Below, one piece after another: positions 1 to 64,000 of a DNA stretch of 64,000 bases. The position numbers and the translations under genes are program-made. Every line of letters starts with the position of its first letter. Position 1 is the first letter of the stretch. The stretch lies in contig NZ_JACBAZ010000001.1 of the NCBI RefSeq assembly GCF_013391475.1, positions 702,377-766,376 of the forward strand, given 5' to 3'. The notes under the pieces are model-generated. The model saw nothing but the letters and a program-made list of their open reading frames with translations, made no database searches and was not told where the DNA came from. Source of the stretch: Oceaniferula marina. Its GTDB lineage: Bacteria > Verrucomicrobiota > Verrucomicrobiia > Verrucomicrobiales > Akkermansiaceae.

Positions 1-139
1 GGGGCTCACCCGTAAAGACCGCCTTTCGGTCATAACCCTCCAGTTTGGTGGATGTCCATGGTTCGCGCTTAGCATCAACGCCCCCCTGAGCCAACAAGAC
101 CAGAACCAGAGTCAACCAACATTTTTTTTTAATCATCAT
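1..139 (-). CDS. Secreted protein, 3' part outside window (partial)
   Basis: An open minus-strand frame starts at the double ATG at 134-139 and runs off the left edge. About 46 codons are visible. The first 25 residues look like a Sec signal peptide: MMIKKK, then a Leu/Val-rich core, then a likely cut near AQGGVDA. The mature part begins KREPWTSTKLEGYDRKAVF and I do not recognise it. The gene lies about 60 nt downstream of the GH36-like gene on the same strand, so it is probably the second gene of that transcription unit and may be another secreted enzyme of the polysaccharide region. No function can be given from this fragment. Confidence 0.6.
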   Translation of the reverse strand, partial: MMIKKKCWLTLVLVLLAQGGVDAKREPWTSTKLEGYDRKAVFTGEP

Positions 140-199
140 ATCTAAATACAAATCCTGTTTCTTCAGCCCACTCTAGTCAGGCTAAAACCGTTAACTCGT

Positions 200-2836
200 T
201 CAATTTTTCTTCTGCGCACCAGTCAAATCCTTGTGACTCAGCAGCTCATATTTCAGAAATACAAAATCTGCAGCTGACTGAATCTCCAAAGCAACCTTTT
301 TATCAGAGCTAACCACAGACTCAGAAAGTTTTTCGGTGCGTAAATCCGTAACTTTAAGCTTATCGCCAGCCTCACAAAAACGAATACTCACATGACGAGC
401 CGCTTCGGTATTCTTACGCTCTCGAAACACGAGAAGATAACCCGTTTTTGAGCCAGGTTTAACCCACTGAAATCCGCTCCAAGCAGCGCCGTTCGGCTCA
501 TCACCCATCGCAAAAACATAACTTTGATAGAGTTCATGTTGAACCGGCTTGTATATAGAAAGCAAGTCACGGACTTCATCCCGGTCACTGCCTTTGTAGT
601 AATAAGTCGACTGGAAAAAAGTTGGAATACCCATCAGCCCAAGTGCCACCTCATATCCGTGCCCGTAAAGGTGTGCGTCACTCTTTTGCCTGTTCACTCG
701 AGCAAAATTCTGAATAGGCAGCTCAAATTTGTTCAAGTTGACATACTCAGCCAACTCACGGTTTTCACGTAACATCAACGTCGGCTGAGGAATTGTATTG
801 GCAGGCGTGTTTGGTTTTCGGTTAGACAGCCAGACACACCCAAAATCGCGAGCCCAGAAATACCCGAATCGTGGAGCATTCTCTGTGACATCTACAGCCA
901 TACGCGCCTTATGCTCCGTATAAAGCAAAAAGCTGCGCAACTTATTCCAGTGGCTGTATAGATGGTCATAATTGGAAATATGTGCGAAGTCATACTTCCA
1001 TGTTTCAAACCCACCTTCATCGAAATTGCGCTTTAGATCGTCGAGTTCGGCTCGGGCCGCCGTCCACAGGCCCAATCGAAGCCCCTTGCTTGCAGCGGCA
1101 TCGCGAACAACACTCCACCCCTTCGGGTACCAGTCGTCCCTTGTGCTCCATTCATTTTTCTTTTTATCCGCTTCATTGGAACGACCCTTCTGCCAACCAT
1201 CGTCAATCTGTAAAACATCAATTCCAAGGTCAGTTACTGAATCGATTTCCTTCAAGACCTCAGACTCCGCCGCTCTAGACATGGAGTCGCCTCCTCCATT
1301 ACCACTGCCCCAGGTGTTAGCCTTTACCCACACATCACGCTTTGGATCTACAGGAAAACGAGCCCGATCAAACTCTTTCATAGCGAGTTCGCGCTGATCG
1401 GAGGAAGCTTCAGAGTAGAGCACAGTCCATGTCGCCCAACACCAGCGGTATTCCTCTGGATGCAAATACTCAGCGGAAAGCCCCGAACCCGTATTATGCA
1501 GACCAGCTTTATCTTTCTTAAACGCCCCAGTATCCACACCTGAACGGTTCACACACTTGTGCGACTCTTTCACCCAAGCAATCCCACCCTTGTTGTTTTC
1601 CGCAAACAAAACACTAGCCCAATCTACACTATCCCCCGTCATGGGCTCTTGCCGCGACATATGGTGATCTTCAGTATGGCGGTGCTGCGTGTCGTTATAG
1701 TAGCCGAATGCGGTCAAGCGATCCTGCTTCACAGGTAGAAAATCAACACGCCGCTCAGAAGCTTCATTTTGCTTCGCGTTAACCTTTTTCGCCTTGCCGC
1801 CACAATTCATGTAACTGGATAAGCGATAGCCATCAGGCGCCATACTGTTCAACTCGCTGATCCGTTTGGGATCACCGTTAAGATTCAATGCCCCTGCAGC
1901 CTTTCCGCCCTCGCTCTCGTATACCCAGACCTCAGAAACACAAACATTCACCCCACCTTCTTTAATCACCTTAATGTTCACCGCATCCCCCACGCGAACA
2001 GAATCAGGAATGTCAAAAGACACAATCTCTGGCATTTTTTTGTCACGCCAACTCGGCAAAGCCACGGGTTTGACCACTTGGACTTTACTCTCGCCATCCA
2101 TGCTCAATGCTTGGATCGACTGAATCCTTCTAGAGCCCGAACCAGCATCCCACCAAGACACCATCACTTTGTAATCACGGTCATGGCGCATGCCCTCCAT
2201 CTTCAGCTCAATATTCTTCGGCGCATAAAGAGTGCTCAATTGGTAGAGTTTGGCAATTTTGTGTTCTTGTGCCGACTCAGGAGCTACATGAGAAACACCG
2301 GAAATCACCTTAAATTTTACACCATCCGACTTTGTCTCCTGCTTTGATCGAGCGATATTTTTGCCACCTTTAAGCCATACTTGTGTCCTGATGCCCGGAG
2401 CTTTCGGGTAAACCCAAATCGCATACTTGAGCTTCACCCCGGTGGACGGGTATTCCATCTCTGCCAAAACCTCCAAGTGATCCGATGTAAACCCCTCATC
2501 ATCAGAAGGAGTCGCCGTAAGCGATATCAAACGAGCTTGACCTTCAGTAAGACCAGGGAACTTCCAATCAGCATTTTCCGTAACAGGTCCTTCAACCCAT
2601 TCATCTCCAGAATTTAAATCACGAAGACTGGATGTCACCAAACCTTTCTCTGTCCACCTCCACTCACGCGATACCCTGCCGGTGCTAACGGTAAGCAGAT
2701 TACCCTTTGATAAAACCTCTGCATCAGCAAATGCCGCTTTTACCTCAGGTAAATCGGCATACATATCCGATATCGATATCATGCTGGCAAAAAGACCAAC
2801 AGCTAGAGAAGCTTTATTTATACTCATCATTTTCAT
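200..2836 (-). CDS. Secreted GH36/GH27-like (clan GH-D) glycoside hydrolase
   Basis: 878 residues with an N-terminal signal peptide (about residues 1-27, cut near MYADLP). The first 480 residues look beta-rich, as in the N-terminal supersandwich of GH36. A TIM-barrel part follows from about 500: LQIDDGWQ at 542-549 is the typical strand-3 motif of clan GH-D. WKYDF at 613-617 offers Asp616 as the likely nucleophile, and VDVTENAPR near 648-656 lies where the acid/base loop is expected. A beta-sandwich ends the protein. Family members are retaining exo-enzymes, mostly alpha-galactosidases; the exact sugar cannot be read here. The product is probably periplasmic or extracellular. A GTCACG operator lies 58 nt upstream of the start, and the partial gene at 1-139 follows on the same strand. 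Confidence 0.75.
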   Translation of the reverse strand: MKMMSINKASLAVGLFASMISISDMYADLPEVKAAFADAEVLSKGNLLTVSTGRVSREWRWTEKGLVTSSLRDLNSGDEWVEGPVTENADWKFPGLTEGQARLISLTATPSDDEGFTSDHLEVLAEMEYPSTGVKLKYAIWVYPKAPGIRTQVWLKGGKNIARSKQETKSDGVKFKVISGVSHVAPESAQEHKIAKLYQLSTLYAPKNIELKMEGMRHDRDYKVMVSWWDAGSGSRRIQSIQALSMDGESKVQVVKPVALPSWRDKKMPEIVSFDIPDSVRVGDAVNIKVIKEGGVNVCVSEVWVYESEGGKAAGALNLNGDPKRISELNSMAPDGYRLSSYMNCGGKAKKVNAKQNEASERRVDFLPVKQDRLTAFGYYNDTQHRHTEDHHMSRQEPMTGDSVDWASVLFAENNKGGIAWVKESHKCVNRSGVDTGAFKKDKAGLHNTGSGLSAEYLHPEEYRWCWATWTVLYSEASSDQRELAMKEFDRARFPVDPKRDVWVKANTWGSGNGGGDSMSRAAESEVLKEIDSVTDLGIDVLQIDDGWQKGRSNEADKKKNEWSTRDDWYPKGWSVVRDAAASKGLRLGLWTAARAELDDLKRNFDEGGFETWKYDFAHISNYDHLYSHWNKLRSFLLYTEHKARMAVDVTENAPRFGYFWARDFGCVWLSNRKPNTPANTIPQPTLMLRENRELAEYVNLNKFELPIQNFARVNRQKSDAHLYGHGYEVALGLMGIPTFFQSTYYYKGSDRDEVRDLLSIYKPVQHELYQSYVFAMGDEPNGAAWSGFQWVKPGSKTGYLLVFRERKNTEAARHVSIRFCEAGDKLKVTDLRTEKLSESVVSSDKKVALEIQSAADFVFLKYELLSHKDLTGAQKKN

Positions 2837-2893
2837 GTTTAACCCAATCGCCAGTTACTGGTTAAAACATACACAATGCCACCAGTTCAGTAA

Positions 2894-2911
2894 GTCCCGC
2901 CTATCCGTGAC
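2894..2911. promoter_or_regulatory. Operator palindrome, GH36-like gene
   Basis: GTCCCG-CCTATC-CGTGAC is one copy of the 18-bp inverted repeat GTCACG-N6-CGTGAC, with one mismatch in the left arm. It lies 58 nt upstream of the GH36-like start, which fits a regulator-binding site in its promoter. Confidence 0.75.
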
Positions 2912-2930
2912 AACAACGCCCTGTGCCCGA

Positions 2931-3194
2931 TCAACCAGCATTCAAATAGTAACGTTGAATATCACGAAAAATATTATCCCTCCGGCGACGGGCAACCTCC
3001 ACATCTTTTGTTTTTAGTGAGAATCTTCTACGCTCGGAGGTTCCATCACCGTGATGAATCGTTATATTACACCACCAAATTTCTCCATTGATCCAAATAT
3101 GATGATTCCGGTTTTTTCCCATGGTCTTCGTTGCTAATTTACTTGTTCTCATAATGATTTGATTTGGATAACCGAGGACGACAACAATCATCAT
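2931..3194 (-). CDS. Small basic protein, resembles integrase arm-binding domain
   Basis: Up to 87 residues; internal Met codons allow shorter forms of about 72 or 63 residues. The C-terminal part reads W-I-N-G-E-I-W-W-C, a Gly/Asp turn, then RRRFSLKTKDVEVARRRRD. That pattern, a three-strand sheet followed by a helix with a basic Lys-Thr-Lys turn, resembles the N-terminal arm-type DNA-binding domain of tyrosine recombinases. No catalytic domain follows, so it is either a recombinase remnant or a free-standing small DNA-binding protein. It sits alone between a sulfatase gene and the GH36-like gene. A degenerate operator copy lies 65 nt upstream. The resemblance is by eye only, and the ORF could be spurious. 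Confidence 0.45.
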   Translation of the reverse strand: MMIVVVLGYPNQIIMRTSKLATKTMGKNRNHHIWINGEIWWCNITIHHGDGTSERRRFSLKTKDVEVARRRRDNIFRDIQRYYLNAG

Positions 3195-3258
3195 ACATTA
3201 TGATCATCGAACTAACCTCGTTCATTTATATCCTGCCCTAAAAGGGCCAACCAAGAAA

Positions 3259-3276
3259 GTCACGAACATCAGGGAC
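3259..3276. promoter_or_regulatory. Degenerate operator copy
   Basis: GTCACG-AACATC-AGGGAC keeps the left arm and the ATC spacer end of the regional palindrome. The right arm has two mismatches. It lies upstream of the small ORF at 2931-3194 and downstream of the sulfatase stop, so it may be a weak or decayed site. Confidence 0.4.
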
Positions 3277-3405
3277 TCTGAGCCTTATCTTCGATGTAAC
3301 GAGGCTCAATCAAGCAAACAAGGATCCATCAAGACAGACAAACACATATTCATCCTATAGTGATCATCCGCGCAACGGATTTCACTACCGACCACAGAGA
3401 CCCTT

Positions 3406-4827
3406 TTACTTCTTTGGCTGCTCAAGCACCTCTGCCGCCAATCTAAATTTTTTATGTTCGGACATCGTATGTAGCTCATCCATCTGCTTATACAGCTCAG
3501 CGACCAACTCTGGATATTTTTTTGATAAATCCTTTGTTTCTGAAAGGTCGTTATCCAAGTCATAAAGTTCCATTTTCGGCTTCCTTTGAGTATTGGTGTT
3601 CAGACACACCAATTTCCACTTCCCCTGACGAATGGCACGCTTTCCCTTCCCTTCATAAAATTCCCAGTAAAGGTTTTTATGTTGGGCCTGCTTCCCCCGC
3701 CCCAACAAAGTGGGCACGATGGAAATCCCATCCGTATCTAGCTGAGGCTCGGCTCCTGCAAGCTCTCGCAATGTTGGCGAAATATCCCAGAATGCGGAAA
3801 CATGGTCCGTTGAACTACCTGCTTTGATCTTTCCTGGCCACCATGCAATCATCGGGACACGCACCCCTCCCTCATACAGATCCCGCTTACCACCACGAAG
3901 TTCACCGCTGGAATGAAAACTATCCCGACGATGGCCACCTTCCTGCATCGCCCCATTGTCACTGGCAAACATTACCAGAGTATTCTCCGCAAGCCCTAAT
4001 TCATCGAGCTTCTTCAAAATCAACCCTACATTGTGATCCATATAAGAAACCATCGCCGCATAGGTTGTTTTCGGTTCACGCTCCCACGAGTAGTGTTGGT
4101 GTTCCTTGGAATCCAGAACTTTTTCTTTAAGGATCGGGCGATATTTTGCCTTCCATTCTTCTTTGGCGCGCAAACTGGCGTGAGGCAACTGAAAGGCTAA
4201 ATGCAAAAAGAATGGCCCATCTTTCTGACGCTCAAGATACTGCAAGGCTTCATGAATCACATTCTCACTACTGTATTGGTCACCAGCATGCTGGGTATTA
4301 TTTGGATATTGAACTCTCTGAGTGTTTCTCCAAAGGTAGGGAGGATAATACCAGTGAGCTGCGGTGTGTGAAGTAAACCCAAAAAAATAATCAAATCCCT
4401 TTTTCTTCAACAACAAAGCATCATCCGTGTTGCAGCCCAAACCAGATTTACCAATCAAGGCAGTGTGATAGCCTGCCTTTTGAAGCGCACTCGGGAAGAT
4501 TTGATCCTGAGGGTCAAGGCGCATCTGCAAATACCCATTTCCGCGCACGTAAGTATTCCCGGAATGCTTCCCTTGCAACATACAACTCCTGGAAGGTCCA
4601 CAGACAGTACTACCTGAATAGTGCTGGCTAAACACCATACCTTCTACCGCCATTTTATCAATGTTAGGCGTCTGAATGACCTTCTGCCCATAACAACCTA
4701 GATCTCCATACCCGAGATCGTCAGCTAGGATATAGATTACATTAGGCTTTTTCTGATCCTTTTCAGAGCCCCATCCAAAGCTACTAAAAGCTAAAAAAAC
4801 AAACCCCGCCATCCATACCAACTTCAT
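3406..4827 (-). CDS. Secreted sulfatase (formylglycine type, S1)
   Basis: Hydrolyses sulfate esters, most likely on a polysaccharide. In the long frame starting at 4887 (493 residues), the metal-binding pair is in LADDLGYGDLGCYG. The CxPSR signature CGPSR begins at Cys96, the residue oxidised to formylglycine, and FASDNGAM carries the second metal pair. I chose the start at 4827 because MKLVWMAGFVFLAFSSFGWG is a clear signal peptide; the ATGs at 4842 and 4887 are alternatives. The start is then 91 nt from the operator at 4918, in line with other genes of the region. It is divergent from the GH2 gene and shares that operator. The substrate subfamily cannot be fixed by eye. Confidence 0.88.
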   Translation of the reverse strand: MKLVWMAGFVFLAFSSFGWGSEKDQKKPNVIYILADDLGYGDLGCYGQKVIQTPNIDKMAVEGMVFSQHYSGSTVCGPSRSCMLQGKHSGNTYVRGNGYLQMRLDPQDQIFPSALQKAGYHTALIGKSGLGCNTDDALLLKKKGFDYFFGFTSHTAAHWYYPPYLWRNTQRVQYPNNTQHAGDQYSSENVIHEALQYLERQKDGPFFLHLAFQLPHASLRAKEEWKAKYRPILKEKVLDSKEHQHYSWEREPKTTYAAMVSYMDHNVGLILKKLDELGLAENTLVMFASDNGAMQEGGHRRDSFHSSGELRGGKRDLYEGGVRVPMIAWWPGKIKAGSSTDHVSAFWDISPTLRELAGAEPQLDTDGISIVPTLLGRGKQAQHKNLYWEFYEGKGKRAIRQGKWKLVCLNTNTQRKPKMELYDLDNDLSETKDLSKKYPELVAELYKQMDELHTMSEHKKFRLAAEVLEQPKK

Positions 4828-4917
4828 AAATTCTTTGCTCATTCCTAATTTCGTTAAATGTCTCACCTCTCTAAACCAAAGGTTCAATGATCATACAATA
4901 ACCCCCAATCTTGTTGA

Positions 4918-4935
4918 GTCACGCTCATCCGTGAC
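4918..4935. promoter_or_regulatory. Operator palindrome between sulfatase and GH2 genes
   Basis: GTCACG-CTCATC-CGTGAC with perfect arms lies in the spacer between the divergent sulfatase (minus) and GH2 (plus, start 5026) genes, so one site could serve both. Confidence 0.8.
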
Positions 4936-5025
4936 TAGTATTGATACAAAGGCTAAGCTTATTTACACTGTGAGGCATGCTTGATCAAGCATCACTGACG
5001 GCGAACATCCTCAATTCTATTACCC

Positions 5026-7023
5026 ATGGCTCAAGCACTCTCAATCCAGACCAAACTCTCCCTAGCCCTTCTTTGGCTTGGATCATGCATCTCACCGATT
5101 CAGGCTAGCCCGGACCTAGGAGACCACCCTAATTTCGCACATGCCATGCAGGTTATCACTCGAAAAGTTGATAACTTCCCCGTTGTTTTTCACTACGGAC
5201 AAGTTCGCCCCGATTTTAATGACACCTCCAAAAATCCCCACCGCTCCAGGCTCGACCTCAACGGGGAATGGTTATTTCGATTTGACCCCCAGTCCATAGG
5301 AGAAAAACAACGATGGTTTTCGACAAAGACCCATCTTAAAGACTGGCATCAAGTCAACGTCCCACACTCATGGGACTCCATGCCCGGAGGAAAGTATTGG
5401 GATTGGCAAAACCGAAGTGTGACCAATCCACCGCATTACAACGGGTCAGCATGGTATCGGCGCTCATTCGAGTGGACACCCCAGCAAAATAAACGGCAAA
5501 GAATCGTCTTTCTCGGCGTCCAACAGCGAGCCCGGGTTTACTTAAATAACTCAGCAATCGCGATGCATGAAGGTGGCGGCGCTCCTTTTTCTATCGATAT
5601 TTCCGAGCGCCTGAAACCTGGAACCAATACGCTCGCGCTCAAAGTCACTCGCCTGCCTAATTTCAAACTCCATAAAGATGGCAAAAAATGGGATGAAATC
5701 CACTACACCCACACCCTACACCCCAAAGCCCCCGATTGTTGGCCTTACGCTGGTATTCTTAGAGATGTCTACCTCAGCGAAGAAGCGGCAATCAGCATTC
5801 GTAAAACGCAGATCTGCACTCAAAATGACAAATTACAAACGACCGTCATCATCAGCAATAACGGCAAACAAACATCCAGCGTCTGGGTCAAACTTAGATG
5901 CTCAGCCCTCGCAGTGCCCCGCCACACAAGCCATGAGCTTTTACGTCTAGCTCCAGGCCAAACAAGAGTGGTAAAGCTATCCCTCTCCTTATCAACGGAT
6001 GCCAAATCCTGGAGCCCTCAATCCCCCCACCTCTACAAAGCCCATATTACTCTTCACCGAGAGAATGGCCAAGCGTTCGACCAACTGGTATCCACATTCG
6101 GCATTCGAAAGTTCACTACTTCGGGACCTCAGTTCACACTTAACCAGCAAGCTATTTTCCTCAAAGGCATCTCCCTTTATGAAGAAAACCACCACCGGGG
6201 AGGCGCCATTACCCGTAAAGATCATGAAAAACTCTTTCAGTTAGCCCGACAATCCAACTCAAACTTCATCAGGATGCACGTCACGCAACGAGCTCCCTAC
6301 GCCTATCAACTGGCAGACCAGCAGGGATTTCTGATTTGTGCGGAATGGGCAGGCTTCTGGTATACGAAAGAAGCCATGGCTCAACAAAGCCAAGACAAAC
6401 AATCCATCTACCAAACCCTAGGTCGCTGCGCCGTATGGGACCTCATGAACCATCCCTCGGTCGTCCTTTGGGGGCTACATAATGAAGCACACCAGTTCTG
6501 CCCGGAATATGAAACATTTGTAAAAACAGGTCGCTCGTTGGTCCAAGAACTCGATCAGGAAAAACGCCCGATCACCTGGGCTGCCTGGCATCCAACCAAA
6601 GGCACGCCACATTTCGAGCATGCCGATGCCGTTGGTTTCAACGAATACCGTGGTGCGATGGACCCGTTTGAAGATCTTGCCCCGGACCTCAACAAAGCAA
6701 TCAAAAGCAACCCGAGCAAACCCCTCATCATCATGGAAAACGGAGCTTGGTCCAAACGAGGCGAGAGAGGACCCGTTACCCAGAAAAGCACCGAAGACTG
6801 GCAAGCCGACCTCCTCAAAAGACAGTGGAACGTGCTCACGCAATACACACCTGCATTTTCTGGCTACACCTACTGGCTACTTAGCGATTACCGATCACGT
6901 AAAACCTACACGGGAAACAGAAGATCCAATGGCTACTCCCGTATGGGCCTCTACGATGAATTTCACCAACCCAAACTCGTCAGTGAGGTGTTTCGGGATT
7001 TAATAAACCCACTCAAAAAATAG
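5026..7023 (+). CDS. Secreted GH2 glycoside hydrolase
   Basis: 665 residues with a signal peptide (about 1-28, cut near PIQASP). Order: a sugar-binding jelly-roll domain (about 75-255, with NVPHSWD at 111-117 and a conserved AWYRRSF), an immunoglobulin-like domain (about 258-360), then the catalytic barrel. The barrel begins with LKGISLYEENH near 379-389. The acid/base is Glu487 in LHNEAH, after HPSVVLWG, and the likely nucleophile is Glu571 in LIIMENGAW. Known GH2 activities include beta-galactosidase, beta-glucuronidase and beta-mannosidase; I cannot choose among them. It is short for GH2 because no extra C-terminal domains follow the barrel. It is divergently transcribed from the sulfatase and shares the operator at 4918-4935. 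Confidence 0.87.
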   Translation: MAQALSIQTKLSLALLWLGSCISPIQASPDLGDHPNFAHAMQVITRKVDNFPVVFHYGQVRPDFNDTSKNPHRSRLDLNGEWLFRFDPQSIGEKQRWFSTKTHLKDWHQVNVPHSWDSMPGGKYWDWQNRSVTNPPHYNGSAWYRRSFEWTPQQNKRQRIVFLGVQQRARVYLNNSAIAMHEGGGAPFSIDISERLKPGTNTLALKVTRLPNFKLHKDGKKWDEIHYTHTLHPKAPDCWPYAGILRDVYLSEEAAISIRKTQICTQNDKLQTTVIISNNGKQTSSVWVKLRCSALAVPRHTSHELLRLAPGQTRVVKLSLSLSTDAKSWSPQSPHLYKAHITLHRENGQAFDQLVSTFGIRKFTTSGPQFTLNQQAIFLKGISLYEENHHRGGAITRKDHEKLFQLARQSNSNFIRMHVTQRAPYAYQLADQQGFLICAEWAGFWYTKEAMAQQSQDKQSIYQTLGRCAVWDLMNHPSVVLWGLHNEAHQFCPEYETFVKTGRSLVQELDQEKRPITWAAWHPTKGTPHFEHADAVGFNEYRGAMDPFEDLAPDLNKAIKSNPSKPLIIMENGAWSKRGERGPVTQKSTEDWQADLLKRQWNVLTQYTPAFSGYTYWLLSDYRSRKTYTGNRRSNGYSRMGLYDEFHQPKLVSEVFRDLINPLKK

Positions 7024-7060
7024 GTGTTCTGGTCACGCCCATTCAAAGAATGAATCACGC

Positions 7061-7170
7061 GTGCCGCTTTTATCTGTTTAAAGAGCCAAGGAATCAGCCC
7101 CAGCTCATTTCACGCATGCTTCGATGAACCATGCCCCACACTTGGGATACTCAGTGTATTTCCAGTTACT
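7061..7170 (-). pseudogene. Remnant of esterase C-terminus (34084-34917 type)
   Basis: Read on the minus strand, this stretch encodes SNWKYTEYP, then after a frame change VGHGSSKHA, an in-frame TGA where the intact gene has TGG, and finally LIPWLFKQ followed by Lys/Ala residues. This matches residues about 241-275 of the esterase at 34084-34917, including its catalytic His motif (SNWKYTEYPGVGHGSSKHAW, LIPWLFKQ). DNA identity is also high, for example around GCTTCGATGA. The remnant abuts the stop codon of the fusion esterase at 7169, so an older esterase 3' end was left behind when the present gene end was formed. Confidence 0.8.
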
Positions 7171-9487
7171 ACTTTGACTGCGAGAAGATCCAATCGATCA
7201 GATTCGTACCAGGAGTAGTCATACTACCATAAGCAGCACCATAAGGAGCAGTAATAGGATTAGCCCAAGCGGGTGTTGTCACTGCATGCCCAACACCATC
7301 AAATTCCGTATAGGTCCAGTTTGGGTGCCCGGCTGCGAGCATGGCGTCATGCATCGCTCTGGATCCTAGATACGACACAACGGTATCGCTATTTCCATGA
7401 AAATTCCAGATCGGAACACCTACCAAAGTGGCTGCCTCCGTCGGATCCCCTCCTCCAGCCATCGGAGCCAGACAAGCGAACCGTGAAGGATCGCGCATCA
7501 CACAGTCCCATGCTCCAAATCCGCCCATGGACTGCCCAGTGACATAAATACGATCCGGATCGATATTGAACTCCTGCTCAAGAGCATCAATAATTTCGTA
7601 AACCATTGTCATCGAATCGGTAATCGGAGTCGCGCTGAGATCATATTGTCCAGCTCCCCATGGCGTCGCGGCCCAGTTGCTTTGACTCTGAGGAGTGATC
7701 ACAAAGGCGGGGTATTGAGCCCTAACTTCTTTACTGGACAACTCCTTCATTGCCTCAATGGACCGACTGGTATTGTCCGTTCCCGTTCCGCCAGCGCCGT
7801 GAAAAGCGATGACCAGTGGATACTCCACATTTGGGTCGTAAACATTCGGTTTGAGTATCCGGTAAGGCAGGCTGCCCGTACCGCTGCTGTGAAGTCGTGC
7901 TTCAAAATTGCCTAGTGGCTCAGAGCCGATTGTAAAGAAATCACGTAGCACCTCCCCTTGTACGTAGAAAACGTAGTCTCCATTGGCATCGATGGTTGAG
8001 TTCTGGTCAATGCTTGTCGAAAGAAACGGGGCCACTCCATCGGGAGAGTGCGGAGCCTCACTCCACCAGGCGTGCTCCCCGCCTAGATTCGTTTGCCTCC
8101 TCGGAAAGAGCAGCGACGGATAAAGTGTTCTCACAGTAAGTTTACAGAGGTGTTGATCACCGACCTCGAAGTCGACAATTTCCACTTCGATATCTGCCGC
8201 CGCTAGTGCGCTACCGATATAGAAAGCCAGGTTTCCATTTGTGCTAGCTGCCTGCGTTCCCGCATCCGCAGTCAACATCCGCCCGTCAGGATATTGGTCT
8301 CCGCCCGCACCGGAAGTGCCGTTATGCCTTGCGAAGCTCACCGTTTGACCACCGCCATCGCCGCCATAGATAAATTCAACAAGAAAGCCATAAGCCTTGG
8401 TTGGAACCAATGGAATCGACGCATTCAGGTCGAAGTGGACGTATAGCCCTCCGTGCGTCAGTCCTGCTGGTATATCAAAATACTCACTATACAGAGATGT
8501 CATGCTTGTTCCATCTAGGGCGTCATCGTCAGAGAGACCATCGCCCTTTACCCATTCTGTAGAATCATTCGAATCACCCGTTGGATTCCATTCAAAAATA
8601 GTCAGCTTAAACTTATTCTTATACTTCATGTTCCAACCATTGCCTTGAACTAATGATAGCGATTTCATATCGAACGCAGTCGCCGGCTGAAAGCTCATCC
8701 CGTACCCGCTACCGTTAGAAACGCCTTGAGTCGTGTTAGTTATATTATAAGAAATCTGCGCACTATCGCCTAGCGCCTCAAGGGGACTCATACGCAGATT
8801 ACCAACACTCGGAGGAACGTAGATAGTGTTCTTACTCAAGTAAAAACATAGATCAGCATTGCCTCCTTGGTCTGTATTCGCGGTGGTCGTAGTGCCGATC
8901 TGCCGACCACCGGCATAAAGGTCACTTGTATGACTTCTCCGGTAAGTGATGTTATCAGACCCATGTCCAGAATAAAGTAGTTCAATCGTAAAACCATAGG
9001 CAGTGTTTGCCGCCAAAGTAACAGGACTACTCAAATTGAAGTGAATATAATTCAGCGCAGGCATGCTACCAAGTGGGGTCTCAAAATCCTCACTGTACAA
9101 CAACGTCATGCCCGTGCCATTGAGAGGATCACCATCTGTAGTTCCATCGCCCTCTTTCCACTCTACCACATCCTCACCATCGCTGGAAGGATTCCATGTG
9201 AACAGTTTAAGTCTAAGATAAGTTCCAGCATTATAGCCCTGTTTAGTGGCCTTAACCACAGTGAGTCGTGCCAAATCAAACCCAGTATCTCCTGTTTTGA
9301 AAGTTTGTCCAGCAGCGACACCAATACCATAACTTTGCTGCGTAGTCGCCGCACTTGCGGGATGCGAGATAGGAGTACCTGCACCGGTTGGCTCAGTAGT
9401 CTCGGCGATGATCGTATTAGCGCCTAAAGCAAACGTGCAGCTCAACGAAAACAAGAGTGATCTAATTACGATTTGTTTGAGTTTCAT
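7169..9487 (-). CDS. Secreted esterase with two N-terminal copies of an unnamed domain
   Basis: 772 residues with a signal peptide (about 1-22). Residues about 52-218 and 261-426 are two copies of a beta-rich domain that also forms the protein at 9934-10641. Shared marks are GQTF or its equivalent, an Ile/Leu-Phe-x-Trp strand, WxxGDG, a LYSExF segment, an NTAYGF-like strand and a final LAFYI/LCFYL. From about 530 follows an alpha/beta-hydrolase: oxyanion region AFHGAGG, nucleophile Ser653 in VTGQSMGG, Asp701 in FHGNSDTVV and His734 in DGVGHA. Similar enzymes are PHB-depolymerase-like or CE1-like carbohydrate esterases. The likely role is removal of acyl groups from the glycan (inference). Operator copies lie upstream at 9621 and beyond. 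Confidence 0.85.
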   Translation of the reverse strand: MKLKQIVIRSLLFSLSCTFALGANTIIAETTEPTGAGTPISHPASAATTQQSYGIGVAAGQTFKTGDTGFDLARLTVVKATKQGYNAGTYLRLKLFTWNPSSDGEDVVEWKEGDGTTDGDPLNGTGMTLLYSEDFETPLGSMPALNYIHFNLSSPVTLAANTAYGFTIELLYSGHGSDNITYRRSHTSDLYAGGRQIGTTTTANTDQGGNADLCFYLSKNTIYVPPSVGNLRMSPLEALGDSAQISYNITNTTQGVSNGSGYGMSFQPATAFDMKSLSLVQGNGWNMKYKNKFKLTIFEWNPTGDSNDSTEWVKGDGLSDDDALDGTSMTSLYSEYFDIPAGLTHGGLYVHFDLNASIPLVPTKAYGFLVEFIYGGDGGGQTVSFARHNGTSGAGGDQYPDGRMLTADAGTQAASTNGNLAFYIGSALAAADIEVEIVDFEVGDQHLCKLTVRTLYPSLLFPRRQTNLGGEHAWWSEAPHSPDGVAPFLSTSIDQNSTIDANGDYVFYVQGEVLRDFFTIGSEPLGNFEARLHSSGTGSLPYRILKPNVYDPNVEYPLVIAFHGAGGTGTDNTSRSIEAMKELSSKEVRAQYPAFVITPQSQSNWAATPWGAGQYDLSATPITDSMTMVYEIIDALEQEFNIDPDRIYVTGQSMGGFGAWDCVMRDPSRFACLAPMAGGGDPTEAATLVGVPIWNFHGNSDTVVSYLGSRAMHDAMLAAGHPNWTYTEFDGVGHAVTTPAWANPITAPYGAAYGSMTTPGTNLIDWIFSQSK

Positions 9488-9620
9488 ATGATTGATAGAA
9501 GTTCGTTCTTGAGGGGAGGATATTACCTCATCAGCCTGTGCATAGGGCTTTGGAGCCAGGCATCTGGATATCGATTCGTTACAGCGATGAAATCATTGAC
9601 GGCTTGAAGGGAAATAGATA

Positions 9621-9638
9621 GTCACGAGTACGCGGGAC
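9621..9638. promoter_or_regulatory. Operator palindrome, esterase gene
   Basis: GTCACG-AGTACG-CGGGAC has one mismatch in the right arm. It lies 134 nt upstream of the esterase start at 9487 and is the first of three copies in the divergent spacer 9488-9933. Confidence 0.65.
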
Positions 9639-9731
9639 TCGCCGTGATGATGATGACCCCGACCCTGAGCACCTCTGGTTTCACCTTTCTGAAAATTACG
9701 GGCTACCCTGCCAAAAAGGACTGGCCAGCAT

Positions 9732-9749
9732 GTCACGTAATTACGTGAC
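9732..9749. promoter_or_regulatory. Operator, perfect 18-bp palindrome
   Basis: GTCACG-TAATTA-CGTGAC is symmetric over all 18 bases, spacer included. It lies in the spacer between the divergent esterase and PEP-CTERM genes. An ATG inside it opens a longer frame, but the real PEP-CTERM start is at 9934. Confidence 0.8.
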
Positions 9750-9861
9750 TTCAAAAAAACTAGCCATCTGTATTATAAGCTTGAGTTACACAGTGCGGGG
9801 TGACAATTTTTTAGTGTGGGCTGGCATGATGACATCACACACACAACAACAATCCATTTGT

Positions 9862-9879
9862 GTCACGGATATCCGTGAC
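9862..9879. promoter_or_regulatory. Operator, perfect 18-bp palindrome
   Basis: GTCACG-GATATC-CGTGAC is symmetric over all 18 bases. It lies 54 nt upstream of the PEP-CTERM gene start at 9934 and exactly 130 bp from the preceding copy, close to a whole number of helical turns. Confidence 0.8.
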
Positions 9880-9933
9880 TATCCAAAACATCCGCCTTGC
9901 TTCTATCTTTTTTTACACCCAAAACATCATAAT

Positions 9934-10641
9934 ATGAAAACAATAATTAATACCATAACGGGCCTCAGTATAGCTCTGACAGCCTCGACACATGCTGCAT
10001 CATTGATCATCGGCGGCAGCGCGCCGACCGAAGATGTCGTATTTTCCCAGACCTCTCATAACAACAACTCGGGCTCCTCGGTTACAACATCCACCGGGCA
10101 AACCTTTGCTACAACAACCGCATTTGATCTAAGTGCGATTTCAGTCTTGAAGGGCAGCACTCAAAATGGCTACGTAGTTGGGGATCAAGTACGTTTGCAG
10201 ATTTTCACTGTAACTGATGGCGCTACTGTCGCCACGAATTGGAAAACCGGATCGGGCACAAGCGACCCAGTGGCTTCTGCTGGCATTACTCCTATCTTTG
10301 ATTCGGCATTTGATATTACCACATCCGGGACAGCCAATATAGCCGAGGGGACGCTTCTGACTTTTGATATAGGAAACCTTAGCCTATCAGCCAACACAGA
10401 TTATGGATTCGTTTTTACATTTATTGATGCTGCTGGAGGCCCCAATAATATGAACTTCAAGCAAAATACTCTATCCAATGATTTTGCGAACGGCATGAAG
10501 ATTTCTAGTAGTGCTACTAATAATACTACAAGTGTAAACCAAGATCTAGCCTTCTACGTGGTATCGGCGGTTCCAGAACCTTCCTCGACTACCCTACTCG
10601 GTCTCGGTGGTCTCGCACTCATCTTGCGCCGTCGCAAGTAA
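9934..10641 (+). CDS. PEP-CTERM protein with the same domain as the fusion esterase
   Basis: 235 residues from the ATG at 9934. A longer frame opens at 9730, but its extra 68 codons cross two operators and precede the real signal peptide (MKTIINTITGLSIALTASTH, cut near AASLI). The body matches both N-terminal repeats of the neighbouring esterase: GQTFATT, LQIFTV, NWKTGSG, LSANTDYGF and DLAFYV occur in the same order. The C-terminus carries VPEPSST, a Gly/Leu-rich hydrophobic stretch and RRRK, the PEP-CTERM signal handled by an exosortase, which is not encoded here. It is probably anchored in or displayed on the envelope. Binding of the glycan is a guess from the domain being fused to an esterase. 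Confidence 0.85.
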   Translation: MKTIINTITGLSIALTASTHAASLIIGGSAPTEDVVFSQTSHNNNSGSSVTTSTGQTFATTTAFDLSAISVLKGSTQNGYVVGDQVRLQIFTVTDGATVATNWKTGSGTSDPVASAGITPIFDSAFDITTSGTANIAEGTLLTFDIGNLSLSANTDYGFVFTFIDAAGGPNNMNFKQNTLSNDFANGMKISSSATNNTTSVNQDLAFYVVSAVPEPSSTTLLGLGGLALILRRRK

Positions 10642-10672
10642 TTGGAATCAGTATTTACCTATTCTTTATAAC

Positions 10673-10706
10673 CCCCCGGTGGCTTCCATGGTCGCCGGGG
10701 GTTTTT
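10673..10706 (+). terminator. Rho-independent terminator after PEP-CTERM gene
   Basis: A nine-pair stem CCCCCGGTG / CGCCGGGGG (one G-U pair) with an 11-base loop is followed directly by TTTTTCT. It starts 32 nt after the stop at 10641, so it ends the 9934-10641 transcript before the next sulfatase gene. Confidence 0.85.
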
Positions 10707-10752
10707 CTATCCGTGTAAGAGCTCGACACAAATCAAAACTACTTTTCTGAAT

Positions 10753-12336
10753 ATGCGATACATCAAAGACATAAAGCTAGCCTTACTATTTATACCACTC
10801 CGCAAAACAGATGAGACGATTGAAAGTTTTAAAGCTGTGAGGAAATGCACTTCGTGGTCTACCAGAGTTCCGTCTGTTTTGCTACTTGGTATTAGCATAC
10901 TCTCGCTGACTTCCGCCTCAGGAAAAGAAATCCAACCTAACATCATCTTGGTGATGACTGATGATCAAGGTTATGCCGATTTAGGATGCCATGGTCACCC
11001 TTTTTTAAAGACCCCAAATATCGACAAGCTCTATGGTGAGGCGATACGTTTCACTGACTTCCACGCCAGTCCAGCATGCGCTCCGACTCGCAGTGCGCTC
11101 ATGTCAGGCAAGGCCCCTTTCAAAGTGGGAGTGACCCACACCGCAGAGCCACGAGCTAGACTGAAACTAGGTACCGTCACTGTAGCGGAGGCTCTCAAAT
11201 CGAACGGCTATGTAACTGGAATTTTTGGGAAATGGCATTTGGGATGGGAGAATGAGTATCAACCTGAGAACAGAGGATTCGATGAGGTATTTATCCACGG
11301 AGGCGGAGGAATAGCCCGTAGCCAACCGAAGGCTGAAACACCTTTGAAAAACGGTAAGGAGAAGGGCTACTTTAATCCATTCCTAAAGCACAACGGTTCC
11401 TTTGTACAAACTGAAGGTTACTGCACGGATGTGTTTTTCCAGCAAGCTCTTGGGTGGATGAAATCTAACGTAGATCAAAACAAGCCGTTTTTTGCTTACA
11501 TAGCAACCAATGCCCCACACTCCCCATACATTGTAGATCCGAAGTACAGCAGCCCCTATAAAGACAAGTGTGATCTCCATACAGCTAATTTCTATGGAAT
11601 GATCTCAAATACCGATGAAAACATGGGCACCTTGATGAGCTCCATCGATAAGTGGGGAATCCGTGATAACACGATACTCATCTTCATGACGGATAATGGC
11701 TCTTCCAAAGGGTCTAAAGTTTACAATGCCGGGATGAAGGGGAAGAAATGCCAGCCATCGGAGGGAGGCGCTAAGGTACCCCTATTCATACGCTGGCCGC
11801 AAAAGCTCACGGCGGGACTTGATGTTGATCGCCTTACGAGGCACTACGATCTCTTTCCTACCTTATTAGACCTGTCCTCAGGCCAACTGCCCGCAGGGCT
11901 TGAGCTTGACGGTAGAAGCATGGTTCCTTTGATGAAAAATCCTCAAACAAAGGAATGGGAAGACCGTAATACCTTCATCCATGTTGCCAAGTGGCCCACA
12001 GGAAAAAGAGATAAACACAAATATGCTAATTTCGCGGTACGCAATGAGCGCTGGAGGTTAGAAGGCCCTTTTAAAAAGAACAATACCACATTGAAGGACA
12101 CTAGGATTCAACTCTATGACATTAAGAATGACCCCGGGCAAACCACGGATGTAAGTAAAAAACACCCAGAGATCTATAAAAAAATGTTATCATCCTATGA
12201 GCAATGGTGGGAATTATGTCTACCACTCATGATCAACGAAGATGCCGATGCTGCAAAAGAAAACCCATTCCTCGAGCAATACGAGAAACAACGGGCAGAA
12301 TCAGGTATCCCAAAGTGGACCCGCCCACGTTTCTAA
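10753..12336 (+). CDS. Secreted sulfatase (CAPTR type)
   Basis: 527 residues from the only ATG. A GTG at 10837 would place the signal sequence (VPSVLLLGISILSLTSASG) close to the N-terminus and may be the true start. Metal site one is in MTDDQGYADLGCHG. The sulfatase signature is CAPTR, a Cys/Thr variant of CxPSR, in [24 protein letters not shown] and FMTDNGSSKG follow as in family S1. The protein should be exported after formylglycine formation by an enzyme encoded elsewhere. It follows a terminator and has no full operator copy of its own, only a half-site near 10709, which makes it an exception in the region. It is convergent with the sulfatase at 12360. Confidence 0.87.
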   Translation: MRYIKDIKLALLFIPLRKTDETIESFKAVRKCTSWSTRVPSVLLLGISILSLTSASGKEIQPNIILVMTDDQGYADLGCHGHPFLKTPNIDKLYGEAIRFTDFHASPACAPTRSALMSGKAPFKVGVTHTAEPRARLKLGTVTVAEALKSNGYVTGIFGKWHLGWENEYQPENRGFDEVFIHGGGGIARSQPKAETPLKNGKEKGYFNPFLKHNGSFVQTEGYCTDVFFQQALGWMKSNVDQNKPFFAYIATNAPHSPYIVDPKYSSPYKDKCDLHTANFYGMISNTDENMGTLMSSIDKWGIRDNTILIFMTDNGSSKGSKVYNAGMKGKKCQPSEGGAKVPLFIRWPQKLTAGLDVDRLTRHYDLFPTLLDLSSGQLPAGLELDGRSMVPLMKNPQTKEWEDRNTFIHVAKWPTGKRDKHKYANFAVRNERWRLEGPFKKNNTTLKDTRIQLYDIKNDPGQTTDVSKKHPEIYKKMLSSYEQWWELCLPLMINEDADAAKENPFLEQYEKQRAESGIPKWTRPRF

Positions 12337-12359
12337 AAAAAACACACTATTCTGCACAA

Positions 12360-14006
12360 TTATTTCCCCTTCTTCTTAGATTTCTTTTTTTTCGTGTATA
12401 CTTCCTTTTTCATCGCGTTAGAAATTGCGATGGCATTGGCTCGATCTTCTTCGTCATAGTCCCAATAATCGTTTATCACCTTGTTAATCAGGATTTGAGG
12501 ATCGTCCTCTTTGTATTTTGCTCGGAGCTCTTTGAGTTCGATTTTGAGTTCCGCAACGACCGATGCGTATTCAGGATTGTCGTAAAGATTATTCATCTCC
12601 TTCGGATCTGTCTTAAGATCATAAAGCTCCCACCCTGGAGGCGTGCTTGGGGTATCAGCTCCGCGAAACCACAACGTGCCATAAAACATAATCAGTTTAT
12701 AACGCTTCGTTCGAATGGCAATATGCGCGGGGTTTGCATGACTCGACATGTGCATCCAGTAATGATAGTAAGCTGACTGTTTCCATCCCTTCGGTTCCAC
12801 GCCCGTTTCTAGGATCGATTTAAAACTACGGCCCTGCATGTATTCTAGTGTTTTCACTCCAGCGAAATCCAGCATTGTTGGAGCATAGTCCACATTCTCG
12901 ACGATTGCATCCGCACGACTCCCCTTCTCTATCGCCTTCGGATAACAGATGATCAATGGCATTCTCATGCCTTCCTCATAGCACCAACGCTTGTCCATGT
13001 AATCGTGCTCACCAAGGTAGAAGCCCTGATCGCCGGTATAAATGATGACTGTGTTATCGTAGAGACCTTCCTTTTTCAGGTAGTCGATGACGCGTTTCAA
13101 GTTATCATCCACACCTTTGACGCAGCGCAAATAACGTTTCAGGTATTCTTGATAAGCCATGCTCTTGGCCTCGTCATCGCTTAGATTTGGATCATTTGCC
13201 CAAGCTCTGATGTAATTCCGCCGCTCATGACGTCGACCAATTGATGTCCCAATCTTATGAATCAGCTCATCATTGTGGCCACGCGTTGCAATCGACCCAT
13301 GATTACCACGCTCATATAAACTCGCAGGCTCTGGAATGTGGACATCGGCGAGATAAGACTCATAGCGTGGCGCATACACAAACCTATCGTGTGGTGCCTT
13401 GAAATGATACTTTAGGAAAAATGGCTTCGTTTGATCGCGCCCCTTCAACCACGCCAAAGCAGAGTCAGTGATACAGTCAGAGGAGTGCCCTTCCATCTTG
13501 ACCAAAGTTCCTTTAGTATCTCCATACGTGCCCTCAAAAAACTCGGGGTTGATATACTTCCCCTGTTCAGGCACGACTTTGTAGTAATCAAACGTCGAGG
13601 GTCTCACCTTAAGGTGCCACTTCCCCACGACAGCGGTAGTGTAGCCAGCCTTTTTCATCTCAATGGCCAAATAATGATTCTTAGGCTGGAGGGGTTCACG
13701 TAACGTGATGACACCGTTTACAGCGCTATACTGCCCGGTCATGATCGATGCCCGACTTGGCGTGCAGATCGAATTGTTGCAGAAGGCATTCTCCATGAGC
13801 ATGCCCTCCTTCGCCAACTGATCAATCGTAGGCGTCGGATTGAGCGACTGTAGTCGTCCACCATAGGCTCCAATCGCCTGACTGGTATGATCGTCGCTCA
13901 TCACGAACAAGATGTTTGGTCGAGTCTGATCTGCCTGCAAACTGACAGAGCTCAGACCAATCAGAGCGATCGTGGCAAGATGTAACATTCTCTTGTAAAT
14001 CATCAT
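12360..14006 (-). CDS. Secreted sulfatase with lysine-rich tail
   Basis: 548 residues with a signal peptide (about 1-25). The metal site is in MSDDHTSQAIGAYGG, the signature CTPSR begins at Cys81, and the second metal site is YTGDQGFYLGEHD. This Asp-Gln variant followed by LGEH is typical of the S1 branch that includes N-acetylglucosamine-6-sulfatase-like enzymes. The C-terminus is very basic (YTKKKKSKKKGK), which could hold the enzyme on anionic glycan or the cell surface (inference). The start overlaps the upstream stop by four bases (ATGA at 14003-14006), so translation is probably coupled. It is the last gene of the operon that begins at 23336. Confidence 0.88.
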   Translation of the reverse strand: MMIYKRMLHLATIALIGLSSVSLQADQTRPNILFVMSDDHTSQAIGAYGGRLQSLNPTPTIDQLAKEGMLMENAFCNNSICTPSRASIMTGQYSAVNGVITLREPLQPKNHYLAIEMKKAGYTTAVVGKWHLKVRPSTFDYYKVVPEQGKYINPEFFEGTYGDTKGTLVKMEGHSSDCITDSALAWLKGRDQTKPFFLKYHFKAPHDRFVYAPRYESYLADVHIPEPASLYERGNHGSIATRGHNDELIHKIGTSIGRRHERRNYIRAWANDPNLSDDEAKSMAYQEYLKRYLRCVKGVDDNLKRVIDYLKKEGLYDNTVIIYTGDQGFYLGEHDYMDKRWCYEEGMRMPLIICYPKAIEKGSRADAIVENVDYAPTMLDFAGVKTLEYMQGRSFKSILETGVEPKGWKQSAYYHYWMHMSSHANPAHIAIRTKRYKLIMFYGTLWFRGADTPSTPPGWELYDLKTDPKEMNNLYDNPEYASVVAELKIELKELRAKYKEDDPQILINKVINDYWDYDEEDRANAIAISNAMKKEVYTKKKKSKKKGK

Positions 14007-15511
14007 TTTTGTTTTGCTGATTTTTTATTGTTTTTAAGCTTCGTCCCCCAGGTCGGCCAATCACGAGCTTCAGCCTGAACGTTTAAGAATTGTGCGTTTA
14101 TTCTCTTCTTCATCGCTTCAAATCGCTCAGGATTTTCAGCGGACACATCACGGCTTTCTCCAGCATCATTTTTTAGATTATAGAGCTCAAATTCGATGAG
14201 TTTAGACTCTTTCACCACATGCATACCCGCTCTATTTTTTGTGGACTTGTCGTCACCACCAAGTGTTTGCGCTGCAATGATTTTCCAATCACCTTCGCGC
14301 AACGCCGCCTGCTTGCCTCCACGAGAATGATACATCCACCAAAAGAGTGGCTGAGGTCGACTCACTTCTTTCGCGCCGAGTAGCAGCGGCACAAAGCTGC
14401 CCCCGTCGACTGTAACGGTAGTCGTCATTTCGGCTCCCCCCACCTCACACAAAGTCGGCAATATATCGGTGCCATTAATCGTGACATCGCTAACCGTCCC
14501 CGGCTTCACCTTCTGAGGCCAGCGTACAATCCCTGGCACGCGATGCCCGCCCTCGTGCATGTGCCCTTTCGCACCACGGAAAACTCCAGGTGAGCCCCAG
14601 CTCCCTCCCTGACGATGCTCTGGCCCATTGTCACTGGTAAACATGACAAAGGTATTTTTGCTAAGATTCTTATCATCCAAAACTTTCAATAGACGCCCCA
14701 CTTCATGATCCATCTCAGCGACGCATCCGTAATACCTATGAACTAATTTGGGATTCGACTTACGAACGACACCAGGCCCTCCAAGTGGTACTTCGAGTGC
14801 CGCAGTTCGGGCCGCATCGTTATTATAAATATCACTCCATTCCCGAGAAGGAGTGATCGGCGAATGAGACTCATTCAACCATAGAAACATACAAAATGGC
14901 TTATTCGGATCCCGATCCTCACTGTCGAGCCAGTCAATGCACTCTTCCACCGTAACTGTCGCCTGAGATCCGGTCAGGTTTCCTGCAGGTTTCCCATTGC
15001 GAACCAATGAATCTGGGTCGCGAGAGAAATTATGTTCACAGGCAAGCCAATGATCGAAGCCAAAAGCATCTGGCCTGGCTAACTTACCCTTCGCGTCGGT
15101 GAATCCACCTAAGTGCCACTTCCCGGAAAACATCGTCTGGTAGCCAGCAGCCTTTAGCATACTTGCCACCGACTTCTCCTCTGGATGAAGGTAAAATGGC
15201 TTTGAACCTGACAAAAAGTCATAGATACCCACTCGATACGGATGCCGCCCGGTCAATATCGCAGCCCTAGAAGGAGAGCAATTATTAGATGCAGAGTGAC
15301 AGTCAGTGAACCGGACCCCCTGCGTTGCTAGTTGATCCAAGTGTGGTGTCTTGACAACAGGATGCCCATAACAGCCCAGATCTCCATAGCCTAAATCATC
15401 AGCCAGTATAAACAAAATGTTCGGCTTTTCGGCAGCCATATCCCCAGTTGTGATTACTAGGGAAACGGCCGCAAAGGCAATCGTGCGAAGCGTTGTTTTT
15501 AATTTCATCAT
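14003..15511 (-). CDS. Secreted sulfatase (CSPSR type)
   Basis: About 502 residues from the ATG at 15511, chosen because a signal peptide follows at once (MMKLKTTLRTIAFAAVSLVI); a start at 15547 only adds 12 residues before it. The metal site is in LADDLGYGDLGCYGH. The signature CSPSR is Cys90 in the longer numbering, in ASNNCSPSRAAILTG. MFTSDNGPEHRQGGSWGSPG carries the second metal pair. The pattern resembles GALNS/arylsulfatase A-like S1 enzymes, but no subfamily is claimed. The tail NNKKSAKQK is basic. It lies 66 nt downstream of the preceding sulfatase stop and overlaps the next start, as expected inside an operon. Confidence 0.87.
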   Translation of the reverse strand: MMKLKTTLRTIAFAAVSLVITTGDMAAEKPNILFILADDLGYGDLGCYGHPVVKTPHLDQLATQGVRFTDCHSASNNCSPSRAAILTGRHPYRVGIYDFLSGSKPFYLHPEEKSVASMLKAAGYQTMFSGKWHLGGFTDAKGKLARPDAFGFDHWLACEHNFSRDPDSLVRNGKPAGNLTGSQATVTVEECIDWLDSEDRDPNKPFCMFLWLNESHSPITPSREWSDIYNNDAARTAALEVPLGGPGVVRKSNPKLVHRYYGCVAEMDHEVGRLLKVLDDKNLSKNTFVMFTSDNGPEHRQGGSWGSPGVFRGAKGHMHEGGHRVPGIVRWPQKVKPGTVSDVTINGTDILPTLCEVGGAEMTTTVTVDGGSFVPLLLGAKEVSRPQPLFWWMYHSRGGKQAALREGDWKIIAAQTLGGDDKSTKNRAGMHVVKESKLIEFELYNLKNDAGESRDVSAENPERFEAMKKRINAQFLNVQAEARDWPTWGTKLKNNKKSAKQK

Positions 15512-15577
15512 AAGTTCAATTAAGGAGCGGATTTGACCTTCTACCACCTAAACCTAAAATCGTCTGCTTAGTGCCGA

Positions 15578-17068
15578 TCAATTCCTTTCCGGAGCACAGC
15601 GTTCGCCGTCAACATACCGTTTTAGAAGAGCACGCATAGCAGTCACTTTTTCCGGGTGCTCATTATAGAGATTCTTGGACTGTCGTGGATCTTCCTTCAG
15701 GTTAAACAGAAGGCCTGGATTGTTTTTTAGATACGCCTGTAAACCGAAATGCTCCAAGTAATACTGGGATTCCTTTCCAGAAGCTCCGGTCGATGTATCA
15801 ATGAGAACCCAGTCTCCTTGACGTAAAGCATACTTACCCGTCTTCGTGTTCTGAACTGTCGCCACACGCAGCGGGCCCGCACAATCTTTCCCCGTCAAAA
15901 CAGGCAGGAGGTTATAGCTATCGATGGCTTGTTCGTTGGTGAGTTTAAATCCGGTGATTGCTGCGAATGTGGCTGCGAGATCAACTTGGCTAACGACTTC
16001 GTCCGAGGTCGAACCCGCTTTGATCTGGCCGGGCCAGCGGACGATAAAGGGAACGCGGTGCCCGCCTTCATAGAGGTCATGCTTTATCCCACGAAATTTG
16101 CCTGAACTCCATTGGTCAAACTGTCTGAGTCGTCTGTAAGCAGCGTTTTCCGCGCCGTTATCCGCGGTAAAAATGACAATAGTATTGTTGCTTAGACCTT
16201 TTTTCTCCAAGACATCGAGGATTTTTCCGACCATCGCATCGGTCTCGATCACAAAGTCACCGTAATAACCAGCATGTGACTTACCATGAAATGGCTTGTT
16301 AGGAACGATGGGATAATGAGGTGAATTAAAGGCGAGATAGGCAAAGAAGGGCTTCTGAGCGTCTTGCTTCTCGATCCACTCGACGGTTTTTTGAGTGATG
16401 GTGGGGAGAACATCATAGGGATTCCAACCTTCTGCCATGGGGCCAGGTCGAAAACTGCCTCCACCGGCTAGAGGATTTGATTTGATGACGGGCTTCGTCG
16501 GAATGGTTAAGAAACGATCACCTTCGATCCAGCAATATGGCGGCATGTTAATCGTGCCATCGCCATAGTAATCATCGAAGCCCTGATCCAAAGGTCCCCC
16601 GGGGAATCGCTTCGTCCAGTCGTATGATTCGGCCCCTTTGGCCTTTTTACCCACGCCCGGCTTTCGGATCGCATCCCAGTCCCAACCGAGGTGCCACTTG
16701 CCAAAGCACGCAGTGTTGTAGCCCTGCTGTTGAAACATGCGCGCGATGGTAAACTCGCCCGACTCAAAAACCGAATCTCCGAAAGCACCGACGATCCCAT
16801 GGAAGCTTCGCCAGTGGTGCTGGCCTGTGAGCATCGCATAGCGACTTGGCGTGCAAATACCGGACGAACTGTGCCCATCGGAAAAAGTCATACCTGCGCT
16901 CGCCAGACGATCGAGATTCGGAGTTTGAATTTTTGCCTCGGGATCACCGTAAGACACATCAGCTACGCCCATGTCATCTGCGTAGAGAATGATCACATTG
17001 GGAACTTTGGTTGACGCGAACGCCGACGCAACGCACAGACTCAGACAAAGGGTTGTTTTTAATATCAT
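15578..17068 (-). CDS. Secreted sulfatase (CTPSR type)
   Basis: 496 residues with a signal peptide (about 1-19, [19 protein letters not shown]). The metal site is in [15 protein letters not shown] and the signature CTPSR begins at Cys72 in [28 protein letters not shown] follows, and [12 protein letters not shown] carries the second metal pair. It is clearly related to the next upstream sulfatase (17116-18726): both have ADDMG, an [18 protein letters not shown] site, a WHLGxDW motif and NMPPY/DMPPY. The two probably arose by duplication and may act on neighbouring sulfate positions of one glycan (inference). It is 47 nt from the upstream gene, on the same strand. Confidence 0.88.
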
Positions 17069-17115
17069 GTATGGAGTGAGATGTTGGAAGGAACTTTCAT
17101 CGGGAGATAAAGGGC

Positions 17116-18726
17116 TTACTCTTTTAACTGAGGGAAAGTGGTCATCAAATTTTTATCAATGATAGGCCATCCATCATTTTTCAGCTCAGGACCAGGTGTT
17201 GTTCGTCCTCTTCTCAGAGCCTGGTTGAAGGTTTCGACCATGCTTTGAATCCGTTCGGGATGGGCATTTTCGAGGTTCTTTGTTTCGGCTCTATCGTCTT
17301 TTAAGTTGTAGAGCTGAACTTTTTGAGCAGTGGTTCTCGTTTTACGAGGGAAAGCTCCAGTCCCTGTTTTTTTTGTTAAAAGTAGCTTCCAGTCACCTTG
17401 GCGAATGGCAAAGTCACCATTACCAGCATGGTGAATCGTGAAAGGGCGCACTGGTTCGGAACTACCTTTCAAAGCAGGCAGGAAAGAAAAAGAATCTTCG
17501 GCTGCATTCACTGAAATTGAAGATTTTTTACCGATAATATCAGCAAAGGTGGCATAGAAGTCAGTGGTGCATACGGTTTGATTTATTTTCAGACCGGGTT
17601 GAATACCTTTGGGCCAGCGCATAAGGAAAGGGACACGGTGTCCGCCTTCATACAATGCTGTTTTTGCTCCACGATAGGGACCAGAGGGGGCATAGCCCGC
17701 CTTCATCATATTTGGCAGGGGGATATAAGCGGCAAAGCCGTTATCAGCCGTAAAAATAACCAGGGTGTTTTCATCCACGTTAGATTCTTTTAATTCTTCC
17801 AGCACCTGTTCAACGACCCAATCGGTTTCTGCTATAAAATCGGCATAGTGACTGAACTGCGAGTAGCGGCCTTTGAATTTTTTGCCTGGTGTTACAGGTG
17901 TGTGGGGTGAGGTAAGGGCAAGGTAGAGGAAAAAGGGTTTTTCTGTATTTTCGGCTTGCTCCTTAATGTATTCACGGGACTTCGCCGCCAAAGTTTCGAG
18001 AGCTTCACTTGCCTCAAAACCTTCAGATGCAGCGCCATAGCGGATATGGTCGTTGTATTCATTATGTTGCCAACCTTTGATTGTAGTGGGTAATTCAGTG
18101 GCTTTATTACCCTCCAAGTAGAGGTAGGGTGGCATATCCAAGGAAGCGAGAACGAAAAAGGCGCTGTCAAAACCGACGTCTACGGGACCATTTTTAAATG
18201 GCTTGGTATAATCAATCATCCATGAGTTGAAAAATTTTTCCTTAGGCCGTGAGGCTTCTTTTCTCTTCTCTTCTAGAAGCTTTTTGTATTTTTCGCCTTT
18301 ATGATCAAACAGAACCCAATCAACGCCTAAGTGCCATTTCCCCACCATGCCGGTGTGATAACCCTCGCTCCTCAAGAAGGCAGGAAGATTCACGCGATCA
18401 GGATCCATGAGAGCCGGGCTGGTCGTGTTAAAAATTACGCTCTTTTTTAAACGGCTACGCCAGTTGTAGCGTCCTGTTAAAATACCGTAACGCGTAGGAG
18501 TACAGACGGCGGAGCTCGTGTGCCCATCTGTAAAGTTAGCACCTTCTATTGCCAAGCGGTCTATTGCCGGTGTGGGGATGATGCTGCCCGCATAGCTTGC
18601 TTCTCCCGGGCCCATATCATCCGCTAGAATAAGTACAATGTTGGGTTTATCTCCTGCTGAGGCAGGGAACAGACCCCCTGTTAACAGAGTGAATAATAGG
18701 GCGCTTAATGTAGTGTTGATTTTCAT
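17116..18726 (-). CDS. Secreted sulfatase (CTPTR type)
   Basis: 536 residues with a signal peptide (about 1-24, cut near PASAGD). The metal site is in [14 protein letters not shown] and the signature CTPTR begins at Cys75. [10 protein letters not shown] follows, and [15 protein letters not shown] carries the second metal pair. It is the paralogue of the enzyme at 15578-17068. An insertion of about 50 mostly charged residues after the WHLG motif ([17 protein letters not shown]) distinguishes it. It is the first sulfatase after the PilX-like protein and its partner in the six-gene minus-strand operon. The spacer 18727-18838 has no operator copy, which supports read-through from upstream. Confidence 0.88.
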
Positions 18727-18838
18727 GATCGAACTCCCAGTGATCTTTCATTATTTCCCCGCATCATAGAAAGCTAGATGGTTCTCCATAGTTAACAGGC
18801 AGCGTTTCTTTAATCACTTTAATTGAAGACGGATCCTA

Positions 18839-19642
18839 CTACTGATTGGCAGGTATGAGCGGTATGTCCGCTATTGACAGAGCCACTTTGAGATACGAGC
18901 CACTCGTAGGCTTCGGATAAACCACCAGCACCTTTCTGTCACCATTCGCGCTCTTCACATAGTTTTTAAAAAGAAAGGCTTTACGTTTGCCATTGAGAGC
19001 AACGACCTTGAGAGCCAACTTATCAGCAGGAGACGTCTTGAATATCTTTTTTTCGCTCGCTTTGATAATGTACTTTTGCTTACCAATTTGGGTATGCAGC
19101 TCGTTATGCGAGTAGTTGAGAACCAACACGGACCCCGCTGGTAGCTTCTTTGGAGAACAATCGATTATCTTAAACGTCGGCTTCGCCCATTTTTCTTCGC
19201 TGGCTGGATCAGAAAACACTAGGGTGAGTGACTCTTTTGAGGAAGGCGACGGTATTCTCCATTTGAATTTTGGCCTCCCGGTTTCATCGATAGCGTCAAA
19301 AATAATCTTTGAGGAAGCCTTATTGATAAGGATCGGTTTACTGATTCTGTAGTTATTGATCCGAAGCGAGTAGGGCTTCTCCGAAGAGCCCGCAGCATCA
19401 CGCATCTTCGTGGGCACACAGCGCTCATCAACCCAAAGTATCGAGGGCAGTATCGCCCCGATATCTTCAGATTCGGTTGCATTTTTTGACGTTAAAATTG
19501 GCAGCGGCAGAATATAGGTGTAGCCTAGATCCTCTTTGGGCTCCTTCTCAGCTTCTTGGGCTAAGCTTACTTGAAGGGAAGCTGCGGCAAGAATAGGTAG
19601 AATCAAAAATTTTATCATCGGTTGTACTTGCTTAAAGTTCAT
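18839..19642 (-). CDS. Secreted protein of unknown function, partner of PilX-like protein
   Basis: 267 residues with a signal peptide (MIKFLILPILAAASLQVSLAQ from the second ATG at 19618). The ATG at 19642 overlaps the end of the PilX-like gene by 11 nt, so the two are almost certainly co-translated. The mature part is beta-strand-like, with runs such as KPYSLRINNYRI, SLTLVFSDP and AGSVLVLNYS. It has no catalytic motif I can see. Its place directly after a giant prepilin-like protein suggests a role in assembling or anchoring that structure, but this is context only. I do not recognise the family. Confidence 0.75.
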   Translation of the reverse strand: MNFKQVQPMIKFLILPILAAASLQVSLAQEAEKEPKEDLGYTYILPLPILTSKNATESEDIGAILPSILWVDERCVPTKMRDAAGSSEKPYSLRINNYRISKPILINKASSKIIFDAIDETGRPKFKWRIPSPSSKESLTLVFSDPASEEKWAKPTFKIIDCSPKKLPAGSVLVLNYSHNELHTQIGKQKYIIKASEKKIFKTSPADKLALKVVALNGKRKAFLFKNYVKSANGDRKVLVVYPKPTSGSYLKVALSIADIPLIPANQ

Positions 19643-22600
19643 TTACGTTGAGCCAACGGAAACTAATCATTTCAAATTTACGCCCGTGTTGAACTTGAGA
19701 ACTTGAAGGTTCAGGCCCAATGCCATCCCAGTCGGGATCGACTGGTTCGGCGATCCGCTGCACCACGGCTTCAGCGTAAGCTCTGGTGACCTGGGTGCCA
19801 TTTTTTGACTCACCATACACACGAATCAGAAAGCTATCACCCCGGGTTGAGAGGCGGGGCCCCAGAGCTTGCAAAATGTCGCCTTGCTGAAGATGTCCTG
19901 CCATATTTCTGGTGCGGCTTTTAGGAAAATTTGAGAGCCCCTCGTATTCAACGTTCGCTAAACTAGCGATGTCACTGTGAACTTTGTTCGATCCATAATA
20001 ATGATCATAGTAATCGAGCTCCCCTCCCCCCGAGGACCGCCCGAGCCCCAGATCAACAAAGCTTTCGCCTGAATCATTGCCATTGAGACCTGATTTATCA
20101 ATAGCTGCCTGGAGAGCGCCACTGAGACCTGTCTCTCTAGAATCGAGCCTGCGATTCACGAAGTCCCCGACGGATAGGAAAGGGCCTCGGGCTCGGACTT
20201 CCTCTACGATGTGCTCAGCGAGCTTTGTTAATTGATCATCATCGAGTTCACGAAACCCATTCCAGTATGAATCGTCCTGCAGCGTGTCACTACCAACATC
20301 CAGATTATCACCCTGCGCTGGGTGCGAACGCGAGAACACTGTCATTTTTTCTTCACCCTTGCCGTTGTAGCCGTAGTCGCTTGTGGAGGCACTGGATAGA
20401 AATGACTTCCAGGCGTTCACGGAGGTGCTATTGGGGTTAAATCCACCTGGCACACCGAGATATTCGGCGACTCGATGGTAACCCTCTTCAGCTGCGATGT
20501 CACTTTCTCTGGATTTCATCATCAGGAGATAGGGTGACACCCATTTACCAAGGTCAGGCAAGGTCGGGTTCCATTCCATGCTCGTATTGCTGGATGTATT
20601 CCTCTTCGTCTGTGAACTCATGAAAAAACGATCCCACATGTTGAAATTGAGTTCGTATGCCAAGTCGTAGTAAAGCAGTTGATCGGAGCTGCTTCCTTGT
20701 GTGACCAGATCGATGTTACCCGTCATCCCTGAGGAATTCGCCACACTTGTCTTCTCCCTGTCGTAGCGAATGTCCGCGTAGGAATTTCCTAATGTGTAGG
20801 AGGAATGCCAGATGAAAGGGCTATAATTCAGGTGCTGCAACATCCCTAACGAAGGAACACCGTAATCTGGTTTAGGAAGATCAAACAATACCATATCGAC
20901 CCCTAGCAGAGTGCCTTTCGTAGTGAAGGGAGACGGGGTATTAAAATCAGCCCGTGGCAATTTGGCGAAGTTTTGATTATGATTCACAGAAGGCTCCATC
21001 AAGGGCGGCACGAGTCGTGATTTTCCTAAAGTGTCATTATTATTACCCGACCGGCTATTCACAGCACCTGGCACATACCAGCTGGCCCGCACATTGGCGT
21101 TGGCAACCGGTGCAATAGGTAAAAACTGGCTTCCATATACATTCAAGCTATCCCAATTTTCATCGAGATAAATATATCGATACCCAAATACTCCAGACAT
21201 CGAACGCAGCCATGTGTCCTTATCATTCAAATCGAACATTCTTTTATTATTGGCAAGGTTCGTCGTGTCATAGGGAGCTTTAACATATTTATACCCCTCC
21301 TCTCCAATAAGAACAGATTGATAGAGATCATTATTATTTTTGATGTCACTCCAATCACTATGGGGCGCTTCCCCATCATACAGAAACCAGGTTCTCTTGA
21401 AAGTCACCTTCCCTTTTGGCGTGCCTGCATACTGGATGCTGTTCACCGAACTGGTTTGTGCAACAGCCAATCTCACCATCTTATCTTCCGTTCCTTTGAA
21501 TGAACTTGTCTGAACAGATGGCTCACTCACCAAGCCAGCTTCCACTTTAAAACACTTGTCGTAGATACCCACACCATATGAACTGGGAGCTAGAATTAAG
21601 TCACCTGGTCGGGTAGCCGCATTCCAATCCACGGTGGACTGTGGGATAAACTCCAGATACTCACCTGGAGCTAGAGCTGGACACTCAATTTTAAACATGG
21701 GAGTAGATATAGGATTCTCAAAACTGGTCGAATCACTGGTTACTACCCAACGCTTGCTAAGAACCTTTCCGAAGTCCGCTACAAGGGCTTTGTCAACTTG
21801 GGAATCGATAGGCCCGGTTGAGATCAACCAACTGGTTCCTATTTTTTGGACATTCCTGCATACCATCACCTTGGGGTATTTTGATTGCACGTAGTAGTTC
21901 TTGGCATTGATGGTGACATTGTAGGGGTTCCATAGGACTACTTTTGGAAAAAACCCGTAGTGCAGTTTGTAAAAATTCACATTCGTGTCCACCGCTGGAT
22001 TACCCACCGTTATTTTGCCACTTCCATCTTCTTCATAAAGTAGGTGCATTTCGTTTTCGCAGAGGGTCATCACCGGGTGAACTGCGGCACTCGTATTATT
22101 TTTGATATCTGGAACCTGCAATATTGAACTTCCAGTCATCGCCTTGAGATCTGAATCTCCAGCATCTGCCCCGACACCGGCATCTGCCCCTAAATCATAA
22201 CCTGTTCTGACTGGGGCTACAGGATCGACCGAGTAACTATTCCCAGATCCTGTGACGGGGAGGTTCAACCAGCTTTTGATGAGTCCCAGCTTGGGGCCGT
22301 AGGTCGTATGGAAACCTTTATTGAGTGCCAGGTTGGGATTGCTTTCAAGGATATTATAATCCTTTGTAATAGATCCATAGGATCCCCAAGCAGGAAGAGC
22401 GGCATTACTCTTGCTCGCTTGATACTTTGCATACGCTATTAGATCCTTCTTCAGCCCTCCATTGAGGGAATCTGTGAGTAAAGATATGGAGTAGTGAGTG
22501 TAGTCTGCAGCGAGATCACGAGGTAGATCGTTGTCATCCACAGCAACGCCCACGGTGCCGAGCGTGGCGAGTTTAGCGATTGCCTTCTTTTTTAAGCTCA

Positions 22601-23336
22601 CGAGATCTCCGTGATGAAAATTGCCCACACCGTGTGGTGCAAAGTATGGAGCTATATTCTCGCCACCAGCCTCTTGAAGACCTACGGGGCGTTCCTTTCT
22701 ATTGTCATGGCTGATGTTAGCTTTCAATGAGAGGTCATCAACGTACCAGGCGTAAGAGCCAGTAACTTGACCTGATTTGCCGTAGACAGGGACACGTTCT
22801 ACTGTGATTTCCGGAACCTCTGAATCCGTGGAAGCACTAGTGACAGCTCTACGTAAGGAGACAGGGGAAGAAAGGGGTTCTCCGGGAATGGGGTCCTCGC
22901 CTGACACCAACCATGTAAGTGGGTTGTCAAAAAACAGGCTCGTATCATTCCCAGATCGAGCATCAAGCAAGGAACCAGTATCATCATCTCTGGTAACAAT
23001 GTCTGTGCTCAAGTCGTCTGGCATTTTACTGGAATGCCAAACACCAATCCATGAGCCATTAGCCATGTCCGGATCAAATATGTCAGCTCTCGCGGTTGAC
23101 CGTTGATCCTGGCCAGTATGTTTTTGAAGCTCTCCAATAGCCAACATCAGAGCCAACCGGGCATTTACCCTTGCTTCCTCCATTGCATTATCATTATTGG
23201 CTGAACGCACCTCTATCGTGCTCAGTGTTATGATAGCCAAAACGATCATCATCAAAAGAACCATCACTGAAATGGTGGCAATCAAAGCGAAGCCGCGATC
23301 TGTCGAGCTCGCTTTGATGTGTGGTTTTCTTTTCAT
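19632..23336 (-). CDS. Giant PilX-like prepilin protein (Verru_Chthon cassette A type)
   Basis: About 1,234 residues from the ATG at 23336; a TTG six codons upstream is the only longer option. A short basic leader ends in Gly15, followed by FALIATISVMVLLMMIVLAI, a type IV prepilin-like cleavage and transmembrane segment. It lacks the usual Glu at mature position 5. After the helix comes ARLALMLAIGELQKHTGQDQ, a stretch I know from large Verrucomicrobiota proteins annotated as Verru_Chthon cassette A or PilX-like. The remaining roughly 1,100 residues are beta-rich, without clear enzyme motifs. It heads a six-gene unit with four sulfatases and has an operator 102 nt upstream. It is probably a surface or periplasmic pseudopilus component. 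Confidence 0.8.
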   Translation of the reverse strand: MKRKPHIKASSTDRGFALIATISVMVLLMMIVLAIITLSTIEVRSANNDNAMEEARVNARLALMLAIGELQKHTGQDQRSTARADIFDPDMANGSWIGVWHSSKMPDDLSTDIVTRDDDTGSLLDARSGNDTSLFFDNPLTWLVSGEDPIPGEPLSSPVSLRRAVTSASTDSEVPEITVERVPVYGKSGQVTGSYAWYVDDLSLKANISHDNRKERPVGLQEAGGENIAPYFAPHGVGNFHHGDLVSLKKKAIAKLATLGTVGVAVDDNDLPRDLAADYTHYSISLLTDSLNGGLKKDLIAYAKYQASKSNAALPAWGSYGSITKDYNILESNPNLALNKGFHTTYGPKLGLIKSWLNLPVTGSGNSYSVDPVAPVRTGYDLGADAGVGADAGDSDLKAMTGSSILQVPDIKNNTSAAVHPVMTLCENEMHLLYEEDGSGKITVGNPAVDTNVNFYKLHYGFFPKVVLWNPYNVTINAKNYYVQSKYPKVMVCRNVQKIGTSWLISTGPIDSQVDKALVADFGKVLSKRWVVTSDSTSFENPISTPMFKIECPALAPGEYLEFIPQSTVDWNAATRPGDLILAPSSYGVGIYDKCFKVEAGLVSEPSVQTSSFKGTEDKMVRLAVAQTSSVNSIQYAGTPKGKVTFKRTWFLYDGEAPHSDWSDIKNNNDLYQSVLIGEEGYKYVKAPYDTTNLANNKRMFDLNDKDTWLRSMSGVFGYRYIYLDENWDSLNVYGSQFLPIAPVANANVRASWYVPGAVNSRSGNNNDTLGKSRLVPPLMEPSVNHNQNFAKLPRADFNTPSPFTTKGTLLGVDMVLFDLPKPDYGVPSLGMLQHLNYSPFIWHSSYTLGNSYADIRYDREKTSVANSSGMTGNIDLVTQGSSSDQLLYYDLAYELNFNMWDRFFMSSQTKRNTSSNTSMEWNPTLPDLGKWVSPYLLMMKSRESDIAAEEGYHRVAEYLGVPGGFNPNSTSVNAWKSFLSSASTSDYGYNGKGEEKMTVFSRSHPAQGDNLDVGSDTLQDDSYWNGFRELDDDQLTKLAEHIVEEVRARGPFLSVGDFVNRRLDSRETGLSGALQAAIDKSGLNGNDSGESFVDLGLGRSSGGGELDYYDHYYGSNKVHSDIASLANVEYEGLSNFPKSRTRNMAGHLQQGDILQALGPRLSTRGDSFLIRVYGESKNGTQVTRAYAEAVVQRIAEPVDPDWDGIGPEPSSSQVQHGRKFEMISFRWLNVNEL

Positions 23337-23437
23337 GATGGTAGCTGCGATCAAGAATGTTCTATCGGGGTATCTTCAGTTTACCAGAATACGATCGTTC
23401 AGTCTAAATAAGATACATCGAAATCACCCCGTGGTAA

Positions 23438-23455
23438 GTCACGCCAATCCGTGAC
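23438..23455. promoter_or_regulatory. Operator palindrome of the PilX/sulfatase operon
   Basis: GTCACG-CCAATC-CGTGAC has perfect arms and lies 102 nt upstream of the ATG at 23336. It is the only copy between 9,880 and 25,130, so it would control all six genes down to 12360. Confidence 0.82.
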
Positions 23456-23603
23456 ACCCCCAGTGGCAATATGCGTACCTTAAGATCATTGTAAGATTAC
23501 TAAACAAAAAGGTAAAGGGCAACTCTACAGCTATAGACACCCCCATTGATCAAGCCTCATCAACGGTTATCGACATAAAGAATATCTGATGGCGAGCGCA
23601 GAT

Positions 23604-25028
23604 TTACTTCTTTTTTTTCTTCTTCACCCTTTCTCCCCTACTCGGATCGTAGTTCGGATTGGGTTCATTGGGGATAACCGCATCCATGTCTTTCAGCCAG
23701 GTATCGAGCTTCTTCTTTAACCGGGAGACCACCTCAGGGAGGTCACCGGCAAGGTTCTTTTTTTCAGATCGATCTTTGCGTAAATCATACAACTCAAATG
23801 TCCCGTTTTCATATTCTTGAACAAACTTGTATTGATCGGTCCGGATGATGGAGCATGGTCGAGTCCACGTGTCATTCTTCGCATTCGATGGATTCCCCTG
23901 ATAACTGGCAATATGCCAAAAAAGAGCGTCGCGTTTCAACTTCCCTTTACCATCAAAAATGGGCAGCAAGCTTTCTCCATCCAAGGTCAACCCATCAAGC
24001 CTCCCCCCCCCTGCATCCAAAAATGTTGGGATCCAGTCCAGCAAGCTTACAGGCGTCTTGGATATACCTGGACTGGTGACCCCCTTCCAATAAACCATCG
24101 TTGGAACCCTGATGCCACCTTCATAAATGGAGGCTTTACAGCCCCGCAAGGGCAGGCTTTTGGCACATGCTGGATTAGTACCATTATCCGAAGTAAAAAC
24201 AATAAGTGTGTTCTCATACACCCCCTGCTCCTTCAAGCTTTCGACCAGTTTACCAAATGCCAGGTCCATGGCATACACCATTGCAGCGTACCCTTGATTG
24301 CGATGGGTCTTTGAGGGGGGGCGTTCGGCAAATAATTTGACATATTCCGGCTTAGGTTCGACAGGCCGGTGCACCAAATAGGGTGCATACACGAGGAAAA
24401 ACGGCTCGTTTTTATATTTTTTAATAAAGCCAATACTTTCCTCAGTGAGGCGGTCAGATAAATATTCACCCTTCGGCCCATCTGGAAGCTGGGTATTTTT
24501 GTATGGACTGAAAAAGCCACCCGCGGGGTGCCCCCAGCCACATCCTCCAGCATTCATCTGAGTAAACCCATGCGCCTGGGGTAACCCCTTCCCCTCATCC
24601 CCCATATGCCACTTCCCGGCATAGCCACACTTATAGCCAAGACGCTTCATCAACGTCCCGATCGTAGGAGCATCACCTTTGTAAAAATGATTGGTCTTAA
24701 CATCCTTGATTTTTTTCAACCAATCCCGTGTACCCAAATAGTACTTAACATTATAGATCCCATGGCGTGGAGTGTTTTGCCCGGTCACCAGACACGCACG
24801 TGACGGAGAACAGGAAGGATAAGCATAAGCATCGGAAAAGACCCTCGATGTTTTCGCAAAGGCATCGATATTCGGGGTCAGATGAAAAGTATTTCCGTTA
24901 CAACCCAGATCCCCCCACCCCAGGTCATCAACAAAAAACAAGACAACGTTCGGAGGTCTCTTCTCAGCGGCAAAACAAGAGGTGCCAACCATCAAACTCA
25001 GAACCCCTACCCATAAAATCTGCTTCAT
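23604..25028 (-). CDS. Secreted sulfatase with poly-lysine tail
   Basis: 474 residues from the ATG at 25028, chosen for the signal peptide MKQILWVGVLSLMVGTSCFA; 25052 adds eight residues. The metal site is in FVDDLGWGDLGCNG and the signature is CSPSR (Cys81 in the long form) in YPSCSPSRACLVTGQ. AGKWHMGD follows, and FTSDNGTNPACAK carries the second metal pair. Overall it resembles S1_16-like galactose sulfatases, but this is by eye. The C-terminus ends in six lysines after ERV. It has its own operator at 25134, 106 nt upstream, and is the last gene before the PilX operon. Confidence 0.87.
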   Translation of the reverse strand: MKQILWVGVLSLMVGTSCFAAEKRPPNVVLFFVDDLGWGDLGCNGNTFHLTPNIDAFAKTSRVFSDAYAYPSCSPSRACLVTGQNTPRHGIYNVKYYLGTRDWLKKIKDVKTNHFYKGDAPTIGTLMKRLGYKCGYAGKWHMGDEGKGLPQAHGFTQMNAGGCGWGHPAGGFFSPYKNTQLPDGPKGEYLSDRLTEESIGFIKKYKNEPFFLVYAPYLVHRPVEPKPEYVKLFAERPPSKTHRNQGYAAMVYAMDLAFGKLVESLKEQGVYENTLIVFTSDNGTNPACAKSLPLRGCKASIYEGGIRVPTMVYWKGVTSPGISKTPVSLLDWIPTFLDAGGGRLDGLTLDGESLLPIFDGKGKLKRDALFWHIASYQGNPSNAKNDTWTRPCSIIRTDQYKFVQEYENGTFELYDLRKDRSEKKNLAGDLPEVVSRLKKKLDTWLKDMDAVIPNEPNPNYDPSRGERVKKKKKK

Positions 25029-25133
25029 TATTGATACTCTTTTATTCATCATTTAGTTTGTGTTATAATTTAACCGTTAGATCAAAAACGACCAGCTTAC
25101 AAAAAACTTAACACCTCACTAACCCCCTGTATT

Positions 25134-25151
25134 GTCACGAATCTTCGTGAC
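25134..25151. promoter_or_regulatory. Operator palindrome with extended symmetry
   Basis: GTCACG-AATCTT-CGTGAC. Symmetry extends on both sides to 24 bp (25131-25154): an 11-base arm beginning ATTGTCACG is mirrored around a central TC. It is the longest palindrome of the set. It lies between the stop of the 25169 sulfatase and the start of the 23604 sulfatase. Confidence 0.82.
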
Positions 25152-25168
25152 AATAAAAACAATGGAAA

Positions 25169-26806
25169 TTATTTGTCTTTAGTCACATACACATAAAGAG
25201 CTCCAAAATCTTTGTTTGGACCGTCACTAAGCCATGTCTGTAAATCATAATCACCCGCCTTAAGCTTGAGTGTAAATTTAGCGGATTTCGCCGTTTTCTC
25301 AACTTTCTGCTCTTTTTCTACCTCGCCAATTTTTATTTTTGCGCTGGTGACATTAAGTGCTTTGTTCGCTTCTTGAGGAAAATGACACAGTTCAAAGGTA
25401 TAGGTTCCATCCCTGACTACCTTTACCGCCCATGCTCCATTCAGCTTATCGGCTCTGCCTTTTTTGATATGGCCACTCGACCATGGTTTGGCGCCAGTGT
25501 ACCAATCCATAGCCGTCAAACTTGTATCCGGACATTCTGGTGCTCCGATTTCATTCCGACTTAACGTCGTCGCCGGATCTGGCATTGATTTCCAGTATTC
25601 TTCGTACTTGGCGCTCAGCATTTGCACAACTTCCGGGTGTTGGGATGCGACATCATTTCTTAATCGAGGATCATTTTTTTTATCAAATAGCTTTCTCCCG
25701 TCAAGGCGCCAGCGAGCTGTTTTAACAGAACTATTAACTCCCTTTCTCACTCCTCTTTGACGTGGACATTGAATGATCAACGTTCGATCTGCAGGATATT
25801 CATCCTCTTTCCCAGTCAGCAATGGTTTCAAGCTAACACCATCAAGACCATCAGGTCGTTCAATACCACAAAGATCTAATACCGTAGGGACAAAATCAAT
25901 GATACCGGTAATGTTCTGATTTATCTTAGCCTTGGCACCTGGCAGGCGAACCATGAATGGGATATGCTGCTTCGCATCCAGAGAATTCTCTTTTCTATCG
26001 GTCAAATGAGGTGCGCCACGATCAAACATCCCCTGATCAGACGCAAAAATAACAACCGTTTTATCGGCAATACCCATTTCATCGAGTTTTTTCATCATAC
26101 GACCTACATTCATATCCAGATTCTCAATCATTGGATGCAACGCCGCCATTCCCCGTTTACCATCGGGGCTCTCAAATGGACCGTGAACCGCCGGTGTCGA
26201 CAAAAAACAAAAGAAAGGTTTTCCCTCTAACCCTTCCATCCACTTCATCGCATTGTCAAACAACACATCCGTGCTATATCCCTTACTAAATACCTTTTTA
26301 CCGTTATGAACAAATACAGGGTCGTGGTGGTTGTTACCGTAGTAATCTTCTAACTGACCTATACTGCCGCCGCCCAATACATATGTTTCCTCAAAACCAC
26401 GGTCCTGTGGACGGTGCGGATAGGAAAAACCCAAATGCCATTTTCCATACACACTCGTCTTGTAGCCGTTACGCTTCATGATATCGGCTATGGTTTCATG
26501 GTCTTTATGCATAATCGACCGTCCTCCAATCGTATCATAAACCCCGGTCCGAATCGCATACTTACCAGTCATGATTACCGAGCGGCTAGGCGAACAATAG
26601 TTTGGCGCATAACAATTTTGAAAATCGACGCTTTGCGCCGCCAGACGATCCAAGGAAGGAGTCTTAAGTTCGCTGTGCCCGTGACATGCCATTTCATAAT
26701 AACTTTGGTTATCGGATAAGATAAACAGGATGTTGTATTGGGTCTTAGCAACGCTGCATTGCATGAAGACAACCATCAACAGTGGGATTAATGTGTAGTA
26801 TTTCAT
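25169..26806 (-). CDS. Secreted sulfatase with SDNQ metal site
   Basis: 545 residues with a signal peptide (about 1-20). The first metal pair, usually Asp-Asp, is Asp32-Asn33 in ILSDNQSYYEMACHG. The signature CSPSR begins at Cys71. The second pair is Asp-Gln in FASDQGMFDRGAPH. YGKWHLGFSYPHRPQDRGFE is conserved with the paralogue at 26934. After the sulfatase fold, about 110 residues (from WYTGAKPW) form a beta-rich tail, seen also in the paralogue, that could be a carbohydrate-binding module (inference). No operator lies in the 127-nt gap to the upstream paralogue, so the two are probably co-transcribed from the promoter near 29531. Confidence 0.86.
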   Translation of the reverse strand: MKYYTLIPLLMVVFMQCSVAKTQYNILFILSDNQSYYEMACHGHSELKTPSLDRLAAQSVDFQNCYAPNYCSPSRSVIMTGKYAIRTGVYDTIGGRSIMHKDHETIADIMKRNGYKTSVYGKWHLGFSYPHRPQDRGFEETYVLGGGSIGQLEDYYGNNHHDPVFVHNGKKVFSKGYSTDVLFDNAMKWMEGLEGKPFFCFLSTPAVHGPFESPDGKRGMAALHPMIENLDMNVGRMMKKLDEMGIADKTVVIFASDQGMFDRGAPHLTDRKENSLDAKQHIPFMVRLPGAKAKINQNITGIIDFVPTVLDLCGIERPDGLDGVSLKPLLTGKEDEYPADRTLIIQCPRQRGVRKGVNSSVKTARWRLDGRKLFDKKNDPRLRNDVASQHPEVVQMLSAKYEEYWKSMPDPATTLSRNEIGAPECPDTSLTAMDWYTGAKPWSSGHIKKGRADKLNGAWAVKVVRDGTYTFELCHFPQEANKALNVTSAKIKIGEVEKEQKVEKTAKSAKFTLKLKAGDYDLQTWLSDGPNKDFGALYVYVTKDK

Positions 26807-26933
26807 TGAATTAAATTGGGATGATTTGTTCTTACCTCCATTTCAATGGATATTCATTGCAGAACAAGAATTATATCAAGCATAACGGTGACGACCAAAT
26901 CAACAGCTTATCCACCGACAAGGATGTTCATAT

Positions 26934-29378
26934 CTACTCTGTGATGTATGCTTCTACTTTAAAGAAACATCTGTCCAAATTCTCGGGTATAGCAAATGTC
27001 ACTTCTGTCGAATCACCAGAGGAGGGCATAATCGGGTCCATTGATACTTCTTGCCACAGCCCTGTAAGGTTTTCATTATACAAGATTCTATATCGACGCT
27101 TCGAAAGGTCATCGTTACTCGAAAAACGGATCGTTACATCATCTTCGAGGGATCTGGAAGATTCAAGCACCCCGAAAAAGCTTTTGTTGTCTGTCGGCAT
27201 CGTCCCGGCAACAAATTCATCATAGTCCAGTTGACCGTCATTATCAGAATCGACTGTTCCATCAACTACGGTGTTGGCTCCAAAGTGGACAATTTCCCAA
27301 CCATCCCAGATTTCATCGCCGTCATCATCATGACTGTCATAGTCGTAACTAGCGCTAATCGTCATGGCGGAAGAAATCGCGTAAGGCACCGTAAATGTTG
27401 TCACATCATTTGCAGAATCAGCAAAAGCCCCACCGTTTTCACTGACCCAGGAATAGAAGTGTTTACCTGCCGGACCAGGGTCGGCTGCGACATCGATGAT
27501 GCGCCCACCGGTGTAGACTCCATCCCCAGTTCCGTTCTCTACCGTAAGCAGGTAGGATGGGTCGAGCGGTCCGGACTCCTTAACAATATCTATATAGCAC
27601 GCTCCAAAGTCCTGAATCAAGAATACGTCAGGCTCAGGCTCAGTCTCTCCATTCATCCAGACCTGAAGATCATAGTCTCCAGCATCTACGGTGATTGATA
27701 TCGATGTCGATGTCGCAGTAGGGTCATCAACAAGCCATTCCCGCACATGATCTCCGAGTTGAACCCGAGCTTTTTCAATCTTCAACTCTTGCGGAGCCTC
27801 CTTCGGGTATTGACGTAAGGTAATGGTATACGTTCCTGGTTCCATCACTCGAACCGCCCACTTCTCACTTTGCCCGTTGTCACGAGTACGATCAATATGA
27901 GATTTCGCATATGGGATATTGCTGCCTGTGTACCAATCCATCGCAGTCATACTCGTATCCGGAAATGCAGTGGCTCCAATCTGATTTCGGCTGAGTGTCG
28001 CAGCCTGTTCAGCTTCACTGACTGGAAGCGAATCCCAAAATGCGTTGTAGAGCGCCGTCAGATCCGCTTTAGCCTGTAGATATTCTGCCTCATTGACCTC
28101 CAACGGATGACCTTCAGGCAACTTCAGAAGATTCAGCTCACAACGTGGGTCAGCAAGCTTATCAAACAATTTACTGCTCCCATCCAGACGCCAGCGACTG
28201 GTCTTAACAGACATCGAATGCCACTTTTTGGCTTCACTCGTACGCGGAGTCTGCGTAATTATATGTCGATCCGCTGGATAAGTAGCAGGGTCCCCAGTCA
28301 GTAATGGCCTTAAGCTAATGCCATCCATATCTGCCGGAATAGGGATGTTGCAATAATCCAAAATAGTTGGCGCAAGATCAATCAATCCAGCGAGATGAGT
28401 GTCCACTCCACGAGGAAGATTTGGGTGCGACTGCGTAGTGGTACCAACATGGTCTGGCATTCGAATCATGAACGGGATCTGGGTACGCGCATCTTGTGAA
28501 GTTTCCTTGTCTGCGGGATCATAGTGTGGCGCTCCACGATCAAACATGCCTTGATCTGATGCAAATATGACAATGGTATTATCCGCGAGTCCTTCCGTAT
28601 CAAGAAAAGCCAATATCTCGCCTACATTATCATCCAAATTCTCAATAATGGGATTAATGGCCTTATCACCTGACACAGGGTTATTAAGATCAGGCCCCGA
28701 GTAAGGCCCATGAACTGCAGGCGTCGACAAGTAGCAGAAGAAGGGCTTACCATCATTAAGATCCTGAAGACCTCCAATCCAAGCCATCGCCGCATCAAAC
28801 AACACATCGGTACTAAAGCCCGTGGGTTGAACCTGCACACCGTTGTGGAAGTAAACTCCATCGTGGTGCGTGTTGCCATAATAATCCTCTAACTGGCCAA
28901 GACTTCCACCATTCAGAACAAAGGTTTCATCAAATCCCCGATCTGCTGGACGATGCGGGTAAGAGTAGCCCAAATGCCATTTACCGTAAGCAGCGGTATG
29001 ATAATTATGGCCTTTCATTATCTCAGCAAGTGTATCATGGTCCTTATGCATAATGGAACGACCATTCAGTGTATTAAAAACACCCGTGCGGATACACTGC
29101 TTACCGGTCAGCGCAATCGAACGACTCGGCGAACAGTAACTCGCAGCATAAAAATCCTGAAAATCCACACCTTGTGACGCAAGCGAATCAATATGTGGCG
29201 TGCTAAGCGTAATGGGGTTCCCATCATCATCGTCTAGCCAAGGTGTAAACCCGTGACAGGATAATTCGTAGTAACTCTGGTTGTCCGAAAAGATAAACAG
29301 CACATTTGGCGAGCCTTGGGCCTGGATGATATGCGTAAGAGCTATCATCATTAGGGGAATTATTTGTAAACACTTCAT
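26934..29378 (-). CDS. Multidomain secreted sulfatase with calcium-binding C-terminus
   Basis: About 814 residues from the ATG at 29378 (signal MKCLQIIPLMMIALTHIIQA); the frame extends to 29432. The sulfatase domain is the paralogue of 25169: FSDNQSYYELSCHG, CSPSR (Cys100 in the long form), FASDQGMFDRGAPH and the same WYTGSNIPYAKSHIDR tail. It carries an extra insert after the first metal motif (LDDDDGNP). Beyond residue 600 come a segment resembling InlB_B-type repeats (VENGTGDGVYTGG, FYSWVSENGG), two Asp-rich loops of thrombospondin-type-3 or EF-like character (DDDGDEIWDGWE, DSDNDGQLDYDEF) and a final beta domain ending DRCFFKVEAYI. The added part probably gives calcium-dependent surface or matrix binding. 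Confidence 0.85.
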   Translation of the reverse strand: MKCLQIIPLMMIALTHIIQAQGSPNVLFIFSDNQSYYELSCHGFTPWLDDDDGNPITLSTPHIDSLASQGVDFQDFYAASYCSPSRSIALTGKQCIRTGVFNTLNGRSIMHKDHDTLAEIMKGHNYHTAAYGKWHLGYSYPHRPADRGFDETFVLNGGSLGQLEDYYGNTHHDGVYFHNGVQVQPTGFSTDVLFDAAMAWIGGLQDLNDGKPFFCYLSTPAVHGPYSGPDLNNPVSGDKAINPIIENLDDNVGEILAFLDTEGLADNTIVIFASDQGMFDRGAPHYDPADKETSQDARTQIPFMIRMPDHVGTTTQSHPNLPRGVDTHLAGLIDLAPTILDYCNIPIPADMDGISLRPLLTGDPATYPADRHIITQTPRTSEAKKWHSMSVKTSRWRLDGSSKLFDKLADPRCELNLLKLPEGHPLEVNEAEYLQAKADLTALYNAFWDSLPVSEAEQAATLSRNQIGATAFPDTSMTAMDWYTGSNIPYAKSHIDRTRDNGQSEKWAVRVMEPGTYTITLRQYPKEAPQELKIEKARVQLGDHVREWLVDDPTATSTSISITVDAGDYDLQVWMNGETEPEPDVFLIQDFGACYIDIVKESGPLDPSYLLTVENGTGDGVYTGGRIIDVAADPGPAGKHFYSWVSENGGAFADSANDVTTFTVPYAISSAMTISASYDYDSHDDDGDEIWDGWEIVHFGANTVVDGTVDSDNDGQLDYDEFVAGTMPTDNKSFFGVLESSRSLEDDVTIRFSSNDDLSKRRYRILYNENLTGLWQEVSMDPIMPSSGDSTEVTFAIPENLDRCFFKVEAYITE

Positions 29379-29530
29379 ATTAGGTATTGGTCTGAATAGT
29401 AAAGAACAGAGCTTTTTTCGTGCTCGGGACATCTGGGATAGGAATCATTGGAATTGGTCCATCCTACAGACGTCCACAGTCGATCTTCCGCTGTATGGAT
29501 GAAGTATAGCCAGTTGTTGTTGTTTGTATT

Positions 29531-29548
29531 GTCACGAGTACACGCCAC
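29531..29548. promoter_or_regulatory. Operator copy (degenerate right arm)
   Basis: GTCACG-AGTACA-CGCCAC has an intact left arm and two mismatches in the right arm. It lies 153 nt upstream of the ATG at 29378 (99 nt from the longer-frame start) and would serve the two SDNQ sulfatases. Confidence 0.6.
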
Positions 29549-29610
29549 ATCGCGCAGGTGATTCATACTCAAAACCTTGAGCATCAGCAGTGCTGTCATC
29601 TCCCACCGAC

Positions 29611-29636
29611 ATTCGACCGTTTCGCCTCCGTCGAAT
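29611..29636 (-). terminator. Hairpin after GH95 gene, possible terminator
   Basis: A perfect seven-pair inverted repeat ATTCGAC / GTCGAAT with a 12-base loop lies five bases past the GH95 stop. There is no T-run after it, so it may be a 3' processing or factor-dependent stop signal rather than an intrinsic terminator. Confidence 0.35.
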
Positions 29637-29640
29637 CGTG

Positions 29641-32532
29641 TTAGCGTAAGTCCCCTGCTACGTTCTTTTTCTCCCCTGCAGCCAGTTTTAATGACACTTT
29701 TTTACCCGCGAAGGTAACCGTGCATGGATTACCACGCTTGGACAATATCATCGCGTCGGTCAGCTTTCCCTCTTTCCACTTCATAGACACCTCGAAGCCA
29801 CCACGAGCAACCAAGCCAGTAACTGAGCCTTCAGACCATGCCTTGGGCAATGCCGGGAGTAGCTTGATCTCGCCAGTGTGGCTCTGCAACAACATCTCAG
29901 CCACACCACTGGGGTAACCGTAGTTACAGTCCTGAACCTGTCCCTGGCTTCCCATCAAGTTCACATTGAAGCCACGAATGCGATTCAAGTTATTCACCCA
30001 CAACAGTGCGCGCTCGCCCATGCCGAAACGGGCGAAAAAATTGACGTAATACAAATTACTCCATGTCACACGGCGCCCACCACGGTCGGAGTCGGTGCGA
30101 ATCTCAAGTGTTTTACGCCCCGCCTCTAGCATATCCGGTGCATTATCGACATGATACTGGTTACCGGGGTAGAACCCCCACATGTGTGAAATATGCCGAT
30201 GGTCCGGCTCCGATGATTCATAATCTTTACTCCACTCCTGAATGGTTCCATCCTTCCCAATTTTCGTCTGAGCCAGGCGGGGAAGCTTATCCGCCACCTC
30301 CTTAGTCAGCTCGTCTTCGATCCCGAGCACCTTTGAAGCCTCCAGAAAGTCAGTAAAGATCTGCCAGATGATCTGCTGATCCATGGCACAGCCCATATCT
30401 AAAACACCCCAACCACGCGTTCCCTTTCCTCCTCCCGGAGTAACAGAGAAAGCGGTTTCCGGCGAATAATCAGGACCGCCAACGAGTTTACCCGAGCGTG
30501 GATCCTTAACCAACCAATCAAGGCAGAATAAGGTGTGATCTTTAATGATTCCATAGCCTTCGGTCTTCAAATAGTCTTTATCACCCGCAAATCGATAATG
30601 CTCCATCACGTGAGTCGCATTCCATGCTCCACCCATTGCCCACATTGAAGCTGGTGGAGTGGGAGGATAGGCAGTCATATAAATCCCGTGCAGCAATGGT
30701 AAAAACACGCCACGACAGCCAAACATCTCAGAGGCAACTCTCTGACCTCGTGGTCGGGCTAGTTTGAGTAAATCAAACAACGGCTTATGCATCTCCGTCA
30801 TATTGGTGACTTCAGCGGACCAGTATGACATCTGCACATTAATATCATGGTGATAATCCGAGTTCCACGAAGGCTTTAATTCAGAATTCCAAATACCACG
30901 CAAGTTCGCAGCCATCGACCCTGGGCGTGAAGACGTGATCAAAAGGTAGCGCCCCATATGAAACAGCTGCATGGTCAAATAAGGGTCATACTCGTCTTCA
31001 GCCATCTCGCGTGATCGTTTGACGCGCTCATCCGTCGGCATGTCATTCTTGAGATTCGGACCAAGCTGGATATCAACGCGTCCAAAAATTTCCTGGTGCG
31101 CTTCCACCGAATCAGCTTTTGCCTTTTCAACTCCCTTTGCCTTGAGCTTTCCCAGTAATTGAATACACGTTGCCTGTAGATCCGTGGTCGATGGTTTAAA
31201 TGGATTCGCCGCATTAAAATTCGTAGCCCCCGCTATATAAACGATCATCTCCTTTGCGTTACGAACCGAAAGCACACCGTCCTTAGAAACAACCTCTCCA
31301 CCTTTCGTCGTCGCCAATGCGACCGATTGATAACTCGTTGCGATATCGCTAGGCTTATCGCCATGAGCCTTACCGGAAAGAGTGATCATGTTTGTCCCAT
31401 GACTTTGAGTGACTGGTTTCTGGTGCTCGAAATGCATCGGTCTATTGAACTGCATATCGGTAGAGATGGTTCCTTCTCCGGTAGCGCGCATCCGCAAAAT
31501 CATTACATCCTCATCGTCAGCAATAAACACTTCTCGCTCGTAAGTCGTGCCTTCAAGCTCAAAACGAACCGTCGTTAAGCCGGTCTCCATATCCAATTTA
31601 CGATGATAGTTTTCAATCGATTCCTTCTTAGGTTTTTTACCAAAATCGTACTTAAACAACAACTCCCCCAAGGGCTGATAAGCACCAACGTCATACTTAT
31701 GTAGCAAATGCTCACGTGAATAGGCATGAGCCTCCGGTTCCTGCCCGGCGAAGATCATCTCGCGAATTTTAGAGATCTCCTTCTGCTTGCTAGGATAAGG
31801 GTTTTCTACAATTTCCTTTGAGATATTCGGAGGCGTCCACAACGTATCGTGATTAAACTGAACAACATCCTCGGTTACACCACCAAAAACCATGGCTCCG
31901 AAAGATCCGTTCCCAATTGGTAATGCCTCTAACCAAGTTCCGGCAGGATAGCGAAACCATATGACCGTTGCCCGATCAAAAACCGTCTCACAGCGCTTAA
32001 ACACGGCTCTTCCAATCGACTGTGTGAGCTTGGTCTGCAGTTTGGGTAACTTCTTTGCAGACTTGCCACCTTGGTTCGGCTTGCCGCCCTTTGTTGGCTT
32101 CCCGTCTTTTTTAGGCTTTGCATCTTTTTTAGGCTTTCCCTTCTTTGGAGCCAACTTATCGACAGCCTCAAGTGCCGCTTTATATTCAGGATCTAAATCA
32201 GCCAACAAACCTTTCAGTTTTGCGTATTCCGTATCGTATTGTTTTTGCAGTTTTACATAGGCTTCATCTGCCTTGAGCTTCTTGAATATGGCAGCTCGGG
32301 CGTCCTTATCGAGTCCCGTCACTAATCCGGCAGAGATTTGTTCCTCACGTAAATTTCGCTTCAATCTGGTGGCTTCTAGATGTACCATCGCCACCTCATC
32401 ATTGGTTTTATGCTTAGTTAGAGCGGCACTATATGCCTTATTCGCATTCTTCCTAGCATCAGTAATCGTCTGGGCTTGAACCTGCAGCAACACGCTGATA
32501 AGCAAAATAGGTATTAGTATTAGTTTTTTCAT
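29641..32532 (-). CDS. Secreted GH95 fucosidase-family enzyme with lysine-rich N-terminal extension
   Basis: 963 residues with a signal peptide (about 1-21). Residues 22-125 are charged and likely coiled coil. Residues 128-167 form a Lys/Gly/Pro-rich linker built from KPKKDG/KPTKGG-like units. The GH95 part starts near 190: EALPIGNGSFGAMVFGG and NHDTLW are standard family motifs. The active-site segment is SDYHHDINVQMSYW (558-571), where most fucosidases have Asn-x-Asn but this one has Asp563-Ile-Asn565. The acid region is SPETAF (Glu692) and the base region is EPDHRHISHMWGFYPG (Asp777). GH95 enzymes are inverting alpha-L-fucosidases or alpha-L-galactosidases. An operator lies 110 nt upstream. 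It is the best pointer to a fucose-containing substrate. Confidence 0.87.
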   Translation of the reverse strand: MKKLILIPILLISVLLQVQAQTITDARKNANKAYSAALTKHKTNDEVAMVHLEATRLKRNLREEQISAGLVTGLDKDARAAIFKKLKADEAYVKLQKQYDTEYAKLKGLLADLDPEYKAALEAVDKLAPKKGKPKKDAKPKKDGKPTKGGKPNQGGKSAKKLPKLQTKLTQSIGRAVFKRCETVFDRATVIWFRYPAGTWLEALPIGNGSFGAMVFGGVTEDVVQFNHDTLWTPPNISKEIVENPYPSKQKEISKIREMIFAGQEPEAHAYSREHLLHKYDVGAYQPLGELLFKYDFGKKPKKESIENYHRKLDMETGLTTVRFELEGTTYEREVFIADDEDVMILRMRATGEGTISTDMQFNRPMHFEHQKPVTQSHGTNMITLSGKAHGDKPSDIATSYQSVALATTKGGEVVSKDGVLSVRNAKEMIVYIAGATNFNAANPFKPSTTDLQATCIQLLGKLKAKGVEKAKADSVEAHQEIFGRVDIQLGPNLKNDMPTDERVKRSREMAEDEYDPYLTMQLFHMGRYLLITSSRPGSMAANLRGIWNSELKPSWNSDYHHDINVQMSYWSAEVTNMTEMHKPLFDLLKLARPRGQRVASEMFGCRGVFLPLLHGIYMTAYPPTPPASMWAMGGAWNATHVMEHYRFAGDKDYLKTEGYGIIKDHTLFCLDWLVKDPRSGKLVGGPDYSPETAFSVTPGGGKGTRGWGVLDMGCAMDQQIIWQIFTDFLEASKVLGIEDELTKEVADKLPRLAQTKIGKDGTIQEWSKDYESSEPDHRHISHMWGFYPGNQYHVDNAPDMLEAGRKTLEIRTDSDRGGRRVTWSNLYYVNFFARFGMGERALLWVNNLNRIRGFNVNLMGSQGQVQDCNYGYPSGVAEMLLQSHTGEIKLLPALPKAWSEGSVTGLVARGGFEVSMKWKEGKLTDAMILSKRGNPCTVTFAGKKVSLKLAAGEKKNVAGDLR

Positions 32533-32641
32533 AGGTTCTATTGAGGTTGATTGGGAGGGTTAGCAATTATAGATTCGGCTATTCAGGAATGTATCCACAT
32601 TCCAATATTGATCAACATACTTAAAAACTGATTTTAGGTAA

Positions 32642-32659
32642 GTCACGCACATCCGTGAC
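32642..32659. promoter_or_regulatory. Operator palindrome, GH95 gene
   Basis: GTCACG-CACATC-CGTGAC has perfect arms and lies 110 nt upstream of the GH95 start at 32532, in the spacer after the SHD1-like mini-gene. Confidence 0.82.
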
Positions 32660-32699
32660 CTTGTTGAAGGTTTTACCCATTTGCGAACCAAACCTAGAA

Positions 32700-32725
32700 T
32701 AAGGGTATTAAAGCAGTCACCCTTA
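32700..32725 (-). terminator. Weak hairpin downstream of SHD1-like mini-gene
   Basis: On the minus strand, TAAGGGT and ACCCTTA pair over seven bases around a 12-base loop, about 70 nt past the stop at 32794, followed by TTCTAGG. It could end the esterase/SHD1 transcript, but it is weak. Confidence 0.3.
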
Positions 32726-32793
32726 CCCAGTCAAAAATGGAAAACTCATCAGTCATGACGGCCTGACATTTTTATGACCATCGTTTTCACAAC

Positions 32794-32979
32794 CTATTTT
32801 TCAGAGCTTGCCCAGGCACGGATATACTCCTGATCCAACTTGGAGAATCGTGAGACCGGAACATTTTCAAACACAACGCCATCCCTCCGCAATAGACTTA
32901 CCTCTACGCGTTGCGATACATACGTAATAGCCGCTTCGATCTGCTCCCCGTTTACACTCTTAAAAACACGATATTTCAA
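32794..32979 (-). CDS. SHD1-like mini-protein
   Basis: 61 residues with no signal peptide. The sequence follows the pattern of SLA1-homology-domain-1-like modules common in Planctomycetes and Verrucomicrobiota: an early strand with VNGEQIEA, a second strand ending VSLLRRDG, then VPVSRFSKLDQEYIRAW, where most members have L-S-x-x-D-x-x-Y. Usually this module is attached to larger secreted proteins; here it stands alone. Its ATG at 32979 overlaps the upstream stop by four bases, so translation is coupled to the 32976-34067 protein. A protein-binding role is likely from the fold. Its partner is unknown, and without a signal peptide it would act in the cytoplasm unless the start is wrong. Confidence 0.7.
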   Translation of the reverse strand: MKYRVFKSVNGEQIEAAITYVSQRVEVSLLRRDGVVFENVPVSRFSKLDQEYIRAWASSEK

Positions 32980-34067
32980 GGAAGACTAGGCTTGGATACA
33001 GCATCTTTCCAGCGTTTCCAATCCTCCAGTTGCTCACTACGTTCAACGATTTTTCCATTCTCAACGGTATGAAGATAGGTTCGTCCACCTTTATCACTTT
33101 TGACAAGAAACGGTCCAAATGCAAAATGTGACCATTGGTATTCTTTAAAAATTTTAAGCAATGCCCTGGGCGCGAAATACCACTGGTTGGCTCCCCGCAA
33201 CTTAAACTCCTTATCCAAAGAGCGGGGGAAAAGTCCATCCCCGGCATTTCCGACGAAAAGAACAGGCTGATTCAGTTGGCTGAGTTCATCCAGTCCACAG
33301 TGGCCCCGAAAATGCTGCTCCCATTCCCGGATGTCAGAACTCTTCCCATTGGGAGGCTCCCCTTGATCAAACAACTTGAACGTAAATCCATAGTTGATGC
33401 AGCGTTCTCGCATTTTCTGATCAAACCCCGACTGCACATGCGCTTTATGAACACCTTTAAAATTAGCACCAAGGCCCTCACCATGCATCAAAACGGTCTT
33501 ACTTTTAAATGCATTATTCGTTTTTTGATTCAAGCGATCCATGGCATCCAAGATAGCGTCAAAATGCACCTGCCACTGGTCCGCTGTAGAAGCCTTCCCT
33601 CGAAGTGGATCATTTTCATCAAAACGACATGCCTTGACCATCCCGCCCAGACCTGCATCATCAATCGCATTATATGTCTTCGCCACTGCCGTTGCCCAAC
33701 TCTCCCGCTGGGACTCACGATCAAGACTCCACTTTCGGTGACTGATAACGATAGACAAAAAACGATCTCCTTGCTCATCTTTGATGCCTTTCAAGAATGC
33801 AACAAGCGGATCCTGCCCTTCCCTTGAAATAGGCACAGTAATCATATTCACCCCCATATCTTTTAACCGCACCACGTATTCTTTCGCGGCAATACCATAA
33901 AAAAGATCAGGCACCTCATGAATGCCCTGATCCTCCTTCGCCGCCTTTTGCTCAACACCAACAATAGGTTGATTAAAGTCGAGAGGCTTGGCTAGACAGG
34001 GCACAAGCACAGCCATGCCTGCTGCCATCCCGAGAACAATCTTCTTCATGAAGCCCCTTTTCATCAC
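32976..34067 (-). CDS. Secreted protein of unknown function, possible TIM-barrel
   Basis: 363 residues with a signal peptide (about 7-26, MKKIVLGMAAGMAVLVPCLA; the ATG at 34049 is an alternative start). Visible patterns are alternating strands and helices such as MGVNMITVPIS, RFLSIVISHRKWSL, GLGGMVKACRFDEND, KSKTVLMHGEGLG, YGFTFKLFDQGEPP and NQPVLFVGNAGD. This is compatible with a (beta/alpha)8 barrel, with acidic residues at strand ends (Asp/Glu in CRFDEND and MHGEG). I do not recognise a family. Its place between an esterase (17 nt upstream) and the SHD1-like gene (overlap), under a regional operator, suggests a polysaccharide-degrading or binding role, but this is context only. Confidence 0.7.
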   Translation of the reverse strand: MMKRGFMKKIVLGMAAGMAVLVPCLAKPLDFNQPIVGVEQKAAKEDQGIHEVPDLFYGIAAKEYVVRLKDMGVNMITVPISREGQDPLVAFLKGIKDEQGDRFLSIVISHRKWSLDRESQRESWATAVAKTYNAIDDAGLGGMVKACRFDENDPLRGKASTADQWQVHFDAILDAMDRLNQKTNNAFKSKTVLMHGEGLGANFKGVHKAHVQSGFDQKMRERCINYGFTFKLFDQGEPPNGKSSDIREWEQHFRGHCGLDELSQLNQPVLFVGNAGDGLFPRSLDKEFKLRGANQWYFAPRALLKIFKEYQWSHFAFGPFLVKSDKGGRTYLHTVENGKIVERSEQLEDWKRWKDAVSKPSLP

Positions 34068-34083
34068 ACCTTCAATACGTTGA

Positions 34084-34917
34084 TCATTGCGCTGCGCGCT
34101 TTTGTTTAAACAACCACGGAATCAAATCAGCTTCCTTCCAAGCGTGCTTCGATGAGCCATGTCCCACACCCGGATACTCCGTGTATTTCCAATTACTATT
34201 CCCTATGGCCTTCATCGCCTTGTCCATCTCCCGGGATGCCGCTGTCGGGACAACCGTGTCATTACCCCCGTGAAAACACCAAATCGGAAGATGCTCCAGT
34301 TTTTTAGCCTGGCTCAGGTCTCCAGCCCCGCACACGGGAATAGCAGCAGCGAAGAGATCAGGCTTACGCATAATAATATCCCATGTCCCGTAGCCTCCCA
34401 TCGACTGACCAGTCACATAAATCCTATCGGGATCAATACTGAATTCTTTCTGAAGCGACGCAATGATTGCAATAACAGTCTGAATCGGTTCTGAAATTTT
34501 AACATTCTTAAGCGAATAACATCCTTTCCCCCACGGAGTATTGGCCCACTGTTTTTTAGCCGGACACTGCGGAGTGATGATAAAAGCCGGATAATCCTTC
34601 CGAACTTTCTCCGTGGATAAAAACTGAAAGGCATCAATCGCCCGGCTTTTGTTATCCGTCCCCCTGCCCCATGCGCCGTGTAAGGCAACAATGAGTGGAT
34701 ATTTTTTTTCTTGAACATATGCATCAGGCTTCAGAATTCGATAGGGCAATGACAGCCCCCCCTCACTAAAGACCCTAGCCTCGATGTCCGCTTCTACTGC
34801 AATAACTTGGACAGGAGAGGCAACCATCAAGACAGCCACCAGTGAACGCAAGCCGGCGGCCACGGTTGAGGTTTTACGCAGGTGATGAAAAACGAATGAA
34901 ATACAGTGACTAAACAT
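34084..34917 (-). CDS. Secreted serine esterase (alpha/beta hydrolase)
   Basis: 277 residues. A hydrophobic N-terminal region (about 17-40) ending VQVIAVEA acts as signal peptide after an unusual start with two His. Catalytic triad: Ser172 in VTGQSMGGYG, Asp220 in FHGGNDTVVP and His253 in PGVGHGS; the oxyanion region is ALHGAWGRG. The same architecture, including LPYRILKP, PAFIITPQ and SIDPDRIYVTGQSMGG, forms the C-terminal part of the fusion esterase at 7169-9487, so the two are paralogues. A broken copy of its 3' end lies at 7061-7170. Related proteins are PHB-depolymerase-like and CE1-like esterases; deacylation of the glycan is likely. First gene of a three-gene unit with an operator 70 nt upstream. 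Confidence 0.85.
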   Translation of the reverse strand: MFSHCISFVFHHLRKTSTVAAGLRSLVAVLMVASPVQVIAVEADIEARVFSEGGLSLPYRILKPDAYVQEKKYPLIVALHGAWGRGTDNKSRAIDAFQFLSTEKVRKDYPAFIITPQCPAKKQWANTPWGKGCYSLKNVKISEPIQTVIAIIASLQKEFSIDPDRIYVTGQSMGGYGTWDIIMRKPDLFAAAIPVCGAGDLSQAKKLEHLPIWCFHGGNDTVVPTAASREMDKAMKAIGNSNWKYTEYPGVGHGSSKHAWKEADLIPWLFKQKRAAQ

Positions 34918-34986
34918 AAAAAGATCTGAAGTGACGTTTCACCTCAAGTCTACTCCCTATTACCACCATCAATCCACCACAAAAAT

Positions 34987-35004
34987 GTCACGAATATGCG
35001 TGAC
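34987..35004. promoter_or_regulatory. Operator palindrome, esterase/SHD1 unit
   Basis: GTCACG-AATATG-CGTGAC has perfect arms. It lies 70 nt upstream of the esterase start at 34917 and controls the esterase, barrel-like and SHD1-like genes. Confidence 0.82.
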
Positions 35005-35106
35005 GCTCTATGAAATTTCATCTTTGCACCATTTGATACCAAATCATGTATAAAACCAGCCTTTTCAACTTAGATTTCAACGTATTACAAGCGCCCCATG
35101 CACAAC

Positions 35107-35139
35107 AGAGGGTGTCGGCTGATTCGACCAACACCCTCT
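35107..35139 (-). terminator. Hairpin after PEP-CTERM gene
   Basis: A nine-pair perfect stem AGAGGGTGT / ACACCCTCT with a 15-base loop begins about 25 nt past the stop of the 35165 gene. The following bases (TGTTGTGC on the minus strand) are only moderately T-rich. It probably ends the PEP-CTERM transcript. Confidence 0.55.
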
Positions 35140-35164
35140 TGAAATCATAAAGAGTATGGCTTGA

Positions 35165-35812
35165 TTAGCGACGGCGACGGATCATCAATGTAAGCCCACC
35201 CAGTCCGAGCAGCGCAGTCGAACTTGGCTCGGGAACGAGTTCATAGCCGACACCATCATACCATGTGCGATTGTCGTTACCGGAAAAATCATCGATATAA
35301 ACATGAGCAAGCCCTGCCCCATCAACAGTGACTACGCCCAAGTTAATCTGATGAAGGTAACGAGCACCCCCGTCATCAACTAGAATGTCTGGATCAATGT
35401 CAGCATTGTCTGCCACCGGGGCATCATCCCATTCGTAGTCAGTCAGAGCTCCACTTACTAATCCCGCACGAATGTCCCATCGGTTGTTTCCTGTTGGTGC
35501 AGCACCTCCTCCGACCCAATAGTAGGCATAGAGATTGTAGTTACCTGCTGCTAGTCCAGAAATCGTGGTACGAATTTCAGGGGCAGAGGCAGCAGGTGCT
35601 ACACAATAAATATCCGGCCCCACATTTCCGTGAGATGTGCGAATATGCCAAGTTGTACCGTCCGCGGGTGCATTAGTACCGCTCGTAGTGACCGTAAGCG
35701 CAGATCCATCGGCCAGGGTGGTATTTGTAGGATCTGCATCTACATAAGTAATGGCAGCCTGTGCTGAGCCAGCGAGTATCACGCTTGCTAGTGGTAGTAG
35801 TGTCTTTTTCAT
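35165..35812 (-). CDS. PEP-CTERM protein of unknown function
   Basis: 215 residues with a signal peptide (MKKTLLPLASVILAGSAQA, cut before AITYV). The body is beta-rich and acidic, with strands such as TTWHIRTSH, YNLYAYYWVGG and LAHVYIDDFSG, as in secreted jelly-roll or discoidin-like domains. The C-terminus is LVPEPSSTALLGLGG followed by a short hydrophobic stretch and RRRR, nearly the same PEP-CTERM tail as the protein at 9934. An exosortase encoded elsewhere should process it. It is flanked by a perfect 18-bp operator 111 nt upstream and a hairpin downstream, so it is a single-gene unit of the regulon at the right border of the polysaccharide region. Confidence 0.82.
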   Translation of the reverse strand: MKKTLLPLASVILAGSAQAAITYVDADPTNTTLADGSALTVTTSGTNAPADGTTWHIRTSHGNVGPDIYCVAPAASAPEIRTTISGLAAGNYNLYAYYWVGGGAAPTGNNRWDIRAGLVSGALTDYEWDDAPVADNADIDPDILVDDGGARYLHQINLGVVTVDGAGLAHVYIDDFSGNDNRTWYDGVGYELVPEPSSTALLGLGGLTLMIRRRR

Positions 35813-35922
35813 TTTTATAATACGTTAGTTGTAAGTTTGAAGAACTTAGGCCGTTGAATACCAATTGTTCTCGCGTTGCCTATCTGGCAGACAAACCATA
35901 AAATAAAACAGCACTTCTCATA

Positions 35923-35940
35923 GTCACGGGTACCCGTGAC
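35923..35940. promoter_or_regulatory. Operator, perfect 18-bp palindrome
   Basis: GTCACG-GGTACC-CGTGAC is symmetric over all 18 bases and lies 111 nt upstream of the PEP-CTERM start at 35812. It is the rightmost copy of the motif. Confidence 0.82.
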
Positions 35941-36269
35941 ATGTCGAAGGCCAAGTGAGGTTTCTTACATGGTTGGATCCGCTAAAGGCGGAGGTTGTTT
36001 TCGGTTAATCCGACATAATATGCCCTTCTTCTATCAGGCAGCCTTTGAGGTTCACCAGTCGATGAAACACACATATGCCGTGATGGTAGTTTTCAAAAAC
36101 CTCCTGTCTAAAAGGTTCAAAGCTATGCCTTCCCTTAATGGTTTCTTGAAATTCAGGAAGGAAGCTTTGTTTACCCCCTCAGCATTAAAAACGTCTGGTA
36201 TGAATGTGCAGAAGGGTTTTGTTTAAAAGCTTTCAAGATAGCGAGCTGACGTAAATAACGGTATTTGGC
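35941..36269. other. Intergenic stretch without a supported gene
   Basis: No convincing gene is seen. A plus-strand frame of up to 96 codons (35936-36226) has no recognisable motif and its first ATG lies inside the operator palindrome. The other frames are broken by stops. The stretch may be degraded coding DNA at the edge of the polysaccharide region. Confidence 0.4.
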
Positions 36270-36392
36270 CTACTTGAATCTGGCTTCTTGCCACCCCTTG
36301 GTATTTTTAAATGTCCCTTTACCGACCTCCTCCCATTTCCCCCCATCAATTGAGGCGAAAGCTGGGCGTCTATACTCATAACCGTAAATAGA
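36270..36392 (-). pseudogene. Possible remnant of a discoidin-like C-terminal module
   Basis: A 40-codon minus-strand frame with no start codon reads SIYGYEYRRPAFASIDGG, then KWEEVGKGTFKNTKGWQEARF and a stop at 36270-36272. The order (two strands, DGGxW, VGxGTF, then a short strand before the end) resembles the last third of F5/8 type C (discoidin) modules that end many secreted fucosidases and sulfatases. Upstream the frame is closed by TAA and there is a long C run near 36436, so the rest appears lost. This is a by-eye resemblance. Confidence 0.4.
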
Positions 36393-36611
36393 TTATTTCA
36401 CAAGTCACCAGCTACAAAGCAAAAACGCTGAAGGTCCCCCCCCCTGTTTCCCTTTCTGACTCGACAACTGGCCAGATATCGGATAGGTTGTGCTGCTCGA
36501 ACTTACGCAAGTTCTCTTCATCAGCGGATCTAAAGGCCCATACAGCCCCCACAGGTCTATCTGATCTGTCAGCTCTCATTCTACCCGTTCACCAATCCCC
36601 CCAGATACGTC

Positions 36612-36959
36612 ATGAAACTACTCATGCTTCTCCCTCTCATCATCTTCCTGACACAATGTGCAGGTAGTGGCGTCCGAATGAGTAGATCCGCGCAAGAGCA
36701 AAGTCTTGCAGCGGGCCTCCTCACCCAAAACATCCGGACCAACATTTCACAAAAAGAGCTATCAAGCTCTCCCAATTGTTCCTCTCCGGTCGTCCAGAGG
36801 GTCTCCCTGCAATCTTCGGCTCGCGGCCCCTCTGGCAATCTAATGACCGCACGTGAGCACTGGTACGTTGACAGCTGCGGTAGAAGCGTAATCTACCAAG
36901 TCGATTATTACGGCCCCATCAGCGAGCATACAGCCATCGACGTTAAACCGCTGCGATGA
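36612..36959 (+). CDS. Small lipoprotein of unknown function
   Basis: 115 residues. The N-terminus MKLLMLLPLIIFLTQCAGSG is a typical lipoprotein signal with lipobox L-T-Q-C, so Cys16 should be lipidated. The mature part is short and polar, with three further Cys (PNCSSP and VDSCGR among them), and ends in a strand-rich stretch (REHWYVDSCGRSVIYQVDYYG). No family recognised. It is the first gene of the housekeeping half, 124 nt upstream of the hydrolase gene, and carries no GTCACG operator. Confidence 0.7.
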   Translation: MKLLMLLPLIIFLTQCAGSGVRMSRSAQEQSLAAGLLTQNIRTNISQKELSSSPNCSSPVVQRVSLQSSARGPSGNLMTAREHWYVDSCGRSVIYQVDYYGPISEHTAIDVKPLR

Positions 36960-37082
36960 CTCATCTCTATCGTCCACCCTTGCCATCCACCATTCCCCCG
37001 ATCAATCAAGCCGCCAGCCTGCAATACGCTGATGAGCTTTCTTGACAAAGCGGCACCTCATCGTGCGTAATAGGAAGCAATC

Positions 37083-37778
37083 ATGGATCCCACCCTTCCG
37101 ACTTGGACTTTTTTACCTGGACTACACGGGACAGGAGACCTCTATTCCTCTGTCCGGGCCCATTTACCTGAGGGAATCAACGCGGAGTTCATCAACCTGC
37201 CAAGATCTGGCAAACAAACGTATCCGGCCCTCGCCTCATGGTTGGATGGCTCGCTGGCCAAAGGTCAAGCCCGGCTATGGATTGCCGAATCATTCTCGGG
37301 GCCCCTAGCCCTGCGCATGGCAGCCTTACGCCCGGAAGAATCCAGCGGAGTCGTCCTCGCCGCATCCTTTTGTGATACCCCGCTCAACCCAGGATATGCC
37401 ATGCTGCCCTTGCGTCCACTTTTCATGGTAAGCCCACCGCGTCACGCCCTTAAGCACTACCTCATTGGAGATGACGCCAGTGCCGCTGAACTAGCAGAAC
37501 TACGATCCGTCATCCGTCAAATCCCATCCGGGACCCTGGCCAAACGAGTGCGCTCCGTCCTCTCATTGGACGAATCAGACAACCCCGACCTCTCGGACAC
37601 CCCGATGCTCATCTTGCAGGCCCAAAGCGATAATCTGGTTCCGTGGGAAGCCCAAAGTCGTCTGCTCACATCCTACCCCAAGGCATCGGTGCACTGGATC
37701 GAGTCCCCTCATTTGGTTTTTCAAAGGGAACCGCGCCAATGCGTCAAACATATCCTCCAGTTCCTCCAGGAAACCTGA
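37083..37778 (+). CDS. Alpha/beta hydrolase, cytoplasmic
   Basis: 231 residues with no signal peptide. FLPGLHGTGDLY at 10-21 provides the oxyanion segment. IAESFSGPLA near 67-76 provides the nucleophile Ser, in a G/E-x-S-x-S form rather than G-x-S-x-G. ILQAQSDNLVP is the usual strand before the acid Asp, and the His is in ESPHLVF. The length is typical of small pimeloyl-ACP esterase or lysophospholipase-like hydrolases. The substrate cannot be predicted. Its end lies 37 nt from the stop of the convergent M48 protease gene. Confidence 0.8.
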   Translation: MDPTLPTWTFLPGLHGTGDLYSSVRAHLPEGINAEFINLPRSGKQTYPALASWLDGSLAKGQARLWIAESFSGPLALRMAALRPEESSGVVLAASFCDTPLNPGYAMLPLRPLFMVSPPRHALKHYLIGDDASAAELAELRSVIRQIPSGTLAKRVRSVLSLDESDNPDLSDTPMLILQAQSDNLVPWEAQSRLLTSYPKASVHWIESPHLVFQREPRQCVKHILQFLQET

Positions 37779-37815
37779 AGCCTAGCTTGAGAACATTACA
37801 AGCCAAACGCAGCAA

Positions 37816-39735
37816 TTACTGGTGCATCCTGACAAAAGGAGGCACGGCACAGCCAATCGAATCAGCTACGACTCTAATGAGTTCGGCTTCCCCGGCTTCC
37901 ACGACATCGTCGTGCATGACAATGCGACCACAGACCTGTAAAAGCTGTTGTTTAACCAATGGCGTCGCAAGATTGAATCGGTCCAGTGATTGATCAATCC
38001 GCTGCAATCCGCAATCCTGGGGTGGCAACATTTGTAAGGACCATGCACTATCTGCCAATGCGGTCTGATAGGCATCCGCCATCTGATTTTCACCTCCCAT
38101 GGCCGCTAGTGTTGTCCATAAAACATTCGCATCCTCGAGTAAATCCTCCATCTTCCGATAGCGAATTCCAGGAAAGGCCTGACGTTTGAAATGAACATCC
38201 AAATGCCGCTGCAAGACTTTCTGAATCATCATTTCAAACAATTCAACCTGGCCATCACTCGAGATCAACCATTGGGTCATCTGAATGAATCGATCATATT
38301 CAGGGGGAGAGAGGCGACGTAACGAAGGGATGGCCAAATCGATCAATGCAATTTTCATCTGAGAAGACTCAGCATGAGTTTCCACCCGCCAACGCTTCGA
38401 GTTCTCTACGGCAGCGTCTCCTAATTGCTGGCGAATCGATTCGGTTTGTCGCTTCCGCATATCAGGCTCATCGGACAAGAGCATACCAAACATCAACGCC
38501 TGTGCCTGAGAGCGATCATGACAGGCATCCAACCATTCCGGTTTTATCGACTGGAGCATCGATTGTCCAAGTTTGACATCCACCCTGGAATCTCCACCCA
38601 TTTCACGGATCTGCCCCCCGTCAACACTCGGCGACGATGAAAGAAACACGGTCCCCTGGCTCAATCCACTGCTGGCGGCTGCCAATGGCCGACCAGAAGA
38701 AACTCCGTCCATATCGGGAATATCGGTTTCCAAAAATTCACCATCCCAACTTTTTTGTATGGCTCGGATACGGACATCCAAGGGTGGATGAGTCGCCAAG
38801 CCATAGCTGAACATACCACCATCCGCAAAAAAGAGGTGGCTGGCTTCTGCCGCTTTCGGAGACTCCATTTTTGAACCGTATTGCATCCCTCCGATTTTTT
38901 TCAAGGCATTGGCAATGCCGTCAGGGTTCCGGGTGAATTGCACCGCCGAGGCGTCTGCAAGGTATTCACGCTGGCGGGAAATGGCGGCCTGAATCATCCG
39001 TCCAAAAAAGACGCCCACACTGCCCACGATCATCAAACCAATCCCAGCCAGAAAAATAGCAATCGCAATTCCTGCCGCTCCTCCATTGCGATCATTTCTG
39101 GAACTCCGCATCGGCATGAAACGCATCGCGTGAAACAGCATCCGACCAATCATGGAAATCATGAGAATACCAAAAAGCAAGCCCATCAGGCGCATATTCA
39201 AACGCATATCTCCATTGAGAATATGACTGAATTCATGGGCCACCACCCCCTGAAGCTCATCGCGCGACAGCCTCTGAATACAACCACGGGTCACAGCGAC
39301 CACGGCATTTCCAGGCTCAGAACCGGCAGCAAAAGCATTGATTCCAAGCTCGTCATCCATAATCCAAATCTCAGGAACCGGGACACCCGAAGCAATCGCC
39401 ATTTCTTCAACCACATTCACATAGCGCTTTTCTTCCGGGTCCGTCGTGTGAGGGTCCACTTGACGAGCCCCCATGTCTCTGGCTACCACAGCACCACCAC
39501 CACTAAGCTGCATCGTCTTGAACAAACTGCCGATCCCCATCATGCCTCCGGCACCTACCGCAGTCATAAGAAGCACTTCGGGCATCCACAAGCCGTCACT
39601 CATGCCAAGGTAGGCCATCACCCCGGCAACAATGGCATAGACGGATAGAATGATGCCTACAACCGCCAGGATGTAATACACCACCAGCCACCTCGTCCTA
39701 CGCCGGGCATCGTCTTGAGCTTCAAAGAAGTTCAT
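37816..39735 (-). CDS. M48 family membrane metalloprotease (HtpX-like) with long C-terminal extension
   Basis: 639 residues. Transmembrane segments lie at about 17-40, 52-75, 181-205 and 221-250. The zinc site is HEFSH (His167, Glu168, His171), with the third ligand Glu257 in REYLADASAVQF, the standard M48B arrangement. About 330 further residues after the protease domain are mostly helical and unusual compared with the roughly 290-residue HtpX; similar long forms occur next to lemA in other bacteria. It probably takes part in membrane protein quality control. It is 57 nt downstream of lemA on the same strand, forming the common LemA-M48 pair. Confidence 0.87.
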   Translation of the reverse strand: MNFFEAQDDARRRTRWLVVYYILAVVGIILSVYAIVAGVMAYLGMSDGLWMPEVLLMTAVGAGGMMGIGSLFKTMQLSGGGAVVARDMGARQVDPHTTDPEEKRYVNVVEEMAIASGVPVPEIWIMDDELGINAFAAGSEPGNAVVAVTRGCIQRLSRDELQGVVAHEFSHILNGDMRLNMRLMGLLFGILMISMIGRMLFHAMRFMPMRSSRNDRNGGAAGIAIAIFLAGIGLMIVGSVGVFFGRMIQAAISRQREYLADASAVQFTRNPDGIANALKKIGGMQYGSKMESPKAAEASHLFFADGGMFSYGLATHPPLDVRIRAIQKSWDGEFLETDIPDMDGVSSGRPLAAASSGLSQGTVFLSSSPSVDGGQIREMGGDSRVDVKLGQSMLQSIKPEWLDACHDRSQAQALMFGMLLSDEPDMRKRQTESIRQQLGDAAVENSKRWRVETHAESSQMKIALIDLAIPSLRRLSPPEYDRFIQMTQWLISSDGQVELFEMMIQKVLQRHLDVHFKRQAFPGIRYRKMEDLLEDANVLWTTLAAMGGENQMADAYQTALADSAWSLQMLPPQDCGLQRIDQSLDRFNLATPLVKQQLLQVCGRIVMHDDVVEAGEAELIRVVADSIGCAVPPFVRMHQ

Positions 39736-39792
39736 AATTCTAACAACGAAACAATCGAATTGTTTGACTTAACTTCTCTTTGCAATGATTGA

Positions 39793-40386
39793 TTAAAATT
39801 CAACTTTAATCGCTTCACGTTCGCTCTCATTGGCGACTTCAAAGAGAGAGGCTTCACCAAAGTTGAACATCCCGGCAATTATATTGGTCGGAAACACTTC
39901 CCGTTCCGTATTGTATGTTGTAACCGCGTCGTTGTATGCTTGTCTGGAAAAGGCCACTTTATTTTCCGTGGATGTTAGTTCTTCGCTAACTTGCATCATA
40001 TTGGCATTACTCTTCAAATCAGGGTAAGCCTCAGAAAGGGCAAAAAGGCGACCCAGAGCACTACCGAGTCCGCCTTCTGCAGACATCAAGGCACTCATGG
40101 ATGCCGCATCTTCGGTATTCGCACCTTGCCGGGCATCACTGGCCATGTTTCTCGCCTGAATCACCGCTTCGAGGGTTTCGCGTTCATGTTTCATAAACCC
40201 CTTGGCCGTTTCAACCAAATTGGGGATCAAATCGTAGCGACGCTTGAGCTGCACGTCGATCTGGGCAAAGGCGTTGCGGTATCGGTTCCTCAATTTAACC
40301 AAACCGTTGTATTTTGCCATCACCCACAAGGCCAACACAATGGCAACAAGCAGTAAAACACCGAGAAAAATCATAAATTCAAACAT
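39793..40386 (-). CDS. lemA: LemA family protein
   Basis: 197 residues. One N-terminal transmembrane helix (about 3-25) is followed by the family hallmark YNGLVKLRNRYRNAFAQIDV, where R-N-R-x-x-x-A-x-x-x-I-D-V-Q-L-K-R-R-Y-D-L-I-P-N-L-V is conserved, then long alpha-helices. LemA proteins are membrane-anchored helical proteins, often paired with M48 proteases, as here, where the protease gene starts 57 nt downstream. Their exact role is unclear. The start at 40386 is 170 nt from the divergently transcribed barrel protein gene. Confidence 0.9.
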   Translation of the reverse strand: MFEFMIFLGVLLLVAIVLALWVMAKYNGLVKLRNRYRNAFAQIDVQLKRRYDLIPNLVETAKGFMKHERETLEAVIQARNMASDARQGANTEDAASMSALMSAEGGLGSALGRLFALSEAYPDLKSNANMMQVSEELTSTENKVAFSRQAYNDAVTTYNTEREVFPTNIIAGMFNFGEASLFEVANESEREAIKVEF

Positions 40387-40556
40387 CTCTTCTATTTTTT
40401 GTAGTTAATACGCCAAAAATCATGCGCGACCACAAACTAATGGAAATACGGCAATTTACCATTACAAAAAGAACGCAGCCTTCTACTCAAGGTGTCATAA
40501 CGGCTCGCACAAAAATCATCTTGTCGAAAATCTCCAGCTTTGCTTGGATTCATTCA

Positions 40557-41732
40557 ATGCGTATCACCTCCTGCCCATGGCTTTGCGGCTTTCTTCTATT
40601 CAATCTCCCCTGCTCCGTTTCTGCGGGAGAAGTTGAAGAAGTGGGGCTGGCTTCCCCAGCTCAGGAGAACAAAAGAAATGTGACCTTTTTTCATCCTGAT
40701 GATGGTTGCTTTGATCTCAGCGAAATGATCAAACATCCACTCGGGGCTATTCCCATGGTGATTCCGATCACCGAACCTGCTGTCGGTTATGGAGCGGTGG
40801 GTAGCCTTATCTTTATTTCCGAAAATGGCGAAGATGTGGAAGGAAAGAAGATCAGGCCCAACATTCTAGCCATTGGCGCACTCGCCACGGAAAATGGATC
40901 CGATGGCTATTTTGCTGGTCACTCCGGAACTTGGCTCGATGGCAAGCTCCAAACGCTGATCGCGCTCGGCGATGTCTCCGCCAACCTCGATTTCTATGGT
41001 ATCGGATCCAACTCGAGGTTCGGCCCCTTTCAATACAATATCGAAAGCCAGTTTATTAAAACCGAGGCTCGTTACCGTCTCGGCAACACCCGCTCAATGC
41101 TGGGAATCGCTTACACCTATGGTGATATGTCCACCCGCTTCAAGGCAAGCAACCTTCCCCCTGGATTTCCGGAAAAACAATTCGATTCCGAATTGGGCGG
41201 CATTGGATTGCTCTACAATTTCGACAGCCGCGATAATATTTTCACACCTAATCATGGGCTCATGGCAGAGGCCTCCATCACCTTTCATGATCCGGCATTT
41301 GGTGCCAGCGCTACCTACCAGAGAGCAAACCTCACCAGTCTCTATTTCAAGCCGCTGAACGAGAATTTGGTATTGGGGCTAAAATCCGTCGTGGACATGA
41401 GTTTTGGTGACGTCCCATTTTACCAACGTCCCTTCATCCAACTCCGAGGGGTTCCCGCCATGCGCTATCAAGGAGAGCATGTAGCCTTTGCAGAAGCGGA
41501 ACTCCGCTGGAAAATCCGCAATCGGCTGAGTCTGGTTGGTTTTGCCGGAGCTGGTGTCAGCATCAGCGACTTTGGTCCCTTCGACGATACCGAATCTATT
41601 TGGTCGGGAGGCACCGGCATCCGCTATGAAATCGCACGCGATCAGCAACTTCACATGGGTCTCGACATCGGTTTCAGTGAAGAAGACACCGCCATCTATG
41701 TCGTTTTCGGAAGTGCCTGGATGCGCCCGTGA
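40557..41732 (+). CDS. Omp85-like outer-membrane barrel protein without POTRA domains
   Basis: 391 residues from the ATG at 40557, chosen because the signal peptide MRITSCPWLCGFLLFNLPCS, cut near VSAGE, begins there; the frame opens at 40422. The mature protein has alternating aromatic/polar strands throughout, with YGIGSNSRFGPF, GGIGLLYNFDSRDNIFTPNHG, LRGVPAMRYQGEHVAFAEAE and GTGIRYEIARDQQLHMGLDIG. These match the surface-antigen (D15/BamA C-terminal) pattern: FDSRDN-P-x-x-G, then R-G, then a final G-x-G-x-R strand pair. No POTRA domain precedes it. A transport or protein-insertion role is possible but unproven. Its last 37 bases overlap the convergent gene at 41696. Confidence 0.8.
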   Translation: MRITSCPWLCGFLLFNLPCSVSAGEVEEVGLASPAQENKRNVTFFHPDDGCFDLSEMIKHPLGAIPMVIPITEPAVGYGAVGSLIFISENGEDVEGKKIRPNILAIGALATENGSDGYFAGHSGTWLDGKLQTLIALGDVSANLDFYGIGSNSRFGPFQYNIESQFIKTEARYRLGNTRSMLGIAYTYGDMSTRFKASNLPPGFPEKQFDSELGGIGLLYNFDSRDNIFTPNHGLMAEASITFHDPAFGASATYQRANLTSLYFKPLNENLVLGLKSVVDMSFGDVPFYQRPFIQLRGVPAMRYQGEHVAFAEAELRWKIRNRLSLVGFAGAGVSISDFGPFDDTESIWSGGTGIRYEIARDQQLHMGLDIGFSEEDTAIYVVFGSAWMRP

Positions 41733-42391
41733 TCCATAACGCTCTCCTCCACTTCACTTGATTCGGGAGCTTGCTCCAATCCCCCCCGTTGGTAGACCAA
41801 GACATGAGGGGCTACACTCGAGATCACAGCACCATCACGACGCATCGCCAGTGAAAGCCCCTGTTGACCAAACAATTCAACCTCCAAGGGGTAAGCTTTT
41901 GGACAACGCATCAAGTATCCCACAAATAGCTTATTGAACTGAGATACGTAATCCAACGGGACACAATCATCATTCGGCATTCCATGTTCCATCTTGGCGA
42001 CATAAACTGGGCGGTCAGACTTCAAATAAAAATGTTTCACCCGTAAGGGTTCCACACTTGGATCTTCCCCAAAAGCAACCCGCCTGGTAATTTGTTTCAA
42101 TGATAAATGCTTTTTGCGCAACTTAGCATTCCAAAGAGACTCAGATAAATCACGACGATAATAAACAAGGTTAAAATCATAACGGTCACTCAACAGGGCC
42201 CGGCTTCGAACAGACATCGTGATCTGAAAGGCATCTGCTTGATTTAAATCAACGGCTTCCTCAGTCCCTGAACCAAACACACCTCTGCGCGATCCATAAT
42301 GAATCAAATTAATCGAGGCGCAGGCGATGGCATAGACGTCGGAGAGAGGAAAGTCAAAAAAGAACCGGGCATGGGGGGCATACGGCTTCAT
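41696..42391 (-). CDS. Protein of unknown function, tandem paralogue 1
   Basis: 231 residues with no signal peptide or transmembrane helix. It matches the adjacent upstream gene over most of its length: FFFDFPLSDVYAIACASINL, YDFNLVYYRRDL, RVKHFYLKSDRPVYVAK, DCVPLDYVSQF and GYLMR all have counterparts there. Tail residues after VLVYQRGG are divergent. Short Tyr/Phe-rich strands and many basic residues suggest a compact alpha/beta protein, but I recognise no family. The pair presumably arose by duplication. Its stop overlaps the end of the convergent barrel gene by 37 bases. Confidence 0.75.
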   Translation of the reverse strand: MKPYAPHARFFFDFPLSDVYAIACASINLIHYGSRRGVFGSGTEEAVDLNQADAFQITMSVRSRALLSDRYDFNLVYYRRDLSESLWNAKLRKKHLSLKQITRRVAFGEDPSVEPLRVKHFYLKSDRPVYVAKMEHGMPNDDCVPLDYVSQFNKLFVGYLMRCPKAYPLEVELFGQQGLSLAMRRDGAVISSVAPHVLVYQRGGLEQAPESSEVEESVMDHGRIQALPKTT

Positions 42392-42467
42392 GTAGTGTGA
42401 GGGTTAGGGAGTGAAGAGTTAGGGGACGAATTGTTCTGTCAGCGAATGAAATAAAACGATTACTCAC

Positions 42468-43121
42468 TCAACCGGCTTTTTGCCTTTGGGCAATACGGTC
42501 TGAGTAAACAAGAACGTGGGGAGAGTGTTTTGAGGAGGCTTGCAGTTTGGAAACTTCACGCCGGTCCGCCAGGTTCAAACCTTGGGCATCAAACAAACTG
42601 GTCACCAAGGGAAAACCCATTTTAGATCGCATCAAATACCCCTCAAACTGCTCACCAAATGATTGAATGTAATCTTCCGGAACACAATGGTCCGTTGGAA
42701 CATCATTACCATACTTTGCCACATGCACAGGTCGATTCGACTTAATATAAAAATGCCTCAGGCGGTTCGGCTTGATGGTCGCCTTATCACTAAATTGAAC
42801 CCTACGGGTAAGACGCCTCAGCGTGGGACAACCTTTGCGAAACTTCGAACTCCATAATCGATTGGCAATTTCCTTGCGGTAATAAACCAGATCGTAGTCA
42901 TAGATCTCGGACAAAGGATCTACGGTGCGATGTTTGAGTGCTATTTGTAAAGCGTCGACATGCTCAAGGTCAATGGCTTCTTTAGTATCCATACCAAATG
43001 CCCCTTCCGCTGAGCCATGGTAAATCAGGCGCATTGCGGCACAGGCAATGCCATAGACATCAGACAAAGGAAGATCGAAAAAATAAACCTGTTGCAGGTT
43101 CACAGACGTTTTGTTTTTCAT
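42468..43121 (-). CDS. Protein of unknown function, tandem paralogue 2
   Basis: 217 residues from the ATG at 43121, which aligns with the start of paralogue 1; the frame opens at 43163. Shared landmarks are YFFDLPLSDVYGIACAAMRL, YDYDLVYYRKEI, RLRHFYIKSNRPVHVAK, HCVPEDYIQSF, GYLMRSKMGFP and PHVLVY. The pattern Y-x-K-S-x-R-P-V-x-V-A-K is the most conserved and could be a binding site. It is not a family I know. It sits alone 76 nt upstream of its paralogue, with the RND efflux gene further upstream. Confidence 0.75.
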   Translation of the reverse strand: MKNKTSVNLQQVYFFDLPLSDVYGIACAAMRLIYHGSAEGAFGMDTKEAIDLEHVDALQIALKHRTVDPLSEIYDYDLVYYRKEIANRLWSSKFRKGCPTLRRLTRRVQFSDKATIKPNRLRHFYIKSNRPVHVAKYGNDVPTDHCVPEDYIQSFGEQFEGYLMRSKMGFPLVTSLFDAQGLNLADRREVSKLQASSKHSPHVLVYSDRIAQRQKAG

Positions 43122-43296
43122 GGGAGGGGGTAAAATCAGGGGAGAAATCACAGGGGATAACAATCACACGGGGAAGTGTCATTGCATGGGGTGAGAGATC
43201 GTAAAACCAATCACCCGTACAGGATAACCATCTGAGACAGAAGGTCAAGCCGAGATTAAACACCTGTTCGAACGGACCTACCCGATAGCCAGGAAT

Positions 43297-46200
43297 TTAT
43301 GAACCACGCTTCTTTGAGCTGATGGATTTGAGATCCTCAAGCATCATATAAACCGAAGGCACCAGCAACAAGGTGATCGTGGTCGCAAACAGGATACCAA
43401 ACCCCAAGGATACAGCCATCGGGATTAGAAAACGAGCCTGCATGTCCGTCTCAAGCAACATCGGCATCAGACCAGCGAAGGTAGTTAACGAGGTCAACAA
43501 AATCGGGCGGAATCTTGCCGCACCGGCACGGCGAACTGCGACAATCAAGCTCTTTTCATCTTCGCGGTGCCGGTTGACATATTCGACCAGCACCAGACTA
43601 TCGTTCACCACCACCCCAGCCAAGGCAATGATTCCCAGCATCGACATAATACTGAGATCCATGCCCATGAAAATGTGTCCAGCCACGGCACCGACCATAC
43701 CAAAGGGAATCACCGACATAACAATCACGGGCTGAATATAGGATTTTAAGGGAATCGCCATCAAAACATAGATCCCCAACAGAGCAAAAATAAACTTGGT
43801 CCCCATTTCAGAGAGGCTGTCACTCTGGTCTTTCTGCTCCCCGAGGTAGTCCCATTTCACACCAGGAAAGCGTGTTGCCAAATCATCCAGCACCTCCTCA
43901 TTAAAGCGGCCCACAACCTCGTTGGCATTCGCCACGGTTCGATCCACATCTGCACTTATTTTAATCGCCCGCTTCCGGTCGACCCGGTGAATCGTGGCGG
44001 GGCCACGTTCGGGACGGGCCGAAGCAACCTCGGCAAGAGGCACTTCATCCAGAGCAAGCGTTCGCAGGCGCACATCTTCCAAATTCTCCAAGGACCTCCT
44101 CTCACTCTTGGGGTAGCGAACCATGACCTTCAACTCATCACGACCACGTTGAATCCGCTGAACCTCCTCGCCGTAGAACGAATGCCGAATCTGCACCGCG
44201 ACCGATTGCAAACTGAAGCCCATCGCCTTACCTGCCGGGGTCAATTCATCGTAAACCAGCTCACGTTTCCCCCTCCGACTATCGGTGGAAATATCCTTTA
44301 CCCCCGTATACTCAGCGAGCTCGGTCGTGATATATCGGGCAGCCTCTTCCAAGGTTTCCGAATTACGACCCGATATTTCAATATCGATTGCATTCCCCCC
44401 TGCCGAGGTCTCCTGCTTGAAACTCAACTCCACGAGGCCTGGAATTTTACCGATCTCCTCGCGCCATTCATTGATAAATCCATCAGCTGATAAATCTCTA
44501 TCCGCTGCGGGACTCAACTCAACCGTGACTTCCCCAAGATGGCTACCCAAGGGCGTAGCCACTCCACCAAATCCCGTCTGAAACGGCTGACTTCCAGCGT
44601 TGGCTAAAATATGAACCGCAATCGGGTTTCCAAAGTGATCCTTATGCCGCTGCCCTACCTTCTCGGCGGCCTTGGCAATCTTTTGAATTTCCTCTTCGGT
44701 CAACTCAAAGGGAACCCCCACCGGCAACTCAAACTTTGCCGTCACCACATCTCCCTCCACCTTCGGCATAAACTCAAACGGAACCCACTTCCCGACAACC
44801 AATCCGGAAACAAGAAGCAACAAGGCGATAAAAACCGACCAAACCGCATACCGATGCTCGAGACAACGATGCAGCGCAGGTTGATAGACTTTTTCCACAA
44901 ACTGCTCCAGCCCTTTCGCCACCCGGCGCTGAACCCGGAACAAAATATTCACCTCCTTGCTATGATCATGAGGCCGCAACAAGGCCAAATGTGCCGGCAG
45001 CACAAGTTTCGATTGGACCAATGAAAAAAGCAAAGTCGGGATCACCACCAGCGGTATGTTCGGCCAGATTTTACCACTCACACCACTAATACCCAGCATC
45101 GGAGTGAAGGCCGCCACCGTGGTCAGCACTCCAAAAATCACCACAGTCCCCACTTCATGGGTTCCGCGCCAACTGGCCTCCCGGGGGTGCTCCCCTGCTT
45201 GGATCCGACTATACACATTTTCCCCGACCACAATCGCATCATCCACAACGATACCAAGCACCAGGATAAAGGCGAACAGGGTGATCATATTCACCGAAAC
45301 ATCCAGCTCCGGCATCATCCAAAGCCCTCCAGCAAACGACACCGGAATGCCCAAAGCCACCAAAAAAGCCAGACTCGGCCGGAGAAAGAGAGCCAGCACG
45401 ACAAAAACCAAAATCAAGCCCGTGGTTCCATTCCGGATCAGGAGGCTCAAGCGCCCTTCCAAAATCTTACTCGCATCGTTCCATAGCTCAAGATGAACCC
45501 CCTCAGGCAGTTGGGAGGGTGCCACATGTTCGACATAGTCACGAACCGCATCAGCCATCATCAACGTATCTTGCTCGCCGGTTCGAAACACATTAATCAA
45601 AACCGCCCGGCGGCCGTCAAAACGAGAGCTCAGATCCACATCCTCGAAGCCGTCGACAATGGTAGCAATCTCACGTAGCAAGAGCTGGGACCCGTCAGGC
45701 CGGGTGGTCACCACCACATCCTCAAACTCTTTGGATGTGTACCGTTTACCCTTTGCCCGGATCACCACCTCTCCGGCCTTTGTGCGGATCGAGCCACTAG
45801 GTAGATCGAGGGAGGTTTGCCTAACAGCTTCCGCCACCTGGGCCAAGGTCAGGTTATGGCTTCGCAAGGTTTTTTCTGAAACCTCGATGGAAATTTCATA
45901 GGGGCGGACGGCAGCCAAGGTAACCTTGGTAATCCTGGGAACCCCACGGATCATCCGCAGTAATTTTTCCTTCGAACCTCCGACTCCGGCCGGAGGGTCC
46001 GCCGGTTGATAATCGAGCAACCCGTCGCGCACGGTTTCCCCAATCTCCCGCAACGTTTTTTCATCAACATCTGCAGAAACCGCGATGCTCATCACCTGCA
46101 TATCCAAACGGGCCTCCTCCAACACCGGCTTTTCTGCATTCACCGGAAAGTTCGAGATTGCATCCACCTTGGTTTTTAAATCATCCATCACATCCCGGAC

Positions 46201-46503
46201 ATCATACCCGGTTTCAACCTCCACAGTGACCGCACCAATCGACTGCATCGCCGAGGCAGTCACACGTTTGATGCCGTCCACATCAGCGATGGCATCTTCG
46301 ATAGGTAACAAGATTCCGTCTTCCACTTCCTCGGGAGTGGCATTGGGAAAGGGAACCTGGATCATGACCGCATCCAGGGAAATATTAGGGAAGACCTCTT
46401 TCCTGATTTTGAACCACGTCGCGAATCCCGCAAGGATCAGCAAGGCCATCAGGAAGTTGGCAGTCACATGGTTTTTACTAAACCAATGGATGGCTTGTCT
46501 CAT
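43297..46503 (-). CDS. RND-type efflux transporter, inner-membrane permease
   Basis: 1,068 residues, the usual length. TM1 lies at about 13-30. A large periplasmic loop is followed by TM2-6, the proton-relay motif GIVVDDAIVVGEN with Asp421 and Asp422 in TM4, then a second loop and TM7-12. Residues PFPNATPEEVEDGILLPIED near 51-70 are the usual RND pore-domain start. The pump exports drugs, detergents, metals or lipids; the sequence resembles the broad multidrug (AcrB-like) group rather than the CusA metal type, because no Met triad is obvious. It is the last gene of the TetR-OMF-MFP-RND operon. Confidence 0.9.
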   Translation of the reverse strand: MRQAIHWFSKNHVTANFLMALLILAGFATWFKIRKEVFPNISLDAVMIQVPFPNATPEEVEDGILLPIEDAIADVDGIKRVTASAMQSIGAVTVEVETGYDVRDVMDDLKTKVDAISNFPVNAEKPVLEEARLDMQVMSIAVSADVDEKTLREIGETVRDGLLDYQPADPPAGVGGSKEKLLRMIRGVPRITKVTLAAVRPYEISIEVSEKTLRSHNLTLAQVAEAVRQTSLDLPSGSIRTKAGEVVIRAKGKRYTSKEFEDVVVTTRPDGSQLLLREIATIVDGFEDVDLSSRFDGRRAVLINVFRTGEQDTLMMADAVRDYVEHVAPSQLPEGVHLELWNDASKILEGRLSLLIRNGTTGLILVFVVLALFLRPSLAFLVALGIPVSFAGGLWMMPELDVSVNMITLFAFILVLGIVVDDAIVVGENVYSRIQAGEHPREASWRGTHEVGTVVIFGVLTTVAAFTPMLGISGVSGKIWPNIPLVVIPTLLFSLVQSKLVLPAHLALLRPHDHSKEVNILFRVQRRVAKGLEQFVEKVYQPALHRCLEHRYAVWSVFIALLLLVSGLVVGKWVPFEFMPKVEGDVVTAKFELPVGVPFELTEEEIQKIAKAAEKVGQRHKDHFGNPIAVHILANAGSQPFQTGFGGVATPLGSHLGEVTVELSPAADRDLSADGFINEWREEIGKIPGLVELSFKQETSAGGNAIDIEISGRNSETLEEAARYITTELAEYTGVKDISTDSRRGKRELVYDELTPAGKAMGFSLQSVAVQIRHSFYGEEVQRIQRGRDELKVMVRYPKSERRSLENLEDVRLRTLALDEVPLAEVASARPERGPATIHRVDRKRAIKISADVDRTVANANEVVGRFNEEVLDDLATRFPGVKWDYLGEQKDQSDSLSEMGTKFIFALLGIYVLMAIPLKSYIQPVIVMSVIPFGMVGAVAGHIFMGMDLSIMSMLGIIALAGVVVNDSLVLVEYVNRHREDEKSLIVAVRRAGAARFRPILLTSLTTFAGLMPMLLETDMQARFLIPMAVSLGFGILFATTITLLLVPSVYMMLEDLKSISSKKRGS

Positions 46504-46572
46504 ATTTGTATTCTATCGCTGATTTATATTCGATCGCCCAAACTTCGTGATATTGGAAGCTACTCGCCTGCA

Positions 46573-47748
46573 TCATGGTGACACCCTCTGAAGCTTCATA
46601 CCCACCACGGGTGTTTCAATAGGACTGACAATCACCAGATCCCCTTCCTCAATCCCCGCTTTAACAAGTACCGTGGTTTTCATCGTCCGGGACACATCCA
46701 CGTTCACGACCTTCAACCTCTCCTCCTTGTCTAAAAGGAGAAGGGTGTGATCCTGAGTCAGTGCAGATCGTGGCAACTCCGCAACCCCGGGCATGACTCG
46801 CCCCTTGATTCGAGCCTGCACAAACAACCCCGAAGGAGGCAGCTCAAAAGGAGCCTCGCCCGGACTGGGGAGAACCGCAACCACTTGGTTCATCGTCATG
46901 GTATTTCGATCCACTTGACCTTCACTTCGAACAATGCGGCCACTCCATGAGCGAAGTTGTCCGCCGATTTTGGCCTGCAATTCCACCTCGGCCCCTACCA
47001 CCCCAGCATCCCCCTGATCAAGGAACCCGAATTCCTCCAATGTGACCGGCACCCTGACCTCAAAAGCATCCGTTGAATAAACATCCGCGAGCCTGGCCCC
47101 TGGCGCCACATAGGAACCAAGGTCAGTGTAGGTCATTTCCACCAGACAGTCATAAGGTGCTCGCAATTTTGTCCGTTCCACATCCCGCCCGGCCTTATCC
47201 ACGCCCGCTTCCGCAGCGGCGACCCTTGCCTTGGCACTCACAATCTGAGGTTTTCCCAAGACCAAATCAGAGGCCTCCCCCCGCCCCAGTTTGGCCCAAT
47301 CCCTCCTCGCCTGCGCCGCCCTTGCCTCTTCTCTCTCCAGACTTAATTTGGCATCGGCCAATGCCGACTCTGCACTCGCCAGCGCTGCAACATAGTCGGA
47401 ACCATCCATCTCCAACATCACTTCTCCCTTTTTAAACGTCCCTCCAGCTTTGAAGCTGGAAGCCACCTGCACCACCCTACCCATCACTTCAGCGGCTGCC
47501 TGTGTGCGGACCCGCGGAACCACCCGCCCCTGCGTTGATACATACAATTGCTGATTTCTAAATGAAACCTGCACGACCCGCACCGTTGGAACCACACCTG
47601 CAACTTCCTCTTTACTCGCCACCGGACCGTGCGTCTGGAGCCACAGCATACCCAGCCAACCTCCCACTAAAATCCCGACAACCGAAAGCAGTTTGATGAC
47701 TGCCATTTGCCGCCCCTTTGGTTTTCCTTCTTTCTTTTCAACATTCAT
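46573..47748 (-). CDS. RND efflux periplasmic adaptor (membrane fusion protein)
   Basis: 391 residues from the ATG at 47748; the longer frame to 47904 would overlap the OMF gene by 119 nt and is unlikely. The N-terminus MNVEKKEGKPKGRQ is followed by a membrane anchor (VIKLLSVVGILVGGWLGMLW). Then come the split lipoyl/barrel-sandwich domain (VVQVASSFKAGGTFKKGEVML and KLRAPYDCLVEMTYTDLGSY), an alpha-hairpin rich in Ala/Glu/Arg (about 175-230), and beta-barrel and membrane-proximal domains. It links the pump at 43297 to the OMF channel at 47786. The gap to the OMF stop is 37 nt. Confidence 0.88.
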   Translation of the reverse strand: MNVEKKEGKPKGRQMAVIKLLSVVGILVGGWLGMLWLQTHGPVASKEEVAGVVPTVRVVQVSFRNQQLYVSTQGRVVPRVRTQAAAEVMGRVVQVASSFKAGGTFKKGEVMLEMDGSDYVAALASAESALADAKLSLEREEARAAQARRDWAKLGRGEASDLVLGKPQIVSAKARVAAAEAGVDKAGRDVERTKLRAPYDCLVEMTYTDLGSYVAPGARLADVYSTDAFEVRVPVTLEEFGFLDQGDAGVVGAEVELQAKIGGQLRSWSGRIVRSEGQVDRNTMTMNQVVAVLPSPGEAPFELPPSGLFVQARIKGRVMPGVAELPRSALTQDHTLLLLDKEERLKVVNVDVSRTMKTTVLVKAGIEEGDLVIVSPIETPVVGMKLQRVSP

Positions 47749-47785
47749 GTTTTCAAAAGTTCGTTTTAGGACAATGCATACCCGC

Positions 47786-49189
47786 TCACCTGAGAGAAAA
47801 ACCACCACCGAGGGCAAGGTGTAAATCCACCCGGTTCGTGAGCCGAAGTCGGCGTAAGGAGGCATAAGTTGAATCCAACTGAATCCTTCTGGACTGTGCA
47901 ACAAACAAGGTCAAAACATCTCCATTACCATCCCGGTAATCGTCCTCGGCCGCCGATGACGCTTCTTTCGCCAACTTCAATGCTTCGTAAATCTCCTGCT
48001 CGCGCCGCATCAACCATCGTTCCGCCGCAAGTGCTTGCTCCACTTCACCAAAGGCACGCAGCACCGTCTGATGTAAATTCGACAACGCCTCCCGTTGATT
48101 GGATTTTCGCAATCTGATTTCAGAACGAACCTGTCCACCTGTTAGCAACCACTGGGTGGCCGAAGCCCCCAGGGACCAGACTCCGTAGTTGCTGTTAACA
48201 ATATTACTCAAAGCGTCCGTACTACTCCCAACCGATCCGGTTAACTTGAAACTGGGAAATGCCGCGAGCTGAGCCTCTTTCACCCGCTTAATGGAGGAAG
48301 CATATCGCCGTTCTGCGGCAAGGATATCCGGTCTGCGAAGCAAGAGCTCGGACGGCAATCCCGCAGGTGGTGAAGATGGAGCAGAAGGCAATTTCGCTCG
48401 TCCTTCAAGTCGAGCCGAAGGATACCTCCCCGCCAACAACTCCAACTGCCTGCGAGCAGACTCCAAGGTTCCCATACGTGATGACAGATCGGCCTTGGCT
48501 GTAGCTACATCGGTTTGAGCCAAGCGAAGTTGAGACGCCGATCCGCCTTCAGCCTGCATGCTCATCTCAAAGCGCTCACGAACGGCAAGCTCCGTTTTTT
48601 TACGAATTTCCAATGCCTCATTCGCCAAAGTAACTTGTTCACGAGCTTCAGCCAATGCAAACCACGCTTTGCATACCTGAGCGGCCAATGATGCCCTCGC
48701 TGCCCGGTATTCAGACCCGCCGGCTTGCCACTCGGCCAAAGCTGCCGACTGACCAGTCCGAACGCGTCCCCAAATATCAGGCTCCCACTCCACATTCAAA
48801 TTCACGCCATAGGTATCCACCACGTCCGAGCCTCCAAAGGGAAACCCAACAAAATTCAACTTCTGGTTATCCGCATTCGCAACGGCCCTGGCCATAGGCC
48901 GGGATGCTGCACCGGCAATATTCGCAGCCTCCCCAGCCCGATACACACGCTCTGAGGCAATCCGCATATCCTGGTTGTTTGCCAAAGACTCATTCACCAA
49001 TTGTGACAAGCGACGGTCTCCAAAACGTTTCACCCACTGCTCATCCACGCCAGCTTTGGCCTGTTTGGTTGCGGACCACTGCCCTGGGGCCATCGAAGAT
49101 ACGTCACCCATCGACGAGTCCGGAGCCTCAACAGAACAAGCGACCAAGCATAACGAAGCCAGCACACCAGATCGGTAAAACCATTTCAT
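47786..49189 (-). CDS. Outer-membrane efflux lipoprotein (OprM/NodT-like)
   Basis: 467 residues from the ATG at 49189. The signal MKWFYRSGVLASLCLVAC places the lipidated Cys at 18, so the channel is lipid-anchored. Two TolC-type repeats follow, each with long Ala/Glu/Arg-rich helices: RIASERVYRAGEAANIAGA and VTLANEALEIRKKTELAVR belong to the first, and EQALAAERWLMRREQEIYEALK to the second. The conserved RPDILAAERR separates the repeats. It forms the trimeric outer-membrane exit duct of the efflux system. The start ATG overlaps the TetR stop (ATGA at 49186-49189). Confidence 0.88.
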   Translation of the reverse strand: MKWFYRSGVLASLCLVACSVEAPDSSMGDVSSMAPGQWSATKQAKAGVDEQWVKRFGDRRLSQLVNESLANNQDMRIASERVYRAGEAANIAGAASRPMARAVANADNQKLNFVGFPFGGSDVVDTYGVNLNVEWEPDIWGRVRTGQSAALAEWQAGGSEYRAARASLAAQVCKAWFALAEAREQVTLANEALEIRKKTELAVRERFEMSMQAEGGSASQLRLAQTDVATAKADLSSRMGTLESARRQLELLAGRYPSARLEGRAKLPSAPSSPPAGLPSELLLRRPDILAAERRYASSIKRVKEAQLAAFPSFKLTGSVGSSTDALSNIVNSNYGVWSLGASATQWLLTGGQVRSEIRLRKSNQREALSNLHQTVLRAFGEVEQALAAERWLMRREQEIYEALKLAKEASSAAEDDYRDGNGDVLTLFVAQSRRIQLDSTYASLRRLRLTNRVDLHLALGGGFSLR

Positions 49190-49842
49190 CGGGTTTCCCC
49201 TTTCTTCGACAGCAGTCCGGCACAACAAAAATCCACAATCCTGGACAAGCTGGTTTCAATGTCCGGGTCACCACTCTCTCCCCGTGTAAATTCTTTGAGC
49301 ATCCCCCCATACAACAGCGTCTGATCCACGACCCCGGAACAAAAATGCAAGCGCCACCACATCTCATCCCTCGCCACTTCAGGTAAGACATCCGACAGCG
49401 CTTGAATATATGCCTCCCCCACCCGCTCAAATCCCTCCCGCATTTCATCGGACATGTCCATGTTCTGATCCATCACACATCGCCCAACCAACTTGAAATA
49501 CAGCTTCTCCTTCACCCGACTACGCGTCACCATCGACAAAAAGGGACGCATAAACGCCTCCAAAATCTCCCTCACCCCACCCCCTTCGGCCAGAACCGCC
49601 TCCAAACGCTCCAGTCGCTCACGGTTCACCGGATTGATGTATCGCCCCTGAATCTCCTCGTAGAGTTTTTCCTTACTGCCAAAGTGATAATTGACAGCGG
49701 CCACATTGACCCCCGCCGCATTGGTAATATCTCTCAACGAGACACCCTCAAATCCAGACTCAGCAACCAATCGCTCAGTCGCCTCGACAATCCTGTCCTT
49801 TGTCGATCCTCGCCCGCCCTCCAATGTTGCTTCACCAGACAT
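49186..49842 (-). CDS. TetR/AcrR family repressor of the efflux operon
   Basis: 218 residues. The helix-turn-helix region is at about 17-63, with DRIVEATERLVAESGFEGVS, LRDITNAAGVNVAAVNYHFG and SKEKLYEEI as the standard TetR elements. The C-terminal ligand-binding region is helical (LEAFMRPFLSMVTRSRV, MSDEMREGFERVGEAYIQALSDVL), of the type often named DUF1956/CecR. It is the first gene of the operon and overlaps the OMF start, so it very likely represses its own operon until a substrate binds. Repeated AAGCAA elements next to its start are the probable operator. Confidence 0.9.
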   Translation of the reverse strand: MSGEATLEGGRGSTKDRIVEATERLVAESGFEGVSLRDITNAAGVNVAAVNYHFGSKEKLYEEIQGRYINPVNRERLERLEAVLAEGGGVREILEAFMRPFLSMVTRSRVKEKLYFKLVGRCVMDQNMDMSDEMREGFERVGEAYIQALSDVLPEVARDEMWWRLHFCSGVVDQTLLYGGMLKEFTRGESGDPDIETSLSRIVDFCCAGLLSKKGETR

Positions 49843-49869
49843 TCAAGCAAACGATTCAAGCAATTGCTT
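49841..49869. promoter_or_regulatory. Probable TetR operator (direct repeat plus palindrome)
   Basis: ATTCAAGCAA occurs twice, at 49841-49850 and 49854-49863. The second copy runs into a perfect 12-bp palindrome AAGCAATTGCTT (49858-49869). The first overlaps the TetR start codon. The position and symmetry fit autoregulation of the efflux operon. Confidence 0.55.
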
Positions 49870-49962
49870 AAATTTGTCAAGTGAAATCCCAAGCACACAA
49901 TCCTCACCACGCTGCTTGCGTCCGGCGCAAACATGCCAGTGGTTTTCAAACCGACGGAGCAA

Positions 49963-50910
49963 TTAGATCTGATATCCGTTTCTGGCCATGGCAGCGCCAC
50001 CGCTTGGCATCAGGTCATTGTCGATGATCGTATTGGGACGAATCACGCGCCCAGCTCCAATTTTTCGTCCGGGATAAATACTGGTATTCATCCCGACCTT
50101 CGCGCCATCTCCAATGATCGAACCAAAGCGGGTTCTCCCGGTATCCACCAGAGATCCATTCACTTTCGAGCGATGATTGGTGCCATCGTGCCGATCATTG
50201 CCAATGATCACCCCGGCTCCAAGATTCACATGCGCTCCGATCACGGAATCACAAACAAAGCTCAAATGTTTGATCTTGGTATGAGCATAAACCACGGAAT
50301 TTTTAACCTCCACGGCATTCCCGATTTCACAGTGATCGGCAATAGACGTATTGCCACGGATATGCGCATTAGGCCCAATGCGGCAATTCCTGCCAATAAT
50401 GACATTCCCCTCGATATAAACTCCGGGAAGAATGACCGATCCCTCGCCCAGATGCAAATGGCCGTCAATCTGAGCCAAGGGACTAACATCTCCGTAAATC
50501 TCTGAATTATTCACCACCGCCAACACCTCTTCATTCAGTTGTAAAAAATCCCACGGATAACGAATGCGAAAACAAGCAGCCTCAGTCACCAAGCTTCCAG
50601 TGCACGCATCTGGCGTATCCCCCCCTTTCCAAGCAACCAAATCACCGCGTTTATCCTTCAGGCACGATGGGATCTCCGAACGGGCTAACAAACATAAAGC
50701 CTTCACCGAAATCCAATGGTCCAAAGGCAAATGCACGGTCATCGGTGTCGCCTGATCATTCGGCACCAAATCGAAGCCGGCCTGCAACAAATCAGTGGCA
50801 ATCAACTCCTTGAGGGGGTGATTCGCCACCAAACAATCCCCCAGCATTCTGGAATGAGTTAGAGGGACACAACTTTTCGTATTAATGGGCTCATGGAGGG
50901 TCGCTTGCAT
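49963..50910 (-). CDS. Left-handed beta-helix (hexapeptide repeat) protein, GlmU-like
   Basis: 315 residues. About 125 N-terminal residues of uncertain fold (including DLVAWKGGDTP and WDFLQLNEEVL) are followed by a long series of hexapeptide turns. From about 150 the pattern I/V-G/A-x-x-x-x repeats: VILPGVYIEGNVIIGRNCRI, GPNAHIRGNTSIADHCEIG, HVNLGAGVIIGNDRHDG, FGSIIGDGAKVGMNTSIYPG. This is the acyltransferase or uridyltransferase C-terminal helix of GlmU type. The N-terminal part is too short for the GlmU Rossmann domain, and no G-x-G-T-R-M motif is seen. It may be a sugar-nucleotide-linked acetyltransferase. An inverted repeat lies directly upstream at 50915. Confidence 0.78.
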   Translation of the reverse strand: MQATLHEPINTKSCVPLTHSRMLGDCLVANHPLKELIATDLLQAGFDLVPNDQATPMTVHLPLDHWISVKALCLLARSEIPSCLKDKRGDLVAWKGGDTPDACTGSLVTEAACFRIRYPWDFLQLNEEVLAVVNNSEIYGDVSPLAQIDGHLHLGEGSVILPGVYIEGNVIIGRNCRIGPNAHIRGNTSIADHCEIGNAVEVKNSVVYAHTKIKHLSFVCDSVIGAHVNLGAGVIIGNDRHDGTNHRSKVNGSLVDTGRTRFGSIIGDGAKVGMNTSIYPGRKIGAGRVIRPNTIIDNDLMPSGGAAMARNGYQI

Positions 50911-50914
50911 TTTT

Positions 50915-50943
50915 TTACATGGTTAATTACAGTAACAATGTAA
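50915..50943. promoter_or_regulatory. Inverted repeat upstream of beta-helix gene
   Basis: TTACATGGTTA and TAACAATGTAA are inverted repeats with one mismatch, separated by seven bases, starting five bases upstream of the start at 50910. It could be an operator or a 5' UTR hairpin; no further copies were noticed in this window. Confidence 0.4.
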
Positions 50944-51005
50944 ACACACGTAAGTTTTGTGAAAAGAACTAATTCAAACTAAGTTCCTTAGAAGGCCCCA
51001 ACTGA

Positions 51006-52460
51006 CTACACCTCGGTTTTCAGCCACTCTCCTTTGTAATGAAGTCTGACAAAAATAAGAGCCTGACAAAGCACATCGACCATCATCACCATCCAGACAC
51101 CGAGCAAATCGATATCCAACCAGGTCATCGCAGCCCATAACAGCCCGACCCGGATAGCGCCCATCGACGCAAACGAATACACGGTCACCGTTCGCGTATC
51201 CCCCGCTCCACGCATCGACATCTTCATCACCATCATTGTGGCATTCAGCGCTTGAAACATTCCGACAAAGCGAACCACCGGAGCCGCGATTAAATGCTGG
51301 GAACTACCGGGGTTACCGAACAAGGACAAAAATTCCGTATTAAAAACAGAAATCAAAATACCAGCTCCTCCCATGGTCACCACGGCAACCAACCAACAAA
51401 AGCGAACCGCCTTTTTGGCCATCATCGGATCACCCGCTCCCAAATACTGCCCGGTGAGCGTGCTCGCAGCCATGCCAATCGCAAAGCCCGGCATAAAACT
51501 CATCGACTCCAAACGCACCACCATGGCATGAGCACCCATGGTTCCTGCCGCCATCTTTCCTATGAAATAAATACCCACCGCGTGAACCGACCACATCCCG
51601 ATGATCTCGATCATCGACGGCCAGCTGACGCGCCAAACCCGGCGCAACATCGGCATGTCGTAGCGTAAGTTCCGCATATGAAGCACCAAGGGTTCACCAT
51701 CATCGAGAGCTTGTCCCTCCGGAGACCAGCGCCGCTTGGGCCGTAAAAACCAAAGAATGAATGCGGCCCCTGCAGCCCAGCCCACTACCGTACCTGCCGC
51801 CAGGCCTTTGACGCCCCAGCCCAGACCATAGACCAACCAGAGGCTCAAACCAACATTCACCACGTTCACGATCAGCATCGCCAAAAACGGCTTCATCGTA
51901 TCGCCGTAGCCACGCAAACAGGAACTAGCAACAAACAGCACCCCGCTGAACGGAGCCAACAAAGCCGCCACACGCATATAGTCCGTCACATGCCGGGTGG
52001 CCAAGGCACTCAAACCAAAAAAGTCCGCCATATATGGCAACACCAACCAAATCATCACACCACTGAACAGCCCGGAACCAATCCCAAGAATCAACGACTG
52101 TCCCAAGGCCAGATTGGCGGATTTCATATCTTTGGCTCCGGTCGACCTGGAAACCAAGGCCATCGCTCCGGTCGCCATCGCCCCCTGTAAGATCATCAGC
52201 AGCCACATCAGATACATCGCAGCCCCCATCATATCCATAATGGCTTCAGCGGATTCACCCTCTGCCATTCTCCCCGCAATCATCATATCGGCGAAACCGA
52301 CCCCAACCCCCATCATGTTCTGCAAAAACGGCCACAAGGCCAAGGCCAGCACCTGACGAGGCAAAGACAAGCCTGCCAACTTTCCACCCAGAGCCATCGG
52401 TTCCGCATCCGAAGAAGCAGAATCGCTCACTTGAGTTACCTGTCTATCATCCAAATCCAT
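51006..52460 (-). CDS. MATE family efflux transporter
   Basis: 484 residues with 12 hydrophobic segments spread over the length and two related halves. Around 27-60, PRQVLALALWPFLQNMMGVG and VGFADMMIAGRM carry the MATE mark (pore-lining first helix, then D-x-x-M-x-G). ATGAMALVSRSTGAKD near 101 is the typical loop after TM3. The second half starts near residue 270 (RVWRVSWPSMIEIIGMW). MATE proteins use proton or sodium antiport to export cationic drugs. It is monocistronic and divergent from the 52612 membrane gene. Confidence 0.9.
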   Translation of the reverse strand: MDLDDRQVTQVSDSASSDAEPMALGGKLAGLSLPRQVLALALWPFLQNMMGVGVGFADMMIAGRMAEGESAEAIMDMMGAAMYLMWLLMILQGAMATGAMALVSRSTGAKDMKSANLALGQSLILGIGSGLFSGVMIWLVLPYMADFFGLSALATRHVTDYMRVAALLAPFSGVLFVASSCLRGYGDTMKPFLAMLIVNVVNVGLSLWLVYGLGWGVKGLAAGTVVGWAAGAAFILWFLRPKRRWSPEGQALDDGEPLVLHMRNLRYDMPMLRRVWRVSWPSMIEIIGMWSVHAVGIYFIGKMAAGTMGAHAMVVRLESMSFMPGFAIGMAASTLTGQYLGAGDPMMAKKAVRFCWLVAVVTMGGAGILISVFNTEFLSLFGNPGSSQHLIAAPVVRFVGMFQALNATMMVMKMSMRGAGDTRTVTVYSFASMGAIRVGLLWAAMTWLDIDLLGVWMVMMVDVLCQALIFVRLHYKGEWLKTEV

Positions 52461-52611
52461 GACTCGAAATATCCTCCAATCCTATCAAGCGCATCTCAAC
52501 TATAGCGCTCGCCACGCGCCGAACTATCGTCATTTTTCATCAGATTGAAATGCCAAAATCTGCTGATTTTTTCTTCAAACTCTAGCGAGAACAAGACAAT
52601 ATGCTTTTGTC

Positions 52612-53073
52612 ATGGCAAACGATCCCTACCAACCGCCAAGCACGCCCCCGCTTGCATCAGCCACCCAACCACAAGAAGTACCCTTGCTGGTTATTCAACA
52701 TCTTCATGGAACCCGACCATGGGTCCGCTTCTGCAGTCTTGCGGGGTATGTCGCAGCGGTTTTTCTTCTTCTGATTGGAGCATTGACCATCCATCGGATG
52801 CTGAATATCTCCCCACTTTCGCACCTCATTTTACTCGCCGGCTTTTTTATCATCTTGGCCCTACTTTTTGCCATCCCTTGCTACTATCTCTCTCGCTACG
52901 AAAAATCCATCACCCACCTCCATGTCAGCCACCAACTCGAGGATCTGGAGCAAGCGCTTGCAGATCAGCGGGCGTTTTGGAGGCAAATGGCCATCATGAT
53001 CCTGATCATTCTGATCATCTACCTCATTACCATCGCCCTCTCAGCGATCCTTCTGCTTGCGAGACAAAGCTAA
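52612..53073 (+). CDS. Small membrane protein (DUF5362-like)
   Basis: 153 residues. A Pro/Gln-rich cytoplasmic N-terminus (NDPYQPPSTPP) is followed by three hydrophobic segments (about 43-62, 70-95 and 126-148) and a charged loop with LEDLEQALADQRAFWRQ before the last. N-terminal DPYQPP-type motifs and this layout occur in DUF5362-like proteins. Function unknown. The stop lies at 53071-53073, directly next to the stop of the convergent membrane gene. Confidence 0.75.
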   Translation: MANDPYQPPSTPPLASATQPQEVPLLVIQHLHGTRPWVRFCSLAGYVAAVFLLLIGALTIHRMLNISPLSHLILLAGFFIILALLFAIPCYYLSRYEKSITHLHVSHQLEDLEQALADQRAFWRQMAIMILIILIIYLITIALSAILLLARQS

Positions 53074-53940
53074 CTAAGAAGTCTTATCGGCTTCAACGAG
53101 GTCTTCCTGGTCCTCCGCTTCATCGTCTTCATCGTCGACGTATTCCAAGACCTCACCTTTGAAATGCTCCATCACTCGGGAGAAAAGTTTTTCAGCGGGA
53201 GCTCCGTCCTCCTCTTTGAATTGGCCATAAACCATCCCATCGATTTTCGCTTTCTTCTCCTCTCCTTGATCCGAGTAATACACCAGAGCGATCCCCTTGG
53301 TATCCCACTTCCGCTTATCGATCCGCACCATGTCACTATAGAGGATTTTACGCCCGTCTTGAGTATAAAGGGCATCATGATCAGCCTTAATCGTCCGACG
53401 CATCGTCCGGAATAGAATGAACAAGGTGCCGAGAATTAAAGCAAAGGCCACAGCCGCCGCGACAAACTGCTCGGTGATTTTATTGGCCTGCATCGGCTCT
53501 TCGGCGGCCTCCGCGTCCCACCCTCGTGCCGCTGTGTAATCTTCCCACAGCTTATTGGCGCCATTCTGTCCCCCCTTGTCCTTCATCAACGAATATCCAT
53601 CAACCAAGGCGTCGGGCCAGGGCATCGCGAGGTCGACGTCTTTAGGTAAAATCTCCGCTCCATTTTCAGGAAAAAAGCAAGTTTGAGATGCGGCGTAGGT
53701 CTTCCAGGAATCCTCAGTCAGCAGCCCGTCCGATTGCTTCGCTTGGAATGCTTTGCCTGCCTCAACAAAGGTATGATGCATAAAGAAATGCAAATTTTTG
53801 TCTCGATAGCCCCATATCCCATCCTTGAGAAACAACACGGCAAAAACAGAAAACATCACCAACATGGCGAGAACCCGCCACAAAAACCATGTGGTAGGTT
53901 TGCAAATCAAGGTATCCTGGGGAAGATTAGAATCACTCAT
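53074..53940 (-). CDS. Two-helix membrane protein of unknown function
   Basis: 288 residues. TM helices lie at about 18-38 and 158-178, separated by a roughly 120-residue loop that would be periplasmic (YRDKNLHFFMHHTFVEAGKA, TCFFPENGAEILPKDVDLAM). After the second helix comes a domain of about 75 residues with PH-like strands (ALYTQDGRKILYSDMVRIDK, GIALVYYSDQGEEKKAKIDG). The C-terminus is very acidic (DDEDDEAEDQEDLVEADKTS). No family recognised. The start lies 137 nt from the selD start on the opposite strand. Confidence 0.7.
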   Translation of the reverse strand: MSDSNLPQDTLICKPTTWFLWRVLAMLVMFSVFAVLFLKDGIWGYRDKNLHFFMHHTFVEAGKAFQAKQSDGLLTEDSWKTYAASQTCFFPENGAEILPKDVDLAMPWPDALVDGYSLMKDKGGQNGANKLWEDYTAARGWDAEAAEEPMQANKITEQFVAAAVAFALILGTLFILFRTMRRTIKADHDALYTQDGRKILYSDMVRIDKRKWDTKGIALVYYSDQGEEKKAKIDGMVYGQFKEEDGAPAEKLFSRVMEHFKGEVLEYVDDEDDEAEDQEDLVEADKTS

Positions 53941-54077
53941 ATGTTTGAACAGCCACGACTCTGCATAGAAACAAGCTGGCTAGAAGCAAAAAATCCTATA
54001 ATATATCTCGCCAACCGGCTCCGAAGAATCAAAAGTCGCCGCGATCCATCCATTCACCCCACTTCCCGATCACTTTT

Positions 54078-55133
54078 ATGAGTGCACAAAACCTTCGCAA
54101 CCTGACATGCTTATCGTCCGCAGCCGGATGAGCCGCCAAACTTGACCCCGAGACCCTCACGCAGGTTCTGCATGAGCTGCCTCAATACCACGACCCACGC
54201 CTGCTCGTTGGATCGGCCACCGCGGACGATGCCGGAGTCTTCAAACTGACGGATGACATCGCATTGGTTCAAACCACCGATTTCTTTACCCCCATTGTAG
54301 ATGACCCGGAGCTCTATGGTCGCATCGCGGCTGCCAACGCCCTCTCCGATGTCTACGCCATGGGAGGTCGACCAGTCACCGCCTTGGCCATCGCCGGTAT
54401 GCCCTCTGATTTAGTCGACAATGACACGATCCAAAGTATTTTCCGTGGGGGTGCCCAGATGTGCGTCGAAGCGGAATGCAGCCTGGCTGGAGGCCACACC
54501 ATTCGCAACCCCGAACCCATTTACGGCTTGGCCGTCACAGGCATCGTCCACCCTGAACGCCATCTGGCCAATGCCCATGCCAAACCTGGCGAACACCTCG
54601 TCCTGACCAAACCCCTCGGCAGCGGCATTATCTCCACTGCCATCAAACGTGGTCTCTGCCCACCCGAGCTGGCCAACCGCGCCAGCACACTCATGGCAAC
54701 CCTCAACAAACCCGGAGCCGAGCTCGCCGAACGAGACCTCATCCACTGCTGCACCGACATCACCGGCTTCGGCCTGGCGGGTCACCTCATCGAAATCTGC
54801 CGAAGCAGTGGTGTTTCAGCTGAACTCGACGTCTCAGCCCTCCCGTTCATTGACCCGGTAGTCGCCGACTTCATCGAACAAGGCTGCGTTCCGGGAGGGT
54901 CGCTCAAAAACTTAAAGCACGCCGAAACCGCAACCCACTTCTCCGATCGGGTAAGCCATAGCCAGAAAATCCTCTATGCGGATGCCCAAACTTCCGGAGG
55001 GCTTCTGCTCAGTGTTCCCGACCACAACCTCAATGGTGTCATGGAACTACTCGAAGAAAGCAAGGCTCCATGCGCCGTAATCATCGGCAAAACCGTTCCC
55101 CAAAAAGAGTTTGCCGTCTACTGCACGGCGTAA
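54078..55133 (+). CDS. selD: Selenide, water dikinase, itself a selenoprotein
   Basis: 351 residues if the in-frame TGA at 54129-54131 is read as selenocysteine. The protein starts MSAQNLRNLTCLSSAAG, then Sec18, then AAK. This is the normal SelD active-site loop, where E. coli has Cys17 in AGCGCK. The frame continues through SATADDAGVF and VQTTDFFTPIVDDPELYGRI, with the conserved ADD and the NALSDVYAMGG motif. SAGGHT-like LAGGHTIRNPEP, GSGIISTA and ITGFGLAGH follow as expected. It makes selenophosphate from selenide and ATP for selenocysteine and selenouridine synthesis. Gene callers will likely start it at 54264 and miss 62 residues. No selA, selB or tRNA-Sec is in this window. Confidence 0.93.
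54156..54176 (+). promoter_or_regulatory. Candidate SECIS hairpin of selD
   Basis: CTCA-C-GCAG-GTT-CTGC-A-TGAG folds into a stem with one internal mismatch and a GTT loop. The loop lies 33 nt after the TGA, within the distance range usual for bacterial SECIS elements, and a GU in the loop fits SelB binding. Folding was done by eye only. Confidence 0.5.
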
Positions 55134-55146
55134 AGAACTGAATCAC

Positions 55147-55659
55147 ATGAAAAAACACCTATTCATCGACCTGGCAACCCTGCCCGAAGAAGGAAAAACC
55201 TTCTCTGGAGAACTCGACCCCTCGATTTTCACCTTTGATCACGAAGACACCAAGGCCACAGGCCCCTTGTTCTACGATCTCTACGTGCAACAATTTGACA
55301 AGGAAGTGCTCGCCAGAGGAGCCGCATCCGTGCCGATCAGCTTCACCTGCGTCCGAACGCTGGAACCCTTCGTCAAAACCATGGAATCCAGCGACTTATG
55401 CCTATCACTCGAAGCTGGATCAGGACAAATCGACCTCGCCGAGCTGCTGCGGGAAGAAATGATTTTACTCTTCCCCGACTACCCGCGCTGCGACGAAGCG
55501 GACGAACCCAAAGAATGTATTTTAGATTCCCGCTATTTAGCAGTGGACAAACCCCCGGAAGATGATGTAAAGACCCCCCCCGCCTCGGAGGAACCCGATC
55601 CATGGGCCGCCCTCGATGCGCTTCAAAATGAAAAAGAAGAAAATGATGGCAGCCTGTAA
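55147..55659 (+). CDS. yceD: YceD/DUF177 family protein
   Basis: 170 residues from the ATG at 55147, 13 nt after the selD stop; the frame opens at 55111 inside selD. The pattern follows DUF177/YceD: an N-terminal strand with MKKHLFIDLATLPEEGKTF, a central FTCVRTLEPF where many members have the C-x-R-C region, and the conserved IDLAELLREEMILLFPDYP. A charged tail follows (EEPDPWAALDALQ). In E. coli, YceD influences 23S rRNA levels, and the gene almost always precedes rpmF, as here. The spacer to rpmF holds tandem 8-bp repeats. Confidence 0.85.
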   Translation: MKKHLFIDLATLPEEGKTFSGELDPSIFTFDHEDTKATGPLFYDLYVQQFDKEVLARGAASVPISFTCVRTLEPFVKTMESSDLCLSLEAGSGQIDLAELLREEMILLFPDYPRCDEADEPKECILDSRYLAVDKPPEDDVKTPPASEEPDPWAALDALQNEKEENDGSL

Positions 55660-55690
55660 CCGCATCGGCGCATCACTTCACCAGTCAACT

Positions 55691-55730
55691 GATCACCCGA
55701 TCACCCGATCAACCAATTAACCAATTAACA
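55691..55730 (+). repeat. Five tandem 8-bp units before rpmF
   Basis: GATCACCC, GATCACCC, GATCAACC, AATTAACC and AATTAACA follow each other without gaps and end ten bases before the rpmF ATG. The region where a ribosome binding site should lie is made of these units, and no clear Shine-Dalgarno sequence is visible. Confidence 0.6.
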
Positions 55731-55740
55731 ACTTAAAACC

Positions 55741-55923
55741 ATGGCCGTTCCTAAGCGTAGAACCTCCAAGATGAAGCAGAAAATGCGTCGCGGCGCCAAT
55801 CGCTGGCGTACCCCTAAGCTCAAGACCTGTCCTGAGTGCGAAAGCCGCATTCCTTCCCACATCGCCTGCCCTCACTGCGGAACATACCGTGAGCGTCAGG
55901 TCCTCGAAGTGGACGACCTCTAA
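55741..55923 (+). CDS. rpmF: 50S ribosomal protein L32
   Basis: 60 residues. The start MAVPKRRTSKMKQKMRRGAN is the standard L32 N-terminus. CPEC and CPHC form the four-Cys zinc ribbon (about residues 30-33 and 43-46), so this is the zinc-binding form. CGTYRERQV near the end is also typical. The gene lies between yceD and plsX, as in many bacteria. A strong hairpin terminator lies 105 nt downstream, so rpmF and plsX are probably separate transcripts or partly attenuated. Confidence 0.97.
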   Translation: MAVPKRRTSKMKQKMRRGANRWRTPKLKTCPECESRIPSHIACPHCGTYRERQVLEVDDL

Positions 55924-56027
55924 TTTCATCTTTTGAAAGCGTCCGAACTTTCTCCTGGGGAAGTTCGTACGGGGTAAAACAAACACCCTGCCAACCGCTC
56001 GCGCACGCCGGGTTTCACTCTTTGACT

Positions 56028-56053
56028 AAGCGGAATGCCCCGGCATTCCGCTT
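56028..56053 (+). terminator. Strong hairpin terminator between rpmF and plsX
   Basis: AAGCGGAATGCC and GGCATTCCGCTT form a perfect 12-pair stem with a 2-base loop (CC), followed by GTTTCATTTCC. It lies 105 nt past rpmF and 37 nt before plsX, so it may terminate the rpmF transcript or attenuate expression of the fatty-acid genes. Confidence 0.8.
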
Positions 56054-56089
56054 GTTTCATTTCCATTTCTTTCTATACTTCCCAAACGT

Positions 56090-57112
56090 ATGAATATTGC
56101 TCTCGACGCCATGGGTGGCGACAATGCGCCCTTTGCTACCATCAAAGGTGCCCGCAACGCCCTCAAACTGTATCCTGAAATTTCCCGTCTATTCCTGGTG
56201 GGTGACAGTGCAGCTCTTCAGTCCGAGATGGATAAGTATAAACTGGACGACTCCCGAGCCACCATCATCCACGCCCCTGATGTCGTGGAAATGCATGAGT
56301 CCGGTGCCAAAGCCTTGCGCCGCAAAAAAAATTCATCCATCTCCATCGCCACCGACTTGGTAAAATCGGGAGATGCCGCGGCAGTCGTCAGTGCTGGTAA
56401 TACCGGCGCGGCCGTCGCCGCAGCTACGGTCAAACTGCGCACCCTCAATGGAGTTGAGCGGGCTGGCATCGCCACGGCCATGCCGAACGAATACGGCATC
56501 TGCAACCTACTGGATGCCGGTGCCAACCCGGAAGCCAAACCCAGCCACCTCGTCACCTACGCGATCATGGGCGCAGTCTATGCCCGCCAAGTGCTGGGAG
56601 TGGAAAAGCCGAACATCGGCCTGATGTCCAATGGCGAAGAGGATGAAAAAGGAACCACGTTCACCAAAGAAACCTTCGCCCTGCTCAACCACATGCACAA
56701 CACCGGTAGAGCACCCTTCAATTTTGTAGGTAACGTCGAAGGCCACGATCTCTTTGCATCCAAACTGGACGTAGTTCTCACCGACGGATTCACCGGTAAC
56801 ATCGTGCTCAAAAGCTGTGAAGCCACGGCCAAAGCCATGTCCAAGTGGCTCAAACTCGAATTCAAACGCAGCCCGTTCCGAATCATGGGGGCCGCCATCG
56901 CCCGAGGAGCCTTTAAAGCGGTCAAAAAACGGAGCAGCTACGAGTATGTCGGAGGATCTCCCTTACTGGGAGTCAAAGGAACCTGCATCATTGCCCACGG
57001 ATCCTCCTCCCCACTCGCCATCCAGAATGCCATCCGCGTAGCCGTGGAATCCGTCAGCCAGGAAGTCAACCCGCACATCGAGGAAGCCCTTCTTGAAATC
57101 AACCGTCCATGA
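56090..57112 (+). CDS. plsX: Phosphate acyltransferase PlsX
   Basis: 340 residues. MNIALDAMGGDNAPFATIKG is the family N-terminus. Conserved later motifs are SAGNTGA, GVERAGIATAMPNE, LLDAGAN, GLMSNGEE with the following KGT, FVGNVEGHD and VLTDGFTGNI. It converts acyl-ACP to acyl-phosphate for phospholipid synthesis (with PlsY). It is followed by fabH after 141 nt of unremarkable spacer, in the usual yceD-rpmF-plsX-fabH order. Confidence 0.96.
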   Translation: MNIALDAMGGDNAPFATIKGARNALKLYPEISRLFLVGDSAALQSEMDKYKLDDSRATIIHAPDVVEMHESGAKALRRKKNSSISIATDLVKSGDAAAVVSAGNTGAAVAAATVKLRTLNGVERAGIATAMPNEYGICNLLDAGANPEAKPSHLVTYAIMGAVYARQVLGVEKPNIGLMSNGEEDEKGTTFTKETFALLNHMHNTGRAPFNFVGNVEGHDLFASKLDVVLTDGFTGNIVLKSCEATAKAMSKWLKLEFKRSPFRIMGAAIARGAFKAVKKRSSYEYVGGSPLLGVKGTCIIAHGSSSPLAIQNAIRVAVESVSQEVNPHIEEALLEINRP

Positions 57113-57253
57113 TCTATCATGTCAACAAATGCGACCTTGAGGACACCTCTAAGGCTTACTGTCTGCAAAAATAGCATTGTGCACTGATTTCCGCTGTTCA
57201 TCCGAAAAAACTCGTCTAGAGTCTCGCCAGCATTTAGTCACTTTCTGATTTTT

Positions 57254-58255
57254 ATGAGCGATTACACTTCTGTCATCCCTGTCACCATCGCCGGAACCGG
57301 CAGTTATGTGCCCGAACGAGTTCTGACCAACGCCGAGCTCGAACAAATGGTCGAAACCTCGGACGAATGGATCACCTCCCGTACCGGCATCAAGGAGCGA
57401 CGCATCGCCCGTGATGATGAATTCACCTCCCACCTCGCTACCGAAGCCGCCAAAAAGGCTCTCGAGCAAGCTGACATCGCCGGCGAAGAACTCGACCTGA
57501 TCATTGTCGCCACCATCACTCCGGACACGCTGACCCCAGCAACGGCAAGTTACGTCCAAGCCAACCTCGGGGCCCTTTCTGCCGTCGCCTTTGACATTTC
57601 CGCCGCTTGTTCTGGCTTCCTCTACGCCATGAAAGTTGCCAAGCGCCTGATCTCGGACGGGGCCTACAAAAACGCCCTGATCATCGGAGCCGAAAAACTT
57701 TCATCCTTCACCGATTGGGAAGACCGCAACACCTGTGTGCTCTTCGGTGACGGTGCCGGAGCCGCCGTACTGAGACGCTCCAAAGAAGGTGAAGGCCGAA
57801 TTCTGGCCACAGAAACCGGCACGGACGGCCGCCACACCAAAATCCTTAACATCGCCGGTGGTGGCTCTGCTTGTCCGACAACCACCGACAATGCCGGGCA
57901 ACGACTCGCCACCTTGTCGATGCAAGGTCAGGAAGTCTTTAAACTGGCGGTCAATGCCATGAAAAAGGCGGCCGAAAAAGTGATCGACCGGGCCGGACTC
58001 AGTGCTGACGACGTCGCGCTGGTCATCCCCCATCAGGCAAACCTGCGTATCATCGATGCCATCGCCAAACGCCTGTCGGTGCCTAAAGAAAAAGTTTTTG
58101 TCAACTTGGACAAGTATGGCAATACCTCGGCAGCGGCAGTTGCCATTGCATTGGACGAAGCTCACCGTGAAGGACGCTTCAAACGCGGTGAAAACATCGT
58201 GCTGGTCGTCTTTGGTGCTGGCCTGACCTGGGCAGCTACTGCCATCGAGTGGTAA
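57254..58255 (+). CDS. fabH: 3-oxoacyl-ACP synthase III (FabH)
   Basis: 333 residues. The thiolase-fold catalytic triad is complete: Cys119 in DISAACSGFLYAM, His260 in VIPHQANLRI and Asn290 in DKYGNTSAAA. The N-terminal GTGSYVPERVLTN and DEWITSRTGI are standard. It starts fatty-acid synthesis by joining acetyl-CoA to malonyl-ACP. It is placed after plsX as in many bacteria. The start MSDYTSVIPV is supported by the usual short lead before the first strand. Confidence 0.96.
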   Translation: MSDYTSVIPVTIAGTGSYVPERVLTNAELEQMVETSDEWITSRTGIKERRIARDDEFTSHLATEAAKKALEQADIAGEELDLIIVATITPDTLTPATASYVQANLGALSAVAFDISAACSGFLYAMKVAKRLISDGAYKNALIIGAEKLSSFTDWEDRNTCVLFGDGAGAAVLRRSKEGEGRILATETGTDGRHTKILNIAGGGSACPTTTDNAGQRLATLSMQGQEVFKLAVNAMKKAAEKVIDRAGLSADDVALVIPHQANLRIIDAIAKRLSVPKEKVFVNLDKYGNTSAAAVAIALDEAHREGRFKRGENIVLVVFGAGLTWAATAIEW

Positions 58256-58300
58256 GCCCGCTGCAACGATTACCCGCAACCACAAGCCTCTGGCCAACCG

Positions 58301-58612
58301 ATGCGACAGTTTGTTCTCACCATCGGAACCATCGTAACTGCCCTGCTCAGCTGCTGGTATTTTTTTCAAGGAATCTCGGCGATCATGCGAGGTGGTTTGG
58401 AAAACTCCCTGCTCTATGTTTTTGTCTACACCCCGGTGCTGATGTCACTCACCATCTGTTTTGACCACGTCAACACCAATCTCCACAGCGAGTATCGCAA
58501 ACTCCGGCGCTCATTAGCCCGAAAACGAGGCGTCCAGCGCGATCCGCTCCACCCACGCTCACCGGAAGTGGAAGACACCCCGTGGGAGAACGATTCTTCA
58601 CATACCCACTAA
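58301..58612 (+). CDS. Small membrane protein of unknown function
   Basis: 103 residues. Two hydrophobic segments (about 4-28 and 36-54) are separated by a short loop, followed by a basic cytoplasmic tail (EYRKLRRSLARKRGVQRD) and a His/Asp-rich end. It starts 45 nt after fabH. The last 15 bases overlap the end of the convergent RodA/FtsW gene. No family recognised. It could be co-transcribed with fabH, and it is plausible rather than certain. Confidence 0.55.
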   Translation: MRQFVLTIGTIVTALLSCWYFFQGISAIMRGGLENSLLYVFVYTPVLMSLTICFDHVNTNLHSEYRKLRRSLARKRGVQRDPLHPRSPEVEDTPWENDSSHTH

Positions 58613-59812
58613 GGAGCCCATACTGCCATCCGGCTCGGAAAAGCGACGCTCGGGCTCGTCCTCAGCAATCAGAGGAACCACATTACGGTGGACCCAAACG
58701 CTCTGAACCAGACCGAGCAAAAACATACACATCAAAACGAAGGTTCCCGAATAGCTGACCAAAGGCAAAGGAATCCCCGTAATCGGCGTCAGTAGGATAC
58801 ACATGCCGATATTTTCGAAGATATGTGCAAAAAATAAGGCCACCACAGCAGCAACGATAATTCGCCCCGAACTATCCCGACTGCCAAAAGCGATAAACAG
58901 ACAGGTAATCAGCAAGGTGGAATAGCCGATCAAAAGGAGCAGACTCCCCCTGAACCCCTGCTCTTCTCCAATCACCCCAAAGATGAAATCGTTATGGGCG
59001 GTTTTCCATGGAATATACTTTTTATCGTGCAAGGAACCTTTCTGCTCAGAGGCATTCCAGCCAATCCCCTTCCAACCAGCTTTGCCAATCGCTGTAGACA
59101 CCCAGTGAGGAGCGTAAGCATCCCCATTGATATCGACATCCCTACCTTCCATCATATCCAGGTACAACTCGATCCGAGCCGCCCCCCGCGGTGAGGCCTG
59201 GGGTAAAATGATATAATACGCCAAAGCAATGCATCCAAAACCCACCAGCATCATCATCGCGAGATAACGAATGGGTATTCCACTGACAAACATGATCACC
59301 AAGGTGACCGGCACCCAAACCAAGGCTGAGCCCATATCACCCATCGCAACAACAATCAAAAAAGGAATCCCGGCCAAGATGCCAATCACCAGAACCCGGA
59401 CAAATGGCAACCTGAAAATGACATGCACACGGGGGAGGTCCTGCAAAACCGAACCCATCAAAACAATCCCCGCCGCAATCCCTAGCTGGGTAGGCTGAAA
59501 CATTTGCCCCGCCAAACTCACCTGGTGGACATCATTGCCTTTGAGCATCGCCCAAACCATCATCGCCAAGCCTACGAGATACATCGGAATACCCAGCCAA
59601 CGGATCCATTTGTAATCGACCAGAGCCGTGGTGAAAAACACAACACAACCGACCAATGCCCAGATTTTTTGCCGACCGGCGAAGTATTCACCCCCATTGT
59701 TTAAGTGCCGAGCCGCACTTTCAATGGCATAGACACCAAAGATCAACAAGGCAGCCATGGTCAGGACCAGCAGCCAGTTCATCCCCAGGATTTTTTTCAT
59801 CAACGGTGTCAT
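58598..59812 (-). CDS. rodA: RodA/FtsW family (SEDS) peptidoglycan glycosyltransferase
   Basis: 404 residues with about ten membrane segments. Signatures are AGQMFQPTQLG at about 100-110 (the usual QPSE-like loop), GDMGSALVWVP near 157-167, the extracellular loop with WNASEQKGSLHDKKYIP and HNDFIFGVIGEEQGF, and the C-terminal TPITGIPLPLVSYSG, normally PLPFVSYGG. It polymerises glycan strands during cell elongation or division. RodA is favoured over FtsW by overall similarity, not by proof. Met5 (59800) is an alternative start. The spacer to the Skp-like gene holds a strong terminator. Confidence 0.85.
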   Translation of the reverse strand: MTPLMKKILGMNWLLVLTMAALLIFGVYAIESAARHLNNGGEYFAGRQKIWALVGCVVFFTTALVDYKWIRWLGIPMYLVGLAMMVWAMLKGNDVHQVSLAGQMFQPTQLGIAAGIVLMGSVLQDLPRVHVIFRLPFVRVLVIGILAGIPFLIVVAMGDMGSALVWVPVTLVIMFVSGIPIRYLAMMMLVGFGCIALAYYIILPQASPRGAARIELYLDMMEGRDVDINGDAYAPHWVSTAIGKAGWKGIGWNASEQKGSLHDKKYIPWKTAHNDFIFGVIGEEQGFRGSLLLLIGYSTLLITCLFIAFGSRDSSGRIIVAAVVALFFAHIFENIGMCILLTPITGIPLPLVSYSGTFVLMCMFLLGLVQSVWVHRNVVPLIAEDEPERRFSEPDGSMGSLVGM

Positions 59813-59946
59813 TGCCTCAATCTACGCCTCACTTGTGCTCAATCTTATCGCCCTCTTTTCGCTAATCGGTTGCAGAGGGACCTACCTTACCCGCATCGCT
59901 CAAACGACCTACCCCCTCTCGGAAAAACATCAACCGTAAAAATGAA

Positions 59947-59982
59947 AATGCCCTTCCTCCGGAAGTCGAAGGAAAGGGCATT
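59947..59982 (-). terminator. Terminator after Skp-like gene
   Basis: On the minus strand, AATGCCCTTTCCTTC pairs with GGAGGAAGGGCATT (one bulged T) and is followed by TTCATTTTT. It lies about 27 nt past the stop of the Skp-like gene. Confidence 0.85.
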
Positions 59983-60008
59983 CAAATGTTTATAATCCGC
60001 TGGAGCGA

Positions 60009-60620
60009 TTACTCTTCGTCCTTTTTTGTCTCAGCTGCAGCTTTGGGAGCGTCAGCATTCAATTCAACCAATAAAGCAGCGGTGATGTCAGTCGCATCCT
60101 TGGTGTAAAGCAGGAAGGGCACCTGATTGGCACTCAATCCAGACTTATCCAGAACAAAATCAAAATCCTCTTTTTTGGAGTGGTCCACGATCCGCTTGCG
60201 AATCTCTTCCAGAATCCCTTGCATGCTGGCTTGCTTCTTAAGTTCCAAAGCACGGGTCCGGCGGCTCAGGAATTCGCGACGCTCACGGTCCATGGCCTTG
60301 GCTTCATCCAACTTCAATTGAAATTCACGGGATTTTTTCTGCTTCACGTTAGCACCCAACGCAGGGTCTTCGATTTTCTTCTTAATCGCCTGCAGTTGCT
60401 CTTCAATCGTGCGAATACCGGCCAAACGCTCGTTATTTTCCTTCTGGATACGGGCAAATTCCTCACTGAACTTCTGTTGTTCTTCCGTCGTCCGGTGGTA
60501 CTCTTTAAAGAGGTTCTGCATATCCACAGTAGCAATCTTGAGTTTCTCTGCCGCTGCCGAACCAATGCCGAGTGCTGCCATAGCACAGATCATAAAGGAA
60601 AATTTAAGGTATTTTTTCAT
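60009..60620 (-). CDS. OmpH/Skp-like periplasmic chaperone
   Basis: 203 residues with a signal peptide (about 1-24, cut near AAAEKL). KIATVDMQNLFKEYHRTTEE is the conserved first strand and helix start. A long charged coiled-coil region (about 45-140, for example FARIQKENNERLAGIRTIEE) and a C-terminal strand region (DFDFVLDKSGLSANQVPFLL) follow, as in Skp. The C-terminal tail is rich in Ala, Lys and Glu. Such proteins hold unfolded outer-membrane proteins in the periplasm. It usually lies near bamA or lpxD, but here it stands alone, divergent from panC with a 163-nt spacer. Confidence 0.88.
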   Translation of the reverse strand: MKKYLKFSFMICAMAALGIGSAAAEKLKIATVDMQNLFKEYHRTTEEQQKFSEEFARIQKENNERLAGIRTIEEQLQAIKKKIEDPALGANVKQKKSREFQLKLDEAKAMDRERREFLSRRTRALELKKQASMQGILEEIRKRIVDHSKKEDFDFVLDKSGLSANQVPFLLYTKDATDITAALLVELNADAPKAAAETKKDEE

Positions 60621-60783
60621 ATGGAATTATCGTGATGGTTTGAGGTGGTTTATCGCTGGAGCGATCTTGGCGACTCACAACGCTGCCGACAAGCTGCACA
60701 AAATAGCTTGCCACGTCAACATCTATAAAGGAAAGATTCCCACGTCCAAACAGCCAATCTTCAGACCACCCCATCACTGTGCC

Positions 60784-61632
60784 ATGCTCTGTATCCACAC
60801 CCCAGACAAACTAGCAGCTAGCCTAGATCTCCAGCCTACTCCGCGCATTCTGGTCCCCACCATGGGGGCCTTGCACGACGGCCATCTCACCTTGGTCAAG
60901 AGAGCTCGGGAACTGGCTGGACCGACAGGATCCGTCATCCTCACGCTCTTCGTCAATCCCACCCAGTTCAATAACCCGAAGGACCTCGACAAATACCCTC
61001 GATCCCTCGAGCGAGACCTCGAACTCTGCAAACAACATGGTGTGGACCTCGTGTTTGCCCCGGAAAGTGGAGCCATGTATTATCAAGACCATTCCGTGAA
61101 CATCTCAGAGTCATCCCTCACTCAGCGACTCTGTGGAGCCACCCGGCCAGGCCACTTCGATGGCGTCTGCACCGTGGTCATGAAACTCTTCAACCTTTGC
61201 CGGGCGGACGCCGCCGTCTTCGGCAAAAAAGACTACCAGCAACTCGCTGTCATCCGACGCATGGTGCGAGACCTGAACATCCCGATCACCATCGAAGGCG
61301 TCGATACCGTCAGGGAACCAGACGGCCTGGCGATGTCGTCCAGAAACACCCGTCTGACCACGGACCAACGGTCAGATGCCCCACGCATACGCAAAGCCCT
61401 GCTTGCCGCCCGTGATGCCTTTCTCCATGGATCATCCCAAGTCCAAGCATTACTGGAGCTGACCCGCGCCGAAATTGAGGCCTCTCCGGAAAACAAGCGG
61501 ATTGATTACCTCGAGCTACTTGATGCCGAATCCCTGCAACCGATCGAAGAGGTCACACGCCCTGCGGTTATGGCCACAGCCGTCTTCTATGGTGACGTCC
61601 GCCTGATCGACAACATCGAGATGCTCCCGTAG
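60784..61632 (+). CDS. panC: Pantothenate synthetase
   Basis: 282 residues from the ATG at 60784; the frame opens far upstream at 60409 inside the opposite gene. LVPTMGALHDGHLTLVKRA contains the nucleotide-binding H-x-G-H (His31, His34). TLFVNPTQFNNPKDLDKYPR, FDGVCTVVMKLFNL, FGKKDYQQLAVIRRM and GLAMSSRNTRL are the standard PanC motifs, KDYQQ and SSRN being catalytic. It joins pantoate and beta-alanine with ATP to give pantothenate for CoA. panB and panD are not in the window. Confidence 0.95.
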   Translation: MLCIHTPDKLAASLDLQPTPRILVPTMGALHDGHLTLVKRARELAGPTGSVILTLFVNPTQFNNPKDLDKYPRSLERDLELCKQHGVDLVFAPESGAMYYQDHSVNISESSLTQRLCGATRPGHFDGVCTVVMKLFNLCRADAAVFGKKDYQQLAVIRRMVRDLNIPITIEGVDTVREPDGLAMSSRNTRLTTDQRSDAPRIRKALLAARDAFLHGSSQVQALLELTRAEIEASPENKRIDYLELLDAESLQPIEEVTRPAVMATAVFYGDVRLIDNIEMLP

Positions 61633-61660
61633 CGAAAAGAACCTGTTCAAAGCTCAAAAA

Positions 61661-61699
61661 AAAGCCCAACCTGTTTGAGATGACACAGGCTGAGGCTTT
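61661..61699 (+). terminator. Weak hairpin after panC
   Basis: AGCC and CCTGT pair with ACAGG and GGCT in two stacked stems, about 30 nt past the panC stop. Only a short TTTC follows, so termination is uncertain. Confidence 0.35.
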
Positions 61700-61867
61700 C
61701 TGCTGCACGAGAGGTGGATCATACAAGGAATTCGTGCCAAGCACGGAGAGCGCTTGAAGGATCCCCCACCCGTTGGGTCACCCCAAGGCCTAAGCTTGTC
61801 ACGATCATTGGATTTCAGTGTAGGCCCGTCCTGCAGACCCACCAGAGCTTTGACATTTCACTCTCCC

Positions 61868-64000
61868 ATGCACGATTCCCATTTCTACCTGCACCATCAC
61901 CCCAAACAAGAAGTTCTGGCAGATCTTCTTTTATCCAAACTAGAAGCCGAGAGCTCGGGCGACCCGTTTCACCAGTCTACGGTCATGGTCCGAAATCAGG
62001 GGATGGGCACGTGGCTGCAGCGCCGGATTGCGCACCAACACGCGGTCTGCATGCAGATCAACTTCCCTCAACCAAACCGCTTTCTCCAAGAGGTCCTAGA
62101 AGCACCAAGCATTGACCCCGAACATTTGAAGTGGCAAATCTATCAGCAGTTACCAAACCTCTGCGAGCGAGCATCATTCCGTGCCATTCAACAATACTTG
62201 GCCCCCAGTGACAGCACGCAATCTGCCACATTAAAACGATACCAGTTAGCGGGTGTGCTTGCCGGGCTCTTTGACCGCTATCTCTTATACCGCCCCGACT
62301 GGATTGCCCAATGGCAACAACCCCAAACAAACAAAGACTCCTCAGCGGATGAACAATGGCAACGCGAGCTCTGGCAAGCCATCTCCCCCGACACGGAAAC
62401 CCACTGGTCCCAGGTCTTACTCAGCGATGCTCCTCTACCTGCTCCAAGCCAAACCATCACCAGCCTGCACGTCTTTGGCATCACTAACTTTGCTCCAGCC
62501 TATACCCGCTTCCTCAATAAACTGAGCACCCATATTCCGGTTCACATCTACTGGATGAACCCAGTGGAAAAAGATGGTGGATACTGGGAAGACTCCGCCA
62601 CACGTAAAGACTGGCTGCTTGCCAAAGCCTTCGATGACCCTGAAATCCTACAGCAGAACAACCCACTCCTATCCTGCTTCGGGCGACTAGGACGCGAATT
62701 CATCCACACGCTCTACGGTGGAACCACAGAGGAAATCCACATCCAGGAAGAAGAACACGGACTACCACAGGCCAGCGCCAGCACCCCGACCACCCGACTC
62801 AGCCAGCTCCAAACCAGCCTCTATCAAAACAACGCTGAACCCAACAACCACAAACCTGATAGCGATGACTCCAGCATCTCGATCCACGCCTGCCACAGCC
62901 CATTGCGTGAACTCGAAACTTTGAAAACCTATCTCTTCACCCTGGCTGAAGACACCCCTCTCAACCCCGGCGATGTGCTCGTCATGTGCCCGGACATCAG
63001 CACCTACGCGCCTGCTATCGAGGCTATCTTTGGCAAACACCACAATCAAGACCTCCCGTATATTCCCTTCTCCATTGGGGACCACGGTCAACCCGACAAC
63101 GAACCATCGATCACATCGCTGCTTTCCCTGTTCTCACTGCACCGCTCACGGTTCACCAATCAAGAAGCACTCAAACTGCTTTCCACTCCCAGCATCCTCG
63201 AATATTTCGAGCTCAACGAAGAGGATATCCCCACGATCAAAGACTGGATCCAACAAAATGGGATCCGATGGGGGTTCAACAGCCAGCATGTCCAACAATC
63301 AACACCAGGTTGTCCAGAATCCAGCTGGACATGGCAACATGGTATCGACCGGATGTTACTCGGCTACGCCATGCCGAACCACCCCAAGGCAAACACCCCC
63401 ACACTCTGGAACCACATCTCTCCATTCCACCACATCGAAGGGACCAACACCCGAATCCTCGACGCACTTTGCAACTTCCTCGACTGGTGCCGTAAAATCC
63501 GACAAGCACTTCATAGCGACCGATCACTCGCCGATTGGGTGGAACTCACCCGCGAGTGGCTAGACACAGGAACCAGCAAGTCCGATACCCACCAGCGAAC
63601 CCTGCGCCCATTCGACACCGCACTCGACACCATCCAGCAGCAGGCAAAGGCCATGAGCGAAAGCGTTCCCGCCGAGGTCATGCTCGAACACCTCACCCAG
63701 ACGCTGCACAATGCTCCCGCCTACGGTGGCTTCCTCAATGGCTCTGTCACCTTCTGCGAAATGAAGCCGATGCGAGCCATCCCCGCACGCATCATTTGCC
63801 TTCTGGGAATGAACCATGATGCCTTCCCTCGCCCGGACAGCGAGACCGCATTTGACCTTACCCGCTTGAAACGCCGCATGGGCGATCGCTCATCCCGCGA
63901 CGACGACACCTACGCCTTTCTTGAGGCCCTGCTCTCAGCCAGAGAACACCTCTTCATCTCCTACCTCGGAACCTCCATCAAAGACGGCAAACCACGTCCA
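61868..64000 (+). CDS. recC: RecBCD exonuclease subunit RecC, 5' part
   Basis: 711 codons from the ATG at 61868, open to the right edge. It is an Exo V gamma chain by eye: MVRNQGMGTWLQRRIA (near 40-55) is the usual helicase-like motif, and RYQLAGVLAGLFDRYLLYRP is the next conserved block. LHVFGITNFAPAYTRFL, SPLRELETLKTYLFTLAED, DVLVMCPDISTYAPAIEAIF and PYIPFSIGD follow. The end RIICLLGMNHDAFPR, LFISYLGTSIKDG is also as in RecC, before the nuclease-like C-terminal domain, which is outside the window. It works with RecB and RecD in double-strand break repair; those genes are expected downstream. The start is the first in-frame ATG after a 235-nt spacer. Confidence 0.9.
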   Translation, partial: MHDSHFYLHHHPKQEVLADLLLSKLEAESSGDPFHQSTVMVRNQGMGTWLQRRIAHQHAVCMQINFPQPNRFLQEVLEAPSIDPEHLKWQIYQQLPNLCERASFRAIQQYLAPSDSTQSATLKRYQLAGVLAGLFDRYLLYRPDWIAQWQQPQTNKDSSADEQWQRELWQAISPDTETHWSQVLLSDAPLPAPSQTITSLHVFGITNFAPAYTRFLNKLSTHIPVHIYWMNPVEKDGGYWEDSATRKDWLLAKAFDDPEILQQNNPLLSCFGRLGREFIHTLYGGTTEEIHIQEEEHGLPQASASTPTTRLSQLQTSLYQNNAEPNNHKPDSDDSSISIHACHSPLRELETLKTYLFTLAEDTPLNPGDVLVMCPDISTYAPAIEAIFGKHHNQDLPYIPFSIGDHGQPDNEPSITSLLSLFSLHRSRFTNQEALKLLSTPSILEYFELNEEDIPTIKDWIQQNGIRWGFNSQHVQQSTPGCPESSWTWQHGIDRMLLGYAMPNHPKANTPTLWNHISPFHHIEGTNTRILDALCNFLDWCRKIRQALHSDRSLADWVELTREWLDTGTSKSDTHQRTLRPFDTALDTIQQQAKAMSESVPAEVMLEHLTQTLHNAPAYGGFLNGSVTFCEMKPMRAIPARIICLLGMNHDAFPRPDSETAFDLTRLKRRMGDRSSRDDDTYAFLEALLSAREHLFISYLGTSIKDGKPRP

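Follow-up and report, generated by a model that had tools for sequence, protein, structure and literature searches.

The 64-kb stretch of DNA analysed here (the window; outside it, coordinates are those of C1, the contig that holds it) contains a run of sulfatase, glycoside hydrolase and esterase genes that continues upstream of the window (Table 1). ORF 19632-23354 is followed on the same strand by 18839-19642 and then by four sulfatase genes. Fucoidan, suggested as a growth substrate in an initial annotation of this DNA, is at most a possible target: GH95, GH2, sulfatases and esterases are present among the cluster proteins scanned, no GH29 was found among them, and rhamnosidases of GH78 and GH106 apparently belong to the orthologous regulon of a second genome (G600, see below).

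Table 1. Genes and candidate operators of the cluster (window coordinates, unless prefixed C1; -10-like hexamers with their distance from the dyad).
Feature	Position	Strand	Remarks
PEP-CTERM gene	C1:692860-693606		same strand as GH95; after ninth exact operator
Response regulator (RR)	C1:693849-694520		same strand as GH95; outside window
Histidine kinase (HK)	C1:694546-696567		same strand as GH95; outside window
GH2	C1:696785-699904		same strand as GH95; outside window
GH95, 5' part	1..151 (C1:700005-702527)	-	gene runs out of window
Melibiase-like protein	200..2836	-	weak, below Pfam cut-off
Operator, 1 mismatch	2894..2911	.	25.0 bits; precedes ORF 200-2836; TATGTT at 22 nt
Degenerate operator, 2 mismatches, doubtful	3259..3276	.	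21.6 bits; without -10 at fixed distance
S1-type sulfatase	3406..4887	-	likely start near 4842
Exact operator	4918..4935	.	between sulfatase (-) and GH2 gene (+); TATGAT at 22 nt, - side
GH2	5026..7023	+	
Esterase-type hydrolase	7169..9487	-	
Operator, 1 mismatch	9621..9638	.	upstream of esterase 7169-9487; without -10 at fixed distance
Exact, fully symmetric operator	9732..9749	.	precedes PEP-CTERM gene; TATTAT at 21 nt
Exact, fully symmetric operator	9862..9879	.	54 nt before likely PEP-CTERM start; TATCTT at 24 nt
PEP-CTERM protein	9934..10641	+	start shifted to likely signal peptide
Sulfatase	10753..12336	+	
Four consecutive sulfatase genes	12360..18726	-	
Unknown protein and Verru_Chthon cassette A-like protein	18839..23354	-	latter: N-terminal match only, below cut-off
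Exact operator	23438..23455	.	upstream of ORF 19632-23354; TATCTT at 22 nt
Three sulfatase genes	23604..29432	-	
Exact operator	25134..25151	.	upstream of sulfatase 23604-25052; TTAAGT at 22 nt
Degenerate operator, 2 mismatches	29531..29548	.	18.4 bits; precedes sulfatase 26934-29432; TATACT at exactly 22 nt
GH95	29641..32532	-	
Exact operator	32642..32659	.	upstream of GH95 gene 29641-32532; TATGTT at 22 nt
Unknown protein and esterase	32976..34917	-	
Exact operator	34987..35004	.	upstream of esterase 34084-34917; GGTAAT, no good -10 at fixed distance
PEP-CTERM protein	35165..35812	-	
Exact, fully symmetric operator	35923..35940	.	upstream of PEP-CTERM gene 35165-35812; TATGGT at 22 nt

The inverted repeat GTCACG-N6-CGTGAC occurs in the window in eight exact and four degenerate copies. 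All twelve had been listed, with correct coordinates, in the initial annotation, which was right about the three copies that are symmetric over 18 bp and the two with one mismatch, and which counted seven rather than eight intact ones. At up to two mismatches, the window holds 13 matches vs 1.54 (sd 1.25) in shuffled sequence, and none of 100 shuffles reached 13. The thirteenth (14630) lies within a sulfatase gene and scores 15.2 bits, compared to 18.4-32.0 bits for the other twelve, on which the scoring matrix was trained. The twelve listed copies are intergenic, as originally described; dyad 9732 overlaps an over-long ORF call (9730-10641) and is taken as intergenic because the likely signal-peptide start of its gene lies at about 9934. 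The distance to the likely start codon, read from gene calls, is 54-184 nt. None of the twelve lies past 35940. All nine exact dyads of the genome (5.07 Mb) belong to a single sulfatase/GH95/GH2 cluster of 45 kb, the ninth at C1:693630-693647, 8.7 kb upstream of the window; the nine 1-mismatch dyads elsewhere are located in ORFs and score low. A similar density in the rest of the genome, which the initial annotation had named as a test against itself, was thus not found, an outcome in favour of its interpretation. A motif-blind de novo dyad search of the intergenic DNA of C1:685001-740000 ranked two words of this same motif highest, GTCCCG-N6 (11 sites vs 0.12 expected, log10 P -18.0) and GTCACG-N6 (12 sites vs 0.18 expected, log10 P -17.8), whereas five shuffles reached -3.3 to -6.7.

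The dyads also keep a preferred distance to promoter elements. When the strand is set by the downstream gene, a -10-like hexamer tends to begin 22 nt past the dyad; the observed maximum over 54 offsets was reached by 0 of 5000 permutations, and the antisense side has no peak. TAnnnT at offset 22 or 23 is found in 8 of 14 rows and in 6 of another 8, compared to 8 of 22 for the overlapping pair 23/24 and 0-3 for the rest of the offset pairs, taken at every third. By this spacing, the dyad would adjoin a weak -35 and be centred at about -43.5, a class II activator position. No good -10 is present at the fixed distance for sites 3259, 9621 and 34987, nor at 22 nt on the + side of 4918; the class II arrangement, i.e., a site abutting or overlapping the -35 with fixed -10 spacing, applies statistically and not to every site, with start sites predicted from sequence. 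The promoter of site 35923 resembles that of the outside copy at C1:693630.

A gene pair encoding a histidine kinase and a response regulator is located 5.8 kb upstream of the window, inside the same cluster, and is the only transcription regulator among the cluster proteins scanned. The initial annotation had placed the regulator elsewhere in the genome or in the small ORF 2931-3194; that ORF was rejected, its sole match, to DUF6538, being weak and under the cut-off (E 0.0027), and the adjacent pair is the likelier candidate. The response regulator belongs to the NarL/FixJ (LuxR-type) group, with Response_reg (61.8 bits) and GerE (46.0 bits) domains both above cut-off; its best solved relatives are VraR and DevR, and the acceptor Asp (LMDI) and switch Lys (LLK) are conserved in an alignment with 30 homologues inspected by eye. 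The whole genome contains three GerE domains and, at E 1e-10, no second kinase of the same kind. The kinase combines HisKA_3 (26.6 bits, cut-off 24) and HATPase (34.3 bits, cut-off 26.4) domains, preceded by a hydrophobic stretch at 443-473; Foldseek matches include DesK, DivL, VraS and other kinases. For its sensor part, the sequence match to F5/8 type C is weak (E 0.0021, 18.6 bits, below the cut-off of 28.2), and the predicted structure (pLDDT 89) is a tandem beta-sandwich fold whose matches in the PDB include fucolectin 3cqo (1.3e-6), neuropilin b1b2 and the CBM32 pairs 7jfs/7jnd. TM-scores are low for the whole model (0.15-0.33), and single modules reach a target TM of 0.53-0.55 (E 1e-3 to 5e-3). 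The dyad regulator is likely a HisKA_3 kinase with discoidin-like periplasmic modules, together with a NarL/LuxR-type response regulator. The melibiase-like, GH95, GH2, kinase and regulator genes are colinear downstream of site 2894, and the pair might be positively autoregulated via this site, although a promoter-like and a terminator-like site (with totals close to shuffled values) lie in or at the gap between GH2 and the kinase gene, where the matrix scan found no operator.

In the part of the phylum searched, a single other genome, G600, from a different family, turned out to encode close orthologues of the pair (identity 70% for the regulator and 49-51% for the kinase, whose HisKA_3 match of 17.9 bits is below cut-off). 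In the recognition-helix region, the two regulators share the sequence HTxDTYIRRIYKKM. G600 carries five exact dyads, compared to none (47) or one (10) in 57 relatives of the window's genome; one lies about 50 nt past the regulator gene, another precedes a sulfatase, and rhamnosidase genes are preceded by degenerate dyads. The -10 offset recurs (range 22-24, 0 of 3000 permutations). At up to one mismatch, G600 has 21 sites, fewer than the 28 of the reversed control; a single sequence, repeated on different contigs, accounts for seven of the 21, and two sites are distant (about 260-280 nt) from their assigned gene. Since only one orthologous pair was found, the link between operator and regulator rests on two genomes.

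Across the order, 211 of 386 genomes contain relatives of the kinase. A first single-kinase search of genome contigs gave no matches. No exact dyad was found near distant relatives in 80 named loci (1-mismatch sites at most two, at L163), nor in five further genomes and G592. De novo searches of 29 kinase regions, six inspected singly by eye and 23 judged on score alone, gave no convincing dyad cluster (best log10 P -3.9 to -10.8, compared to -3.6 to -7.2 in ten control stretches and -18 in the cluster itself). Clusters rejected by eye were a tandem 7-mer (G331) and what look like tRNA genes (G083a), repeated hairpins (G090b, G083b) and scattered chance matches (G133a, G071). Nine regions of the P. 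mobilis and P. sulfatireligans genomes, and eight named loci besides, likewise yielded no convincing cluster; region C90 of these two genomes (-6.8) scored slightly above its shuffles. A general link between the kinase family and sulfatases was rejected: a sulfatase match occurs in 7 of 29 kinase regions vs 4 of 10 control stretches, i.e., without enrichment.

Seen directly are the clustering of the dyad, its spacing to promoters, the gene linkage and, in a second genome, its occurrence together with the orthologous pair. The original suggestion of a dimeric regulator for one catabolic programme remains the best reading, and we consider it quite probable that the dyad is the operator of the local two-component pair acting as an activator. 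The membrane-bound kinase would sense a saccharide outside the inner membrane through two discoidin/CBM32-like modules and phosphorylate the regulator encoded beside it, whose phosphorylated dimer would bind the 22-bp site WW-GTCACG-nATATn-CGTGAC-WW. From this site, which would abut the weak -35 with its centre at about -43.5, the dimer might contact RNA polymerase and, in class II fashion, activate most transcription units of a single sulfated-polysaccharide cluster, so that presence of the saccharide would switch on the whole cluster.

Binding of the dyad by this pair is deduced from sequence, distant members of the kinase family lack such dyads nearby, and a TetR gene lies in the window (49186-49842); the dyad could thus be the operator of another dimeric factor (LacI, TetR, GntR or similar) encoded elsewhere, next to which the pair stands by coincidence. 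This appears unlikely, as the pair is accompanied by the dyads in two genomes that belong to different families, a dyad follows directly downstream of the regulator gene in both, and the TetR gene belongs to an efflux-pump neighbourhood 13 kb beyond the last site. A repressor that blocks RNA polymerase until released by the saccharide would also fit an 18-bp dyad near the -35, and sequence does not reveal the phosphorylation state. However, the dyad lies upstream of a weak -35 and of the -10, not between or after them, at a near-fixed distance, which argues for an activator architecture; NarL-type regulators at a class II-like position usually activate, and repression is accordingly improbable. 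It is very improbable that the copies represent a dispersed repeat, hairpin or attachment site devoid of a regulatory role: they are palindromic, and the promoter pair C1:693630/35923 looks duplicated, but flanks differ at the remaining sites, twelve copies precede genes with near-fixed spacing to the -10, and in another family the same dyad again accompanies the orthologous regulator.

Consumption of sulfated methyl pentoses by marine Verrucomicrobiota has been described (PMC8857213), and the literature searched, available in part, contained neither an operator nor an assigned regulator of a cluster of this kind. With an operator, a promoter geometry and a candidate cognate pair, the regulon, its inducer and exchange between lineages become directly testable, and the dyad and pair provide a fixed point from which the operators of the many related kinase/regulator pairs may be read.

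The 20-bp lux box differs in sequence from the GTCACG dyad, and LuxR has a quorum-sensing ligand domain instead of a receiver domain. Common to both systems are the LuxR-type DNA-binding domain and a dyad centred near -42.5 in the case of lux (PMC3376562). The Desulfovibrio ModE site, CGGTCACG-N14-CGTGACCG, shares the half-site letters, but its spacer is 14 instead of 6 and it serves molybdate genes (PMC545781). The same geometry is found in BarA-UvrY(SirA)/GacS-GacA, where a NarL/LuxR-type regulator recognizes the 18-bp inverted repeat TGTAAG-N6-CTTACA, also with 6-bp arms and a 6-bp spacer (PMC4682653). What the two sites share is geometry: the half-site here is GTCACG, the target is a catabolic cluster instead of csrB/C, and the site abuts the -35 instead of lying far upstream; the regulator scores 91.5 bits against the UvrY/SirA/GacA equivalog NF007018 (NCBIfam), far below its curated score of 280. 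In Pontiella agarivorans, too, kinase/regulator pairs with the same Pfam domains (PF07730, PF02518 and PF00072) have been noted near genes for glycoside hydrolases and sulfatases; the available part of the description contains no operator, regulon or sensor fold (PMC10880615). Functionally, Bacteroidetes HTCS/SusR are alike in that a periplasmic saccharide sensor locally controls polysaccharide clusters, but in HTCS a single polypeptide comprises both kinase and regulator, with an AraC-type DNA-binding domain and direct repeats (PMC3878776), whereas separate genes here encode a kinase with a discoidin-like sensor and a regulator with a LuxR HTH, paired with a compact inverted repeat. Tentatively, and as a rather doubtful generalization, Verrucomicrobiota and allies might control saccharide clusters by a distinct system of many paralogous tandem-discoidin kinase/LuxR-type regulator pairs. 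Every pair would have a separate compact class II dyad and would have moved between families with its operator set, and the system would correspond to the Bacteroidetes HTCS while being assembled from different components.

All twelve copies of the 18-bp dyad GTCACG-N6-CGTGAC that the initial annotation had read by eye are present in the window. Eight copies, not seven, are exact, two carry one mismatch and two carry two. At up to two mismatches, the window holds 13 matches vs. 1.54 (sd 1.25) in shuffled sequences (0 of 100 shuffles reach 13), and a dyad search without prior knowledge of the motif ranks it first. The proposed whole-genome scan confines the exact copies to the sulfatase/GH95/GH2 gene cluster: all nine lie between C1:693630 and C1:738316 (C1, contig NZ_JACBAZ010000001.1, of which the window spans C1:702377-766376). 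Exact matches to a reversed control pattern are absent from the genome. Genome totals at up to two mismatches are alike for dyad and control (153 vs. 149), so that the excess is confined to good copies. One-mismatch sites listed in the genome number 11, with approximately 11 expected by chance (arithmetic, equal base frequencies). Two of them lie within the cluster; the other nine each fall inside an ORF (90 codons or longer; those of 97 and 139 codons are possibly spurious calls) and score 3.8–12.7 bits on a matrix built from 13 cluster sites. The cluster sites score 18.4–32.0 bits, which is favorable by construction, because the matrix was made from those same sites. Three dyads fall together in a roughly 450-bp intergenic gap (window 9488-9933) that separates an esterase from a PEP-CTERM gene.

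A candidate pair of kinase and response regulator is located just before the window, in the same cluster. In the DNA preceding the window, the cluster continues with GH95, GH2, histidine kinase, response regulator, the ninth exact operator and a PEP-CTERM gene, in this order. GH43 and GH92 genes farther out are without an operator in the matrix scan, and upstream of the cluster, a protein of ECF-like size with a sigma-70 region 2 match lies among PEP-CTERM genes (C1:672286-678001). The kinase comprises a signal-like N terminus, a periplasmic part, a transmembrane stretch near 446-465 and HisKA_3/HATPase domains. When the periplasmic part is modeled (pLDDT 89), the structure resembles tandem discoidin folds, with fucolectin, neuropilin b1b2 and CBM32 pairs among its PDB matches. 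This fold assignment is good but not certain, since the F5/8C match by sequence is sub-threshold and whole-model TM-scores are low. The regulator is of the NarL/LuxR type. The genome contains three GerE domains, and a search at E 1e-10 for a further kinase like this one found none.

On the gene-sense strand, picked at each site by the downstream gene, a -10-like hexamer tends to start 22 nt past the dyad. The peak (54 offsets scanned) is matched by 0 of 5000 permutations and does not occur on the opposite strand. Exact TATNNT stands at offset 22 in 7 of 14 site/strand rows, two of which are duplicated PEP-CTERM promoters, and a weak -35-like score peak begins immediately past the dyad. Together, these predicted promoter elements would place the dyad center at about -43.5. 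The PEP-CTERM genes at both regulon edges (window 35165-35940; C1:692860-693647) have near-alike dyad-bearing promoters and look like a duplication.

Relatives of the kinase are frequent, and by sequence they appear to form a large sensor family, for which a literature search found no description. Matches at E 1e-20 occur in 211 of 386 genomes of the order, with 23–33% identity to the query among the matches listed (query itself excluded) and up to 35% in other genomes. A regulator lies nearby on the same strand for 31 of 31 kinases above 100 bits in fetched regions (own kinase included), and a regulator match is present in 77 of 80 named loci. First-look candidates reach 29 per genome in the order (e.g., G164, G052, G146), at most three being scored per genome. 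Close orthologues are rare: besides the window's own, none was found at E 1e-85 among 260 genomes from the family; the matches among 384 from the class were G600 (51%), G592 (34%) and G545 (32%); and G600 was the sole match at E 1e-110 in 387 genomes of the phylum (overlapping samples, few candidates scored per genome).

In G600, which comes from a different family, the regulator shows 70% and the kinase 49–51% identity, and both regulators contain HTxDTYIRRIYKKM. This genome has five exact copies of the dyad vs. about 0.5 expected from base make-up (arithmetic). Among the 57 other relatives of the window's genome, ten have one exact copy each and none has more; no exact copy occurs in five further genomes or in G592. 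Against enrichment in G600 counts that sites with up to one mismatch (21, seven of them one sequence on several contigs) stay below the control (28).

Candidate pair in the window's genome, and dyad sites in G600. Regions C14, C21 and C60 (G600 contigs) were chosen for the motif, C35 for the kinase; of the other 1-mismatch sites, C14:201243, C14:275332, C20, C21:130363 and C63 (in genes or <12 bits) and C4-C9, C51 and C35:32813 (not fetched) are left out.
Feature	Location	Context
Histidine kinase (HisKA_3)	C1:694546-696567	
Response regulator (NarL/LuxR-type)	C1:693849-694520	
Exact G600 site	C35:470049	before esterase gene directly after regulator gene
Exact G600 site	C14:186481	before sulfatase, then GH30 and GH35
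Exact G600 site	C14:173093	before unknown ORF
Exact G600 site	C21:92408	before gene with sub-threshold PEP-CTERM match
Exact G600 site	C60:197872	258 nt before GH3 gene, - side; + side ORF also possible
Degenerate G600 site (matrix)	173008	before GH106
Degenerate G600 site (matrix)	164689	~280 nt before GH78, inside small antisense ORF call judged spurious
Degenerate G600 site (matrix)	174233	before acetylesterase, then Verru_Chthon-like gene, GH3, GH95

The -10 offset recurs at these eight sites (22-24; 0 of 3000 permutations): TAnnnT stands at 22 or 23 in six and at 24 in a seventh, and the eighth has TATACC at 23. A Verru_Chthon cassette A-like protein with a small partner lies within the sulfatase run of the window (18839-23354). 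In G600, a comparable gene (31% identity) and its small neighbor come after a dyad site (C14:175435-179749), but two C35 copies, slightly more similar, are without a dyad.

In 3.38 Mb from other genomes (loci partly overlapping), the matrix gives six hits of at least 16 bits. Region G090a accounts for two of these, one being placed 18 nt past the regulator gene, and G099 has a similar 14.2-bit sequence in the same place. The sequence GTCACGCGNACGCGTGGC stands at this 18-nt distance in two genomes with related pairs (L097:1547 in G090; region position 21448 in G099), which we regard as a lead only.

Among known systems, the accessible part of a paper on Pontiella places kinases and regulators near such genes, and names no operator there (PMC10880615). 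Bacteroidetes HTCS and SusR use direct repeats as sites (PMC3878776), in contrast to the inverted-repeat dyad described here. UvrY/SirA sites have the same 6-N6-6 geometry (PMC4682653), and the lux box, the position of LuxR-type activators, is put at -42.5 (PMC3376562), similar to the predicted dyad center. The regulator is classed as a NarL-family member, neither a UvrY equivalog nor an HTCS; site geometry, promoter position and these comparison systems lead to the prediction that it acts like a UvrY-type or LuxR-type activator.
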